The position numbers were made by a program, and so were the translations under genes. Below the pieces are notes generated by a model that was not told the origin of the DNA, searched no databases, and saw only the letters and a program-made list of their open reading frames with translations. Shown one piece after another: positions 1 through 64,000 of a stretch of 64,000 bases of DNA; within the stretch, counting starts at the first letter, position 1, and every line of letters begins with the position of its first letter. Source of the stretch: Halichondria panicea (Eukaryota; Porifera; Demospongiae; Suberitida; Halichondriidae); assembly GCF_963675165.1 (NCBI RefSeq), contig NC_087392.1, forward strand, positions 2,433,001 to 2,497,000. Direction: 5' to 3'.

Positions 1-344
1 AGTGGAACCTCCAAATAACGGACAAGTTGGTACAGGAGGTTTTGTCCGTGATTCGGAGGTGTCCCTTATATCGGAGGTTATACCATATAAGGTTATGTCA
101 CTTATGTGACCGATTTAGTAAATTAAGCGTGAGGCCGTTTTAGTAAATCGGGAACTGATACAGTGAAGAGAATTTTCATGTACCTTAAACATGCAGTTTT
201 TACACATGGTTAACAAACGGCACCACATAGGTGTCCGCTATTTGGGTTGCAAGCACACTGGAGAAGCAGTTGGTACAAGGCATGCTGTCCGCTATAACAA
301 GAGGGGTCCGCTATTTAGAGAGTCCGTTATAAGAGGTTCCACTG
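1..344. mobile_element. MITE with CAGTGGAACCTC terminal inverted repeats (left end at window edge)
   Basis: The window opens with AGTGGAACCTCC and this element closes at 333-344 with GAGGTTCCACTG, the reverse complement; one terminal base lies before the window. The interior has no coding capacity and repeats phrases such as 'gtccgctat' and 'aacggac'. A second, complete element with the same termini sits at 22263-22708 and is flanked by TA on both sides, as expected of non-autonomous Tc1/mariner-type elements. It lies downstream of the sixth exon of the amidohydrolase copy 2, presumably inside its last intron. Confidence 0.75.
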
Positions 345-388
345 ATGTCAAACACCAAATACAATTGATTGTGTGTGTTTTTTCTCAC

Positions 389-3300
389 CTATCAATTCCA
401 AATATCTCTAATACTGGCTTCACTACATCTTCTATTGACTGCTGGTTCCATTTCGGGTCAGTAAAAAACATCCCAGACACCTTAGCATACACATTAGAAC
501 ACTTGGACAACTCTTGCAAACCTGCAACATACCGTGAATCATGATTCACAATGAAATGAATGTGACACAGCTGTACGAACTTCTCCGAGGCAGAAGTAAC
601 ACGTATAAAGTGTAACACCTGGTGTACTTGGCAATTTAGATGTGAGTAAAATAATAACCAGCACAGGTTGGTGGCAACATTATAAGTATCAACACTTTCA
701 AGTGCAAGTGAAAAATAACACAACATATTTCCTCCAAATACTACTACTCTATACCTCATACCGTATTACATTTTTCAGGTGACAATTGCGAATGAGCCAA
801 ATCAGCAGAAAAGTTGACCCTTTGCGATCTAACTATTGCGTTCTGGCAAGGATCGTATGTATTTACTAGTAATAATTTAGGTTTTGCGGATTTTATTGTT
901 GCGAATTGATCAACCCTCGCAAAGTTCACAAATGTTTGATGCTTGCAAAACATTCTAGTAATACGGTAATGTAGCAAGCAAAAAAAAGAAAAGCAATAAC
1001 ACTGCAAGCTATAATAAATATAATTTAGACACTAAGATCTACACAAGTGAAAAGTGCCTGGGAGGAAGTTACTATGGGACTTAGTATATATACAACATAC
1101 GTATACGTAGTATCTCTCGTTGTCAAGCAACTATAATTATTATAGTCAAGTAATCCCATTACACCTCCAAAACAGTGTCTAACTATTATAGTTACACCAA
1201 GGGCATAGAGGGCATGTAACTGACTATCAATCCTTCGTGCGAGCAAAAACCAAAGCCACAGACCGGATACACTATGTACTGTACACAAAAATCTATTTAT
1301 AGATATGTACTTTCCACTGCCCACTTCAGTTTTTACTCACAAGTTGTTGCATGCCCCCTTCTCTTTTATACGCCCTTGGTTACACGCATGCACACCGTGG
1401 CAATGTCGTGTCTATAACATAATGTTTTGTCTACGTCTAAAATGGAGTGGTTGGGCATTCTACTCCATTCTATATACTGCATTTCTACTCCTTTTAGCCT
1501 TTTACCTGGCACTGGAGGGAAGGCCTAGCTCCTACATAGCTTCACCAAACATGGCTTGAGGTTGCATATGTCATTGCTTACAACACTGGTTATGGGCTAG
1601 AACTTACATTTGCATGTTAATTGTACTAAAATAATTATATAGCACTGCACTCACTGCCCTCACTAAAACACAAGTCTATAGGCTCTGTCCACTACACTGT
1701 ATTTTGATTGTGATGACCTAAGAAATGTACGCATGGAAGAGTTGACAGTAATTCGAACACCTTTACAAACATTAATTACTGACATTACAATATTGAACAA
1801 AGCAGCGACACAAGAGGTTGGTCTTGGCATGGACACGATATCATTCCGATAATGTAACCATAGAAAACAGTATGGTTTCTTAGTATTTAGTGTGACAACA
1901 CGAAGCTATAAACCATACTGATTTCTTCTTAGTATTTTTGTGAATGACATACCATATAAATTAGTCCTCCTTGGAAATACCATAATTGATCAAGTAAACA
2001 CACATTTCTCATAATTGATAGGCAGGCGCAAGACAGAAAGAAACCACAAAACTCACAATGAATGTATATGGCACTTACTATAGCTGATTGGCACGTACAT
2101 AACAGCAGTGCACCATGCCTTCAAATAACACGGAGGATTGACAGTAAGTATCAAGGTTATGACTAGACATCTGAAACTATAACCATTCATGGACATTTTT
2201 GAAACTCACCTTCCCTCCAAACTCTCATTGACTCCGGGTCTCTCTCATAAGGGACCCCACAATGATTCACCATCACCATCACTCTAGGGTGATCCCTCAC
2301 CACTGCCGCAGCCCTGCATAGCAACATGCATAGCAACATGCATAGTTGTGCAACCACTATACAATCAGTACTCCATTTATACAACTCCAAATCAAGAATG
2401 GCCCGGCATTACCCAAATAGAATTTCAGAAAGTGGCAGTTATTATTGAAGTGTACATGATGAGGATCTCCAGTATATTACATGTGTCAAAAATACTGCCT
2501 GTACCTTTTCATTTGGCCAGGTAGTATGTGGAGGTCAAAAGAGAGGTTGTATTTCTCAAGGAGAGCGAATCCTCTGATCCAATTTGGGTCAGTGAGGTAG
2601 TCATCGTGAGGCACGGCATTATACTCAGGGTGTGTTTTGTGGAAGTTTAACATTTGTCTAATTCCTCTCATTCTCTTGTGCTCACTGTGTCGCTTGAGAA
2701 TGTCTTCAGCATCGGGGGAAGACAGGTCACAGTAGCCCACAATAGCTGCATGCGGTTTGTGTGAAATGACAATTGTGTTTATTGTGTATACATGCTAGCA
2801 TACCATTTGGTGTCCCAGTACTGTCTGCTAGTCCATTCAGCCAGCTGTAATTATAAGTATAGATCACTATTAATTCTTTTACTGTACTCCTTTATCAGCG
2901 AGTCGATTCTCCTAGCAGTAGGGAATTTACTTTTCCAAGAAGCTACAACCCCATGCAATACCAATGTATAAGCATGATCCCTTTAATAATTATAGAGCTT
3001 TGTGGCAGCAGTTAAGACAGGAATCCCACACAAAAATGTTCACAGTTCACACATCATATTACATGTGAGAACCACTCACATCACCTGACATGCAAATCTG
3101 TTTGTGATCATGGTAGCAACTCACTACCCAATTAACTTACACGAACTAAGTTAACACACATTGTGCCAAAAGCTAGACATATCAGAGTCTGAGGAATAAA
3201 ACAACTGTGTGTCCCATTATTAAAGACCATGACAAACAAGTAAGGCCAGCCAGCCAGCCGATGATATGCAGACTGTTATATTTAGGCAACAAGAAACTAA

Positions 3301-3956
3301 GCAGAACGTCCATACTTCCTTTGGATGTTGTACATAATCAGTGTCAGCCATTATTTTGTGAGCATAGCAATGATCTAATTCTTGTGACCCATGCAAATAG
3401 GAGTGTACGTAGCGAGTGTGATCTGTCAGTCCAGTTAGTCACATGTAAATAGCAATACAATTCAGTGACAACGTATATACAAGCAGCACTTACACAGTTT
3501 CCTCAACAGGGTCCCCCAGCCATGCTGCCTGCACATGTACACACTGCACCACATTGTGACCCTCTGTGTCCTTTTTGTAGTCATCCGTCAGGTAGGTAAG
3601 GACAGACTCTGAAGGAAGAGTTCTTCAAAATAAGGTCTTATGCATCCCTCTAATAATGCGCCACCGGAACATTTCGCATTATAGCCTTTTTCACGGTAGA
3701 TCTAGATCTAGCAGTTCTACACTATAACCGAAATAACTCAAGTACGTACGTATGAAGATTTCAGACTATAGCTGACAATCAAATTGTGATTGTGGAAATA
3801 ATGCATCATGCCTTTTGCTCTGGACAATGCCAATTATCATGCTCTGGATATATAGATCTACAATACATTGGACAGCTTACTAAACATTTCGACTTTCGAG
3901 ACCCATGGGTGCGTTTCAGGAGTCCACAAATGTATGTGTGCATCAACAATCTCCAT
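389..3956 (-). CDS. Amidohydrolase-2 family enzyme, tandem copy 2 (3' end outside window)
   Basis: Predicted metal-dependent TIM-barrel hydrolase of the amidohydrolase-2 type (lactonase/decarboxylase-like; substrate unknown). Six exons are visible: 3881-3956, 3494-3608, 2804-2844, 2505-2745, 2210-2313, 389-521. Exons 2-6 have exactly the same lengths (115, 41, 241, 104, 133 nt) and phases as copy 1 at 4262-7953. The N-terminus keeps the HxH metal motif (DAHIHLW) and later DLSSPDAED, VNHCGVPYE and VYAKVSGMF. Exon 1 is shorter than in copy 1 (76 versus 97 nt): the sequence after HPWV is unrelated, but a GTAAGC donor restores the same phase. The terminal exon (FASNFPVD in copy 1) would lie beyond position 1. 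No stop or frameshift is seen, so it may be a working paralogue, though exon 1 remodelling could have damaged it. Confidence 0.75.
759..968. mobile_element. TA/CCGTA-terminus MITE, 210 bp, in amidohydrolase copy 2 intron
   Basis: Begins TACCGTATTAC and ends with its exact reverse complement GTAATACGGTA, with no coding capacity. A diverged relative lies in inverted orientation at about 52766-52934 (PGAP2 intron 1), sharing stretches such as 'gcgaatgagcca', 'ctggcaaggatcg' and 'attctagtaata'. A truncated right end also appears near 5365-5393. Confidence 0.7.
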
Positions 3957-4261
3957 GTTACGTCCGATCGTGTTACGTCTGCGTCTAGTCTAGATCCTAC
4001 GGTTAGATCTAGTTGATGAATAATGTTTTATCGGCAGAAGTCCCAAATAACTAAATTGGTATTGGTCGTCCATAGATACTATAAATTATCTATGGGTCGT
4101 CAGATGTTGTGTTATAAAGTGAGCTGGTTTGAGACCTCTAGAAACTACACCACAAAAAATATAAAGACCACTAGTGGATTGGGGGAAAGCACCAAAAAGC
4201 AGATATATACATCACATTTTTTTATACCTATATCACTAAAAAAATCAGAAGTTCTGATTCT

Positions 4262-7200
4262 CTACAGTTTGTAAAACTTTCTTGCATTCCCAGCGTAGAA
4301 CTTTTGTTGATCTTCTTTTGAGTAGGCACTGAGGATAGGCTCCAGAGCACTAAGCAGCTGCTGAAAGGTCCCATTTATTTTGTCCACTGGAAAGTTGCTA
4401 GCAAACACACATCTGGATGGAAAGAAAGATTACTTATTATGACATACACATTTATGTGATGAAACAAACTGCATGCTGCACACAACCAACAAAAGGCAAT
4501 AACTAAAACACTACAGACATATATAACACCACATAATTATATGTCATTGTGTTATGATCTCAACCTATCGATTCCAAATATCTCTAGTACTGGCTTCACC
4601 ACATCTTCTATGGACTGCTGGCTCCACTTTGGGTCAGTAGCAAACATCCCAGACACCTTAGCATACACATTAGGGTACTTCGCCAACTCTTGCAAACCTG
4701 CAGCATACAATGACACACTCAGCGAACTTTCCCCACATAAACAACGCCTGGTGTACTTGGAAATTATTTCGGAAGTGAGCATGCAATAATGTACGTATAA
4801 TGTATGTATGTTTTTAAATGTGGCTCGTCTAAATTAATTGGGGAGACGCCCAACCCTACGCATGCTTCTTGGGCGTAACCAGAATTTTGGGTAAGGAAGT
4901 GCTCAGAGGTGGTAAACGGGCGCTTTACGCCTGTTTACCAGCTGCGCAGTGATGAACATGTTTTTAATAACGACGTCAAAATTAACTTATGTACCTAGTT
5001 GGGTGTGGGCTGAGCTTTTAGTTGCAAAGATAGGCAACGAAAGAGAACTAGTCTATAGATTTAAGCCAGAATAGCTCACAGTAGTTTAGAGACTGAAAAT
5101 CGTTTTGTTAGCAGCAAGATTAGGAAGAGAAGGGGGCACTCTAATCAGATACACTTCTTTACGTTTCAAGTACTAGCCTCAGGCCAGCACCCCTGGCTAC
5201 GCCACACTGCACTTAAAGATTTGGCTTGGGCTGCAGCAACATTAATACAGTGGAACAAAACCTGATATAGCAGTCTCTTTGCATTCTGTGTCATACCAGT
5301 ACAAGTACATGTATAGGTTTTGCAATCAAAGTGATAACACTGGCAAAATTTGTTTATGTTTGACACTCACAAAACATTCTAGTAATACGGTGCCCATGAA
5401 GGACTCCTACCGTCGTATAGCACTTTATTTTCGAGGCTTTAACATTAATTTTGGCGGTTTTCGCAGATTGACTTTTGGTACTTCCGGTAGGGGTCAGTGT
5501 GGTCACTTGAACCTACCTCTATCCTCGAAAATAAAATCCGCAAAATTTTAGTTCCTTGAAATTAAGTGCTATATGGTATAATATTTTTTTTATAGCTTCT
5601 TAATCTTAGCTTTTGCTCGGTTTTATTTAACAGCTCGAAGGGTTTATGTCAAAATTTTAAACGAATCAGGTGACAGACTCAATGGTGGACTACTATAACC
5701 AGCGGCTGCTTATATGCGCGCCTTGGGTTAATGAATTCATAAGAGCACCACCCACCCTCAATGACACAGAGGATTGACACACCTAGTATCAACGGTAAGA
5801 TCATAGGACATTGAAACTAATCATCGAAATCTATGTTCCACACTATACATTTCCACAAATCAATCGTAACCCACCTTCCCTCCAAAGTTTCATTGACTCA
5901 GGGGTTTTCTCATAAGGGACCCCGCAATGATCCACCATCACCATCACTCCAGGGTGATCCCTCATCACTGCCGCAGCCCTGCAATAGCAACATGCATAGT
6001 TGTGCAACTGTCACAATAGAGGACATTGAATGGACACTCCTGCTATTTGAGAAAGGCCCGCACTTTATGATCGCTGTTGTCAAAGTGTACACCATCCATT
6101 ACATGTGCCAATAATATACGAACTACCAGTACCTCTGCATTTGGCCACATAGTATGTGGAGTTCAAAGGAGAGGTTGTATTTCTCAAGGAGAGCAAATCC
6201 TCTGATCCAATTTGGGTCAGTGAGGTAGTCATCGTGAGACACGGCACTATACTCAGGGTGTGTTTTGTGGAAGTTTAGCATGTTTCTAATTCCTCTCATT
6301 CTCTTGTGCTCACTGTGTCGCTTGAGAATGTCTTCAGCATCAGGGGAAGACAGGTCACAGTAGCCCACAATAGCTGGAAATAGTTTGTAGTTAAAAATAG
6401 TGTGCAAAAATAATTAGTGTACATACCAGTTGGTATCCCAGTACTGTCTGCTAGTCCATTTAGCCATCTGAAACAGATACAGATCACGTAATAATTATAT
6501 GTGCAAGCTCCTTTAATGGTAATGATTTGTTGTGACTCCTTTGTCAAGTTGATTCTTATAGCTGCGCTACATTTCTGGGAATCACTGTTTAATACCTGAG
6601 TAGCTACATCACTACCACATGCAATACCACATGCAAGCATAATAATAATACCCCTTTTAAGTTTAATATACCCATCTAAGCTTTGCGGAAGCAGTGAAGA
6701 CAGTGAAAGATCCCTCACCACTACCGCAGCCCTGCATAGCAATATGCATAGTTGTGCAACTGTCACAATAGAGGACATTGAATAGACACTCCTGCTATTT
6801 GAGAAAGGCCCGCACTTAGGCAAATATTGTTCAGAAAGTAGCTGTTGTCAAAGTGTACATCATACCAGTTACCATGCAAATAGGTTCCATTTCCATGCCC
6901 GTCACATAATTATACCTCCCCCTGACCTGTACCATCATGATTTCTCTGATAGCATTCATTAGATCTAATACCACACAGTGTAATAGCTATGGCATATGGG
7001 ACTAAAGAACGTACTTTACTGTATGTGTGTTGCATTATTATCAAAACACTGGACAACTAACACCAGCCAACCGTCTTCCTATACCTATAGAGCAATTGTT
7101 TCGGAGAAGCTTTGGGAACAAACAGAATAATTATCAGCAGTTTTGGGAGTTGTGGTACAAACTGGGATACAGAAACTTGTAACCCGCTGGCCTACTTAGT

Positions 7201-7953
7201 GAAAGGGCTAGCCATGTGTACTCATCTCCAGATGAATGCTGTCATACCTCACTCCATGCACGAGTAGCACTCACATGGTTTCCCCGACAGGATCTCCTGG
7301 AAACACAGCCTCCACATGCACACACTGCACCACATTGTGACCCTCTGTGTCCTTTTTGTAGTCATCCGTCAGGTAAGTAAGGACAGACTCTGAAGGAAGA
7401 GTTTAGTATAAAGGTTAATAGCTACATGAGGATAAAGAGGGGAGGGGCTATGGTGAATCGTGTGAATACATGTACATGGAGTAAGTTTAATAGTGGGTCT
7501 GGGGGAGGGGTTGGTAGATTATGCTGGCATAATTTTGAGCATAATAGGCACATTGTTTTGTTGAGAATTATGTTGGCATAATAGGTTCCTTTATGAGAAT
7601 AATAGGCAGGTTTTGGAATACAGGTCAGTACAAATCATAATGATAGGCCTGATGGAAGTATTGGTGGTTAGTTATCTCCTTGGCATTCTATTTAGATAGA
7701 GTCGTGACTCATGTGGCCATTTGTTACTTGTGCAACAGCATGGAGTCTATGTTGTGCTTTGGAGGAATTATAGGCGATTTGAAAGCAATTTGAAAAGAAT
7801 CTGTAAAAGAATAGTAATTAACCCCCAGACTCGACTAGGGGTCTTAGCAATCTTACCCCACTTTCCTGCTGGGTGACCACCATCTTTGAAGTCCAAGACC
7901 CAAGGGTGAGTTTCAGGAGTCCACAAATGCATGTGTGTGTCAATGATCTCCAT
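4262..7953 (-). CDS. Amidohydrolase-2 family enzyme, tandem copy 1 (complete, 293 aa)
   Basis: Predicted metal-dependent hydrolase with a TIM-barrel amidohydrolase-2 fold, related to sugar-lactone hydrolases; the true substrate cannot be read from sequence. Seven exons: 7857-7953, 7275-7389, 6427-6467, 6133-6373, 5875-5978, 4565-4697, 4262-4412, all with GT/AG borders and consistent phases, total 882 nt. The start is the ATG in front of EIIDTHMHLW, which carries the HxH metal ligands at residues 7 and 9. Further family landmarks are VHVEAVFPGDP, DLSSPDAEDILKRH, RGIRNMLNFH, MVDHCGVPYE, VYAKVSGMFATDP and, near the C-terminus, CVFASNFPVDK. Length fits the family (about 280-300 aa). The stop of this copy lies only about 305 bp upstream of the start of copy 2, in the same direction, so this is a recent tandem gene duplication. 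Confidence 0.85.
6711..6820. repeat. Duplicated fragment of amidohydrolase exon 5 border
   Basis: About 110 bp inside intron 2 of copy 1 repeat the 5' border of exon 5 and its flanking intron (compare 5956-6066): both read 'gatccctca', 'ccgcagccctgca' and continue through 'gttgtgcaactgtcac' and 'gagaaaggcccgcactt'. It is an intronic relic of the local duplication history, not an exon in its present place. Confidence 0.7.
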
Positions 7954-9682
7954 GATTTTGTCCCAGTGAAAAAGCAAGATGGCTTTAGTGGTGATCTGTA
8001 ATCGATTGACCTTTACCAGTAAACAATGATCTATGATTATCATCAGGATAAGAACACAAATTGCTTAGTGCTAAGTTAAGTTTGACGGTACAACACCCCA
8101 TATCATGGACAAGTTGCAAGCATAGATACCGGTACTATATAAAATCTATGTTGCGAAATATGGTGTAATAAATTATAAAGTAAATGACAGACACAGGTCG
8201 GGAAGTCACGTTAACTCTCCGCATACATCTTGCATCTGATCACAGTATACGTCCGATACTCTCTCTCTATATAATTCATAAATTAATTTGTAATACATGT
8301 AAAACAACATAACATAATTATATATTATTGGGTCGGATGTCTTTCAGAAAAGTTGTTAGAATAAAGTAAAGGGTAAGAACAACCTTCTTTTTGGGCCAAG
8401 TCAAATGACTGACACTAAAGATAATGTTATCTTTCCTCACATCTCTGTGTACAAAGCCATTTGTATGCAATTTTTTTAAGCGTAACAGTGCACCAGTAAA
8501 GCCAGTTTTGCCAATTTTGCTTGATTAGAATACCTCTAACTATAAACTTGCGCTCTATCATCAAAAAATCTCTTATCAACTGACAGGTGTGTAACTGTTA
8601 AAGCATTAATTTGTCATATTGCTTTAAGACCCAAGGTCGGTGCTTGCTTACTACTTCAAACTTCTGCTCTTCTTTAGGGCAGTAACACAGGTGTAACAAA
8701 CTTGAATCTTTTGGTGGTTGCCCATTTGAGGAGGTACAGAACACCAACATACATTGTACAAAGAAAGGGTACACCTATGGGGTCACATACTTCTACTATT
8801 GTCGATCTCCAAATCTTCTTAGGAGTTGGCATATACAATTCAAGCGACATTTTAGAAGGAGTACCAGGCATTCCTAGTACAAATGGCCACATTGTTTTGC
8901 CTTCCTGTAGAATTGATGCCGTACAGTAGTGATTTCTTCTCGGCGGTAGATCTATATACCAAAATTTGAACATTTAATATCTGAACAAAGGACGGGAAAT
9001 AAATTCGGTAATGAGACAACCACTATATCTGCTTTTTCGATTGTTGATTTGTTGTTTTGATCCCGTATTCTGGTAGGAAATTGGTGCATACTAGCTCCTT
9101 TATTCAGTACATCTTCAGAAAATAGGAAATTGTCAATCGCTGGATAAGAAGGTGATTTTAGCGCTACAAATCAAGGGTTTACTTCTTACTCCCACTTGTT
9201 GATCCATCCGAACATTTGGGCTGCCTTGGATAATTATATATAGCGGTCTACAGTAGTATAATTATATTCAGTGCGGATGCATGGCTCAATTATTTATTGT
9301 GATTGTAAATGATCTTACAAGTGAATTATACAAAAACTCATTATCTTACATTTATTTGCAGGATGACTGCTGTCCCAGGGATGGGTATCAGGAAGTAGAT
9401 GCATAATTATGTAAAATTATTAAAGAAACTCCACCCCCGCTGTCTCCACTGCCCACACACAGCAGCTCTGCCAGTTTTTGGGGGTGGAAGCAGCAGAGAC
9501 ACATTTCATGGGATTCCCAGCTTTAGCTGTGAGAGACCTCAATTATGTGCATTGTAATGGCTTGAGAGCAGCTGGTATTTCCAAGGCTACAAAGCAAGCT
9601 TGATTCTAATTCAATTAATTGCATAATAGGGTTTGATTAGCTGGGGTGTTTACAGCACATGTATATTCCAGCCTATAAGTCA
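7954..9682. other. Intergenic region between amidohydrolase and the small type II protein gene
   Basis: About 1.7 kb between two divergently transcribed genes. Apart from the kinase-like relic at 8375-8975 I see only AT-rich sequence. No conserved promoter element could be singled out. Confidence 0.5.
8375..8975 (-). pseudogene. Protein-kinase-like fragment, probably decayed
   Basis: On the minus strand, about 8510-8375 translates as a kinase catalytic-loop segment: LRLKKLHTNGFVHRDVRKDN followed by IIF. This has the HRD motif and the downstream Asn, with a plausible preceding alpha-E helix. The stretch upstream (8973-8674) is open for 99 codons but in another frame, and stops separate the two; no DFG or APE motif follows. 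The likeliest reading is a degraded copy or isolated exon of a kinase-domain family. A functional exon spliced to parts not seen here is less likely, because no clear splice sites frame it. Confidence 0.4.
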
Positions 9683-10553
9683 ATGATAGACTTCTTCAAC
9701 AACACTCTGAGTATAAAAGCTGCAGAAAAAATCATGGCTGAGCTAGACCACGGGAAGCTTTTGATGCTAGCTGAGCAAGGAGCTGAACTGGATGGAACTG
9801 ACTGTTGGAAGAAGGGAAAATCGCACTGGTAAATTTTTGAGTCAGTATCTTGCATGCAGCTAGACTATATCATTACATATATTTGCTAAAAATGTTATAT
9901 TGCAAACATAACAACTGCTCTCTGGTTATACAGGTACTACAAGTGGAGAATGGACACTGTAAAATACTGCTGGATGATGCGCACGTCAATTCCAATTTTC
10001 CTCATTCTTTTGCTGTTTCTCAATCTGTGCCTGGCTACTCTCACACTGGCTACACCTGCACACTACACAACCACTGCTGCATCTCACTACGACATCGATG
10101 CAACCACCTCTATTGATATCTCCTATGCACCAACTGAAGAGGATGGAGATACTTTCATACACAAGCCACCGGCATTCTTTGATCCAACCAAGCCAACACC
10201 TCTCTCATTTATCAAGGTAATTTTTTTTTATATACCTCCAAAAAATTAAATAGATATGTATGACTGACATTGACTGTGTGCTGAATGTTCAAACATCTTA
10301 TTTTGTCCTGCAGAATGCAAAATGTAAGCTTCACAAAGAGAATGGAAAAACTATTCCACGCAGATGTGGACTGAGGGAGCTTGACCTACCTGACAATGAG
10401 AGTGGAGTAGAGTACTGGAACCCTCAGATCTGTCGCTCTGCTCGCTGTCAGTGTGTAGCTACGAAGGAGATTCGCAAGAAGACGAAAAGATCAATTGCTA
10501 ACAACAAGACTATTATCGAATACCGGCGATTCAAACTGTTTGAGTGTGTCTGA
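9683..10553 (+). CDS. Small type II membrane or secreted Cys-rich protein, unknown family (222 aa)
   Basis: I do not recognise this gene. Three exons, 9683-9828, 9934-10216 and 10314-10553, join in frame to 669 nt. The predicted N-terminus (about 65 residues) is hydrophilic, then comes a strongly hydrophobic stretch (SIPIFLILLLFLNLCLATL), so the product is a signal-anchor type II protein. If translation began at one of the Met codons at 9950, 9974 or 9977 it would instead have an ordinary signal peptide. The outer part is Thr/Pro-rich, then a C-terminal module has six cysteines (CKLH, RRCGL, QICRSARCQC, FECV) and a polybasic RKKTKR site. That layout suggests a processed ligand or cystine-stabilised peptide (inference). 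An AATAAA at 10758-10763 follows. The gene is divergent from the amidohydrolase and convergent with ALG8. Confidence 0.6.
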
Positions 10554-10757
10554 ACTAGTACATGCAATCATTTAATGTTAATCTTGATACAGGTCATCCT
10601 CACTCCACAATACATGATTTTGTGTTCTGTTTGTTTTTTATGTTCATCAACATCGTTTCATTTAATGTCACTTCATTTGTGTTTTGTTTGTTTTTTATGT
10701 TCAACAACATGTCGCACTTTGTTTTAATATCGCTTTGTACATGTACACTTGTGAATT

Positions 10758-10763
10758 AATAAA
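10758..10763 (+). terminator. Polyadenylation signal AATAAA
   Basis: Canonical AATAAA about 205 bp after the stop codon of the small type II protein gene, followed by an A/T-rich stretch. It lies close to the 3' end of the converging ALG8 gene, so the transcripts probably end near each other. Confidence 0.5.
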
Positions 10764-10778
10764 TTGCATTGCAAACGA

Positions 10779-10919
10779 TAGATCAGCCAAATAGTAACAT
10801 GTCCATATAATTCCTATTGCACAAAATTAATGATTGTACATGTAGTCAAAAGAAGGGCAAAATCTGTAATTGTTTGGTGAATAGAAGCAGCCCACGAAGA
10901 AAAATACAGTGGTACAAAT
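10779..10919 (-). pseudogene. Tandem duplicate of the 3' end of ALG8
   Basis: About 140 bp repeat the terminal ALG8 coding and 3' region (10941-11087) at roughly 80% identity. Both read 'taattgtttggtgaat', 'gaagcag' and 'gaagaaaaatac', and both start 'gatcagccaaa'. In this copy the reading frame breaks soon after the equivalent of LPFTKQL, so it is not coding. It lies downstream of the ALG8 stop and may form part of the 3' UTR. Confidence 0.7.
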
Positions 10920-10947
10920 ATTAATGCAAAGGATAACTATTAATAGA

Positions 10948-13900
10948 TCAGCCAAACAATACTTTAAAGTATAACTGTAACCATGTCCATACAATTGCTA
11001 TTGCGCAACTGACTGAAGTCAAGAGAAGGGGCAAAAACTGTAATTGTTTGGTGAATGGAAGCAGCTCATGAAGAAAAATACAATAAGCTTGAATGAACAT
11101 TAGAAAGATCACATAAACCAGTTCAATCTTGGAAAGCCAAGGTTCATCTTCACGAGTTAAAACACTTTCTGGAGTTGTTTTCTCTCCTCCTTTAGGGTAA
11201 TGGAATCTACGAATGAAAATTTTCTACGAATAAAATATGGTGAAAGTGTGTGGAGTGTTATACATGTACCAGAACAGGTTAGTACCAGGACAGGTGTACA
11301 ATATTTTTGGCAGCAAATGGCCGCAGAATTTGCCGCAGACAAAACTAGCTCTCTACCTCTAATAATTATTAAATCAACAGTTAATTAAATTAGGGCAACA
11401 GCGGTGATAAGACTCCCGTTCTACCCATGTGGTCCTAACCAATGTATACAGCTGACAGATTGCGACAAACAACCAATTAAATGCAACCTGATGATTTCAA
11501 CAAGGGCTACTCAAAAGGACCCCGGTGGTGGAAGTAACTAGAGAAGAAAAATGCAGGACAGGGGGGACGTCGTGGGAACACAGCAGTACTCTAATAACAT
11601 TAACACAGTACGGAAGCCCCACTTGACCATATGACAATACACCTGACAGTACAGTGAGCTATCTGGGGCTTCATTCAAAACTAGAATACACTTAGAAGTG
11701 TTGCCTAGCAACAAAGTGGTATGATTCCAATACATAAACAACCAGCTGCAGTATGTTAAAGAGTGTTACGTCAGTTGCTACTTCATGCTTCATTCAAACA
11801 ATGGTTGCTATGATACAAACCAATTGACTGCAGTTAGCTGTGCTAATGAGCACTTAACTTAAGTGGTTCAAATCGCTGAATACCTGTAGTGTCTTTCAAG
11901 TACAAGAAGAGTTACCTGTAGTGTCTTTCAAGTACAAGAAGAGTCAATAGCGAGCAGAGGATGAAAAGAGATAGCTTAATAGGAGTCTCTGTATGAAGAA
12001 AATATAGCACAGATTACAATTCATTAATATTCTAGCATTTAATTTGTATATAAATTTCAGGCTGAAATCTTAACAGTAAGGCACAAAGGACATAAATACA
12101 CACATGTACGTACTCGTAAACATCACAATGCAATGCCAGAGAAGTGTAAAGTCATAAAAGTAAATGAATGCATGAGAATACACTTAGTGATGTTTATACA
12201 GCCTAATTAGTGTGACCAGATCATAGACTAGTTAGTGACCTTCAAGTCCTTGCAGGTGCACTTGTTGCACCTTAATATGATTAGTGAAATACGACCTTAA
12301 ATTCCAAATCATCAACTCAGAATGGGACTCAGCGGAAAACAGCCATACACCTAATTAATTCAATTACCCGCTGGTTTGTAGAGGAGCGGAAAGAGGGACA
12401 TGTGGCCAGCTGTTGACAGAACGAGAAAGATCCTAGCATAGCACCGCTTTTCCATAGCAAGAAAACTGCAAAAATTAAAGAACATAAAGGGTGCATGTAA
12501 ATTTAAAATTCAAAAAGCCCCTCTTTCACCATGCTGGCAGAGTGACCATCATGATAGCTTTCTCGTGAACGTGCCATCCAAAGAGAAAGGATGAATAGGC
12601 ACAGAGGATGAGAGCCTTCACAAAGTCAAGAGGTGTGGAAGGCCTCTTCCAGAGCTTGATCAGTGCAGGCTGCGAGGAAACACACAGAGCTGCTGAAACC
12701 AAACACTCGTAACTCATACATTACTCATACATATCTCAACAAAATTAATGAGGGTATAATAATTAGCTGCTAAAATTAATGTTAATTAACCACATCTACT
12801 AAATTTCAATTTTAAGTGGACTAATTTTTTGGTCAACAGCAGCCTCAAAGGCAATTACCAGCATGGCTGCAATGGTGAGGAGGAAAGTCACAGGTGGTGA
12901 GATTGAAGGGAGGACCTGGAAACTCATCTCTCCTACCAGACCTGACACCATGCTCGCAGCTGACACAGACACACCAAGCTGCCTACCTATAGGTGAATCA
13001 TGCAAGTCATGTAATAACCAGATTTTGAGCTTTTGTTTTTACAGGTGAATTTACAGGTGAAGTACGTAGCAACAGATGTGGTGTATAAAGCAGGCTGCAA
13101 CATGACCAAAGATCGTGTTGCTTATTTTGGTCAGATGATGACGGTAGATAATGGTGTGTAACCATTCTATTGAATAATTATTGTATTTTTAAATGTGTAT
13201 TATTGAAGCCATTTTCATTTTGTTCACACCAATTAATTGACCATTTGCTTACTTGCTCTGTATGTTGAACCACCTGTTGCTAAGATACAGTAAAGCTAAA
13301 GCCATTTAGTATTGTGAACATGTGAACACACTCACCAACCACAGCTGCCACTTTGTCTACCAGACTATAGAGTGCCCAAACGTTGGGAGCCCAGTAGGCG
13401 TGGCATAGTCCCCTCTTGAACGGGAACAGTCGCGAGATCACCTGGCCCATTTGACCCTGTGATAACCAAGCAACTATCATTGACTGGAAACTACAATATT
13501 GTAATTTCTAAGCATTTAAAAGCCGCAACTCATTATTTAATGAGTTGTGGCTTTTAAATGCTTAAACAAATCTTACATCCCTAGTTCTATATACACTGTA
13601 GCTCTAGAGAGAGTATCAGAGGAATTATATTGAACTACAATAAAATACTCAGCCTCACCAGGTAAAGAAATGGTCCAAATGAGACGAGAAAAACGATGAT
13701 CACCAACGCTCCTAATTTTACAAACTTTACCACATCAAAATTCACAAAAGAAGGAGTTCTAATCGCATTGTCTTGCCCTTTTGTATGTCTGTGCTTGAAG
13801 CAGTAGTGTTTGAGAAGGTAGACAAAGTAAGCTGGGGCCACGTAAGCAAAGATATGCTTGAAATTTAATAAACACGCAAACCAGAAGGCACCTGCCAAGC

Positions 13901-16193
13901 AGCGACCCTGAAAGCATGTTACATATAGTTACACAACAGGACCATAGGAATAATGTTACATATAGTTACACATAGTTACACATAGTTACACAACAGGACC
14001 ATGGAAATGTGTGAGCGTCTGCAATTATAAGAGAGTGTATAAACCACTATCAGCCCATGTGTTGCTATGCAACTGAAATATAATCCGCCTTGATTGTACA
14101 GGTGGCTATAATGGGCCCTCAGCCAATAATTGTGCTGGCCACAGTACAAACATATTTAGAGCACGCAGCTGACACCACATTTGTACCTGCAGGATTCGGA
14201 CCACTGATAATAGTAGGAGACCGAACAGTAAGCCATTGTACTGAAAGTGAATGTCTTTTGTGATGTCAAAGTTACAAACAAACAAACAAAGTATTATATG
14301 GCACAAAAATACTCACTTCACCAGAAGCACCTCCTTCTACGAGGTATAGATGAAGTGTGTGCATGCATGGTTTGATTTCCTAGTATCCAAACCTAGCAAG
14401 TGCCAACAATTCACTGTATAATAATTCCAACGTAATTAGCGAGGATACGATCCACAACTAGTAGTCCATAGTTGAGTAGAAGGAGAACTGCCAGTGTGGA
14501 GGTGGGTCGTACCGGGCTGATCTTGTCTCTAGGCAACTTGTCATACCTGCAGGATGGAGTACCGAATTTAAAGGCCCTGCGTGTACATATAATTTTAATT
14601 AGTGAGATGCCCAGAGGCTACATCCAGCACTTAACTAAACTGGATAAGCCATACCAATTTTTTATGTTTATGTGCTAGGGTGCACGGGTCAATTAAGGTG
14701 AGGGTAAAAATATGGTATAGGGTCAAGAACATAGTTAACTCTATGACGGTTGCCTGAATTTTAATGACAGAGTGGTGAATGTGATTGGCAAGACAGCTTA
14801 CTCCAGTACGGCATAGAGGAGCACAAGATCAGTGACACTGACAGAGAGTCTCTGAAAGAGGATACAGGACGAAGCGCTGTAGCTGAGGCTGTCCAGCTGT
14901 ACTATCAGAGGGTCCACCAGCGCAGCTAGCTGGGAGAGGAGGAACTCAAACCAAGCAAAGAAGGGTGGGTAGTCCAGTGTCCACTCTGACGTGGCCTATG
15001 AGGGGAGGGGGCATGTGTGTGCACAGTTACATACATGTACGTGTGTATGTATAATGTGTGTGAATGTATTATAATAATAGTCCTGGAATGGATTATACTG
15101 TGATGTAGGGTGGATTATACTGTGATGTAGGATGGATTATACTGTGATGTAGGATGGATTATACTGTGATGTAGGTCTATACATGTACCGTATATGCTTG
15201 ATCAGAGGCCGCGGCTACTACATGTTTCATTTTGTTGGCAAAGGAGGCTACAATTCGAGAGAGGCGTTTAATCCTTAGGTCTAACACTCCAGCAAATGCA
15301 ATCACCTTCAGGTTGCTATTTTCACCTGGGGCACAAACTTGAACTCTGCCATGAGAAAGTCTTTCTAAAGCACTAAAAGCTGCTACCTAGCTAGCTGCTA
15401 GTATTAATATGGCTGCCACGTGCAGAAATGCTAGAGTCAAAGTTCACTGAGGCTATTATTTGAGAGCGGCTACTAAATGTTTAATTTTGCTGGCAAATGA
15501 GGCTACTATTTGAGAGCGGCATTTAGTCAAGAGTGGCCTCTGATCAAGCATACACGGTATTTACCATCTTCAATCATACTAAGAAGGTAAATAAATATTC
15601 GATTTAATGGGACACTTTTAAATAACTACAAAGCCATAGGTCGCTTCTTTTAAGGTTGAACATTATGTTGAAGTCTTTGTGTCGCATATTTAGGGGTTGC
15701 AGGAGGTCGGTCAAGGTTACTCTGCTAGCCTCGATTCCAGGCCGCTTGTCGAGGCTAGAGATGGCTACTTATTTTGACCTTTAGGATGCGACATAAAAAT
15801 TTAAGTGAAGCAGTCGCTAACTTTCAGAGGTCATAAAATTGCCTAGATCGAGGGTGTCGCATATTTTGAGGGTCACCTTAATCAAATAAATAACAAAAAG
15901 CATGTGTATACGAAGTTTGGGTACATAGATCAGTCAATAAATGGGCATGGTATACTCATTGCAAACTCACCTCGTAATACCATTTTGACAGCGGTAGTGA
16001 GTGTGTGATGGCCAGCCAGTTCCGGTGGACCTCAAAGTCAGTCGACCTGCTACAGGTGGAGTATCTGAGTGGCATGGCATCATGAGGTTGAAAATTATGT
16101 CACTTACTAGGCAGGTATCAGTAGGATCTTGATACAGGTGGCTGCAAGAAACACACCAACAGGAAAACTGTACCTCCATGACCTCAATTCCAT
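10948..16193 (-). CDS. ALG8: ALG8, dolichyl-P-Glc glucosyltransferase (530 aa)
   Basis: Adds the second glucose to the lipid-linked oligosaccharide in the ER membrane during N-glycan precursor assembly, using dolichyl-phosphate-glucose. Twelve exons: 16108-16193, 15971-16049, 14802-14995, 14449-14546, 14187-14254, 13659-13907, 13336-13456, 12859-12986, 12530-12669, 12368-12465, 11916-11988, 10948-11206; total 1593 nt, all phases consistent. Family landmarks: [18 protein letters not shown] (luminal loop), [69 protein letters not shown] and the C-terminal LPLLLTSV. Length matches human ALG8 (526 aa) and many hydrophobic segments are present. The start ATG gives MELRSWRYS before the first membrane span. 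It shares a 220-bp upstream region with SHQ1. A 32-bp tandem duplication covers the donor of exon 11. Confidence 0.95.
11881..11944. repeat. 32-bp tandem duplication covering the ALG8 exon-11 splice donor
   Basis: The unit at 11881-11912 is repeated exactly at 11913-11944 and contains the last 28 coding bases of exon 11 plus GTAA. Two identical donors result, at 11916/11915 and 11884/11883. Only the first keeps the frame into exon 12; use of the second would insert 32 nt and shift it. Confidence 0.85.
13509..13564. repeat. 56-bp near-perfect hairpin in ALG8 intron 6
   Basis: Two 26-nt arms (TAAGCATTTAAAAGCC... and its reverse complement) differ at one position, which is G:U-compatible on one strand, and are separated by a four-base loop (ATTT). 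Flanking TA suggests a tiny inverted-repeat element; a structured intronic RNA is the alternative. Confidence 0.7.
15089..15176. repeat. Minisatellite, four copies of a 22-bp unit
   Basis: Unit TGGATTATACTGTGATGTAG plus GG/GA/GT, four head-to-tail copies that differ only at the last base. Located in ALG8 intron 2. Confidence 0.9.
15186..15559. mobile_element. TA/CCGTA-terminus MITE, 374 bp, in ALG8 intron 2
   Basis: Ends TACCGTATATGCTTGATCAG and, inverted, TACCGTGTATGCTTGATCAG: a terminal inverted repeat of about 25 bp with one mismatch, continuing AGGCC. The interior holds 'gaggctactatttgagagcggc' type repeats. No coding capacity. Confidence 0.85.
15726..15757. repeat. Short TAGCCTCGATTCC hairpin element
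   Basis: Thirty-two-base palindrome starting TAGCCTCGATTCCAGGCCGC and closing with CGAGGCTA. A longer relative is at 16231-16292 and related fragments lie near 24510-24640, upstream of TUBGCP4. Confidence 0.6.
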
Positions 16194-16413
16194 CCTCCTT
16201 CACTCTCAGTGAAACATGATAGAGTTAGATTAGCCTCGATTCCAGGCCGCTCTCAATTGAGAAAGACGTGAGAGGGGCTGGGATCGAGGCTAGAGTTAGA
16301 TCTATCTATGAGGTCAAAGTACAACTAAGGTCATGTAAAAGTTTATTACACCTGTACAACATGTAATAACAAGGCTGAAGCCTAGCACAGCCTATATATA
16401 TCTTCTAATCAAT
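16194..16413. promoter_or_regulatory. Divergent ALG8/SHQ1 intergenic region, likely shared promoter
   Basis: Only 220 bp separate the two start codons, so both promoters must lie here or overlap the first exons. The segment contains the 62-bp hairpin at 16231-16292 (TAGCCTCGATTCC...GGATCGAGGCTA), a mobile palindrome found elsewhere in the window. No TATA-like box could be assigned. Confidence 0.55.
16231..16292. mobile_element. 62-bp TAGCCTCGAT palindromic element between ALG8 and SHQ1
   Basis: Arms TAGCCTCGATTCCAGGCCGC... and ...GGCTGGGATCGAGGCTA pair imperfectly over about 25 bp. TA-bounded, non-coding, and related to the copy at 15726-15757. It occupies more than a quarter of the ALG8/SHQ1 intergenic space. 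Confidence 0.6.
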
Positions 16414-19400
16414 ATGCTGACACCATCTTTTAATATTATACAAGATGAGCAGTTTGTGATTGTGAATATCAGAGTTCCCTACGTGAAGGTAGGCCTTTGT
16501 CAGTGTTCTAGAATTCTACCAAGATTCTACCCAGGCCCATGGCATGGTCCACCAGCTCCACCCATCATGAATAATTGTTGCAGATATCTGAGGCTGAGTT
16601 TCACATCAATGGCTGTGAGTTCAAGTTCTTCTGCAAGCCATACTTCCTCAGGTACCTTAATGTGCACAATGCAACTCATTGCTTTGTTTGAGTACACAAT
16701 TACAGTTTACCTGTACTGTTACATCCGTATCCACCGCTACAGGCTGCACTTACCGGGTCAGGTGACTGAGGATGGAAGGGAGAAAGCTGTGTTTGACATA
16801 GAAAAAGGTCATTCGTTCATCTATAATTCTTTTCTCCTATCCTTTGCGTCACTTTTATTTTCTCTTTTATTACCTCTAGGTAGCGTGACGGTACACCTGC
16901 CCAAGCTGCAATCTGGAGAGCATTTTGACAATCTGGGCATGCTCACCACTCTTCTATCTAAGAAACCAGCAAAGGCCACCCAGAGCCAGAAACCCCTCAT
17001 TGAGGTCATTGGAGCAAATGGTTTGTATTACATGGCACCATACAGTCTGATCTTTCTTGGTATACTAGTATGTCTGTGTGTCTGTGTCTGTGTCTGTATC
17101 TGTTTCTATCACACTTCCTCCTGCACTTTGTTCCGTTCAGTGAGGGATAGCTGCTCGAGTGAGTCGGAAGATGACATTGACTGGCAGGCGGAGCAAATAC
17201 TTTCTGAGGACCACCCACTAAACCACACCCCCTCCCTCATGCCTAACGCTATTGCCTATGGATTTGCCAACCAACACAGTGGTGTCTTTTTAAAGCTACA
17301 GGTTCGAATACTAGATTTAGCTAGTTATCTAATCTCCTGAATAAATGATATTCCTAGTCAAAAGTAATAGCAAATGTTCTTTTGTCGCTTAGGTAAGTAC
17401 TACTGAATGTTTGTTGAATGTGTGATTTGTTTAGGAGGAGATTCCAAGTATAATTGACTGTCCTGATCCAGATCACATGACATCATATGAGCGAAGACTG
17501 GCACGTATTGCTCAGGAGGAGATAAGCTTCAGCCCGGACCACTACCTGTAGGCTGTACGATATGCAAAGTGTAGTGTGTATTCCTGTTTTTGTTGTAGGG
17601 CTGATCTCATGGACAATGATGTAATGGATAGCCTGCTAAAGTTTGAACCTGCCTGGAAGAACGAACTGACTAGGTGGAAAGAAATGAAAGATCAAGTGTC
17701 TCAAAATACAAGTGCTTCAGTGAAGTGAGTTGCTTGCTGTAATGATGAAATTAATGTACTAAATTTTTATTTTTAGGCCATCCAAGCCCACTGAGGCTGG
17801 TCAAGAAATAGGTAAGATGTTGATTTGTAAGGTATTTTAGTAATACTTCTACCTATTATAATTATTATTATTACAGTGCCATTTTCACAATCTGAAAGGG
17901 AAAAACTGAAAGACCTCCCAAACAAGGACTGTATCCCCAACACCTATGTTACTTACAATTATACACATTTACTGGATGTTGCACGTATCACATGTGTGTA
18001 TATGTATGTGATACGTGCAAAAATATAACGTGTACGTTATATTTATTGTGTGCAACTGTCCTTATCTCCTCCCAAGATCTCCTCGACAAGGCATCCTCGA
18101 GGTGCCTCTATCTCGGACTGATTGACATCATCTTTGCCTTTGCCTACAATCATCGCACGACTGAGGGAGAGGGAAATGTGAGACATATACTTTCATTACT
18201 CATCCCACATGTGCACCCATTGTTATCGTGTCAATGTACTCACAAACACCATCAAACTGTTGCGCACGGTCCTTGATACAGCGTACAATGTACGTAATTC
18301 TACCTGCACTGAGTACTTGTTACTAGTATATACATTATATATACAGCATTGTCCCTCTTTCAGGTTGAATCTGCCTGGACAGTGTGTAAACTAAGCCCCA
18401 CCCTCTCGTGGCTCGAGGTTCATCGAGGGAGTGTGCACGATGTCGTCTGCAACTGTCTCCGACGCTCACTTTGCTACCCGCTCTACCGACACTGGCAGCT
18501 CACTCTCACTGTCCTGCAAGACACCAGGGACATCTTCAGACTAGGTGGGTGGATTAGTCGTAGGAGTGATTTCTTGGTAACTCGTTATCAATAACACCTG
18601 CTCCCATAATTATTTAATACATAGTCTAGACAGAAACCATTAATTTACAGTTTTGTGTTTCAGAAACCATGCAGTGTAGTGTAGTGTGTTCTCCAAATAA
18701 ATTGCTGCCCTGAGAATCTATTTAATTAGATGGTTAATTACTGTACTCTTATTCTGTACTACAGGGAGGAGAAAGCTGCTTCAGTCTCTGTTGTCAGTAC
18801 ACCACGCCCTGAACTCCTCTGAACCCTACTATGTTCTCAACAACCTCTACATCACGGACTACTGTGTATGGGTGCAGACAGCAAGCGTCAGACAGATACA
18901 GTCATTGGCGGACGATTTAGATGAGGTGTGTGCCTGTTCTACAATATGTGGCTATACTTAGATCCTTATGGCATCTTGCTACCATGTTGCCCATCCCACC
19001 CCACACACACATACATGTACGTGATGTAGTACCAGCCTGGCTCTAAAACTATATAACTAGAGCACTGAAGTGCAAACCCTCAGCATTAATTTGGGGTTTA
19101 GTGTAAATCTTTTGAGTCAAGTCGGTGTGTACATCTAGGCCAATGCAGGTTCAAGCTTCTTAGCTTCTGCTCACTTTTATTCGACAACGAAGCTTTAACA
19201 TCAAAATCTGCCAAATTTAAAACTACTTCTCCATAAATCTAGTACTTTGGCTAGGAGAAACCTTCGTAGAGATTTTAAATCAGAAACCCTGTTGTGTTGA
19301 GGCTATTCATTGTACTAACACAGCATCCAGGTGAGCAGACTCAGAATATTCAGACCGACATACAGACAGACTGACCGACTACTATAACCCGAGCCGCTGT

Positions 19401-19863
19401 GGCGCGGCCTCGGGTTAATTATAGTCTCAAGGTTATAGTGTGGTATATGCACCCACATTTATTATTAGAGCCCCTCTCTGTGTAGGTTTGTGTGCCCAAA
19501 AAGTCACTGGGTTGGGAGCTGGATGAGCTAGAAGCAGCTGCTCAACTAGTTCTGGAGAGTTCGACCAACTCAGGCAGTGAACAAGAAAACTCCAGTGAGG
19601 ACAGCAGTAGTGAGTCTAGTGAAGAGAGTTGTGAGGGGTCCTCAAGTGCAGATGAAGATGAAAGTGAGACCAGTGCAATAGACGAATCTAAACAGAATTG
19701 TTTTGACAGTGAAGAAGCTGTTGCTAGCAAAACTGATAGTGCTGAGCAACAAGCGCAAAACGTATCCAATGAACAACAAGGTCTAACTTTAATTTCTCCC
19801 GCTCGACAAACCACACCTAGTTTGCTAGAGCAACTTGTTAATCTCAGTATTCAAAATCAATAA
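16414..19863 (+). CDS. SHQ1: SHQ1, H/ACA ribonucleoprotein assembly factor (552 aa)
   Basis: Chaperone that holds dyskerin/Cbf5 before H/ACA snoRNP assembly, hence needed for rRNA pseudouridylation. Thirteen exons: 16414-16488, 16584-16651, 16743-16807, 16880-17020, 17141-17301, 17435-17547, 17599-17724, 17777-17811, 17877-17930, 18077-18177, 18364-18544, 18765-18925, 19486-19863; total 1659 nt, in frame. The start MLTPSFNIIQDEQF matches the family N-terminus, followed by the p23/CS-like domain (VNIRVPYVK, FKFFCKPYFLRLHLPG). Then come AYGFANQHSGV, LPNKDYLLDKA, ESAWTVCKLSPTLSW and LCYPLYRHWQL of the SHQ1-specific domain. The C-terminus is a long Ser/Glu/Asp-rich acidic tail, as in vertebrate SHQ1. 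Length is near the human 577 aa. The stop is only 68 bp from the TUBGCP4 stop on the other strand. Confidence 0.95.
17979..18044. repeat. Two adjacent palindromes in SHQ1 intron 9
   Basis: A 42-bp hairpin (TTGCACGTATCACAT ... ATGTGATACGTGCAA) is followed directly by a second palindrome around ATATAACGTGTACGTTATAT. Non-coding. Confidence 0.6.
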
Positions 19864-19931
19864 TTCCGATTATGTGGCATAATTATACAATGGTGAGGGA
19901 ATGAATATTTTTAAGTGTTTGTCCTATAAGG

Positions 19932-22900
19932 TCAAGTGTGATGTGCCATGGCTGTGCTAAAGTATTTGTTGTAGTCGACTCTTAGCAGCAGCTGGGCCAG
20001 GTGAGAGGAGGACTGGTGACTGTGCACGCTCGATACAATACGGAAGAAATAAGAGGCTTGTCGGTTGAAGTCTTTTGTAATGCGATCCATCTTCTCTTTG
20101 TCTTGGGGTGTGAGAGAGAGGTCACTCCTGCCTTCGATGACTGAGTTGAATGAGTTACAAAGGCCAGTGATCTCCAGTACGCACTGGTGCACCTGAATGG
20201 GGGGGGGGGGGGAATACACTTTTCATGAACAATTCAAGAAATTCTTGTGTGTAAACTGTTAGGCATTGAGCCTCGATCAGGCTTAACTAGCATGAAACTG
20301 TTTAAGCACAGTTATGTATACGTACATGCATGTATGATTGCTGGATGCACACAGTACAACCATTGTGTCTTTCATAATAAAAATGGTGTAGATCTCGTTT
20401 TATGGTTTCCTTCCATTCCTACTTACTGTTGGCTGTGTCAAGAAGAGCTGTGACTGAATGGCAGTGACGAAGCTCTCGTGAGCATGTTTAATAGACTCGA
20501 AGTCGTGGGTGGAGTTAACCTTTTCCAATAGCACGGAGAACTGAGACTCTAGCACATCCACCTACATCAATGTGTGTGCGTGTGGATGAGGGGGAGGGGT
20601 GGACTGTGCTGCATACATAAGTAAAATTAACATCTGTGCCTCAGCCACATCAAACAAAACCATAAACTGCCTTAGAACATCAACTTTAACCACCAACACA
20701 CATACCTGCACATAGTACAGGAGGCTATCAACGAGGAAGCCCATGTGTGTCCTGAGTTCACTGACCCGCCTCAACTCGTCCACCCTCTCCCGGTGCTGCA
20801 TAAAGACGGTCCAGCTCTGCTGCAGTCTGATTTGAGTACGTCGTAGCAGCAACAGGAACTGGAATATAGTGTTGTATCTGGGTGGAGAAACAAACACTGA
20901 TCGTTTTTTGGGTAACAATGGAGAGGATGTTGCTTGCATCATTGTGGGTGTATCATAACATTTTTAGTTCACATGCATAAATAAAGTTTAGAGCAACGTT
21001 TAGAGCAATGCTACCATATAATGGGCAGTCATGAATTCTCATGAATTGTGGTTGATTTTCTCATACGTCGTTCAGGGAGAGTACTAGCAATAATAAACAC
21101 TTACTTTTCTAGTATCAGTGGTGTAAAGAGAATGTGCAGGGGCCATTCTACAGTGTGGGACATTCCGAGGAGTTGCCACGCCTCTTTCACACCCTCACCA
21201 CGCCCACCATCTCCCCTCGGGGCTCTAGTCTGAGGCAGGGTGAGTTGAAACTGCTTCATCAGCTCCTCTTTTTCTATGTTCACCTTCAGCATGGCCTGCT
21301 GAAATGCCACATTCACATCTGAGTAGTGAGTTTGTGTGTGTATGTGTGTGGGGGGGGGAGTTGTATTTACAAATTCATTAAGACTACTGCACACAATGGT
21401 AAACTATCCACACGTTCTGAGTGGTAAAAACATTCTGAAAAACTGCACAAACTGTGGGTACATTGTGTGTACATTAGTATTACAGTACCATGACTGGTGG
21501 TGGGTGTGGGTGGAGACTTGAGGAACGAATGAGCAAGATCGAAGAATGTCAAGAACAGTTCTCCTCGTCCCAGTAGAAAGAAATCCTTGATAACCTACAC
21601 AACAGATATAACATTTGTATAACATTTGTAACACTGTATGTGCATGTACATGTATGTGTGGGTATAACTAACAGTGCACACATTCATTCATAGGGGATCA
21701 AGATGCATATATATCACAAACACCAAGTTAAAGCTTGCCAAAAGTGTAGCCCAGTCACCTGGAGGTGTGCCACAAGACCCGAGTCCTCTACCAACAGTTT
21801 CCAGAGTCGCTCAGCCACACTGTCTCGTATCCTATCCACAGCACTCTCGAAGTCCCTCAGTTTGAACACTGGCTCCCTCCGTAAGTCAGCAAACAGCTGG
21901 CTGAACCGGAGCTGGTCAGACCTCAACTCAGAACCTGGGATGGAGAACATCAATTTTTTGGGAGAATATGCCCTACTAATAAAACGATGACTACATTATA
22001 CTGTGCTAGTTGGACGTGGCCCAATCTTCTGTTAAGAAAGGAGGTCGGGTTTCAAGCTAATGCCAGGATTTGTCTGGATAGACACTAGAATGATACTAGT
22101 ATCATACGTACATGTACATTATGTTAAACTGCTGACACACCTTATTTCGTCGTTCTTACAACCCTGCACTTTACCAGACCTAATACATGTTATGATGTAG
22201 TAGAACTATCCCCTCTAACACTTCACCATGGATACTAGCCAACGTGGTTACTTTTAACTATACAGTGGAACCTCCATAAAACGGACACCATTGGGGAACA
22301 GCCTTTTGGCCGTTATAGAGAGGTGGTTTTCCTTGGGAGGTTTCGATTGCCAGCTATGTATGCTCTATGAGTCATTTCTTGTTGCAAATGAATCCTTTTG
22401 CTAACTGCTTCTACAAGCTTTAAAAAGGCTGTAGAGACACGCTACAGCTAGGTTTTTACGATTGTGCAAAATAATTCTATCTCAGCAATAATTTTATGGG
22501 TGTGGCTGTCCATTCTGGGAGGTTATTTTCCATTGCTAAAGCTGGTTAGGGACTAGAAAGCTGCTCGTTATACGGAGTAGAGAGGTGGTCGTTCCTGAGA
22601 GGTTGCCTTACATTGAAATCATTGTAGTTTCAATCCGGACCTGAGCTCTTGGGCGTTATATAGCGCGTGGTTGCTCTTCGGAGGTGGTCGTTAATGGATG
22701 TTCCACTGTAGATATATTATATACTGTGCTTTACCAGACCGTAAGATGCTATTAGTAGAACAATCCCCTCGAACACTTCAACAATGTCGGAGGTCAGTGG
22801 CTCACATACCTGCAACAGTTAACAGGGTAGACAGATCACGTTTGCCATGAGCTCTCATTTGGAATATCCGAACAGCCTCGCCCACAAACAGGATCTAGAA

Positions 22901-24452
22901 GTACATGTAGATTATGGAAATCACATGATTATAATTACAGTAAATGTTAACAATATACCTTTTCAACAACCCTCATGGGCAGATAGGAAGGCACCAAAGA
23001 ATGACAGATGGTGTATAGACTATTGGAATCCCCTAGTCCCACGGCTTTCTTTGCATCCCCACTCTTCCTCTTGTCTCTAGTGAGAGATTCCACTTCATCT
23101 TCTGAACTGCCAGCAGTGTCCTGTATGGATCACCCCAATCATATGAAGCACTGATGTCCGTACTCCACTTGTCACCACTTTAAAAATTCCATACGTACAT
23201 ATGGCTGACAAGTAACCCAATCTAAGTCTCACAACGAATACAGCTAATACATAACACCATCATGATGCTTAAAATGTATCTATCTTTTTTTCACTTGTAT
23301 ATAATATTATTTAAATACGCACAATATTGTAGTACCTCTTTCATCTGTGAGGTAGGCACTATGAAAAACTCTTCATTCTCTGGGAGAAGTCCATGTAGCA
23401 TCCATGCTGACAGCTGCTTGTAAAAGACTCCATGACAACTAGCTAGGATCCTAACATAGAGACAAACCACATTTATAGCTGCCATATTATACTGTATAGC
23501 CACACATATCAACTTGAACAGTATTGCCAGCAGGGTTCATCTAGTAGGGGGGGGGGTTAACCTTTCCCCCTGTAGAATAGTAATATGTAACTAGATCTAC
23601 CGTGATACTAGCATATAATAGGGGGTGTGGGCAACAAAGATGGGAGTGGCCAAACATTTTGCGGCGTGCCAAACCTTTCTCCTAACTTTTAATCCTAGAT
23701 GAAACCCTGGCCAGGTACTACTAAAGATCATAATTATAGCACCAATTAAATAATAATTAGTCAGTTGTTCACCTCTCATAAGCTTTCTGAATATCTGGCA
23801 CTCCACTAGAGCAGCAGTTGTGCAAGTAACTCAATATCTGCCCCCCCCTTAGCTTGCCCTGCACGATGTGGTTGACAGCATCGTCCAGTGATGGAAGAAG
23901 GGTCTGATAACGCTCTAGTGAGGAGGTCAGGTGGGACAGGGGTAGGTGGGGCTCACGTACGAACTAAAGGGGCGGGCGGTAAACACGGGGATGGTTAAAA
24001 TTGTGAGTATATAAGGAGGACCTTTTTTACTCCTCTGCACAAAGGTAATTCCTCACTTTTTGCTCCTGCTTGACCAGATGTTGCCGATACTCATTGAGCA
24101 TACTGTCCAAACCAAACGCCAAAGATTTCAAGTAAAGCAGACAGCCAGAGTCCCTGGAGACAGGGGACACAAGACGGAAAATTGCTTTGTTCTGTTCCGA
24201 TATAAATTCTTTGAGGTGCATGTAGTATGTGCCAAGTCGGCATATTCTGTTCAGTAGCTCTCTCTCACTGGGATGAATGAATGGCAGCCCTGGAACAATC
24301 TACAGAAGATGGCAAGTGATTATATGTCATGTTATGCAAGGGTGAAGTATTGGAAGCTTGAACTTTACCTCAAGTTCCCCTGAGTCTTTGGACAACATGA
24401 GCAAATTACCAGGATAACCAGCCAGAGCCATCAGCACTTCATGGTGTAGCAT
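19932..24452 (-). CDS. TUBGCP4: TUBGCP4, gamma-tubulin complex component 4 (647 aa)
   Basis: GRIP-domain subunit of the gamma-tubulin ring complex that nucleates microtubules at centrosomes. Twelve exons: 24369-24452, 24057-24299, 23773-23963, 23336-23450, 22959-23120, 22810-22894, 21759-21934, 21489-21594, 21105-21318, 20706-20877, 20427-20561, 19932-20192; total 1944 nt, phases consistent. GCP4-specific sequence runs throughout: LMALAGYPGNLL and PFIHPSEREL at the N-terminus, CHGVFYKQLSAWMLHGLL, VPSYLPMRVVEKILFVGEAV, LLGRGELFLTFFDLAHS, DVNVAFQQAM, VEWPLHILFTPLILEKYN, HMGFLVDSLLYYVQVDVLES, and the C-terminal LAQLLLRVDYNKYF. Length is near the human 667 aa. The linker at exon 5 (EDEVESLTRDKRKSGDAKK) is divergent and charged. 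A CAGTGGAAC MITE sits in the intron between exons 6 and 7. Convergent with SHQ1. Confidence 0.96.
22263..22708. mobile_element. Complete CAGTGGAACCTCC MITE, 446 bp, with TA target duplication
   Basis: Starts CAGTGGAACCTCCATAAAAC and ends GGATGTTCCACTG. TA flanks it on both sides (22261-22262 and 22709-22710), the signature of Tc1/mariner-superfamily insertion. No open reading frame. Same termini as the element at 1-344. Lies in a TUBGCP4 intron. Confidence 0.85.
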
Positions 24453-24702
24453 TGTGCACTTTTATCTATGGATCATATGGATATGGTGCAACCTCTTCAA
24501 AAGTTTCAAGCGGCCTCTATTCGAGGCTAGTAGCTAAACCACCTTAGCCTCGTTTTCGCTTTTAGATCTTCTTCTGCTTTATCTTTCTTGCCTCCCATTT
24601 TGAGCGAGCTCCGCCCTTAGCCTCGATTCGCAGGCCAAGGCCTTGTGAAGCTATTACGCCCTGTTTTGTCCACTAGAACTTGAGCAAAATCACAATTCGA
24701 GA
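24453..24702. promoter_or_regulatory. Divergent TUBGCP4/Cys-rich-protein intergenic region
   Basis: 250 bp between two start codons on opposite strands, so a shared promoter region is expected. It contains fragments of the TAGCCTCGATTC repeat ('cctctattcgaggctag', 'tagcctcgattcgcaggcc'). No specific factor site is claimed. Confidence 0.5.
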
Positions 24703-26056
24703 ATGTTGACTTACAGCTTTTTAAACCTTATACTTCTAGTAAGTATAACAGTAGCACAAGGTAAGCATGCATGCTATATCGTGCGCTATCCTATTGTACT
24801 TGTAGAGATAGAGTCTACTGCATAAATATAGATACACTATTGCTATAATAAATTATAGCTATTTATTTTAGAGTAAACTTTCATTCTCTATTCTCTAATT
24901 TTGCAGATCAATGTCCTCTTGGGACCTACTGTGGTAGAGCATGCTGCTTACCACTTATTCAGCGATGTTGTGCAACGTCTAATGACCCTACTAATCCTTT
25001 GCTCACATGCTGTACGGCTGACTCTACCAACGTTGTTGCAACTTGTGGCACTTTTCAATGCCCCAACAGCCTACCACCTGAGGAAGTGTACGACACAGCA
25101 GTGACAGTCACTACCGGTGAAGCAGCGCAGTTACGAAACCAGTGTTGCATGTACTTCAGAGAAGGATGTTGCAGCCAGAGTGAAAACAACTTTCTAGATT
25201 TGCTGTAAGTTTTAGAGGTTATGATCTCAACCATATTTTCTGCAACAAATCCACCCATTTGCATTCTTTAGTGGATCAATAATATCTACAGACAATAACA
25301 ATAAACGCTGGTACATGATTGTCACTCAACAGCAATGGTTATATACCACCCCCTGCACCATGTAATAGAGTGTAAACATAACAATGAGTGCATCCCAGCT
25401 TTTCCCTCCCGACACCACACATAATATACTGTAAAGATTACCGTATAGAGGGTAATTTTCGTGGGGCAAAATATTCGTGATTTTCGTGGTTGAAGGTCTG
25501 TTTTACCCACGAATGAAACGACCTTGCCTATACCTTTACCGCAACCACGAACATATTAACCACGAAATGTCTCAATATTGTTTAACCACGAATATTTTGT
25601 CCCCCGAAAATTACCCGCTATATTAGGTATAATAGCTGCATCACTTTTATTTTCTGGCAATGCATAAGCAACTTCTAACATGCAATTGATTCCACACGTA
25701 GTATATACATGTACAAACAATGAACCTGGAGCCTAGAATCGAATTGCACTCTAGATCTGGGAAACTAAAACTTGGGCGATGCCTGCCCCAATGCAGGTTT
25801 CCCCTTACTTTATAGTATGCTTTGCACACTATCACAGTTTTTTTTTTATGTATTTGGCACCCTTCATGCAATGAGTTAATGCGTCAAAGGATAACCAAGC
25901 TATCATTTAGAAGACTGTTAATATAGCAATAACATGCAGTGTTAATTTCACTACAGATACAAGTTGGCACTTGGTCTGGGAATTGGACTCGGTGGTTTGC
26001 TAGTGATCATCCTGATACTGGTGGTGTGTTGTTGCTGCTGTGCAGTATGTAGTTAG
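24703..26056 (+). CDS. Cys-rich single-pass type I membrane protein, unknown family (151 aa)
   Basis: I do not recognise this family. Three exons, 24703-24760, 24907-25204 and 25957-26056, give 456 nt in frame. Residues 1-19 (MLTYSFLNLILLVSITVAQ) are a clear signal peptide, with an intron just at the expected cleavage region. The ectodomain holds 14 cysteines, including five CC pairs (GRACCLP, QRCCATS, LTCCTAD, NQCCMYF, EGCCSQS). A Gly-rich membrane span follows (LGLGIGLGGLLVIILILVV), and the protein stops after a very short tail, CCCCCAVCS, a probable palmitoylation cluster (inference). The layout recalls small Cys-rich adaptors of the VOPP1/Shisa type, but the Cys spacing does not let me assign it. 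AATAAA at 26292-26297 may be its polyadenylation signal. Divergent from TUBGCP4, convergent with ILK. Confidence 0.75.
25439..25629. mobile_element. TA/CCGTA-terminus MITE (GGGTAATTTTCGTGG family), copy 1
   Basis: Begins TACCGTATAGAGGGTAATTT and ends, inverted, with a diverged form of the same (CGAAAATTACCCGCTATA...GGTA). The interior consists of 'cgtggttg'/'ccacgaa' phrases. Related copies at 33139-33347 and, more distantly, 40196-40425. Lies in intron 2 of the Cys-rich membrane protein. Confidence 0.8.
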
Positions 26057-26844
26057 CCGTAGCTGAGCTGTTTTATGTTATCCTGATCCTGTGGTGTACA
26101 TGTTGCTGCTAATGTTTTTAAAGTGTAGTTGTATTAGTATATTTAGAGTACATACGACAATAATTGACTATGTTTTGTGTCAAAAATTAGTTTCTCATGT
26201 TTACATCAGTCAACTAGTGTCATGCATCCTACCACAGTAAATGATAGTTTGGTACACTGTTCACAGAATGTGCGGGCCATAATGTGGCCATAATAAAACA
26301 ATGTTGCCTATAATTAATATACAGGCAGGCAATACAACCTATACACATACAGGCCAAATACTAGCAAGTATAATATAGGAGTTTTGCAAAATATTGCCAG
26401 GCAGGGCAATGAATACTTCAGGGGGTGTTGCAAAATAATATTGCAGCCAGGCAGGGCGGGCAATGAATACCAGAAGTATTATCAAGAGTATAAGAAAGTA
26501 TGCATTTGCATCCGTGCGCATGCATGCGCAAGCAAGGTATAATTATCTGTAGCTAGCTGTCTGGAGTCTGCTGATATCTTAGTGAGTACCAATGCATAGT
26601 CTAAAATCCAGTCTCAAAACCTACTGCATGTGATCTCATTACTGTTCGTATTACTAACTATAGTAAAAAGTACATAGATCTAAGAGCAATTTGAAAATGT
26701 AAAAACACTAAAACAAACACTCAAGGAGCAGTCATTGAAATCTATTTGAAGATATGCATATACACGGACATTAACACTCTATATCACTGTAGCTAATGAG
26801 TGTACACTACTCTAACAGTTTGAAAATGGTGGGTTGATGGGTGA
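26057..26844. other. Convergent intergenic region between the Cys-rich protein and ILK
   Basis: About 790 bp that must hold both 3' UTRs. An AATAAA lies at 26292-26297 on the plus strand. A local direct repeat around 26385-26465 ('gccaggcagggc...caatgaatac') is the only structure noticed. Confidence 0.5.
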
Positions 26845-29324
26845 TCAGGACACCTCCAACTTGTCCAGAATGGGCTGTATCTTCTCAAACCGAGGTCTCT
26901 TGTTCGGATCTGCATTCCAACAGATATCAATGATCCTTTGCAGGTGATGATTGACAAACGATGGAATGACCGGTCGAGCGTTGTCCCTGGCAATCTATGA
27001 GAAAAGAAAACAATCTACAAAAATTCCATCAGCGCCGCAGCAACAATTCATAACTGTTTAGTATAATAATTATGTCAAAATGCTAGTAGAAAGTTTTATC
27101 CTGATGCTCTTGAAATACTGAGCTCCACCTTAGTTCCAGCGTGCATGGGAGATAGGTCTGCGAAGGGAATCTTCCCAGTAGACACCTCCCAGAGGATGAT
27201 AGCAAAGCTGTACATGTCAGCCGCTTTCTTGTCAAAGTCTTCAGGGCGGTGCTGGAGAACTGGGGGAGGAGGAAAGAGAGTGATATATTGGTATACGAAA
27301 AAGGAAGCCACCAAATGGCGTTCCAAACATGTGTATCTAGTCAGAACTACTCACTGGTGTTTACCAAATTGAACGACACGTAGCATTGACTGTAAGACTG
27401 TAATAAATCGGCACACCCAACAACTGTGTTTATCCCGTTGTCAGTGGCAACGTAAGAAATGTACATGTAACACCCATTCACAAAATTATACTTACGTTCA
27501 GGGGCCATCCAGCTGGGCTTGAAGACCTTATCATTGTCCATGAAAGAGAACCTAGTGTGAGGGAGATCAAGTTTAGCAGTCAGATCCTCATCGACCTGTT
27601 GTGTGTGGTGAAGAGACATTGTCAGTGCAATGTCTATTTGTGTGCGAGTGAAGAGAGAATGTCAGTGTAATGTCTATTTGAAGTGGAAATAACTTGTTCT
27701 CTGCGAGGTACGTATGTACCGTACTCTACCGAAATTACGCCCACCCCCACTGTTGAGTGAAATTTCCTGCATAGGCTAATTTGCCTCAAGAATACACCCA
27801 CCATGCAGGAAGTGATGCATTTGTCAGTGAGCAGTTGTCAAGAAAGGTTTAGCAGTTTATTGTGTGTAAGCTGGTTAGCTCTAGATCTAATACTTACTCG
27901 TATAAGAGACAGAGACAAGGACAATCTTCTCTGAATCTATGTTGAAGGCTCTGACAGTGACAAGGAACAACCTTCTGATGCAAAATCTTGACTCATTATA
28001 CCTAGCTACTTTACCCATGCATCACCATTGTTGTATATTGATGTATTTATTGTATTTTAAGAGCTGGCAGGCCTCAGACGAAGACTTATTTCTTACTGAG
28101 TGGGCTTAGTTTCGAGGCAAAACTACTGTTTTCAAAATTAAGCCCACCCCACCTGTAGCTGCTTTGTAGCATGCAATTAGGGTGGGCGTAATCTCGGTAG
28201 AGTACGGTACCATTTTGGGGAAGTGTGGAGCAATGTCCATTGATACCTTAAGATGAGTATGTGTGGTGCGTGGAAGTGACATGTACATGCTTACAAAGAC
28301 GTGATGGGGGTTGAGGTCAAAATGCTTGATGAGTGGATCAAGTGAGTGAAGATGGGCCATCCCATGACATATGTCCCTACAGAACTTGATGCCTTCCTCT
28401 AGATTCACTTTGATCTCTGCAGAAACAAGTTACGCAAGCACATTACACATCTAGATTGGGTAGAAGGTGTTCACAACGGGAATTTATGAGTACATTAAAA
28501 CATTAAAAGTGCCACTGAGTTCATACTGGCGGTAACGAATAATAGAGTCCAATCTGAAAGCTCATGCTTGCAAAAAGACATAATTAATTGCCTAGAAACA
28601 AAAAATAAACTTACCCGACTCGATATCATGGAGGATATAATAGAGGGAGCCCAGCTTCATATAGATGCCTATAGTGTGAACCTGCGGCTCTATGATGACA
28701 CCAATGAGAGGAAGGATGTTATCATGGTTGAATATCCTGAGACGTGTGTACTCATGATGAAAGTTCTCCCTCAGAGTGGATCTAAAGACATCTCCCTTTG
28801 TCTTGAGCTTCTTCACCACCACAGTGTGACCACTCCACGAGCCTTTCCACGTCTGCACAGGGGAATACATAGCCGTAAATACAAGATGCACATTAACTAT
28901 GTTTTCCTAGTAAGGCCGTATTACAGTTTCAAATGCAGATTTAGGAGTAATGATTTCACAGTTTTTGTCAAGTAATGAGCCTGAGATCAGGCATATCCAC
29001 ACTCTACTACAGCACCAGTGTGTTCACTACCATAGCACACACCTCTCCATAAGATCCCTGGCCGATCTTGATAGACATTGTGACCTGGCTCTTCTCCACC
29101 TCTGCCTGTCGCTGCTTGAAGTCAAGGTCTGTGGTAATCATTACACAAGATGATCATTACAACTTATAATTATTATGTGCAATAACTTACAGTCATTCTT
29201 CCTCATTGGCCGAACCTCTGTACAATGAAACACGGAATGAGTTAGGGTAGTAGCATAATTATTAGTACTGGCTTACTCTTGTGGGGTACAATGACCAGGC
29301 TTTGATCAAACTCCGCAGCAAGGG

Positions 29325-29376
<52 letters not shown>

Positions 29377-30953
29377 ATTGCGTAGGTGGAGTGATAACTT
29401 ACCTTCAAGCTTCTTCCTCAGTCTGGGGCGTGCCTTGGACAAGGGAGTATCTCCGTACTTGTTGGACATTACAATGAGAGCTCCATTCTTCACAAGCATC
29501 TGCAACAAGTGGAGACAATTCAACTTACAATGAAGTGCTACTAATCTAAAGTTACCTCGCAGATACCAATGTAGTTCCAGAAGGATGCGTAATGAAGGGG
29601 AGTGTTCCCATGCTCATTGGCCAAGTTCACATCGGGATTGGATCTCAAAATCTAAAAGAGAATTTAAATAAACTCATCAACTAGTGTGTGTGTATGAGAA
29701 TTGGCCGACTGTATGTGTAGAGATAACGGCCACACAGATGCATGCCAAAGTAGAGACATAATAAATTATGTCCAGTCAACACAAACAACACTGAGATGAC
29801 CAAATTTGGCAAAATAGTGCCTCAATGTCAACACGCAAGGCATACAGGCCAAATAACAGTTTGAGAACTAAACTCAGGATCTGTGTGCTATATATACAGT
29901 AACACATGTAACCATCACCATTACTTGACATTCCTTTACTAATTGGATTCAACCTTATAAGGAAGCTAACCTTACATTATGTGCACTGAATTCAACCTAA
30001 TACATGTACATGTACTGTACCTCACCTTGACAACCATGTCATACTTGCCGTGTTGAGAGGCCACATGGAGCAGGGAGTCTCCACCCATGTTGACTATGTC
30101 CGTCTTGGCCCCCCTCACGAAAAATGCCTCAATGATGTTGGGGTAGCCGTACATGCAGGCATAGTGTAGCGGTGTAAAGCCATGCTGATCCCTACCAAAA
30201 GAATTATACCCCAGCTGAATATAACAGGTGGAAATATATATATACATGTACAGTGTGTACCTAAGCTCTGCACGTAGGGTACTATAATTATAAACGACAT
30301 TTCCAGTAAAGGACACCTAAAGGACGCTCGTAATAGCACCATTTGTATACCTTTAGTGCTACGAGCAATGGACAACTTAGGAAAACGTGGCTGCTCCGAG
30401 GATATACTCGGGGGCAGTTGCTAAGAGACTTACGTAATGTTGATGTCATTATCGGGGTTCATGATCCACTCGCGACAGTAGAGTTCGTCCCCATCCTTCG
30501 AAGCTGAGAAAATGTCTTCACTTGTCGTCTCTGGCCTCAGGCCTGAGGGGGGGGGGTAACAATGACTATTAGACACTAAGCTGGTAAGATCTACATGGGA
30601 AGTACATGGGAAATGTGCCTCAGAGGAGATACGTACACTATGGGACTTAGTATACCTGCAATTTGCTTAGTATCTTGTTGTCAAGCAAAGTAAACTTATG
30701 TAGTGTAGTCAAGCCACAAGGCAAGGTTTGCGCATGCGCACTAGTATATCTAGACACTGTTTTGGAGGTGTCCATGTGATTTAGAACCCCTCAGGCACTT
30801 GTAGTACCCTCACTACAGTGTCAACTACTATATAGCTACAAGATGCATGTATATAGACTACTAGAGAGAAAATGTGAAACACTGTGTGAAGTATTTCACT
30901 GACTCCGGCTCAAACTTACGAGTAAAGAATCTAAAGTCAGACTCCAAATCCAT
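26845..30953 (-). CDS. ILK: ILK, integrin-linked (pseudo)kinase (467 aa)
   Basis: Scaffold of the ILK-PINCH-parvin complex that links beta-integrin tails to actin. Thirteen exons: 30920-30953, 30434-30542, 30026-30191, 29556-29651, 29403-29499, 29277-29324, 29191-29217, 29043-29128, 28615-28852, 28295-28416, 27496-27595, 27129-27259, 26845-26994; 1404 nt in frame. Ankyrin repeats come first (DQHGFTPLHYACMYGYP, GGDSLLHVASQHGKYD, NEHGNTPLHYASFWNY, NKYGDTPLSKAR), then the kinase-like domain: GQGSYGETWKG, VVVKKLK (Lys about 235), RLRIFNHDNILPLIG, MAHLHSLDPLIKHFDLN, FKPSWMAPE, DMYSFAIILWEVSTGKIPF, and C-terminal DPNKRPRFEKI. The DFG Asp is absent (LPHTRFSF), as in other ILK, but the catalytic-loop position that is Ala in human ILK is Asp here. 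The protein begins about 18-20 residues earlier than human ILK. Divergent from ADCK2. Confidence 0.95.
27717..28209. mobile_element. TA/CCGTA-terminus MITE, 493 bp, in ILK intron 10
   Basis: Begins TACCGTACTCTACCGAAATT and ends with the reverse complement of TACCGTACTCTACCGAGATT; terminal repeats extend about 30 bp through ACGCCCACCC. Non-coding. Internal sequence is unrelated to the other CCGTA elements. Confidence 0.85.
29326..29374. repeat. (TG)n microsatellite abutting ILK exon 6
   Basis: About 24 TG units. On the ILK strand it reads (CA)n directly followed by G and the exon, so the dinucleotide tract itself provides the 3' splice site region of exon 6 (29277-29324). Confidence 0.9.
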
Positions 30954-31770
30954 AACTTTGCTACTTTTGTTTATCAATGTTGTTCTAGGTGTAAAGTTAT
31001 TTAGTAAACACTACTTGCCAGCCAGCTCTCCAGTCTACCAAGTACTATGAATGTGACTTCTAGATACTACTTCTACAGTACTTCTAGATACTACAGACTG
31101 GCTACTATAGAGACACGATCTATTTTTAAGCTAGGTGGAGTGAACACCATCTCATTAGTGAGTGCAAACATGCTGATTGAAGACAAACAAAAATTTGACA
31201 GCTTTGCCAAATTGGTGTGCTTCTTTCTTGTAGAGAGATGTGAGGTTATTGGCATAGCTACATTCTTACCAGATTTAGCAGAGAATCCTGACATACCCGT
31301 TGGAAATGCCATCTTCTACTGTTCTGTATGTTCTAGTTTCGGTTCTTGTCTCTCCTTTTCTATGCAAGATGCGGCTAATTCATGAGACCAACTTAGTTGA
31401 CTTCAATTTCTGGCCGCGGTCTTCTTCGGTTATTGTCTTTTTACTAATACATCTGACACCCTCTACCAAATATAAAGCTCGTGCTCTGTACTATACCCTC
31501 TACTATCTATGACTATACTATGCTAATCTACTGCACACTGGCTTGCTGAGCTGATCTCTGACCAGTAGCCTAGTTAATAGGGTATCCAATAGATTGGTAA
31601 GTCTCTGAATATAGATTCTAGTCAAATGCAGATGCAATTTAACTGGTTTAGTTATTGTATCCTGGTTTATTATTAAATACTACAGCTCAATTTAATACAG
31701 ACTGTAAACGCAATTTTTACCATATTTTTATCTCCATGCAGAGCTTCAGAGGCATTCAGGCAGTGATTAG
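30954..31770. promoter_or_regulatory. Divergent ILK/ADCK2 intergenic region
   Basis: About 820 bp between the start codons, expected to carry both promoters and any 5' UTR introns. ADCK2 seems to have a 5' leader reaching its start through 'gcagagcttcagaggc'. A small direct repeat, 'cttctagatacta', occurs at about 31055 and 31081. No factor site assigned. Confidence 0.45.
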
Positions 31771-34629
31771 ATGTCGGGTGCACTTATGCAAGCAGCTCGT
31801 ACGTGCAGCTTCTGTCTGCACAGCTACCCAAGACAAGTATTGTATCATCCGAAACTAAGTGTGCTATCTGTCTCAAGAACAGGCGCAAAACTCATAGAAC
31901 ATCGCTTGTCGTGTATTAAGAGGAATGTATCGAGCACAGTAAAGCGTGCACCTTTGTCATCCTATGCTTCAAAGGCGAAGTTTTGGATCAGAGACAATCG
32001 CAAAACTAGTTTATTGCTGGTTGGATGTGGACTCCTCGGAAGCTATCTATCAATATTAAAGGCTCGACATTCTCAATGTCTCTCTCCTGCTATACCTGTG
32101 GTAAAATACCCTCAAATCACTAGTCCCATAGAACACTCAGAAATATTTACTAAAGAACTCTCTATTCAACAAAAGCTCAAACTCTCACTTCGTTTCATTT
32201 TCCTCTGCCTCGTCTTCTCTCCAATGCTCATCCTCCACACAGCTTCCTATCTCACAGGGAGCACTTTTCTCGAGAAGGTAGAAGTCCGATACCTTATTTT
32301 TGTGCTCCAGACTGCTGGTCCTGCCTTCATCAAACTTGGTCAGTGGGCAAGCACTAGGAGAGACCTCTTTAGTGAGAATTTCTGTCAGACCCTCTCATCT
32401 CTACACACTCATTGCATTCCCCACACCTGGGCAGAAACGCAAGAGTCCTTGGTGCAGAGTTTTGGCGAGGGCTGGAATCAACACCTTCTGATTCAGGACC
32501 ACGATCCGATTGGCTGCGGCTGTGTTGCACAAGTCTATCAGGGATATTTGAAACGCTCACAAGAAGAAATTGAGAGTGGCAGTTATCCCTCTGGAGAAGG
32601 TGTGCCCATTGCTGTCAAGGTGATGCACGCAGGTATGGTTGAGGCTATGGACCTAGACATTAATTTGATGATGGGTGTCGCCTCCTGGGTGGACTACCTC
32701 TATCCTGACGTGCACTGGATTGCTCTAAAAGAGTGCGTGGACGAGTTTTCCATGACTATGCAAAAACAGGTAATAATTATACTCGTTAGCACACGTACAC
32801 CATTATTATGATCATTATTAGCCATTGATTTTTAATTCTTGACGGTGATAACATTATATTTCTATCATCGCAGCTTGATATGGAGATGGAGGCTCACAAC
32901 CTATCCAAGTTCAATGTACTGATGACAGGATACGATAGTGTCAAGTTTCCTACGCCCCTCTATCCGTTTGTCACTAAGACTGTCCTTGTCGAGAGCTACG
33001 AGGTAATTTGGTATTTTAAGCTACATGTACATATTTTACTTTGTCTGGATTAAATGATGTGGATTTGTATCATCTGAAAAGCATTCGTCCAATTCATGTT
33101 AATTCCCATGAATATAATTCATTATCATTCACTTTCACTACCGTATAGCGGGTAATTTTCGTGGGGTAAAATATTCGTTATTTTCGTGGGCAGGCTGACC
33201 TCCACGAAATTTTATCGTAGGCGTGGCTTATCTGAACGTAGGAATGCCGTGCAGCCACGAGACGAAATGAAACTTTTACTCACGAAAACTACCATTTCTC
33301 GAGTTGAACAAATGTTTTACCCCACGAAACTTACCCGCTATACGGTATAATTATTGCAGCGAGGTGATCACATATCAGCGTATCTCAGTGAGCCAGGTGG
33401 TCACCTTCAGAAGAGATTGGCCAAAATTGGTATTGATGTTTTGCTGGATATGGTATGTTGTAGCTATATCCTCCGCCTACTTCATTATCGCTACCAACCT
33501 CTGCTTGTACTAGCTGCAAACATTCGGCCTGAGAGCAAAACACCTGTGCTTTCACTTTTTCTGAACTCATTTCCCATTTGAATACCCTGATTTGGTTAAT
33601 TACCAAAAAAGCACATACTCACCATCCATATATCACACACTCCACCCCCACAGATGTTTATCCATAACTTTGTCCACGGAGACCTTCATCCCGGCAACAT
33701 CCTCGTCCAAGACCCCTCCTCACACCCTAAACTAGTGTTCATTGACTGTGGAATAGCCACCAGCCTTGGATCCGTGGACTTTGAGAACTTCTACAAATTG
33801 TTCAAGGCAATAGTGACAGGTCACGGGGAGACAGTGGCAGACCTGATGCTAAACGGGCAGACGTGTCATACCCTCAGCGAGTACAGACGGGACATGGCCG
33901 AGCTAGTTGATGAGCATTTGCAGAGCCATCTTAAACTGACAGAGGTACAATAAATGTGACGCTCGTGTAGGTCATTGATTAATAGTACTAATTTGTATGT
34001 ATATAGATTCAAGTGGGTACATTGTTCTCGAGGCTTTTCAATATTCTCATCGATCATAAGGTTAGTTAAAATTCTGTCAAGGTGTTTACTGCATACGGTA
34101 TAATCTGGTTAATAAGTGCACATCAAGTAATAGGCGCATACTGGTTAGCAGACCAAGAGCCTTGATAGAAGGCGCATGGTTTTCTGCATTAAGTCTCTTT
34201 CACTACTGGTAGTTGTGTTATACTGCTGTCAGATATGACTATAGACCTCTTGCAGACAAACGATCGAGCTAGCTAATGGAGATATGCTTCATTGAAACGT
34301 CATGGGCGTGGTTAAAATAAAATCTCTATAAGCGCATAGAGGCTTGCTCTTTTCCCTATAGGCGCATGCGCTTACTAACCAGATTGTACGGTATGCTGTG
34401 TTAGCTCTTGTATGACGAATTGTGCTGTTAATTGTAGGTACGGATTTCCCCTAACTACACTTCCGTGATGGCGGGTCTGATGGTGATTGAGGGAGTGGCT
34501 CGATCCCTCGACCCTGGTATAGACATTCTGGACAATGCCAAACTCTGTATCCTACAGAGGGCAACGCTAGTCTTTCAAGATAAACTCAAACAAACTTCTA
34601 GGAATGTTTGTGACAAGTTTTTCTCTTAG
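31771..34629 (+). CDS. ADCK2: ADCK2, mitochondrial aarF-domain (UbiB-like) atypical kinase (585 aa)
   Basis: ABC1/UbiB-family atypical kinase; ADCK2 proteins act in mitochondria on coenzyme Q and lipid metabolism. Six exons: 31771-32769, 32874-33002, 33360-33452, 33654-33944, 34007-34060, 34438-34629; 1758 nt in frame. The first 100 residues are basic and Ser-rich with a hydrophobic stretch (SLLLVGCGLLGSYL), fitting mitochondrial import. Family motifs: KxGQ as FIKLGQWASTRRDLF, the ADCK2-type GCGCVAQVY in place of the Ala-rich loop, IAVKVMH (ATP-site Lys), FVHGDLHPGNILV (catalytic loop), and FIDCGIAT at the metal-binding Asp. The C-terminus ends RNVCDKFFS. Close to human ADCK2 (626 aa) in order of motifs. 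Two inverted-repeat elements lie in introns 2 and 5; the first ends only 12 bp before exon 3. Confidence 0.93.
33139..33347. mobile_element. TA/CCGTA-terminus MITE (GGGTAATTTTCGTGG family), copy 2
   Basis: Begins TACCGTATAGCGGGTAATTT and ends AACTTACCCGCTATACGGTA; the arms are near-exact inverted repeats, also sharing 'cgtgggg'/'ccccacg'. Its right end stands 12 bp before ADCK2 exon 3. Confidence 0.88.
34094..34393. mobile_element. TA/CCGTA-terminus MITE, 300 bp, in ADCK2 intron 5
   Basis: The right end reads, inverted, TACCGTACAATCTGGTTAGT; the left end reads TACGGTATAATCTGGTTAAT, so the inverted repeat runs about 26 bp with a few differences. The interior carries 'ggcgcat' phrases. Non-coding. 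Confidence 0.8.
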
Positions 34630-34863
34630 TTCAATGTATGCTGTTTATACAGCAACTTCTATTTATGGACTTCTATTTATTTCTCAATAATCCACTCTGA
34701 TTATGAAGGTTGGCATAATGAATTAAAAAATTTGTATTTGCTACAACAAAACATAATGAAAATGTGAGGTGCTTAACAATAGTAACACAAACACATACGT
34801 AACACATACTAGCAAAGAGATATACATACACACATCAACACATCACTTTTCTCCGTCTCCTTT

Positions 34864-36443
34864 TTAGAAAGACACTCCCACATACACAGAGACACTCAAT
34901 ACCTGCAAAAGATAGGTTTTTTTATGATGACGATTGGTCGATTGCTCATGTGACTTACAATGAGCGCAACAATTATCACGCACACCACAACAATTATTTT
35001 CCAGTTTCTCCTAAGACACTGACAGCATCTCTCCCTACTTCTGGGGCTGATTAATGCCTGCATGTTGTGTGTGTGGGGAGGGGGGGGGGTACGTGTGAAT
35101 GATGAGTGGGTTTGTTTCAACGGGGTGAATGTACATACTGACTAGCTGGCAGCCTACCTCAAAACTCTTCACACTAATACTGTCAGATCGTAATAGCTCT
35201 AGCTGTTCCAACTGCCCATCTTCAAGTAAATCTACAAAAGTGACGTGTACAAGTGATTTGGAATCAAACAATTGTACATTACCGTACCTAAATCTCTCAT
35301 TCCAATGTTCTCAAGCACAATCTCATTGTCGGCTGGTTGTTGGAGATTAAATGCTGTCTCCTCAGTGTGAAGTTTCTGTGTGGCGTTACGGTTATTACAC
35401 TATGCCATAATTTATAGTAGGCGAACTGAAATAGTGTAACACGTATTATTAGTAGTACCAGGAGCACATTGTTAAATGTATGTAGGTATTGTTTGATTCT
35501 TTGACTGAATGATTTCAATATCAAAAATCTCCCAAGCTGTATTAGCCTAAGCTACTGTATCAGCTTACTGTATCAGCCTACTGTGCATGGATTCATAATT
35601 ATGGATCACAGAGTGTGTGTAGCAGAAAGGGTCAATGATGCTGCTATAATAATACAGACGATATTCATACCATTTGTTGAGACAGTTCTCTAGCAAATTC
35701 AGTGTTCATTGCAAATGGAAGTGCATTCTGTATTGTATCAGAATAAGCCTCTAGAAACCTGCAAGAAAAGTTAGTGATGATTAAAGTAGTGATAACATTT
35801 ATAAGCACATGTAAGTACGTGGAATAGCAGCTGTACCTCTCCTTGACGATGTTCAAGAACAAGAATGCCTTGGAGCGCTCAAACTCCTACATGAGGAACA
35901 CCTACAATAAGCTAAGCACACAAGCCTCAAACACACACACCACCAAAAACGCTAAGCTGACAAGGTATTGAACAATCTGATTACATAATTAGTCGGGCAA
36001 TTATGGGTCATTATGAAATTGAAAGGCAGGAGAGAAGTGAAGCATGCTACCATTAGTTGTGGACAAACACTTTAGTACACTTACATCGTCAGTGATACAC
36101 ATGTAAACAACTCCTCCCTCAGAGACATAATGATACATATAGCTGTATCCAGAAAAAACAAAATACTGTGTTAATTAATTGAGCTGTATATATAGTAATG
36201 ATGGACTTACTCTCCAGAGGCATATGTCATCATGCTGTCCTGATCTGAGCGTATGGTCTTCAGCACCTGCTGCGCCACCTCACTAAAGTTCCCATGGCAA
36301 CAGGCATAATGGGTCAATACAGTTGTGCCCCTGGCAATCACGGCATAGATTATCCCAAGGGTGTAAGAGGCAATGAAAATCCCATCAGCATTGATTGGGG
36401 TGGAGTTACTGGAACGAAGAGTCACACGATTCTCTTGAGACAT
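34864..36443 (-). CDS. VAMP7: VAMP7-like longin R-SNARE (about 242 aa)
   Basis: R-SNARE for fusion at late endosomes, lysosomes and plasma membrane. Eight exons: 36211-36443, 36085-36142, 35837-35886, 35671-35758, 35288-35375, 35158-35231, 34959-35057, 34864-34902; 729 nt in frame from the ATG at 36443. Longin domain: IIYAVIARGTTVL, CCHGNFSEVAQQVL, MYHYVSEGGVVYMCITDD, FERSKAFLFLNIVKER, NALPFAMNTEFA. SNARE motif: DNEIVLENIGMRDLDLL, with the Arg at the zero-layer position, then a basic/Cys segment (RERCCQCLRRNWK) and the membrane anchor IIVVVCVIIVALI, finishing in a short luminal tail. Odd points: about 35 residues precede the usual longin start with no Met nearer to it, so exon 1 may be spliced from an upstream exon, and the SNARE heptads around the Arg are divergent. 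Convergent with ADCK2, divergent from RPAC2. Confidence 0.88.
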
Positions 36444-36729
36444 CTCTTCAACAGATCTGAACAAGGTATGCACTTTGACTTTTGTAGTAAGAGGTCACAG
36501 TATTCAATTACGTGACATTCTGCAATTACATACAAATCATGCACGTACCTACAACTAGCTCAGTTTTATACACAATATGGATTCGAGGGGAACTCACAGA
36601 ATCAGTAGTAGACATAATTTCTTGGATCAATCGAAGAACAGTGGTTAAGGTTTGTGTACTGTATAATTATTAAATGTTTGTTTGCTTCTCCTTGTCTGTT
36701 TGCCAATTCAGCACAATGTCAAATGAAAA
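36444..36729. promoter_or_regulatory. Divergent VAMP7/RPAC2 intergenic region
   Basis: Less than 290 bp between the coding parts. It may also hold the true first exon of VAMP7: an ATG followed by GTGAGT-like sequence lies on the minus strand near 36615-36590. No factor sites assigned. Confidence 0.45.
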
Positions 36730-37545
36730 ATGACGTCACAGGTGAGTTTAACCCCTTCTTCACGGAGCTAGCTTGCATCAATCAAATCTCAAGGTCTGCA
36801 TGCATCTCAGTTTCCCATGGCTGAAGACAGAGAAAGATGTTTGGAGATTGTGAGACAGTGATCACAATTCCCCCAACTTGGTTTAACTATTATTGCTTTC
36901 TCACCAGGTTCCATTAGATGACCCAGATGACACCACATGTATGACCTTTGTACTCAAGCAAGAAGACCACACCCTTGGGAATGCCCTCAGATACATGATT
37001 ATGAAGAAGTAGGTACAATAATTATAAGCACCATGCACCTAATCTTTCTTCCGCTGTCCAGCCCAGACGTGACATTCTGTGGATACAGTGTACCTCATCC
37101 TTCGGAACCCAAAATAAACTTGAGAGTGCAAACAAACGGTATGCACATAATGGGATAGTGTGTATGGAACAACACTTATCTTGTGTATCATAACACACAC
37201 ATCCACCAGGTGTAGCAGCCACAGACGCATTGAGAAAAGGTCTGGAAGATCTTCAGGAATTGTGTGCCCATGTCCAGCATAATTTTGAGGTACATTTAAG
37301 TGTGGCCCGCCTTACACGCACATGCACATACACGTACGTTATATATAGAAGCCCAGTTATTGATTAAGGGTCTACGCTTGATCTCAATGTTTTGAAATAG
37401 AAGCCCTGGCAACAATTCGACCATACACCATAATTATAATTATGTCAAGTGGTTGTTGATCGATACTTACATTGATTTATTACAGCAAAAAGTGGCAAGT
37501 TTCTCAGAGCAAGACAATTCTATGTCCTCACAAACTGAACCATGA
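36730..37545 (+). CDS. POLR1D: RPAC2 (POLR1D), shared subunit of RNA polymerases I and III (109 aa)
   Basis: AC19 subunit that pairs with AC40 (RPAC1) to form the alpha-like assembly platform of RNA polymerases I and III in the nucleus. Five exons: 36730-36741, 36908-37008, 37062-37138, 37210-37289, 37486-37545; 330 nt in frame. The first exon codes only MTSQ, chosen because the preceding ATG (36719) runs into a stop. Family signature: [20 protein letters not shown] followed by [23 protein letters not shown] and [16 protein letters not shown]. Slightly shorter than human (133 aa), with a short polar C-terminus. AATAAA at 37566-37571. Its stop is 100 bp from the stop of the GAB-like gene on the other strand. 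Confidence 0.95.
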
Positions 37546-37565
37546 TTACACTGTCTCAATAGTTG

Positions 37566-37571
37566 AATAAA
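37566..37571 (+). terminator. Polyadenylation signal AATAAA of RPAC2
   Basis: AATAAA 21 bp after the RPAC2 stop codon. With the converging GAB-like gene ending at 37645 the two 3' UTRs must be short or overlap. Confidence 0.6.
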
Positions 37572-37644
37572 TTATGTGTGTGCGGTATTATTTTATACAA
37601 AAAGCAACAAAATAATTATTAATGATTAAAAAGACACAAATTTG

Positions 37645-40600
37645 CTACCTTGGAGGCAACATTGGTTTTGGCTTGAGTGCTACTACAGGTCTCTGGCTAG
37701 AGCTACTGGCACCTCCATGTCTACTCAGAGAGGGATTATTGTTCTGCAAACAAGCGGCCAGTTCACTGTTCTGAATTTTGCTCAGGACTGCAGGTTTCGC
37801 TTTAGGGGTAGGTGGTGGTGGCTTCCTTGCTGTCTCCGGACCATTAGGTGCTCCATAATTAAAATTTCTGATTTCTGATGGCTTCCTTGCTGTCTCTGGA
37901 CCATTCGGTGCTCCATGATTAAAATTTCTGATTTCTGATGGCTTTCTTGCTGTTTCAGGGCCACTAGGAAATATCCTCTTTGGTTCCGGATTGTACATGT
38001 TTGAGACAGGTGGATCAGGTAGTGTTTTTCTCATTCCCGAATTTTTGACTGGTTGGGTACGTGGAATTTCTGAAGGTTTAGGTTTACTGTTCAAAAATGA
38101 TGGCTCTGGAAGTTTTTTTCTTACGCTTGGACTTACAGGAGAGGTAGGCTTTCTCTTTAATACAGCATCAATGTCTCTTCTAACATCAGGAGCAGACTGC
38201 TTTTTCACAGCCGTTTCGGTACCATTTAGATGTGGTTCTTGCCATTTCTTCCTCATCCCCCCCGGACTGACTGGTGGTCCAGGGAGCTTCTTTCTAGAAT
38301 TTTGAGGAGAATCAATACTCAATAGGTTATCGAGCGAAGAGCTATTAACTTTTGGTCTATTTGCGACGGGGGGTGGTGAAGTGGCCTTTGGTTTGTGGCT
38401 CATGTTGTTGGGCTTTCGTAAGGGTATAGGTTTAGGAGAAATTTCTCTTTTTGCACTCTTTGGAATAGGTACTGGTGGTCTGCTAGAAACATTTTCCATT
38501 GAAATTTCCCTTTTTGTACTCTTTGGAATAGGTACTGGTGGTCTGCTAGAAACATCTTCCGTTGCTATTTCCGACCTTTTCCAGCTTGGTTGTACATGTG
38601 TAATGTTTTGCTTTGGCTGTTTAGGCACAGGTGAGGACTGTTTGTGGATGTCACTCTTTTTATTAAAACTAACATCTTCGAAAAGATCATCGTTTTTGGT
38701 TTCATGATAGCCTAAGGCAATCTTGGGTGGTGGCAATGGGAGTCGTGTTCCCCCTGCAGGTACGGATATTCCTCGCTGAGGGGTGTGAGAAGGAAGAGAA
38801 TTAGTCTTATTCTCACTATGTGGTCTGCTTAAAGGCGGTCGAGTAGACTCTGGCCCTCTGATAGGTGGTACAGGGGGTACTTCGTCATCGTCTGCATAGT
38901 TCATAGGGGATTTTGATCGTGGTGGTAGTGGAATAGGGTTGTTCACAATATGTGGGTAGGATCTCGGTTTATTCGGTGTTGTTGTTGTTTGATGTAAGGA
39001 CCGACCAGAGGCCTGGGGGTGACGTCTTGGCACAGGTGGGGCTGACTCATCGTCCGAAGATAACAAAGGGGGGGCAGTGTTTGTTTGAGATGGAGGAGGA
39101 AGTGGCACAGGTAACCGATCAACATGTCTGGGTGGTAGTGGAAGAGGAAGACTCTTTTCTCTGCTGGAATGGTTGTAGTCCAAATATGCCTGGGGTGAGT
39201 TTGGGTCACAATCCACATAACTGTCAGTGTCACTCTCAAGACTCTCCTCTTCACTCATCAATCGCTCCCTAGCTGCTGATTTGGACAGTTCTCTGTTATG
39301 TACTGGAGACCGTGGAGGGTATTCAATGTCTTCATATGGGCCTTGCTCATCTTCACTCCAGCTCCTCGACACCTGTCTTCTCTGTTTCAACTTTGATCCT
39401 AAATCTGATTTGAAATTGACAGCAAAAGGCATAGCAGGAGGGGTGTTGGCCCTATTCTTAACAGGAGGTGGTGGTGGTTGGAGCTTTTTAGTCCTGGTCA
39501 ATAAAGGAGATAGCCTTGAAGATATATTGTTCATGGGGGGCCTTAAATTCGGCGATTCATCTCTGAGTGACCTGTCAGGAAGTGGGGGAGGGGGTCCACT
39601 GGGGAAGTCAAATTGTGTCTCGTCAAATGACGAAATTACTTCACTTTCTAGTATCTTTGTAAATCTCTTTGATTGCCTGTTAGGAGGTAGTGGAGGAGGA
39701 ACACTATTGGCAGGGTTTTTCCAAACAGGAGGAGGCTGCAAGTTGAGCTTCTGGAGCACTGTGTCAGAGATAATACTATCGTATACATCATCAACCTGCT
39801 CAGCAAATGAATACTGGTCTGGCAAATGAACCAAGTTTGGATCTTCATAGAGGGAAGTCCCATCATACCCCCGAGATGGGGATGACTTGGGTGGAGGAAG
39901 AGGTGGGCGGAGCTTTGGCTTGTTCATTAGAGAGGGTTGTGTAGTGTGATCAGGAAATTGTGAGTTAGAGGATATGGGTAAGTGAGGAGGAGACACAGTG
40001 TCTAGAGATCGGGAAGACACTTCGAAATAGTTGTCTTCCTCCACTTCACAGTCAACTGTAATGGGATGTAATACACAATAATGAGAATATAATTATAGTC
40101 AATCATGCATGGTAATTATCCACTTAAGCAATGACAAAAACATTTTGAGTGTATACTGAAATCCGAAAAGCACACACAAAATCGGCATTAACATATACCG
40201 TATAGCGCGAAATTTTCGAGGGGCTTAATTTTCGTGGATTTCGTGGGTTAGCAATCCTACACGAAAATTAATTCCACGAAAATCGTTCTTTACCTGCTAT
40301 AACGTGCAAGATTTAAAGGCGTGGCTTCCGGTAAGCAGTCATTCCGCGAACATTGTGCAACGAAATGGCTTTTAGAGGCCAATCCACGAAATATAAGTGC
40401 CTCGAAAATTTCGCGCTATACGGTATCAGCTAACTGCTAACTGTAAAATGGCATCTATCTAAACAAACAAGCATACCTGCTGAGAAGCCACATACATCAG
40501 CCAGCACAGCAACCCATTCGTCCATTGTGTCCTGACTCTCACAGTCAAAAAAATAGTCTCTGTTTTTGCCCTTGACAATAATAGCTATTTTGATGATGAA

Positions 40601-41668
40601 TGTACGGCCACTGATCGGGAAAGGTGCCACCATGTCGTCGCATCCGTTTAGGTCTATTGTCTTGAGGTAATCCTGAGGTTTCTTTTCACTGGAGCTGTAG
40701 TACTCCATGTACCCACTAGACCATACGACAAAGTACCGTTTGTGCCAGTTCTGTGTGTGCGTATGGGGGTAGCAAATAGAATTATATATGGGGGTGGTTG
40801 GTACTATACTGTATACATAGAAGCATTCTTACGCAGATACTAACAACGTATGTAAACAATGAAAAGTACACTTCAAATAATTATAAATTGGCAACACAAA
40901 CCATAAACACTGACAAGACTTTATAAAGTCATCCATAATAAAAGGCCCTTCAAATAAATGTACACAAATCTCTTGCTGTACATGGCTGAAATGACAAGTC
41001 TAAGCACAGAGTGAGAACGTAGCATAAATACTGCTTCAATGCATCTACTTCCTCGAGCGTCTCTAGTAAACTGGGATGATGGTAAGGGTAGCTGAGAAAC
41101 CAACAATAGAAAACATCCTTAGTAATTGAGAGGAGTAAAAACATACTATTGATGAGGTTTTAGTTAATGGCATAACAGTTATCTTTCAAATAAAAATTAA
41201 CAATGCGACAACTGTATACTTACGTAGACACACCTGGTGGGCAATTTTACGAGGGTATCTTCCTAAACAGTATAATAATCCATTTAGGTGACACTCTATA
41301 AAAATTAATATCCACTGCTAGAACAACAGTTTGTTATGGGATTTATATACCAGTTCCTAGTCATAATAATTATATAATCTATCTTTTTATAATGTTCCAG
41401 TTACAGCAGTTCTATAGCTGCGCTTGATTAAACGCATACCAGTGTAGTCACATATAAAATCAGATGTACAGATTGACAGATAAGTACTTTCTCTTGGATG
41501 AATGAAGTGCAAATTAGGTGTAGCTAGCTAGCTAGATCAGTAAACCAAACTGTGTCTAGATCTACCCCACAGCACTGAGCCAACTTCACTCACAGCCATC
41601 AGCTTGTCCTGGGGAGGTGACTTGATTAGAAAGCCTTCTTTCACAACAGTGTTGCTTTTGTCAGCCAT
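37645..41668 (-). CDS. GAB-like PH-domain docking protein A (919 aa)
   Basis: Predicted membrane-recruited scaffold for tyrosine-kinase signalling, GAB/DOS type. Three exons: 41594-41668, 40477-40750, 37645-40055; 2760 nt in frame. Residues 1 to about 120 form a PH domain close to that of GAB proteins: VKEGFLIKSPPQDK, NWHKRYFVVWSSGYMEYY, DYFFDCESQDTMDEWVAVL, DVCGFS. The remaining 800 residues, almost all in one exon, are disordered and Pro-rich with many class-type SH3 ligands (RPPLPPPKSSP, PVPRRHP, PPVPPIRGP) and likely SH2 sites (YEDP, YDSI, YEDI, YVDC, YLDY). Two in-frame tandem repeats are coded at 37820-37939 and 38438-38563. Paralogous to the divergently transcribed neighbour at 41877. 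True GAB orthology versus an independent PH adaptor is uncertain, because the region after the PH domain is not alignable by eye. Confidence 0.8.
37820..37950 (-). repeat. 60-bp coding tandem repeat in GAB-like A
   Basis: Two full units (37820-37879, 37880-37939) and part of a third encode NGPETARKPSEIRNFN plus H/Y-GAP. In-frame (20 aa) unit, a few synonymous and two amino-acid differences. Confidence 0.9.
38438..38563 (-). repeat. 63-bp coding tandem repeat in GAB-like A
   Basis: Two units of 21 codons encode VSSRPPVPIPK(S)(T/A)KREIS, each carrying an RPPVPIPK SH3-ligand core, so the duplication doubled a docking site. Confidence 0.9.
40196..40425. mobile_element. TA/CCGTA-terminus MITE, 230 bp, in GAB-like A intron 2
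   Basis: Arms TACCGTATAGCGCGAAATTT and its inverted copy extend about 26 bp (continuing TCGAGG). Interior 'cgtggatttcgtggg' and 'ccacgaaat' link it to the elements at 25439 and 33139. Non-coding. Confidence 0.88.
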
Positions 41669-41876
41669 CTTAGAAAGCAGACAATCACCTGCCAAAGATC
41701 AACATCTGCCTAGTGCTAGGGAGAGACCACCACGCCCCCAATTTCCGTAAGTTAGGGTTTTTCCCAAAGTCACAAAAGTATACGGAAAATATCCACAACA
41801 AAGCGCTTGTTTTGGCCTTTGCATGTAATACGTGTGTACGTGTACAGGTCATCAGAATTTACAGCAGCAGCAAAAG
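41669..41876. promoter_or_regulatory. Bidirectional promoter region of the GAB-like pair
   Basis: Only 208 bp separate the start codons of the two head-to-head PH adaptor genes, so they very probably share a promoter and may be co-expressed. No TATA box is evident; 'gaccaccacgcccccaat' is the GC-richest patch. Confidence 0.6.
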
Positions 41877-44800
41877 ATGGGAGGTGGTGAAGTTCTGAGA
41901 AAGGGATGGCTCATTAAGAGCCCACCTTTAGACAGTGGAGGTATCAAGGTGAGTTTGGCTGTTCCTAGCAAGCTAGCTTACTCTACTAGCTAGCATTGCT
42001 TGGTGAATGAGACTCTCAAAGTGAACCTAGCTGCACATAGTATACCACCTTATATGCTTGTACTGTATAAACCAAGTTGTAGATGAGTGCATGTATTAAA
42101 GTTATGAGGAGAGATTCGTATGATTTCCGAATCTAACTATTGTTTATCTGTTGGCTAATTCTGGTTAATAAACACTTTAATCTGCCTCGAATCAATAATA
42201 ATTATTGTGATAATTTAATACACAAGTAGTCCTAAAAGTCCACTGTATGGTACTACATCAGCTAATACTAAAGAGGTGAAGGCTGTAAGTTGTGACAATG
42301 AAGGTGACAGTATTTTAATAGCATGCATGTACATGTACATGTAATGTGGATTGCTAATTTCTGGTTTAGGGACAATTTTACATCCTTGGCTTGACATTAT
42401 TTTGTCAATGTAGAGTGGTTGTAACACGGATTAAGCATAGCCTCTACACAGGCTCTCCTTTTTCTGTTCTTTATCACAATCGTTCAATAAGATAAAATAC
42501 TGTATAATTCGTTCAATGAGATAAAATACGGTATTAATTGGAGGAATAAAGAAAGAAATAGACGTAAAGTTAGGAAAAAGGAGAGCCTGTATCGGGAAGT
42601 CGCGTGAGGGTAGAAGGGTGGTAGAAAGGTGAAAATGAGCGTGGGCATACTGAGCTAGAGATGTTGGACTGCCCACGCAGAGGTCTACGACTAATAAAAC
42701 TTTGCCTGCAGCAAGCTGGACATGGACTTGGAACTGGAAGTTTGCAAGCACTATAGCTATTAGGCTTAGCTAGATGATCTACTAGTCTAGATTGTGTGTT
42801 TAGATTCTATCACTATCACCTTTTCTTGTGTCTTTCTACATGCTATAGTAGAATAGCTTAGTCATCATTATCATATAGCAGGTAGCTACTGCCACCAGAA
42901 CTGGCCACGCTGGTTCTCTGATCTGACTTGCAGCACAGCTTGGTGGTTGTCTGAGTTTGAGTGCAGTACAGTACAGTCTTACTCTGAATGCGTGGGAGAA
43001 TACCTTACGTCACAATTGTGGGCTACATATCGCCCACGTTCATAAAATTCCTTGTGGATCACGCGATTTCCCAAACCAGGCCTTACTTTTTCTTAACTGT
43101 ACGCCCATTTCTTTCTTTGCTGCCTCACTATGTCTTTCTTATGTTTATGGATGAACAGTGACAAGAGCAAGAAAAAGTAAGGCCTGGGAACGAGGCTAGA
43201 TTAAGCATAACTTTCTATTTCTGCACCTGTTGGGGTTTGCAATGTATATTTTGTGGGAGTAAGTTGTGTATCATTTTTGAGTAAATGTAGCAAATAATCT
43301 GATCAGATTTCTCTTCATTACTGATGCGTGTGGCAACATTCTATCTATTGTCACCAGTCTCAGACTCAGACTCCACAGGCTTATTCATAGACTCTCAATA
43401 TTTTGGAACTATGCGCTCTATATTTGTAAACTTCAAACAAACAACTTTGTTTATTTTATGGTGTTATTTCCTCTTACATCTGTTGCTATTACTCGGCTAG
43501 TAAGTGCATGGTATAGAGATAATTATTAGAATTCCTTCCTCTCGCCATTGTGTGAAAACTACAGTTATAGCTTCATAAAGTAAAGTTTGTATATTAATTG
43601 TGTGTCTTTATAGCTAAAGAATGTAGTTGCTACATAACTGCTGAGTAATCATTGATCACGAGTAATGTCAATATAATATACGTAGCTGTTCCATTAGTCA
43701 AGTACGTCAACAAACTGCACTACCAACTGATGCTTGTATTTGTTTGTATTAATTAGTAAGCAACACATAAATTATTGCAACTGAAGCCTACTGCTGTTGC
43801 AATTATTATGCTGTGTAAACTAAACATACTATTTCCTATTTCTCCAGGCCTGGCGGAAGCGATTCTTCAAACTTCGCTCGAGCAAGATTCTCGAATACTA
43901 CAAATCAGAGGATGGTGACCTAAAGGGTGTGATCAACCTCGAAGATTGCAAGTCTGTAAATTCTGACCTCTTTCACAAGAAGTATAAATACGTGTTTGAC
44001 ATCGAGACACATGACAGGGTATTCTATCTGGTAGCATCCTCCTCTGTAGAGATGACGGAATGGGTGGATACTCTTTGCAATGTCTGCGGCTTCACTCTAA
44101 GGAGCGAGCTAAGTGAGTTGATTTTAGTTGTTGAGGGCATCTATATACTGTGGACACTTATAATTATCCCGGACACTTTTCTGGGCAATTTTCGTAGTTC
44201 TAATACAGCAGACAATGTAAATTTTAAAGCACCAGAGAGTGGTGCTTTAATTTTACTAAATGTCCGGACAAAACCTTAAATACCTTCCAAGCAACGTAGC
44301 TTAATTTATAGCTAGCAAGAGTTCTGCAGTTAGATGCTCGAGTTTTAGTAACAACTGTTTAGTCCCACACTGTATTATTAGCTCGCAGGCAGCTGTTTTA
44401 CGGACATATCACGTACATGTACGCTATAAAGATCCCTTCCAATTATACTCCAATTTTTTGCTGCCCGATATATAAGATATTTTAACAGATGCAGATTTTT
44501 GCTAGTTGGCTCAAGAACCCTCAGAAGAAAATTTCACGTGTTGTAATATTCGTGTTTCAATGCCAGGAAACCACACCCACCAAGAGGCCGGTGCGTGTGA
44601 GTCTCCCAGTTAATTTTCGCATTGACTGGAAGTTTTGAACCTCACGAAAATTTCCCACTACATGTACAAAATGTGTAATTTATGGTATACCGTATATCTT
44701 CTAATTTATCGGACAGCAAAAAATAATTATTTTGGAAATTGTCCGGGTATAATTGGAACAGATTTTTATAGAGCATGCGAAGTGTCCGGAATAATTAGAA

Positions 44801-46967
44801 CAAGCAAGCAGCTGCATGCGAGCTAGCTAAGTTTAATAGAACAAGGTACGACTGAATAGTTGCACTAACTATCTAAAACTAGCTACTCAAAGCTATCTAA
44901 CTGCAGCACTCCAAGTCTTACTTGCCGTCTATGAATGGTAACTCAACTTTTCAAGGTATTGTCCGGATATTTAGAACAAATGTAATATTAAAGTACTGGA
45001 GTGTCCGTTGTATTAGAACAACGAAAATTGCCCAAAAGAGTGTCCGGGTAATTAGAAGTGTCCGATAAATTAGAAGATATACGGTACTAACTGTTGCTCA
45101 CTTGTGTGGTCATTGATTATCTTATCTCCTTCTGCATCTGTGTAATATACACTTTTTGCTTCTGGGCCCACTTTAAATCAATTTGGGATACATTCGCTCT
45201 TTGTCTACACACACACACACACACACTGCAGCTCCTGCAGAGCAGTCCAAGTCCATGGGTAGCATAAAGCACTCCAAGGGCGATGCTGTCATCTCTCCAC
45301 CCGTCTCGACACTACCTCAAAATGTCAGTGGAAGTCTATTAAGTGACAAATTCGGAGTAGTAGAGAATCAAAGTGATGTCTACTCACTTGCTTCAGCAGC
45401 TCTCTATGATGTGCATACAAAGCTTGGTCGTTCCACAGAGGTCCCTGCAGGAACTTCTCTCTCAGATGCTCTCACCGCTAAAGGAATGGCTCCATCGCCG
45501 TATAACTCCACCTATAGTCAAGCTACATGTACACCACTACCTGACGGTGCATATTTCTCACCCCGAGAAAACGATGTATCAGCCCTGTATGCTGTCCCAG
45601 ATAAGAAAAATAAACTGCAAAAACAAGACAAAGCTGTGAAAGATCTCAGTCCAAACCATCGAGTTCTAAGTAGCACTAAATCCGATGCAGGAGCAGTTTT
45701 GAGATCAGAAGAACAGGCACCAAAACTTCCGAGTTCTGCATCTGTCTCAAGTGGCTTTAGACCGGCAGAAACTATGGCCAATGGATACATGCGACCTTCA
45801 CAGTGGACTAGCAACCCAAGACCTGCCAACTACAGTTATGTATCTGGTCCTCCGAGACCAGCAGATGCATCTTCAGCTACCCATCGCTCTGCTTTGTTGA
45901 AAATGGAAAATGACCTTACACCAAGTGATGACAGAAGAGACTCACCTGAATACACCAATTTGAGAGAGCTTCGTGAAGAACTGGGACGAGTCAATGCACC
46001 CCCACAAATCGATCGCTCCGTGAAGCCCTCACCGCCTTCAGTTCAACGAAGCTTGAAACCAGGAACAAACTTAGATATAGACAGCCTTCCCGCCTCCCCA
46101 CCAAACTTCCCCAGTCGGACTGGCTCTGTGTCTACTCCCACTATTGTCGATGCTACTGATCTACCCAGACCATCAAAGAAGACAATGAAGTACACTCAAT
46201 TAGATTTTCACTCCGAATCTGGTCAACTGTGTTTTATTGCTGATCAGCCAGTTAACGATACAGCATCTCTAAGAGCTCCAGTACCCATACCACGAAGCAC
46301 CAGCAAGCCAAAGAGAGTTAACTATTCGGACATTAACATTCGGGCGACTGTTGAAATGGAAACCAATTCTTCCACGGAGGAGGCTAAGCAGAAGCACATG
46401 AGTCTGGTTGAGGCTGAGGTGGCTGCTCTCGCTGAGAAACCATATGTGAATGTTGCACGAGATGGACTGCCAGATGATGACACTGACCCTGATTACTACA
46501 CACACATGAGAGTGAGCTCTAACGTAGCATTAATTGCTCTTAGCTGACTATGTTCAACAGTATTGTAACACAGTGAATAGAATCTAGCCAATATTGCCTC
46601 ATGTGGGAATCCCTCATAACTTGATTGCTGAAATCCCTCATAACTTGATTGCTGAAATACTTCTCAGGTTAATTTGTACTTGCTACATGCACTCCTCTGC
46701 ATGCCCTGTTGACTTACAATGCCATGTAATTACTATTCTCAGGACCTCCCAGCAGACTCTTTGCTTTACGTTCTCATGACAAAGAAGGGAGATGGAAAGG
46801 TAAAATCTTTGTGTTGGACCAGGCTTGTTTAAATTCGTTCAATGATTGTATGTCACCTATTTTGTACAAAACTCTTTCAGTCATACTATGATTAAATTGT
46901 GCACCTCCATTTAATCTCACTGCAGTGTGACGAGAACTTGTATCAGGAGCCAAGAGAGGGCCACTAA
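41877..46967 (+). CDS. GAB-like PH-domain docking protein B (571 aa)
   Basis: GAB/DOS-type adaptor: binds membrane phosphoinositides by its PH domain and recruits SH2/SH3 partners after receptor activation. Five exons: 41877-41948, 43848-44112, 45232-46511, 46743-46799, 46926-46967; 1716 nt in frame. The PH domain (residues about 4-112) matches GAB1 closely: GGGEVLRKGWLIKSPP, KAWRKRFFKLRSSKILEYYK, YKYVFDIETHDRVFYLVA, EMTEWVDTLCNVCGF. The disordered tail has two GRB2 C-SH3 type PxxxRxxKP motifs, PPQIDRSVKP and PPSVQRSLKP (about residues 368-390). It also has YTNL (about 352, YxN type), YTQLDF, YVNV, YTHM (about 535, YxxM for PI3K p85), YVLM and YQEP near the C-terminus. Introns 1 and 2 hold several inverted-repeat elements. 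Head-to-head with GAB-like A; convergent with the GLIS-like gene. Confidence 0.9.
42437..42660. mobile_element. Inverted-repeat element, copy 1, in GAB-like B intron 1
   Basis: CAGGCTCTCCTTTTTC at 42449 and its reverse complement at about 42577-42592 bound a hairpin of about 145 bp. Flanking sequence through 'cgggaagtcgcgtgagg' and 'gtgggca' is shared with the inverted copy at 43025-43195. Includes a short tandem duplication ('cgttcaatragataaaatac') at 42480-42530. Confidence 0.6.
43025..43195. mobile_element. Inverted-repeat element, copy 2, opposite orientation
   Basis: CAGGCCTTACTTTTTCTTAA and, inverted near 43173-43189, AGAAAAAGTAAGGCCTG form the arms. The left flank 'gcccacgttca...tcacgcgatttccc' is the reverse complement counterpart of copy 1, so the two form a large inverted pair in one intron. 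Confidence 0.6.
44153..44276. repeat. Truncated relative of the 44688-45086 element
   Basis: 'ggacacttataattatcccggacactttt' (in parts) and 'gggcaattttcg' match the inverted right half of the neighbouring 399-bp element. A small hairpin, 'aaagcaccagagagtggtgcttt', lies inside it. Confidence 0.65.
44688..45086. mobile_element. TA/CCGTA-terminus MITE, 399 bp, in GAB-like B intron 2
   Basis: Exact terminal inverted repeats of at least 28 bp beginning TACCGTATATCTTCTAATTT and continuing ATCGGACA. The interior repeats 'gtccgg...aattagaac' phrases. Non-coding; the best preserved of the CCGTA elements here. Confidence 0.92.
46611..46658. repeat. 24-bp exact tandem duplication
   Basis: CCCTCATAACTTGATTGCTG plus AAAT, twice in a row, in intron 3 of GAB-like B. 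Confidence 0.9.
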
Positions 46968-47283
46968 TTAACCAAGTGACTGCCTCGGCATACCCAAGCT
47001 TATTATACATGTACAGTCATGTATGTCTACTGTGTTTGTGAGTAACGTTATTATTTATGTGTATTTTTATCATCAAAAATTGAGTATGTGTAAATGAATA
47101 TTCCAATTACATGTATCTTATATCTTTTTTATTATTATAATGCTCTTTACCTAATTAAACACATAATTGGATCTTTAATCGAATCGTTCTAAGTGCAAAA
47201 ATGTAAACCACTGCGCATGCTTCGATCATTAGCATTATCATCATCATTACAAAAAGTGATATTCAATTGATTAAACGATCACC
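46968..47283. other. Convergent intergenic region, GAB-like B / GLIS-like
   Basis: About 315 bp AT-rich sequence shared by two 3' UTRs; no other structure seen. Confidence 0.5.
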
Positions 47284-50196
47284 CTATACAGATGAATGTG
47301 GAATTGATGGTGTGTACAAAAATTGAAATCCTTGTGAGTTCACAAGAGGAATGAATTGGGGACTACCTGTAGTAGTGGGTGTGGTTAGGGACGATACAGA
47401 CACACCTGTGCATAGGGGTGTGAGAGGGCGATCAGAAGCCGTGCTGGAGAGAGTCACACGTCCATTATTCGACCTGGCGATAACTGTTTGGGTTGTCATG
47501 TGATCCATTCTTGGAGGCACATGCTGAAGTAGCATTGGTGGTCGAAGAATTTGTTTATTCTGGTGGGCGATAGCATTTTGGTGAGCAAGAAGAGTTTGTG
47601 TTTGACACAGTTCTTGCTGTAGCCGAGCAATTTTCTGTCGAAGTTGAGCCTCAACATTTTGTTGGGAAGATGTATCTTTAATCTGTTCGGCCTGCCTCAA
47701 ACTGAGAGTGTCATTGGTGCTTGTCACTGGCGATTGAATCGAAGTTGGTTGAGGAGCGATTTGAATCACATGCTGTCTCTGTAAGTTCTCTGCTGAAGAA
47801 GCCATTGGCATCAATATCATTCCCTTGGCCACTTGAGGGCCTCCAGGTATTAGTCCTAGCAGCTGGTTTTGGTACGGTGATCCTGCAGGTAGCTGTACCA
47901 ATGGGATCGGAATAAGCTGAGGTTGATTGCTGATAGCAGGTCCAGTAGGAATCAGCTGAGTTCCATTCATCAATCTCCTCTTCAGATTTGCAGAGGAGTG
48001 GGCAATCCTTGCCGACTCTTGAGGCAGAGAGGCGTGCGGTGAGTGTATGGGAGGAGAGAGTGGTGTCCCAGTAGGGCTGTGGAACACAAAGGAGGAAGGA
48101 GAGAGTGATGGAGTTCTTGCCGATGAGCCTGAGCTTGAGGATGCTTCGAAGGGTACAATACTGCTTGCATCAATCATTGATGTCATAGCTTCGCAGCTAT
48201 TTCCCGAGCTGCTACCACGCTCTTGTCTCTCCTTGAGCTTGTGTGAGTATTTAATGTGTTTTCGCATTGAGCTTGGATCCGTATAGCTCTTCTCGCAACC
48301 TGGATACTTACAAGCGTACGGTTTTCGCGTCACATGAGTTTTCATATGTTTTGCTCTGTCACTCGTATTATTGAACCGCTTTGCACAGCCTTCGTAATGA
48401 CACTCGTATGGTTTTTCGCCAGTGTGAGTTCGAACGTGCAGTTTGAGGTTCTCTAATCTCGAAAAGCACCGATTGCAACTTAGCAGCTCACATTTGAAAG
48501 GCTTCTCTCCAGTATGACATCTCAAATGTGTGATGAGTTTGTATCTTGCATCAAACGGTTTGAAATTGCGAGTACAATCTTTCCAGTAGCAGATATACTG
48601 TGACATGGCCAGTGTGTGTCCCTTGTCTAAATGTGAGACCAGTAGTGGCAGAGATTGAAACTCTTGATTGCAGCCTTCCCACAGACAAACTTGTGGAGTG
48701 GTTTCCTCTTCATCGGCTTGACTACTTCCTGCCTGTCCTTGTCCCGAGAGTATGTCCACAAATATGCCTTGGTGTGCTTGAAGAGAGGATGGGGGACTAC
48801 AGAGAATGGCAGCCGAACCTGGCGGAGAGCTGGAAGTGGTGGTGGAGGAGGGAGAAGAAATCATCGAAAGTTGTGATGAGGTGTCCATACTATAGAGTGC
48901 TGTAGTCTCACTGTTCATGGAGTGCAGCAACTCCTATAGTGGGAGAATTATTTGTTAATATATATGGCGTGCAAGCGCATATGCTGTATCGAGATTTCCT
49001 ATATGGCCAACTTTGTTTACAACAACAATAGTAGTGTAGAGCATTGCAGAGATTACAAAACAAGTGGATTTCTTGGAAATTGAACCCTATCGTAAAAGCA
49101 CAGTGACATGTGTACCACCAGTTTGCATGATACATTACCCTGCTATACTACAGGAGATAATTTAATTTTAAATGTTGTGACAGCAATTAAAGATTCGCAG
49201 ATAGTACCAATGTTTGTTTTGTAGCCTAGTATTCTGGAGGGGTGACACATGCTACGAATTCTCTTGCGACCAAAATACTATGAAAAGGTAATGCAGCTAT
49301 GCTCTTCTTTAACGGATAGCCACAAAAAGTAGACCAATATTATTACGCTACCCTGAAGAAAACACAATAATATTCACTCCATTTACTATCTTTAAATCTT
49401 GTGATAATAGTTTGGCTCAAAGTATGGGACGTTAGCTAGACAAATAGAGCTTTGTTCTGGTGACAATACTATTCCTGGTGAACCAGTAAGAATGTTTATT
49501 AAATCAAGGAGTTGAAATTAGTTTAGGCTTACTACAGCCGCAAAAAAAGTTAAACATCCCTACACAGGTATCTCAAGCTCACAGTGTGCCTGTACAGGTT
49601 CGTGGGGATACATGTGTATGTGCTATATCCATTAAGTGGACATTCCAAGAAGGTATTTTCCGTAGGCACTGTTTAGGGGTGGTTGATTTCCTAATTGAAT
49701 TAAGTAATTGTCTATTAATTAGTCCATCGCTATTGGATCGCTGATATACAATAGGCAGGGCAATAAATTTACTTAGTCCACTCTCAGATACAAGCCACAC
49801 CTAGTGAGGAATTGCAAGAAAATGCACAATACCGTACGTACATATTACCTGCCCACTAGATATGCAGGTTTGATTCACAATAGCTTGGAAACAATGGAAG
49901 TTGTATGGATTCCTGAGAGTAAGTATGGGGGTGCTCAAGAGAATTCTGGCTACATACATACACACTAGCAACCTCAAACGTGATGGTAAGAGACAAGAAA
50001 ATTATCTTATATAGAAATCTCTAATGTGAGTGTGTATGAAAATAAGGATACTTCAGGGAGTAGAACGCAAAACACACCAGATTTTTAGTATGGTCATGCA
50101 ACACATACTTTTTGATTGGGTGATGATGCTGAGCTGGTAGAGAGAGATTGGCTCAGAAAGTTGTGCATGTAACTTGCCCCCAAGGGTAACCAGGTG

Positions 50197-50248
<52 letters not shown>

Positions 50249-51073
50249 TGTGTGTGTGATGTGCTTGCATTGAGAGATTGTCTATTAAACATAAACAACA
50301 AGATTGCTCAGAAAAGAATACTTAGCTTTATCATAATTGATCAGCTGTTGTTTATAGTCTATTTTTGGCTATGCCCAAGGCAACCCACTGCAACCTTACT
50401 AATGCCTAATGTTTATCAGCAATCTGGGAATAGTAGCTTATCAGGAGCACATAAACATCTCACCATGAGGCTGTAGCATGGTCTCCATCTACTTACTTTT
50501 TGGAGCAATAGTAACCAGCATTATACTTTACTCAGGGACAATAATTATGCGCTTTATGATAGCGGAAAAATACCAAAAACATACCTTGATCATGGGCCTG
50601 TGTGTAATTAAGCTGAAGTGGAATAGTTGCTGAGATGTTATCCGAAGAAGATGTGGTTGATGAAGCGTCCACTTGGGCAATTTCAACTTGGGCTATTTCC
50701 TGCAAAGGAACCGAACAGAGAATAAAGGACAATAAAACAATGAGCCTCCAGCAATAAACTATCTTGTCACACTTTTGTTTACAGAAAAAATATATATCAA
50801 CTACGGTAGGTATACGGTAGCCAAATAATGTATAAAATGGAAACACATACACGGCATGGCAGACAATGAGCATTGTAAACACACACAACACACAGGCACA
50901 ATACATTCTACTTGGCTTACACTGTTGGCATTTCCATTCGAGTTGGAGGAGCTACCTTGCTGGGACTCAGTCTCTAGCTCTGACATCGACACCGAGCTGC
51001 TGCTGCTAGGACCAGCTGCAGCAGACATAGCCTCCCTCGGATGCTCGACATCTGATAAGCAATCCATGTACAT
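47284..51073 (-). CDS. GLIS-like five-finger C2H2 transcription factor (about 650 aa)
   Basis: DNA-binding regulator of the GLI/GLIS/ZIC class, best fitting GLIS1/3. Four exons: 50921-51073, 50585-50699, 49849-49883, 47284-48933, in frame; the 35-nt exon 3 is needed to restore phase and codes [12 protein letters not shown]. Start is [11 protein letters not shown] (a second Met two codons on). Fingers span about residues 184-332: [10 protein letters not shown]...[82 protein letters not shown]. The KPFxARYKL finger 2 favours GLIS over GLI. N-terminal Ser-rich segments and a long C-terminal region rich in Ser/Pro/Gln follow, with a possible short coiled coil ([20 protein letters not shown]). A (TG)n tract lies in intron 2. 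Divergent from PGAP2. Confidence 0.88.
50199..50258. repeat. (TG)n microsatellite, about 60 bp
   Basis: About thirty TG units with one TA interruption at 50241-50242, in intron 2 of the GLIS-like gene. Confidence 0.95.
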
Positions 51074-51607
51074 ATCTACAAGTCTGCGTGTGCTGCAAAC
51101 TTGTTGTCTGCAAAAACAATGAGCTTAGCTAGCTAGCTAGCTAGCTGTGGGGATGCTGACTTGTACAGTGAAGTCTGGGCTGCAGTAAATTTGTCAAGAT
51201 CTTTCCATTCTTCATGCATTCAAAGTCAACACACTGCATTGCTTATAAGCAAAATCAGTGGTACAAAACGACTAAGTTTGCATAGACACCTCCCACGATC
51301 TTTGCAGACCACACGCGAAGACTCTTAATTGAGGCACACCTTCATCAAACAAAATTCATCTTTGCAGTCAATACGCGTTTTTCATTCTGGACTCTACCGA
51401 CTCTACAGGTTTGTTGTGTGTACTGTGTACGTGTATTGTTCTGGTAGACCTTTGAAGAGGCCTGCTGTGTACGTGTCTATAAAATTATGTAGATCTAAAT
51501 TAGGGATTTCCCCATCTTTAATTATCACAGTGTTATAAATCTCATTTTATGCAGTTGCTATTTTAAATTCCCCAGAGGTCTCTGTGCTTTTAGAAATCAA
51601 TGAGAAG
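51074..51607. promoter_or_regulatory. Divergent GLIS-like/PGAP2 intergenic region
   Basis: About 530 bp between start codons on opposite strands; should hold both promoters. A run of 'agctagctagct' lies at 51125-51146. No factor sites assigned. Confidence 0.45.
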
Positions 51608-54525
51608 ATGCCTCCACATGTGCCAACGAAGAGGTTGCTCCATATTCCTTTTGCCTACATACAAGCGTTCACATTTTCCATTCCATTTGTCTCGCTGTTC
51701 ACTGTGGTTAGCCTGGGCGTGTATTTACATCTGGACAAAGTCACAACTACCCATTGCAAGGTAAACAATTTCCATCCCATAGTGTGGGGTATGTGGTAAG
51801 TTTTGGGGAGAGATGATGGACACAAAGTAGTTCATGTCTTCCGATTTTTTGCTTTGTCTAAGTTTGTTGGCAGCAATAATTGAGAAAATGGGCTAGTGGG
51901 TGACCTACTAATTTTACTCATGATCTAAGAGCACACTAATTGACGATAAGATTTCAACACAACACTTGTAGGCTGTAATAAGTAGTTTACAAGATCTGCA
52001 TAGTTCGTGTGTGGGGGGGAGTTAATTATGGGATAGTTATAATTGATATTTGTATTTGTGTATATAGCTAATTAATCTATGTAGTAATTTGGCATGTTTC
52101 CATTACGCTCCAAAACGAGAGCTCATATCTTTTAGCGTTGCTAATGTGCCTCTAGCCATCCCCTACTGAGAATAAATTGAAACGTGCTCCTAAATTGGAG
52201 TCATGTTTACACAAATTCATTGGCTTGTTAAGCACAGTTGTTTTATTTCATTAAAGTGTGAAATCCTTAATATTATAAGTGCACACTCAAATGAGTTATG
52301 CTTATGGAAGTTATCGTCCTCTCCAAATTAGTAAAATGGGCATTCAGTATAGATACAGGAGATATCGGGTAATTAGCCCCAAGACATAGCAAGAATTTAG
52401 TACTGTAGGGAATGCCGCTATATACATGCTGTAGTTCACAATGAATGCTGCCATTAGTAACAGTTTTGTACACCTGATGAAAACAATTCTAAACGCTGTA
52501 CAGAAATATGCACATGCAGTTTGTACTCTTGATATGATTGGTGAGACTGTCTTTCTTTCCATACCATATATTTCAACCTTAACCAAAACAGTTTCAAATA
52601 GGCCAGCGCCAGCTTAGTGCTCCATGTAATATGCCCACCCAAACACTGTATTGAAAATACCCACCAAACATGGATCAAAATACATTTTTCTGTCTCACAT
52701 CTTTGCATCAAAGGAGGCCCCAAACCATGTCGGTAATATAGAAGTATGTTTGCGTCATTTGTGTATGCCATATTACTAGAATATTTTATGAGCATCAAAC
52801 TTTGCGAGCGTTGATCACTTTGCAAAAAAAACCTAATCTGGTAATGGACACGATCCTTGCCAGAATGCAATAGTTCGATTGCAAAGGGTCAAATTTTCTG
52901 CTGATTTTGGCTCATTCGCAAATGTTTCACCAGGTACCAATCGTTGTTTACAGGTACCGAATATAGTCCCTTCAATAAGTGCAGTCATCGGTGGTGTGAC
53001 TCCGGAGAGATATATTTGGCGGTTTGGAATGGCTTTCTTTAGTTTTCCACAACTTCTTAACTCGTTTCTCTACTACAACTTCTTTGGGCAATCTTCTGCT
53101 GCCAGTGAGAAATGGTACCGTACTTTGAACAAACTGGTATGGTTGCTGTTCGTTGTTCAAAATCTATCCTTGTTTGGGCTCACATACGTGTCTTCGGTCG
53201 AGTATTTCCGTGAGTTTCTAATTTGATCGTTTTTTTTATAAAATACTGTATTTTGTTTTTCCAGCATTCCATAGAAATTGTTTCATCTTGTTTGTGGTCT
53301 GTTCAATGCTGCACATGATTTTGTTTCTCACAATTTTCTACTATGGGAGGCCATCCACTTACAGAGTAAGTAGTTGTGCTCTGCAGCTCACTTGGAAGTT
53401 TGGGGCAGTGTAAAAACCGATATAGCTTCAGTAGTTTACATAAGGAAACCATGGCCACCAGCCACCACTCTATCAAAGGTCTTATGTAAACATTTGCACT
53501 TATCTCAAGCATTTTACTATTTACCCCAAACTTCCAAGCACAGTAGTGACTAGACAGTTTTTTACTTTGTCTTGTAGTCTTGCAGTGTGTTGTTTATAAA
53601 ACACTAGGGTAAAAGCTGCTTTTCATTAAGATGTTATTGTCTCTCCCACAGGACAACATATCATTTAGGCTGAGACTTGCATTCGCTGCTTCCCATATCT
53701 CGATTTTTCTCATCAGTCTCTACTTTTACTGGAGACACAACACTTACTGTGAACCATATGGTATCCTCAACATTACATAGACATAGTGGTGTAGTTATTT
53801 CTTTGACTCTAGTGAGTATTTTCCTGATTTTAGAGGGGTGGTTATCTAAGGGAAACCCTAATTATTGGTGGATTCTGTAATGGGCCCAAATCCATCAGTT
53901 TTGTCACTTCTGGAAAATAAGCGTGATTAAGTCAGATTTCCAACCTGTCTGGTGAGAGTGGTACACAAACCTGATCATGTTACCCTATAGGGCATACCTC
54001 AACAGAATAGCGAGGTGGCCTGTTAGAACAGCGTTGGGGCCAATTAACATTATTAAGAGTGTGACCTAGCTAGTACTTATTTAGTTAGGGTGATTGCAAT
54101 TGACATTTAGATTATCAGTCAGTCAGCATTATGTTGCGAAAACGCTTTGCCAAATAGCCTTTATCACTTTTTCGCCCAGGCTACGAAAGGATCAATATAT
54201 TGTTCGAATGCGTAGTTATCATTTATGATGATACTACAAGACTGATTAATTGTGAATTACATGCTCTTTACATGTTTATCATTCTGTGATCTATGCAAAA
54301 ACTCAATCAGAAAAACCTCACATTCAGACTTGATGTATGGTATACCTCCCACCAGTTTGTTGATTGTTTATGATAAGATGACTATCAGTTCTTTAATGTG
54401 GCTTCAAACATTCCCTAACACTGTTCACAGTCTACAGTATTTATGGATTCTGTGAGTACTTGGTTGTGCTAACCAACGTAGCATTCCAAACTGTTCAGGC
54501 TGTGGATTTCCAGGCAAGTTTGTAA
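51608..54525 (+). CDS. PGAP2: PGAP2, post-GPI-attachment factor (FRAG1 family, 237 aa)
   Basis: Golgi multi-pass membrane protein needed for lipid remodelling of GPI-anchored proteins. Five exons: 51608-51760, 52954-53209, 53265-53365, 53652-53760, 54431-54525; 714 nt in frame. Family signature in order: TTTHCKVPNIVPSISAVIGG, VTPERYIWRFGMAF, VVQNLSLFGLTYVSSVEYF, NCFILFVVCSMLHMILFL, FRLRLAFAASHISIFLISLY, WRHNTYCEPYVYSIYGFCEY, LVVLTNVAF. Five to six hydrophobic segments. The start at 51608 gives MPPHVPTKR before the first span; an in-frame ATG lies 24 bp upstream. Near the human length (254 aa), with a shorter C-terminus. Intron 1 is long (1.2 kb) and holds an inverted relative of the element at 759-968. 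Convergent with WDR55. Confidence 0.93.
52766..52934. mobile_element. Inverted relative of the 759-968 MITE in PGAP2 intron 1
   Basis: Read on the minus strand it follows the 759-968 element for most of its length ('gcgaatgagccaaa', 'ctggcaaggatcgt', 'gctcgcaaagtttgatg', 'attctagtaata'). Its edge lies about 19 bp before PGAP2 exon 2. Ends are eroded. Confidence 0.65.
53391..53538. repeat. 148-bp inverted-repeat element in PGAP2 intron 3
   Basis: CTTGGAAGTTTGGGG at the left and CCCCAAACTTCCAAG at the right are exact inverted repeats; an inner pair, 'gtttacataagg' / 'cttatgtaaac', adds to the hairpin. Non-coding. Confidence 0.7.
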
Positions 54526-54718
54526 TGCATTGATCGTATGCATAATAATTATTATTGTGTAATTTGCCTGTGTGTGATGGATGATCTTTACCTATTATCC
54601 AATGTAGAATGACTACCACTTGACTATAGAAGTAGCACGGCCCCACAAACCCTGAACTGTAGTAGTGAATTGTCCAATACTCCAATACGTTTTATAGCGT
54701 GTATATGATATTAATTGA

Positions 54719-56823
54719 TCAAAGATCAGCAAAAAAATTAACATCACTATTGTCCTCTTTCCTTTGTTTCTTTCTCTTTTTTCTTAAATATGTGTCGTCT
54801 CGATCTGCAACCTCTGCTTTTGTTTTCCTCTTACCGGATGGTCCGTCTGAAGGAAGGGTAGGAATAGCTCCTACTGGCCAGAACTTGAGACAGTCTTGTG
54901 AACTCGTGGCAAGGAATTCACGGTCATGTGTCAGACACATTGCATCTATTGATAATGCAGTTGGTGATTGTTTTCCAATTATACCCAACGTCTGGTTAGG
55001 GAGGATCTGTACAGACCTGTTTGTGTGAATATGTGTGAATGTGTAAGTACAGATTTTAGAATGTGGGAACTAACAAAATTCTGCTTGAGAATTGACACCA
55101 ACTTACCTGATCATGCCGTCCATGCAACCAGTACAAACTACTGAGTCATTGAGAGCAAGCATACAGTCTATGGACTGAGGGTGGCATGGAAATCTGTCAG
55201 TGATGTCTCCCCACAGGCCCCAGTTATATATCATGAGAGTGCCTTCTCCGTCTCCACACACAACCTTCTTTCCACCCTATGCAATTAAGTGGGTTGGTTT
55301 GATTAATCACTGGACACAAACAATGAGTGAGACAACAGCTGCAGTTCTAATGGACAATTAATGGCCTATAAAATTATGGTGTTGTAGAAACATAATTATG
55401 AGTACTTAAGTGGTGGGTGGCTTAATTATGTTAAAAACGTGGGAGGCTAGTATCAGAGGAGGAGTGCCACATTCTGTGGGCTAACTCACCGTACAGGCCG
55501 CAAGTGTGAGAAAAAAGGATGCAAAGGTTTCTTGAAAAATAGTATCATTAATTTTCATGATGATCTCGAGGAAGTGATACTCACAAGCCGAGAAGAATGC
55601 TCAGGGTCAAAAGGTCATTAATTAAAACACCACTGGCCTTACAAACTTTACATGTAAAACTGAGTTCACCCTCGTGACCCTGGGTTTACTGTTATCGGTT
55701 AGCTATCACGCTCCAGACAGATCCAGGATTTATTTGCAATACCTTTGACCTGCATTCTTTGAAACCACAAGATATTCTGTGGCTATAGGTTTCAATTTTA
55801 ATGTACTGGTTTGCTGCACTGGATAGATCTAGGTATAGTAAGCAGGCAAATAAAGACAGAAAGTTAGCTGCTATATGCAGCGAAAGTCAAGAACCCAGGA
55901 CAAGAATGTTTTAATTCTTTTGTGACCCTATTGACCCTGGCATTCCTCTATTTTAGTGAATAGATGTCAGCACTTGGCGTGTACACATTTTGTACCTTTA
56001 CTATGGCCAGTGAAAGCAGCTCACTCTCATTACAATCTGAGCGCTGGTCTAACAGTCTCTGCCTGAGGTCAAATGCACACAAAGTTCCATCACCACTCGC
56101 AGCAAGCAGTGTCCTCCTTGTATCATCAACAGCCATGCTCGAAATAAAGTCATGACTCTCATTGAAACAGAAGGGTGCCTTCCACGACCGAGTGTCCCAA
56201 ATCTGTAATAAACATAAGTCACGCGTACTTACATATGCAATCAGTATTATTGCAAACACCTTTATTTCTCCACTTTCGTCTCCAGAAACAAGCACACCTT
56301 CAGATACTGTCAGCATCGAATAAACTGAGGCGCTACGAGTAATGAGAATAATTTGATGGTTTCATCATGGGCATTACTACCTGTGTGCTTTTCCAATAGA
56401 TCTCAGTAGCTGCCCTGTCTCTACATCAATGGAGATTATTTCCTTACCTTGAGTTCCACAGAAAAGTCCTATGTATATAAAAAGTTCGTGTAAAACAATA
56501 CAGTGTAAAAAATTGCTAAGAGCTATACTTACTATTTCCTTTGGATGAGAATTTAAGTTCACGGCAAGAACTCTTGCTCTCAAGATGATTGAAGGAGTGC
56601 AGCAGCTTACATGGTTGATTTGAGGTATAGGAGTACCTACAACAAATGCATTATTAATTTTGTGCAGCAGACATAGTCATAATTTTACATACAGATTGAT
56701 TTGTCCAGTGACGTCACCAGTAGAGATAATGTTGGTGGATGGATGTGAGTCAACGGTGAAGAGTATTTCTTTTTCCGGTCCAGTACCAGTGTCAAATTTT
56801 ATTGTATAGGGAGAGTCGTCCAT
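54719..56823 (-). CDS. WDR55: WDR55, nucleolar WD-repeat protein (356 aa)
   Basis: WD40 beta-propeller protein involved in rRNA processing and ribosome production in the nucleolus. Seven exons: 56693-56823, 56533-56636, 56381-56468, 56260-56332, 55996-56202, 55107-55276, 54719-55016; 1071 nt in frame. The order follows WDR55: CRELKFSSKGN, IISIDVETGQLLRSIGKAH, VLVSGDESGEIKIWDTR, RTLLAASGDGTLCAFDLR, VVCGDGEGTLMIYNW, SIDCMLALNDSVVCTGCMDG, VQILPNQTLGIIG, and LTHDREFLATSSQDCLKFW. The basic tail (KRKTKAEV, LRKKRKKQRK) ending in VNFFADL corresponds to the DDFFAGL box of vertebrate WDR55. Similar in length to human (383 aa). Convergent with PGAP2, divergent from TFAP4. Confidence 0.92.
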
Positions 56824-58464
56824 TGCTATGCAACTTGACCATAAATCCAACCACAGACCTATACAAGGCTATATACACCATTTAATGATTGCGTGAGTGG
56901 ATATCAATTATAAATTGGCTATTTAATTACATACAGAAATGCTCAGCAAGCAAGTTTATGAATATTGTTATAACGTGTCAATCAAGCAGTATTCATTTCA
57001 GCTTGTTAATACTCTACAGCTGTGAGCCTGTGGAAAACAATTATGTCAGCACTTGCATACGACATGGTGCCACAGACATCCCTAACAACCAAACATTAAG
57101 TAAACAAACAATAATTATTTCCTAGTTAGGAGCATGTTTCACCTATGGCTACTATTATAAGCATGCTATCTATAGCACACACTCCACCCAATGAGATCAC
57201 CAGGCTATTCATTACAGTTCTGTGTTACTTCAAACAATACTACATAGACACTTCACAAACAATTACGCAATCCTTGGCAACATGCATGTACAAATCTGTT
57301 CTCATTTTGATCCCTCAAGAGGATACATATTACAATAGAAGTTACTCTACAAGTATCTTGGGGTTAACAATGCCCCAGGCCTCTTGGGGATCAAATTAAA
57401 GCAATACAATGAGAGGAGTAAAAAGTTGGAAATGCTGCTCTATACAGTCACAATGGTACAATTGTGGGTATAGTATTATGCACAGGCAAAATTCTCAATG
57501 TTTAATGATTAAAGTCTCCCCAAAACCTAGTGTTTTTTAAATGTAGCTATTTATGTAACCTTTAATTGATTAACATGAAACACACACAGTCCTAATGAAT
57601 CAACTTTTTTATGTAGGGAAATTAACATCTACAAAACTGTGGACAGCTTTTTTCAATAGATAAAAGTCCTACTACTTTCATATTGAATGGCAGAGCCACT
57701 ACTACATGATCATTGAAATAGCTGAGATGATTACTGTTAAATGGTTTCACACGGTAAAACACTGGTCATATGCCTCACAGCTGATAGGTCTATGAAACAT
57801 CTGACTTGGTTCATAAAAGGAGATAGTGTACGCTAAGATGACAAAACAAGCATACCAGACATGCTTTGCAGACAATAGCCAACTCAGCAATGACATTAAA
57901 AAAAAACATATTACCCCTCTAACCATTTGTAAACCTTGAAGTATCAAAGACTAGAGGCTTATAGAGCTTACACATACAGACAGTGCAACCCAGAGCCACA
58001 TCAGCAAGTGAGGTGTTACAAAACCACAACTATTTAGATTGTATTGCGCAATTTTTGGCGCCTAAACAGGATACACACTTACTGTGTATTACATTACGCC
58101 CTAATCGGTATAGTCAGGAAACTACAATCATCCCGCCAGTTTTGTCAAATCGCCCTCCAGCTGTTGAAAGCTCTTCGAAAAAGAGCGCCAAAAGGCTTTT
58201 CTCTATAGAATCAAGGCCTAGAAGCGTTAGTAGATCATTGTGTACAGTCAGCTCTATCTAAAAGTGCTAGAAAAGCTTTCAGAAAACGTCACAAGTGTAA
58301 CGAAAAGCCTTGAAAAGACACCATTGCCATCGACGTCAGCTGATCTTTATAAACAAAGTTCAAAGTTAAGAAGTCAAAAAGCTAAGAAGTTTCACTCATC
58401 AAGTCCTAACTGGAAGCTAGTTACACTTCCTACAGCACGAGAAGAGTGTACAGTGATTATAAGT
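56824..58464. promoter_or_regulatory. Divergent WDR55/TFAP4 intergenic region
   Basis: About 1.6 kb. It contains a 90-bp hairpin at 57306-57395 (TTTGATCCCTCAAGAGG ... CCTCTTGGGGATCAAA). The last 225 bp before the TFAP4 ATG are open in the TFAP4 frame back to an ATG at 58240, so the 5' limit of that gene is uncertain. Confidence 0.45.
57306..57395. repeat. 90-bp inverted repeat upstream of TFAP4
   Basis: Arms TTTGATCCCTCAAGAGG and CCTCTTGGGGATCAAA pair with few mismatches; spacer of about 57 bp. Probably a short MITE. Confidence 0.6.
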
Positions 58465-59834
58465 ATGGATCCAGCTACCTTCGCAGCTAACTATGGGTAC
58501 CCAGCTCTCCCACCACTACCCCCAGGCATTCGATATCCCTACCCGGCTTCAACTGCGGCTCCTACTGCGGTGTCCAGTGGAAGAGGGATGATCTACTATC
58601 CACAAGCACTGTCTGTTGAAAAGTCAGATATTGATGTAGACGTTGAAGGGACAGATACAGACGGGTGTCTCGATGACAGCCCAAGGTTAGTTGTTGGTCG
58701 CAAACGCTTTGCTAAAACGAGTCTAGTGTATTTTGTGCATGGATATACTTAGAATAGGTACACACAAAGCTACAGTAGTAAATACAGCTATACAAGTAAC
58801 TCTGTTGAAGTTTTATGCACAAAACAAAGCCTAGAAGCTTAAAAAGCGGGCACTGATTCAATTATTCATTGCTTTGTGGTTATTTGATAAAGATGTGTTT
58901 CATGAATTACAGCAGCCCCCAGTCTGATTCAAGGTCTGGCACTCACAAGAGACCAGTGGACAAGAAGCTAAGGAGGCAAATAGCCAACTCCAATGAACGC
59001 AGGAGGATGCAGAGTATAAATCAAGGATTCCATTCTTTACGGTTGTTGATGCCACATCTCCAGGGTGAAAAGCTTAGCAAGGTAACATCACAAAGTTGTT
59101 AATCATGTATGCTACTGACACCTATGGACTCGCTAAGTGTATAGTATGCATTGTTTCCTCCTATGCTGATAGTTGTGTCAATGTTATTAGTTGGAAGTGA
59201 TAATAATCATTCTTTACTGTAGGCAGCTGTGCTACAACATGCTGCTGAACACATCTACCGTGCGAATCAGGAGAGGGAACGGCTGATTCAACAAAATACC
59301 ACCCTTCGCATGATGGTGACAAAACACTACAATCCATTGGACAAGAACAGTGGAGATGTTCTTAGCGAAAATAAAGTGAACAAAGCGACAAGTCCAATGA
59401 TGTTTGATGAAGAAAAAGCTGCTGCCAAAGAACTCGAACAAATTTTTGCTGCACAAAAAGAGCTCGACAGAATCAGGATGGAACTTGCACGAGAAAGGGA
59501 TCTCCGAATGCGATTAGAAGCGAAATTCAGCAAAGTACGGAAGGACCTCTCTCCATCAGATGACGAGGACATTGACGAGAGCGAAGGTTCTGAACAAGAA
59601 ATATACTACAAAACAAAGAGGCCTTGCACTGCCACCAGAGGAACAAGTCCACGAAACAACCTTGACATAATTGTGCGGGCAATTCGAGAAATAGAAGGAG
59701 ATGCCTTCAGTAGGTCCACAACACCGACTTGTGGTGCTCAAGAACGAAATATTACTGCTGGCACCTTTAGGCCAATCTCAGCTGGTGCAGACAGTACAAG
59801 AGTGAGCCCGGTAACGCCGGTTTGTGCATCATAA
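58465..59834 (+). CDS. TFAP4: TFAP4-like bHLH-leucine zipper transcription factor (333 aa)
   Basis: Homodimeric E-box-binding regulator. Three exons: 58465-58685, 58913-59081, 59223-59834; 1002 nt in frame. The bHLH region is unmistakable AP-4: KKLRRQIANSNERRRMQSIN, GFHSLRLLMPHLQGEKLSK, then AAVLQHAAEHIYRANQERER and LIQQNTTLRMMV, the start of the leucine zipper. A second heptad-like stretch (AAKELEQIFAAQKELDRIRM) and an acidic patch (SDDEDIDESEGSEQE) follow. An intron splits the bHLH after GEKLSK, before helix 2. Length equals human TFAP4 (338 aa) when started at MDPATFAANYGYP; an in-frame upstream ATG at 58240 would add 75 residues but looks less likely. Same strand as the next gene, CYFIP. 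Confidence 0.9.
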
Positions 59835-60767
59835 ACTTTTTACTGATCTCACTAATCTCGCATTTCATCTGTAGTCCCAAACTCTAGTATATTGTGTTTC
59901 ATTAGTTGGTAGTTTCATCTCTGTAGCGTTCTTTTGCTTGTCCTTTCAAAAAATTATATATCAGATCCTCCAGCCGTCTTATTTAAACAGATCATCCCAT
60001 TGTAAAACATCACCTAATGCTATGCTATTTTCTTATATCACTCAAAGCATTCATTGTTTGTTACATTTGCTCTTTTTCATGTGGCTTATTCCCTACAGTC
60101 ATATCAACATCTTGTCATCACTAAACCATCATTTAACAATACAGTAACAGGTGGGGCCAGCTATGATGTGATATTATATATGGACTATGGTGTGGCTTTT
60201 AATTGTGTGGGAGTGAGAGGGCTTGTGACGTAATACGAATTGCACTTTATACCAAGCTATTGATTGAAAATTAGTAAAGCAGTACCTACTGGTGAGTAGT
60301 GTTAAGGTTTCTGGTTTGTATTGAAAACCCACAATTGCATGCACCAAAACACCTGTGTTGATTATAAGAACTCAGCTGAGTAACTCTCTGATGGTAATTA
60401 GTCTTCTAAACTAGTCAGCTGTTTGAAGGATACAGCAGCACCATACAAGGAAGTGACAATGCACAATGCGATTTCTGTCCCCAGAACTAGAATGTAGATA
60501 TAATATACACAATTTGATAACCAACAAAAGCACTGCACTCAGAACATCTTGAGGCAACTATTCTGAACCTATTGTGACAATGTTATCCCAGTACATACCT
60601 CAAATATGGATGTAAAGGCTCTGTACTGCTGGTGCAGTGCAGCATCTGTCTGTGGTGTGCTTTAAATAGGCCAGCGCACCCCGCCTTGGTGTGCATTTAA
60701 TAAAGTGAAGGGCGCCGTAATCTAGCCCGTATATCTATTTTTAGTGAACACAGACTTCAAGACCAAA
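59835..60767. other. Intergenic region TFAP4-CYFIP
   Basis: About 930 bp with the TFAP4 3' UTR and the CYFIP promoter. CYFIP's ATG is preceded by an in-frame ATG 24 bp upstream. A semi-palindromic patch 'ggccagcgcaccccgccttggtgtgcat' (in parts) lies at 60669-60695. Nothing else identified. Confidence 0.45.
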
Positions 60768-63970
<3,203 letters not shown>

Positions 63971-64000
63971 GTGAGCACATTGAGGACAAAGTGGGTGTGG

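Follow-up and report, generated by a model that had tools for sequence, protein, structure and literature searches.

Eight inverted-repeat elements in the 64,000-nucleotide stretch of Halichondria panicea DNA analyzed here (the window) are real, lie far beyond chance expectation, and represent six families, not eight. About ten families with the outer tip CCGTA are present in this genome. The elements are short, non-coding, bounded by terminal inverted repeats (TIRs), and present in many copies, as is characteristic of MITEs. We consider it probable that they are orphan Stowaway-like MITEs that insert at TA and depend on a transposase supplied in trans, one of the IS630-Tc1-mariner type and most likely from the pogo group. 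The families are new, but their kind is already known: they do not form a novel system but correspond, in an animal, to the Stowaway elements of plants.

The first-pass annotation had described at least seven elements that start with TACCGTA and end with TACGGTA. All eight elements it placed are present at their positions, although the exact heptamer stands at both ends in only five of them (759-968, 27717-28209, 33139-33347, 40196-40425, and 44688-45086). The other three (15186-15559, 25439-25629, and 34094-34393) each have a single variant end. The elements, together with a pogo-like MITE used for comparison, are as follows.

759..968, unstranded: F5 MITE of 210 bp, tip TACCGTATTAC, TIR of only 11 bp
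15186..15559, unstranded: F4 MITE of 374 bp, TIR TACCGTATATGCTTGATCAGAGGCC, right end TACCGTG when read inward
25439..25629, unstranded: F1b MITE of 191 bp, right end degenerate (TACCTAATATAGCGGG when read inward)
27717..28209, unstranded: F3 MITE of 493 bp, TIR TACCGTACTCTACCGAAATTACGCCCACCC
33139..33347, unstranded: F1b MITE of 209 bp, TIR TACCGTATAGCGGGTAATTTTCGTGGGGTAAAA
34094..34393, unstranded: F6 MITE of 300 bp, left end TACGGTA, right end TACCGTA when read inward
40196..40425, unstranded: F1a MITE of 230 bp, TIR TACCGTATAGCGCGAAATTTTCGAGG
44688..45086, unstranded: F2 MITE of 399 bp, TIR TACCGTATATCTTCTAATTTATCGGACA
22261..22710, unstranded: pogo-like MITE (comparison element), tip TACAGTGGAACCTCC

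An unbiased scan of the window for TA-bounded TIRs (threshold, at least 18/22) recovered the elements at 15186, 27717, 33139, 34094, 40196, and 44688 at their ends, and the element at 25439 starting 5 bp inward. Apart from these, the scan mainly returned the terminus TACAGTGGAACCTCC, the pogo-like tip of 22261-22710. Chance expectation was derived from 200 first-order Markov versions of the 64-kb window. The window contains 20 TACCGTA/TACGGTA heptamers, compared to a mean of 3.6 and a maximum of 10 in the Markov versions, and five heptamer pairs within 600 bp, compared to 0.015. Four heptamer-bounded pairs have a TIR of at least 15/20; none was found in the 200 Markov versions. Among the 64 TANNNTA heptamers, TACCGTA alone bounds more than one element in the window, and no other heptamer bounds an element of its own, the two other matches being internal positions of the same elements. 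Related ends and fragments occur elsewhere: the 759 element has partial relatives at 52768-52925 and 5329-5391 in the window, a tip of its type (TACCGTATTACTAAAATG) is present in locus L008, and F4-like tips are found in locus L038 and in L124+L024.

The assignment of TA as the target site, and hence of CCGTA as the shared terminus, is borne out by paralogous occupied and empty sites for two families. In a P-like transposase copy, a 744-bp F7 element (C1:12627661-12628404) has inserted into the final portion, and the sequence that follows it encodes a PF21789 domain. The occupied site reads ATATCATA/TACCGTA...TACGGTA/GTGG, and three paralogous transposon copies without the insertion read ATATCATATAGTGG. 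Two of these three match the joined flanks of the F7 site at 99%, so the insertion is recent. Likewise, in locus L111 a relative of 27717 harbors a 155-bp F11 element (TACCGTAAAACCTCGATTTAAGG), and the site there reads TATACC/TACCGTA...TACGGTA/GCTAC; the window copy 27717 provides the empty site, TATACC/TAGCTAC. TA is thus duplicated upon insertion in both F7 and F11, as it is for Stowaway-like and, likewise, pogo elements. In addition, the insertion point of one F7 copy coincides precisely with the TA at the end of an F1 element (TACGG-TA-CCGTA).

The families differ considerably in how much they share beyond this terminus. The elements at 25439, 33139, and 40196 belong to a single family, F1, and the first 51 bp of 25439 and 33139 are 94% identical. 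The F2 element at 44688 is related to F1 at its ends, with TIR sequence beyond the heptamer common to both, and the F3 element at 27717 groups with the genome families F7 (TACCGTACCCTCGCGAAAATACGCCCACCC) and F8, all three having CGAAAWTWCGCCC in common. F10 and F11 are further CCGTA-tipped families found genome-wide. A shuffle test on the TIRs beyond the heptamer recovered the clusters F1a/F1b/F2 and F3/F7/F8, whereas F4, F5, F6, and F10 mostly stand alone and have essentially only the tip in common with most other families. The earlier description of the families as unrelated is right in part only: it may apply to the latter four, which share mainly the tip, but not to the F1 members, F1/F2, or F3/F7/F8. 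The statement that only the heptamer is shared is true for some families and false for others, and is too strong overall.

Several families are also abundant. Exact matches to the F1 end pattern number 1,923 in the genome, compared to 0 for the reversed control. F6 has at least 40 genome copies, several of which match the window element from first to last base. For F7, 85 right ends were found, with a commonest size of about 740 bp when the two end lists are paired, along with long copies that measure 1.5, 2.2, and 2.4 kb. Of these, the one of 2.2 kb seems to contain a decayed P-like insertion, and no transposase was recognized in the inserts of the other two. The zero count for the pattern TACCGTAAAACCTCKATTTAAGCG is uninformative on F11, since F11 reads AAGGCG and the pattern differs. 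TACCGTATTTT was rejected as a family: it has 519 genome matches, but these are largely internal to an unrelated repeat and not termini. Its sites in L001-L005, in L012, and at one position in the window read CCAATTAATACCGTATTTTATC with a conserved outer flank. This flank, CCAATTAA, is common to most of the fetched examples, with a differing context in L008; the context table drops repeated 40-mers and does not include L006 and L007. Raw genome counts of the heptamer are consequently misleading, as the high TACCGTATTTT count stems at least partly from this unrelated repeat.

The link to the pogo group is provided by the TIRs. A complete pogo element (C6:450207-452880) has the TIR TACAGTAGAACCTCGATTATCCGG at both ends, a 456-amino-acid open frame over the DDE_1 match, and CENP-B_N and HTH_Tnp_Tc5 domains. 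Beyond the heptamer, F11 (TACCGTAAAACCTCGATT) is similar to this element (TACAGTAGAACCTCGATT), a score reached by none of 20,000 shuffles (0/20000), and 4/20000 shuffles reached the F11 score against the pogo-like MITE at 22261. The corresponding values for F2 are 40/20000 and 14/20000; as the comparison covers 12 end sequences against 8 references, they would be modest on their own after correction. Inside the F2 element at 44688, repeats of the type TTCTAATTA-CCGGACA also occur several times and are similar to a pogo TIR motif, and F2 internal repeats such as TTCTAATTACCCGGACA resemble the pogo repeat CCTCGATTATCCGG. Together, these sequence similarities point to the pogo group for F11 and F2; they are no proof for the other families, and F1, F3, F4, F5, F6, F7, F8, and F10 showed no clear pogo similarity in the TIR comparison. 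The TA target is a further likeness to pogo/Tigger elements (DDE_1, CENP-B_N; IS630-Tc1-mariner). However, the tip differs from the CAGT of pogo in its second base, with C here and A in pogo (CCGTA compared to CAGTA in the C6 element), and no transposase-coding CCGTA element was found in the flanks of the 9/63 DDE_1 matches covered.

In the favored scenario, the MITEs are non-autonomous cut-and-paste DNA transposons with the outer tip CCGTA that duplicate TA upon insertion, and the enzyme mobilizing them in trans would be an IS630-Tc1-mariner-type transposase, with the pogo group as its likeliest affiliation. The terminal TA-CCGTA would act as the cleavage end and the subterminal motifs as putative binding sites, and most of the interior would tolerate change, as it does in the Stowaway elements of plants. 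The transposase behind them may have been lost from this genome, have diverged, or have been missed. The first-pass annotation had proposed a search for an autonomous element that encodes a DDE transposase and has the same tip, but no such element was found near any of the 77 transposase matches checked in total. For DDE_Tnp_4, none of 30 loci with 1.5-kb flanks is CCGTA-bounded. For DDE_3 (Tc1), 38 of the 96 matches were covered, 30 of them as loci with 1.5-kb flanks and 8 weaker ones in their flanks only, and none has a CCGTA tip; nor is any of the 9/63 DDE_1 matches CCGTA-bounded in its flanks. Wherever pogo or Tc1 termini were read, the tip was CAGT, CAG, CTG, or similar and never CCGTA. 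Tc1 (DDE_3) was rejected as a source, its readable TIRs being TACAG, TACTG, or similar. The mariner Transposase_1 profile gave no match, but its control was also silent, so that absence is not implied.

It is quite possible, if somewhat short of probable, that a single old autonomous lineage with a CCGTA tip gave rise to many of the families, with an inherited tip and an otherwise diverged TIR. This is compatible with mobilization by a pogo-type transposase as proposed above. Besides the TIR clusters, it is suggested by a second motif, CGAAAWTWCG, that is common to several families and lies at a near-constant distance from the tip: the pattern TACCGTAN{1,14}CGAAAWTWCG, with the motif within 14 bases of the tip, has 117 genome matches, compared to 3 in the control. 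The shuffle test, run in either direction, also finds F2 and F11 to be similar (0.006 and 0.008), which argues for shared ancestry. F4, F5, F6, and F10, however, have no consistent residual similarity to the clusters.

These four families share little beyond the tip with most others, which would fit the alternative that mutually unrelated families converged on a single tip and that one extant transposase reads almost only CCGTA. Rice Stowaways offer a precedent, since distant mariner-like transposases move these MITE families, which are themselves orphans (PMC3660474). We nevertheless regard this alternative as rather doubtful, as F1/F2 and F3/F7/F8 are related beyond the heptamer and no such transposase was found near the 77 checked matches. 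Because several TIRs share common descent, part of the supposed convergence is accounted for. The initial proposal of one transposase recognizing mainly the tip thus loses ground for the clustered families and for want of a CCGTA-tipped autonomous element near the checked genes, but is possible for F4, F5, F6, and F10.

It is unlikely that CCGTA marks the ends of elements belonging to a separate and so far undescribed transposase lineage (an altered-tip pogo branch or a superfamily without a Pfam model) that would read almost only the pentamer plus TA and move many sequence-unrelated MITE families. An origin from CACTA/CMC-type elements, which combine a short tip with subterminal repeats, is very unlikely: the short conserved tip, the repeated subterminal motifs, and 26 Transposase_21 matches in the genome, identified at the domain level, would agree with it, but CCGTA is the tip here and the TIRs of two families are similar to those of pogo. 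Membership in the ISL2EU/Harbinger (PHIS) group is extremely unlikely, even though F2 ends adjoin DDE_Tnp_4 and YqaJ-like genes (intact ISL2EU) in L014+L125 and L126+L021 and a Harbinger-like DDE_Tnp_4 gene in L124+L024. In L014+L125, inverted ends of 56 bp (AGGGCGTATGC) belong to the ISL2EU element itself, which divides an F2 MITE at A/AT/T, the published ISL2EU target (PMC4482050), and the Harbinger-like gene in L024 sits between two halves of an F2 MITE, while CCGTA elements duplicate TA, not AT. ISL2EU/Harbinger was thus rejected as a source, these cases being read as insertions into F2 MITEs (L126+L021 is resolved in part only).

The tip CCGTA sets the families apart from Stowaway sensu stricto, whose tip is CTCCCTCC. 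They further differ from plant Stowaway in their animal host and in the likely transposase group, which is pogo and not plant mariner. Otherwise, the likeness is close: the elements are short, non-coding, and high in copy number, have a TA target and short terminal repeats, and form many families; a cognate autonomous element is missing from the genome for Stowaway (PMC3660474) and was not found near the 77 transposase matches checked here. Work in yeast shows that Stowaways are mobilized by mariner-like (Osmar) transposases without a cognate autonomous element in the genome (PMC3660474). Among animals, the CMITE families of corals, which are reported to be related to piggyBac-like elements, also have one conserved part in common; however, CMITEs share the interior, whereas the families described here share the ends (PMC2872659).

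The first-pass annotation had placed all elements in introns. This holds for three of them: 759 is flanked by two exons of an amidohydrolase gene on the minus strand, 33139 by two exons of an ABC1-type kinase gene, and 27717 lies in an intron of an integrin-linked-kinase-like (ILK-like) gene, between its open frames, whose translations, trimmed and joined by hand, match ILK at 4.8e-32. The elements at 40196 and 44688 adjoin PH-domain exons and are probably intronic, and an intronic position is a possibility for 15186, 25439, and 34094. Since some CCGTA elements lie in introns of conserved genes, they shape intron length. In this animal genome, several MITE families can be seen, with the help of paralogous empty sites, to have one tip and one target, and the CCGTA families constitute a natural experiment on the minimum of terminal repeat that a transposase requires.

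Coding transposons of three groups found elsewhere in the genome, two of them in nested arrangements with CCGTA-tipped MITEs, and a separate repeat containing the heptamer TACCGTA are located as follows.

C13:1851876-1857840 (genome loci L014 and L125): ISL2EU transposon inside a MITE of family F2, AT duplicated at A|AT|T
L119, L120, L121, L122 and L123 (genome loci): P-like (THAP9-type) transposon, at least four copies
C6:450207-452880 (L131-L132): pogo element, 2,674 bp, TIR TACAGTAGAACCTCGATTATCCGG, 456-aa open frame
Window 42533, minus strand, and loci L001-L005 and L012: separate repeat with CCAATTAATACCGTATTTTATCTCATTGAACG

The ISL2EU transposon retains an intact THAP-DDE_Tnp_4 frame of 454 aa, together with a second frame of 560 aa that is putatively YqaJ-like, an assignment made by reading the sequence itself and not by matching it to a domain model. 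Among the P-like copies, three are nearly identical, and one copy is split by an element of the CCGTA-tipped family F7 at the 3' end of an intron. The pogo element looks complete, and its left end carries the TIR motif in three repeats.

In the CCAATTAATACCGTATTTTATCTCATTGAACG repeat, conserved flanks lie on both sides of the heptamer. Several TACCGTA copies at C1:6238891-6241671 (L103 and L127), immediately following AC-rich microsatellites and having conserved flanks, are apparently an internal part of another repeat. The TACCGTACTCACCCGAAAATACG-type end occurs in six copies, all on one strand, within approximately 63 kb (C3:6606537-6669426); the relatives L114-L116 have their outer flank partly in common.
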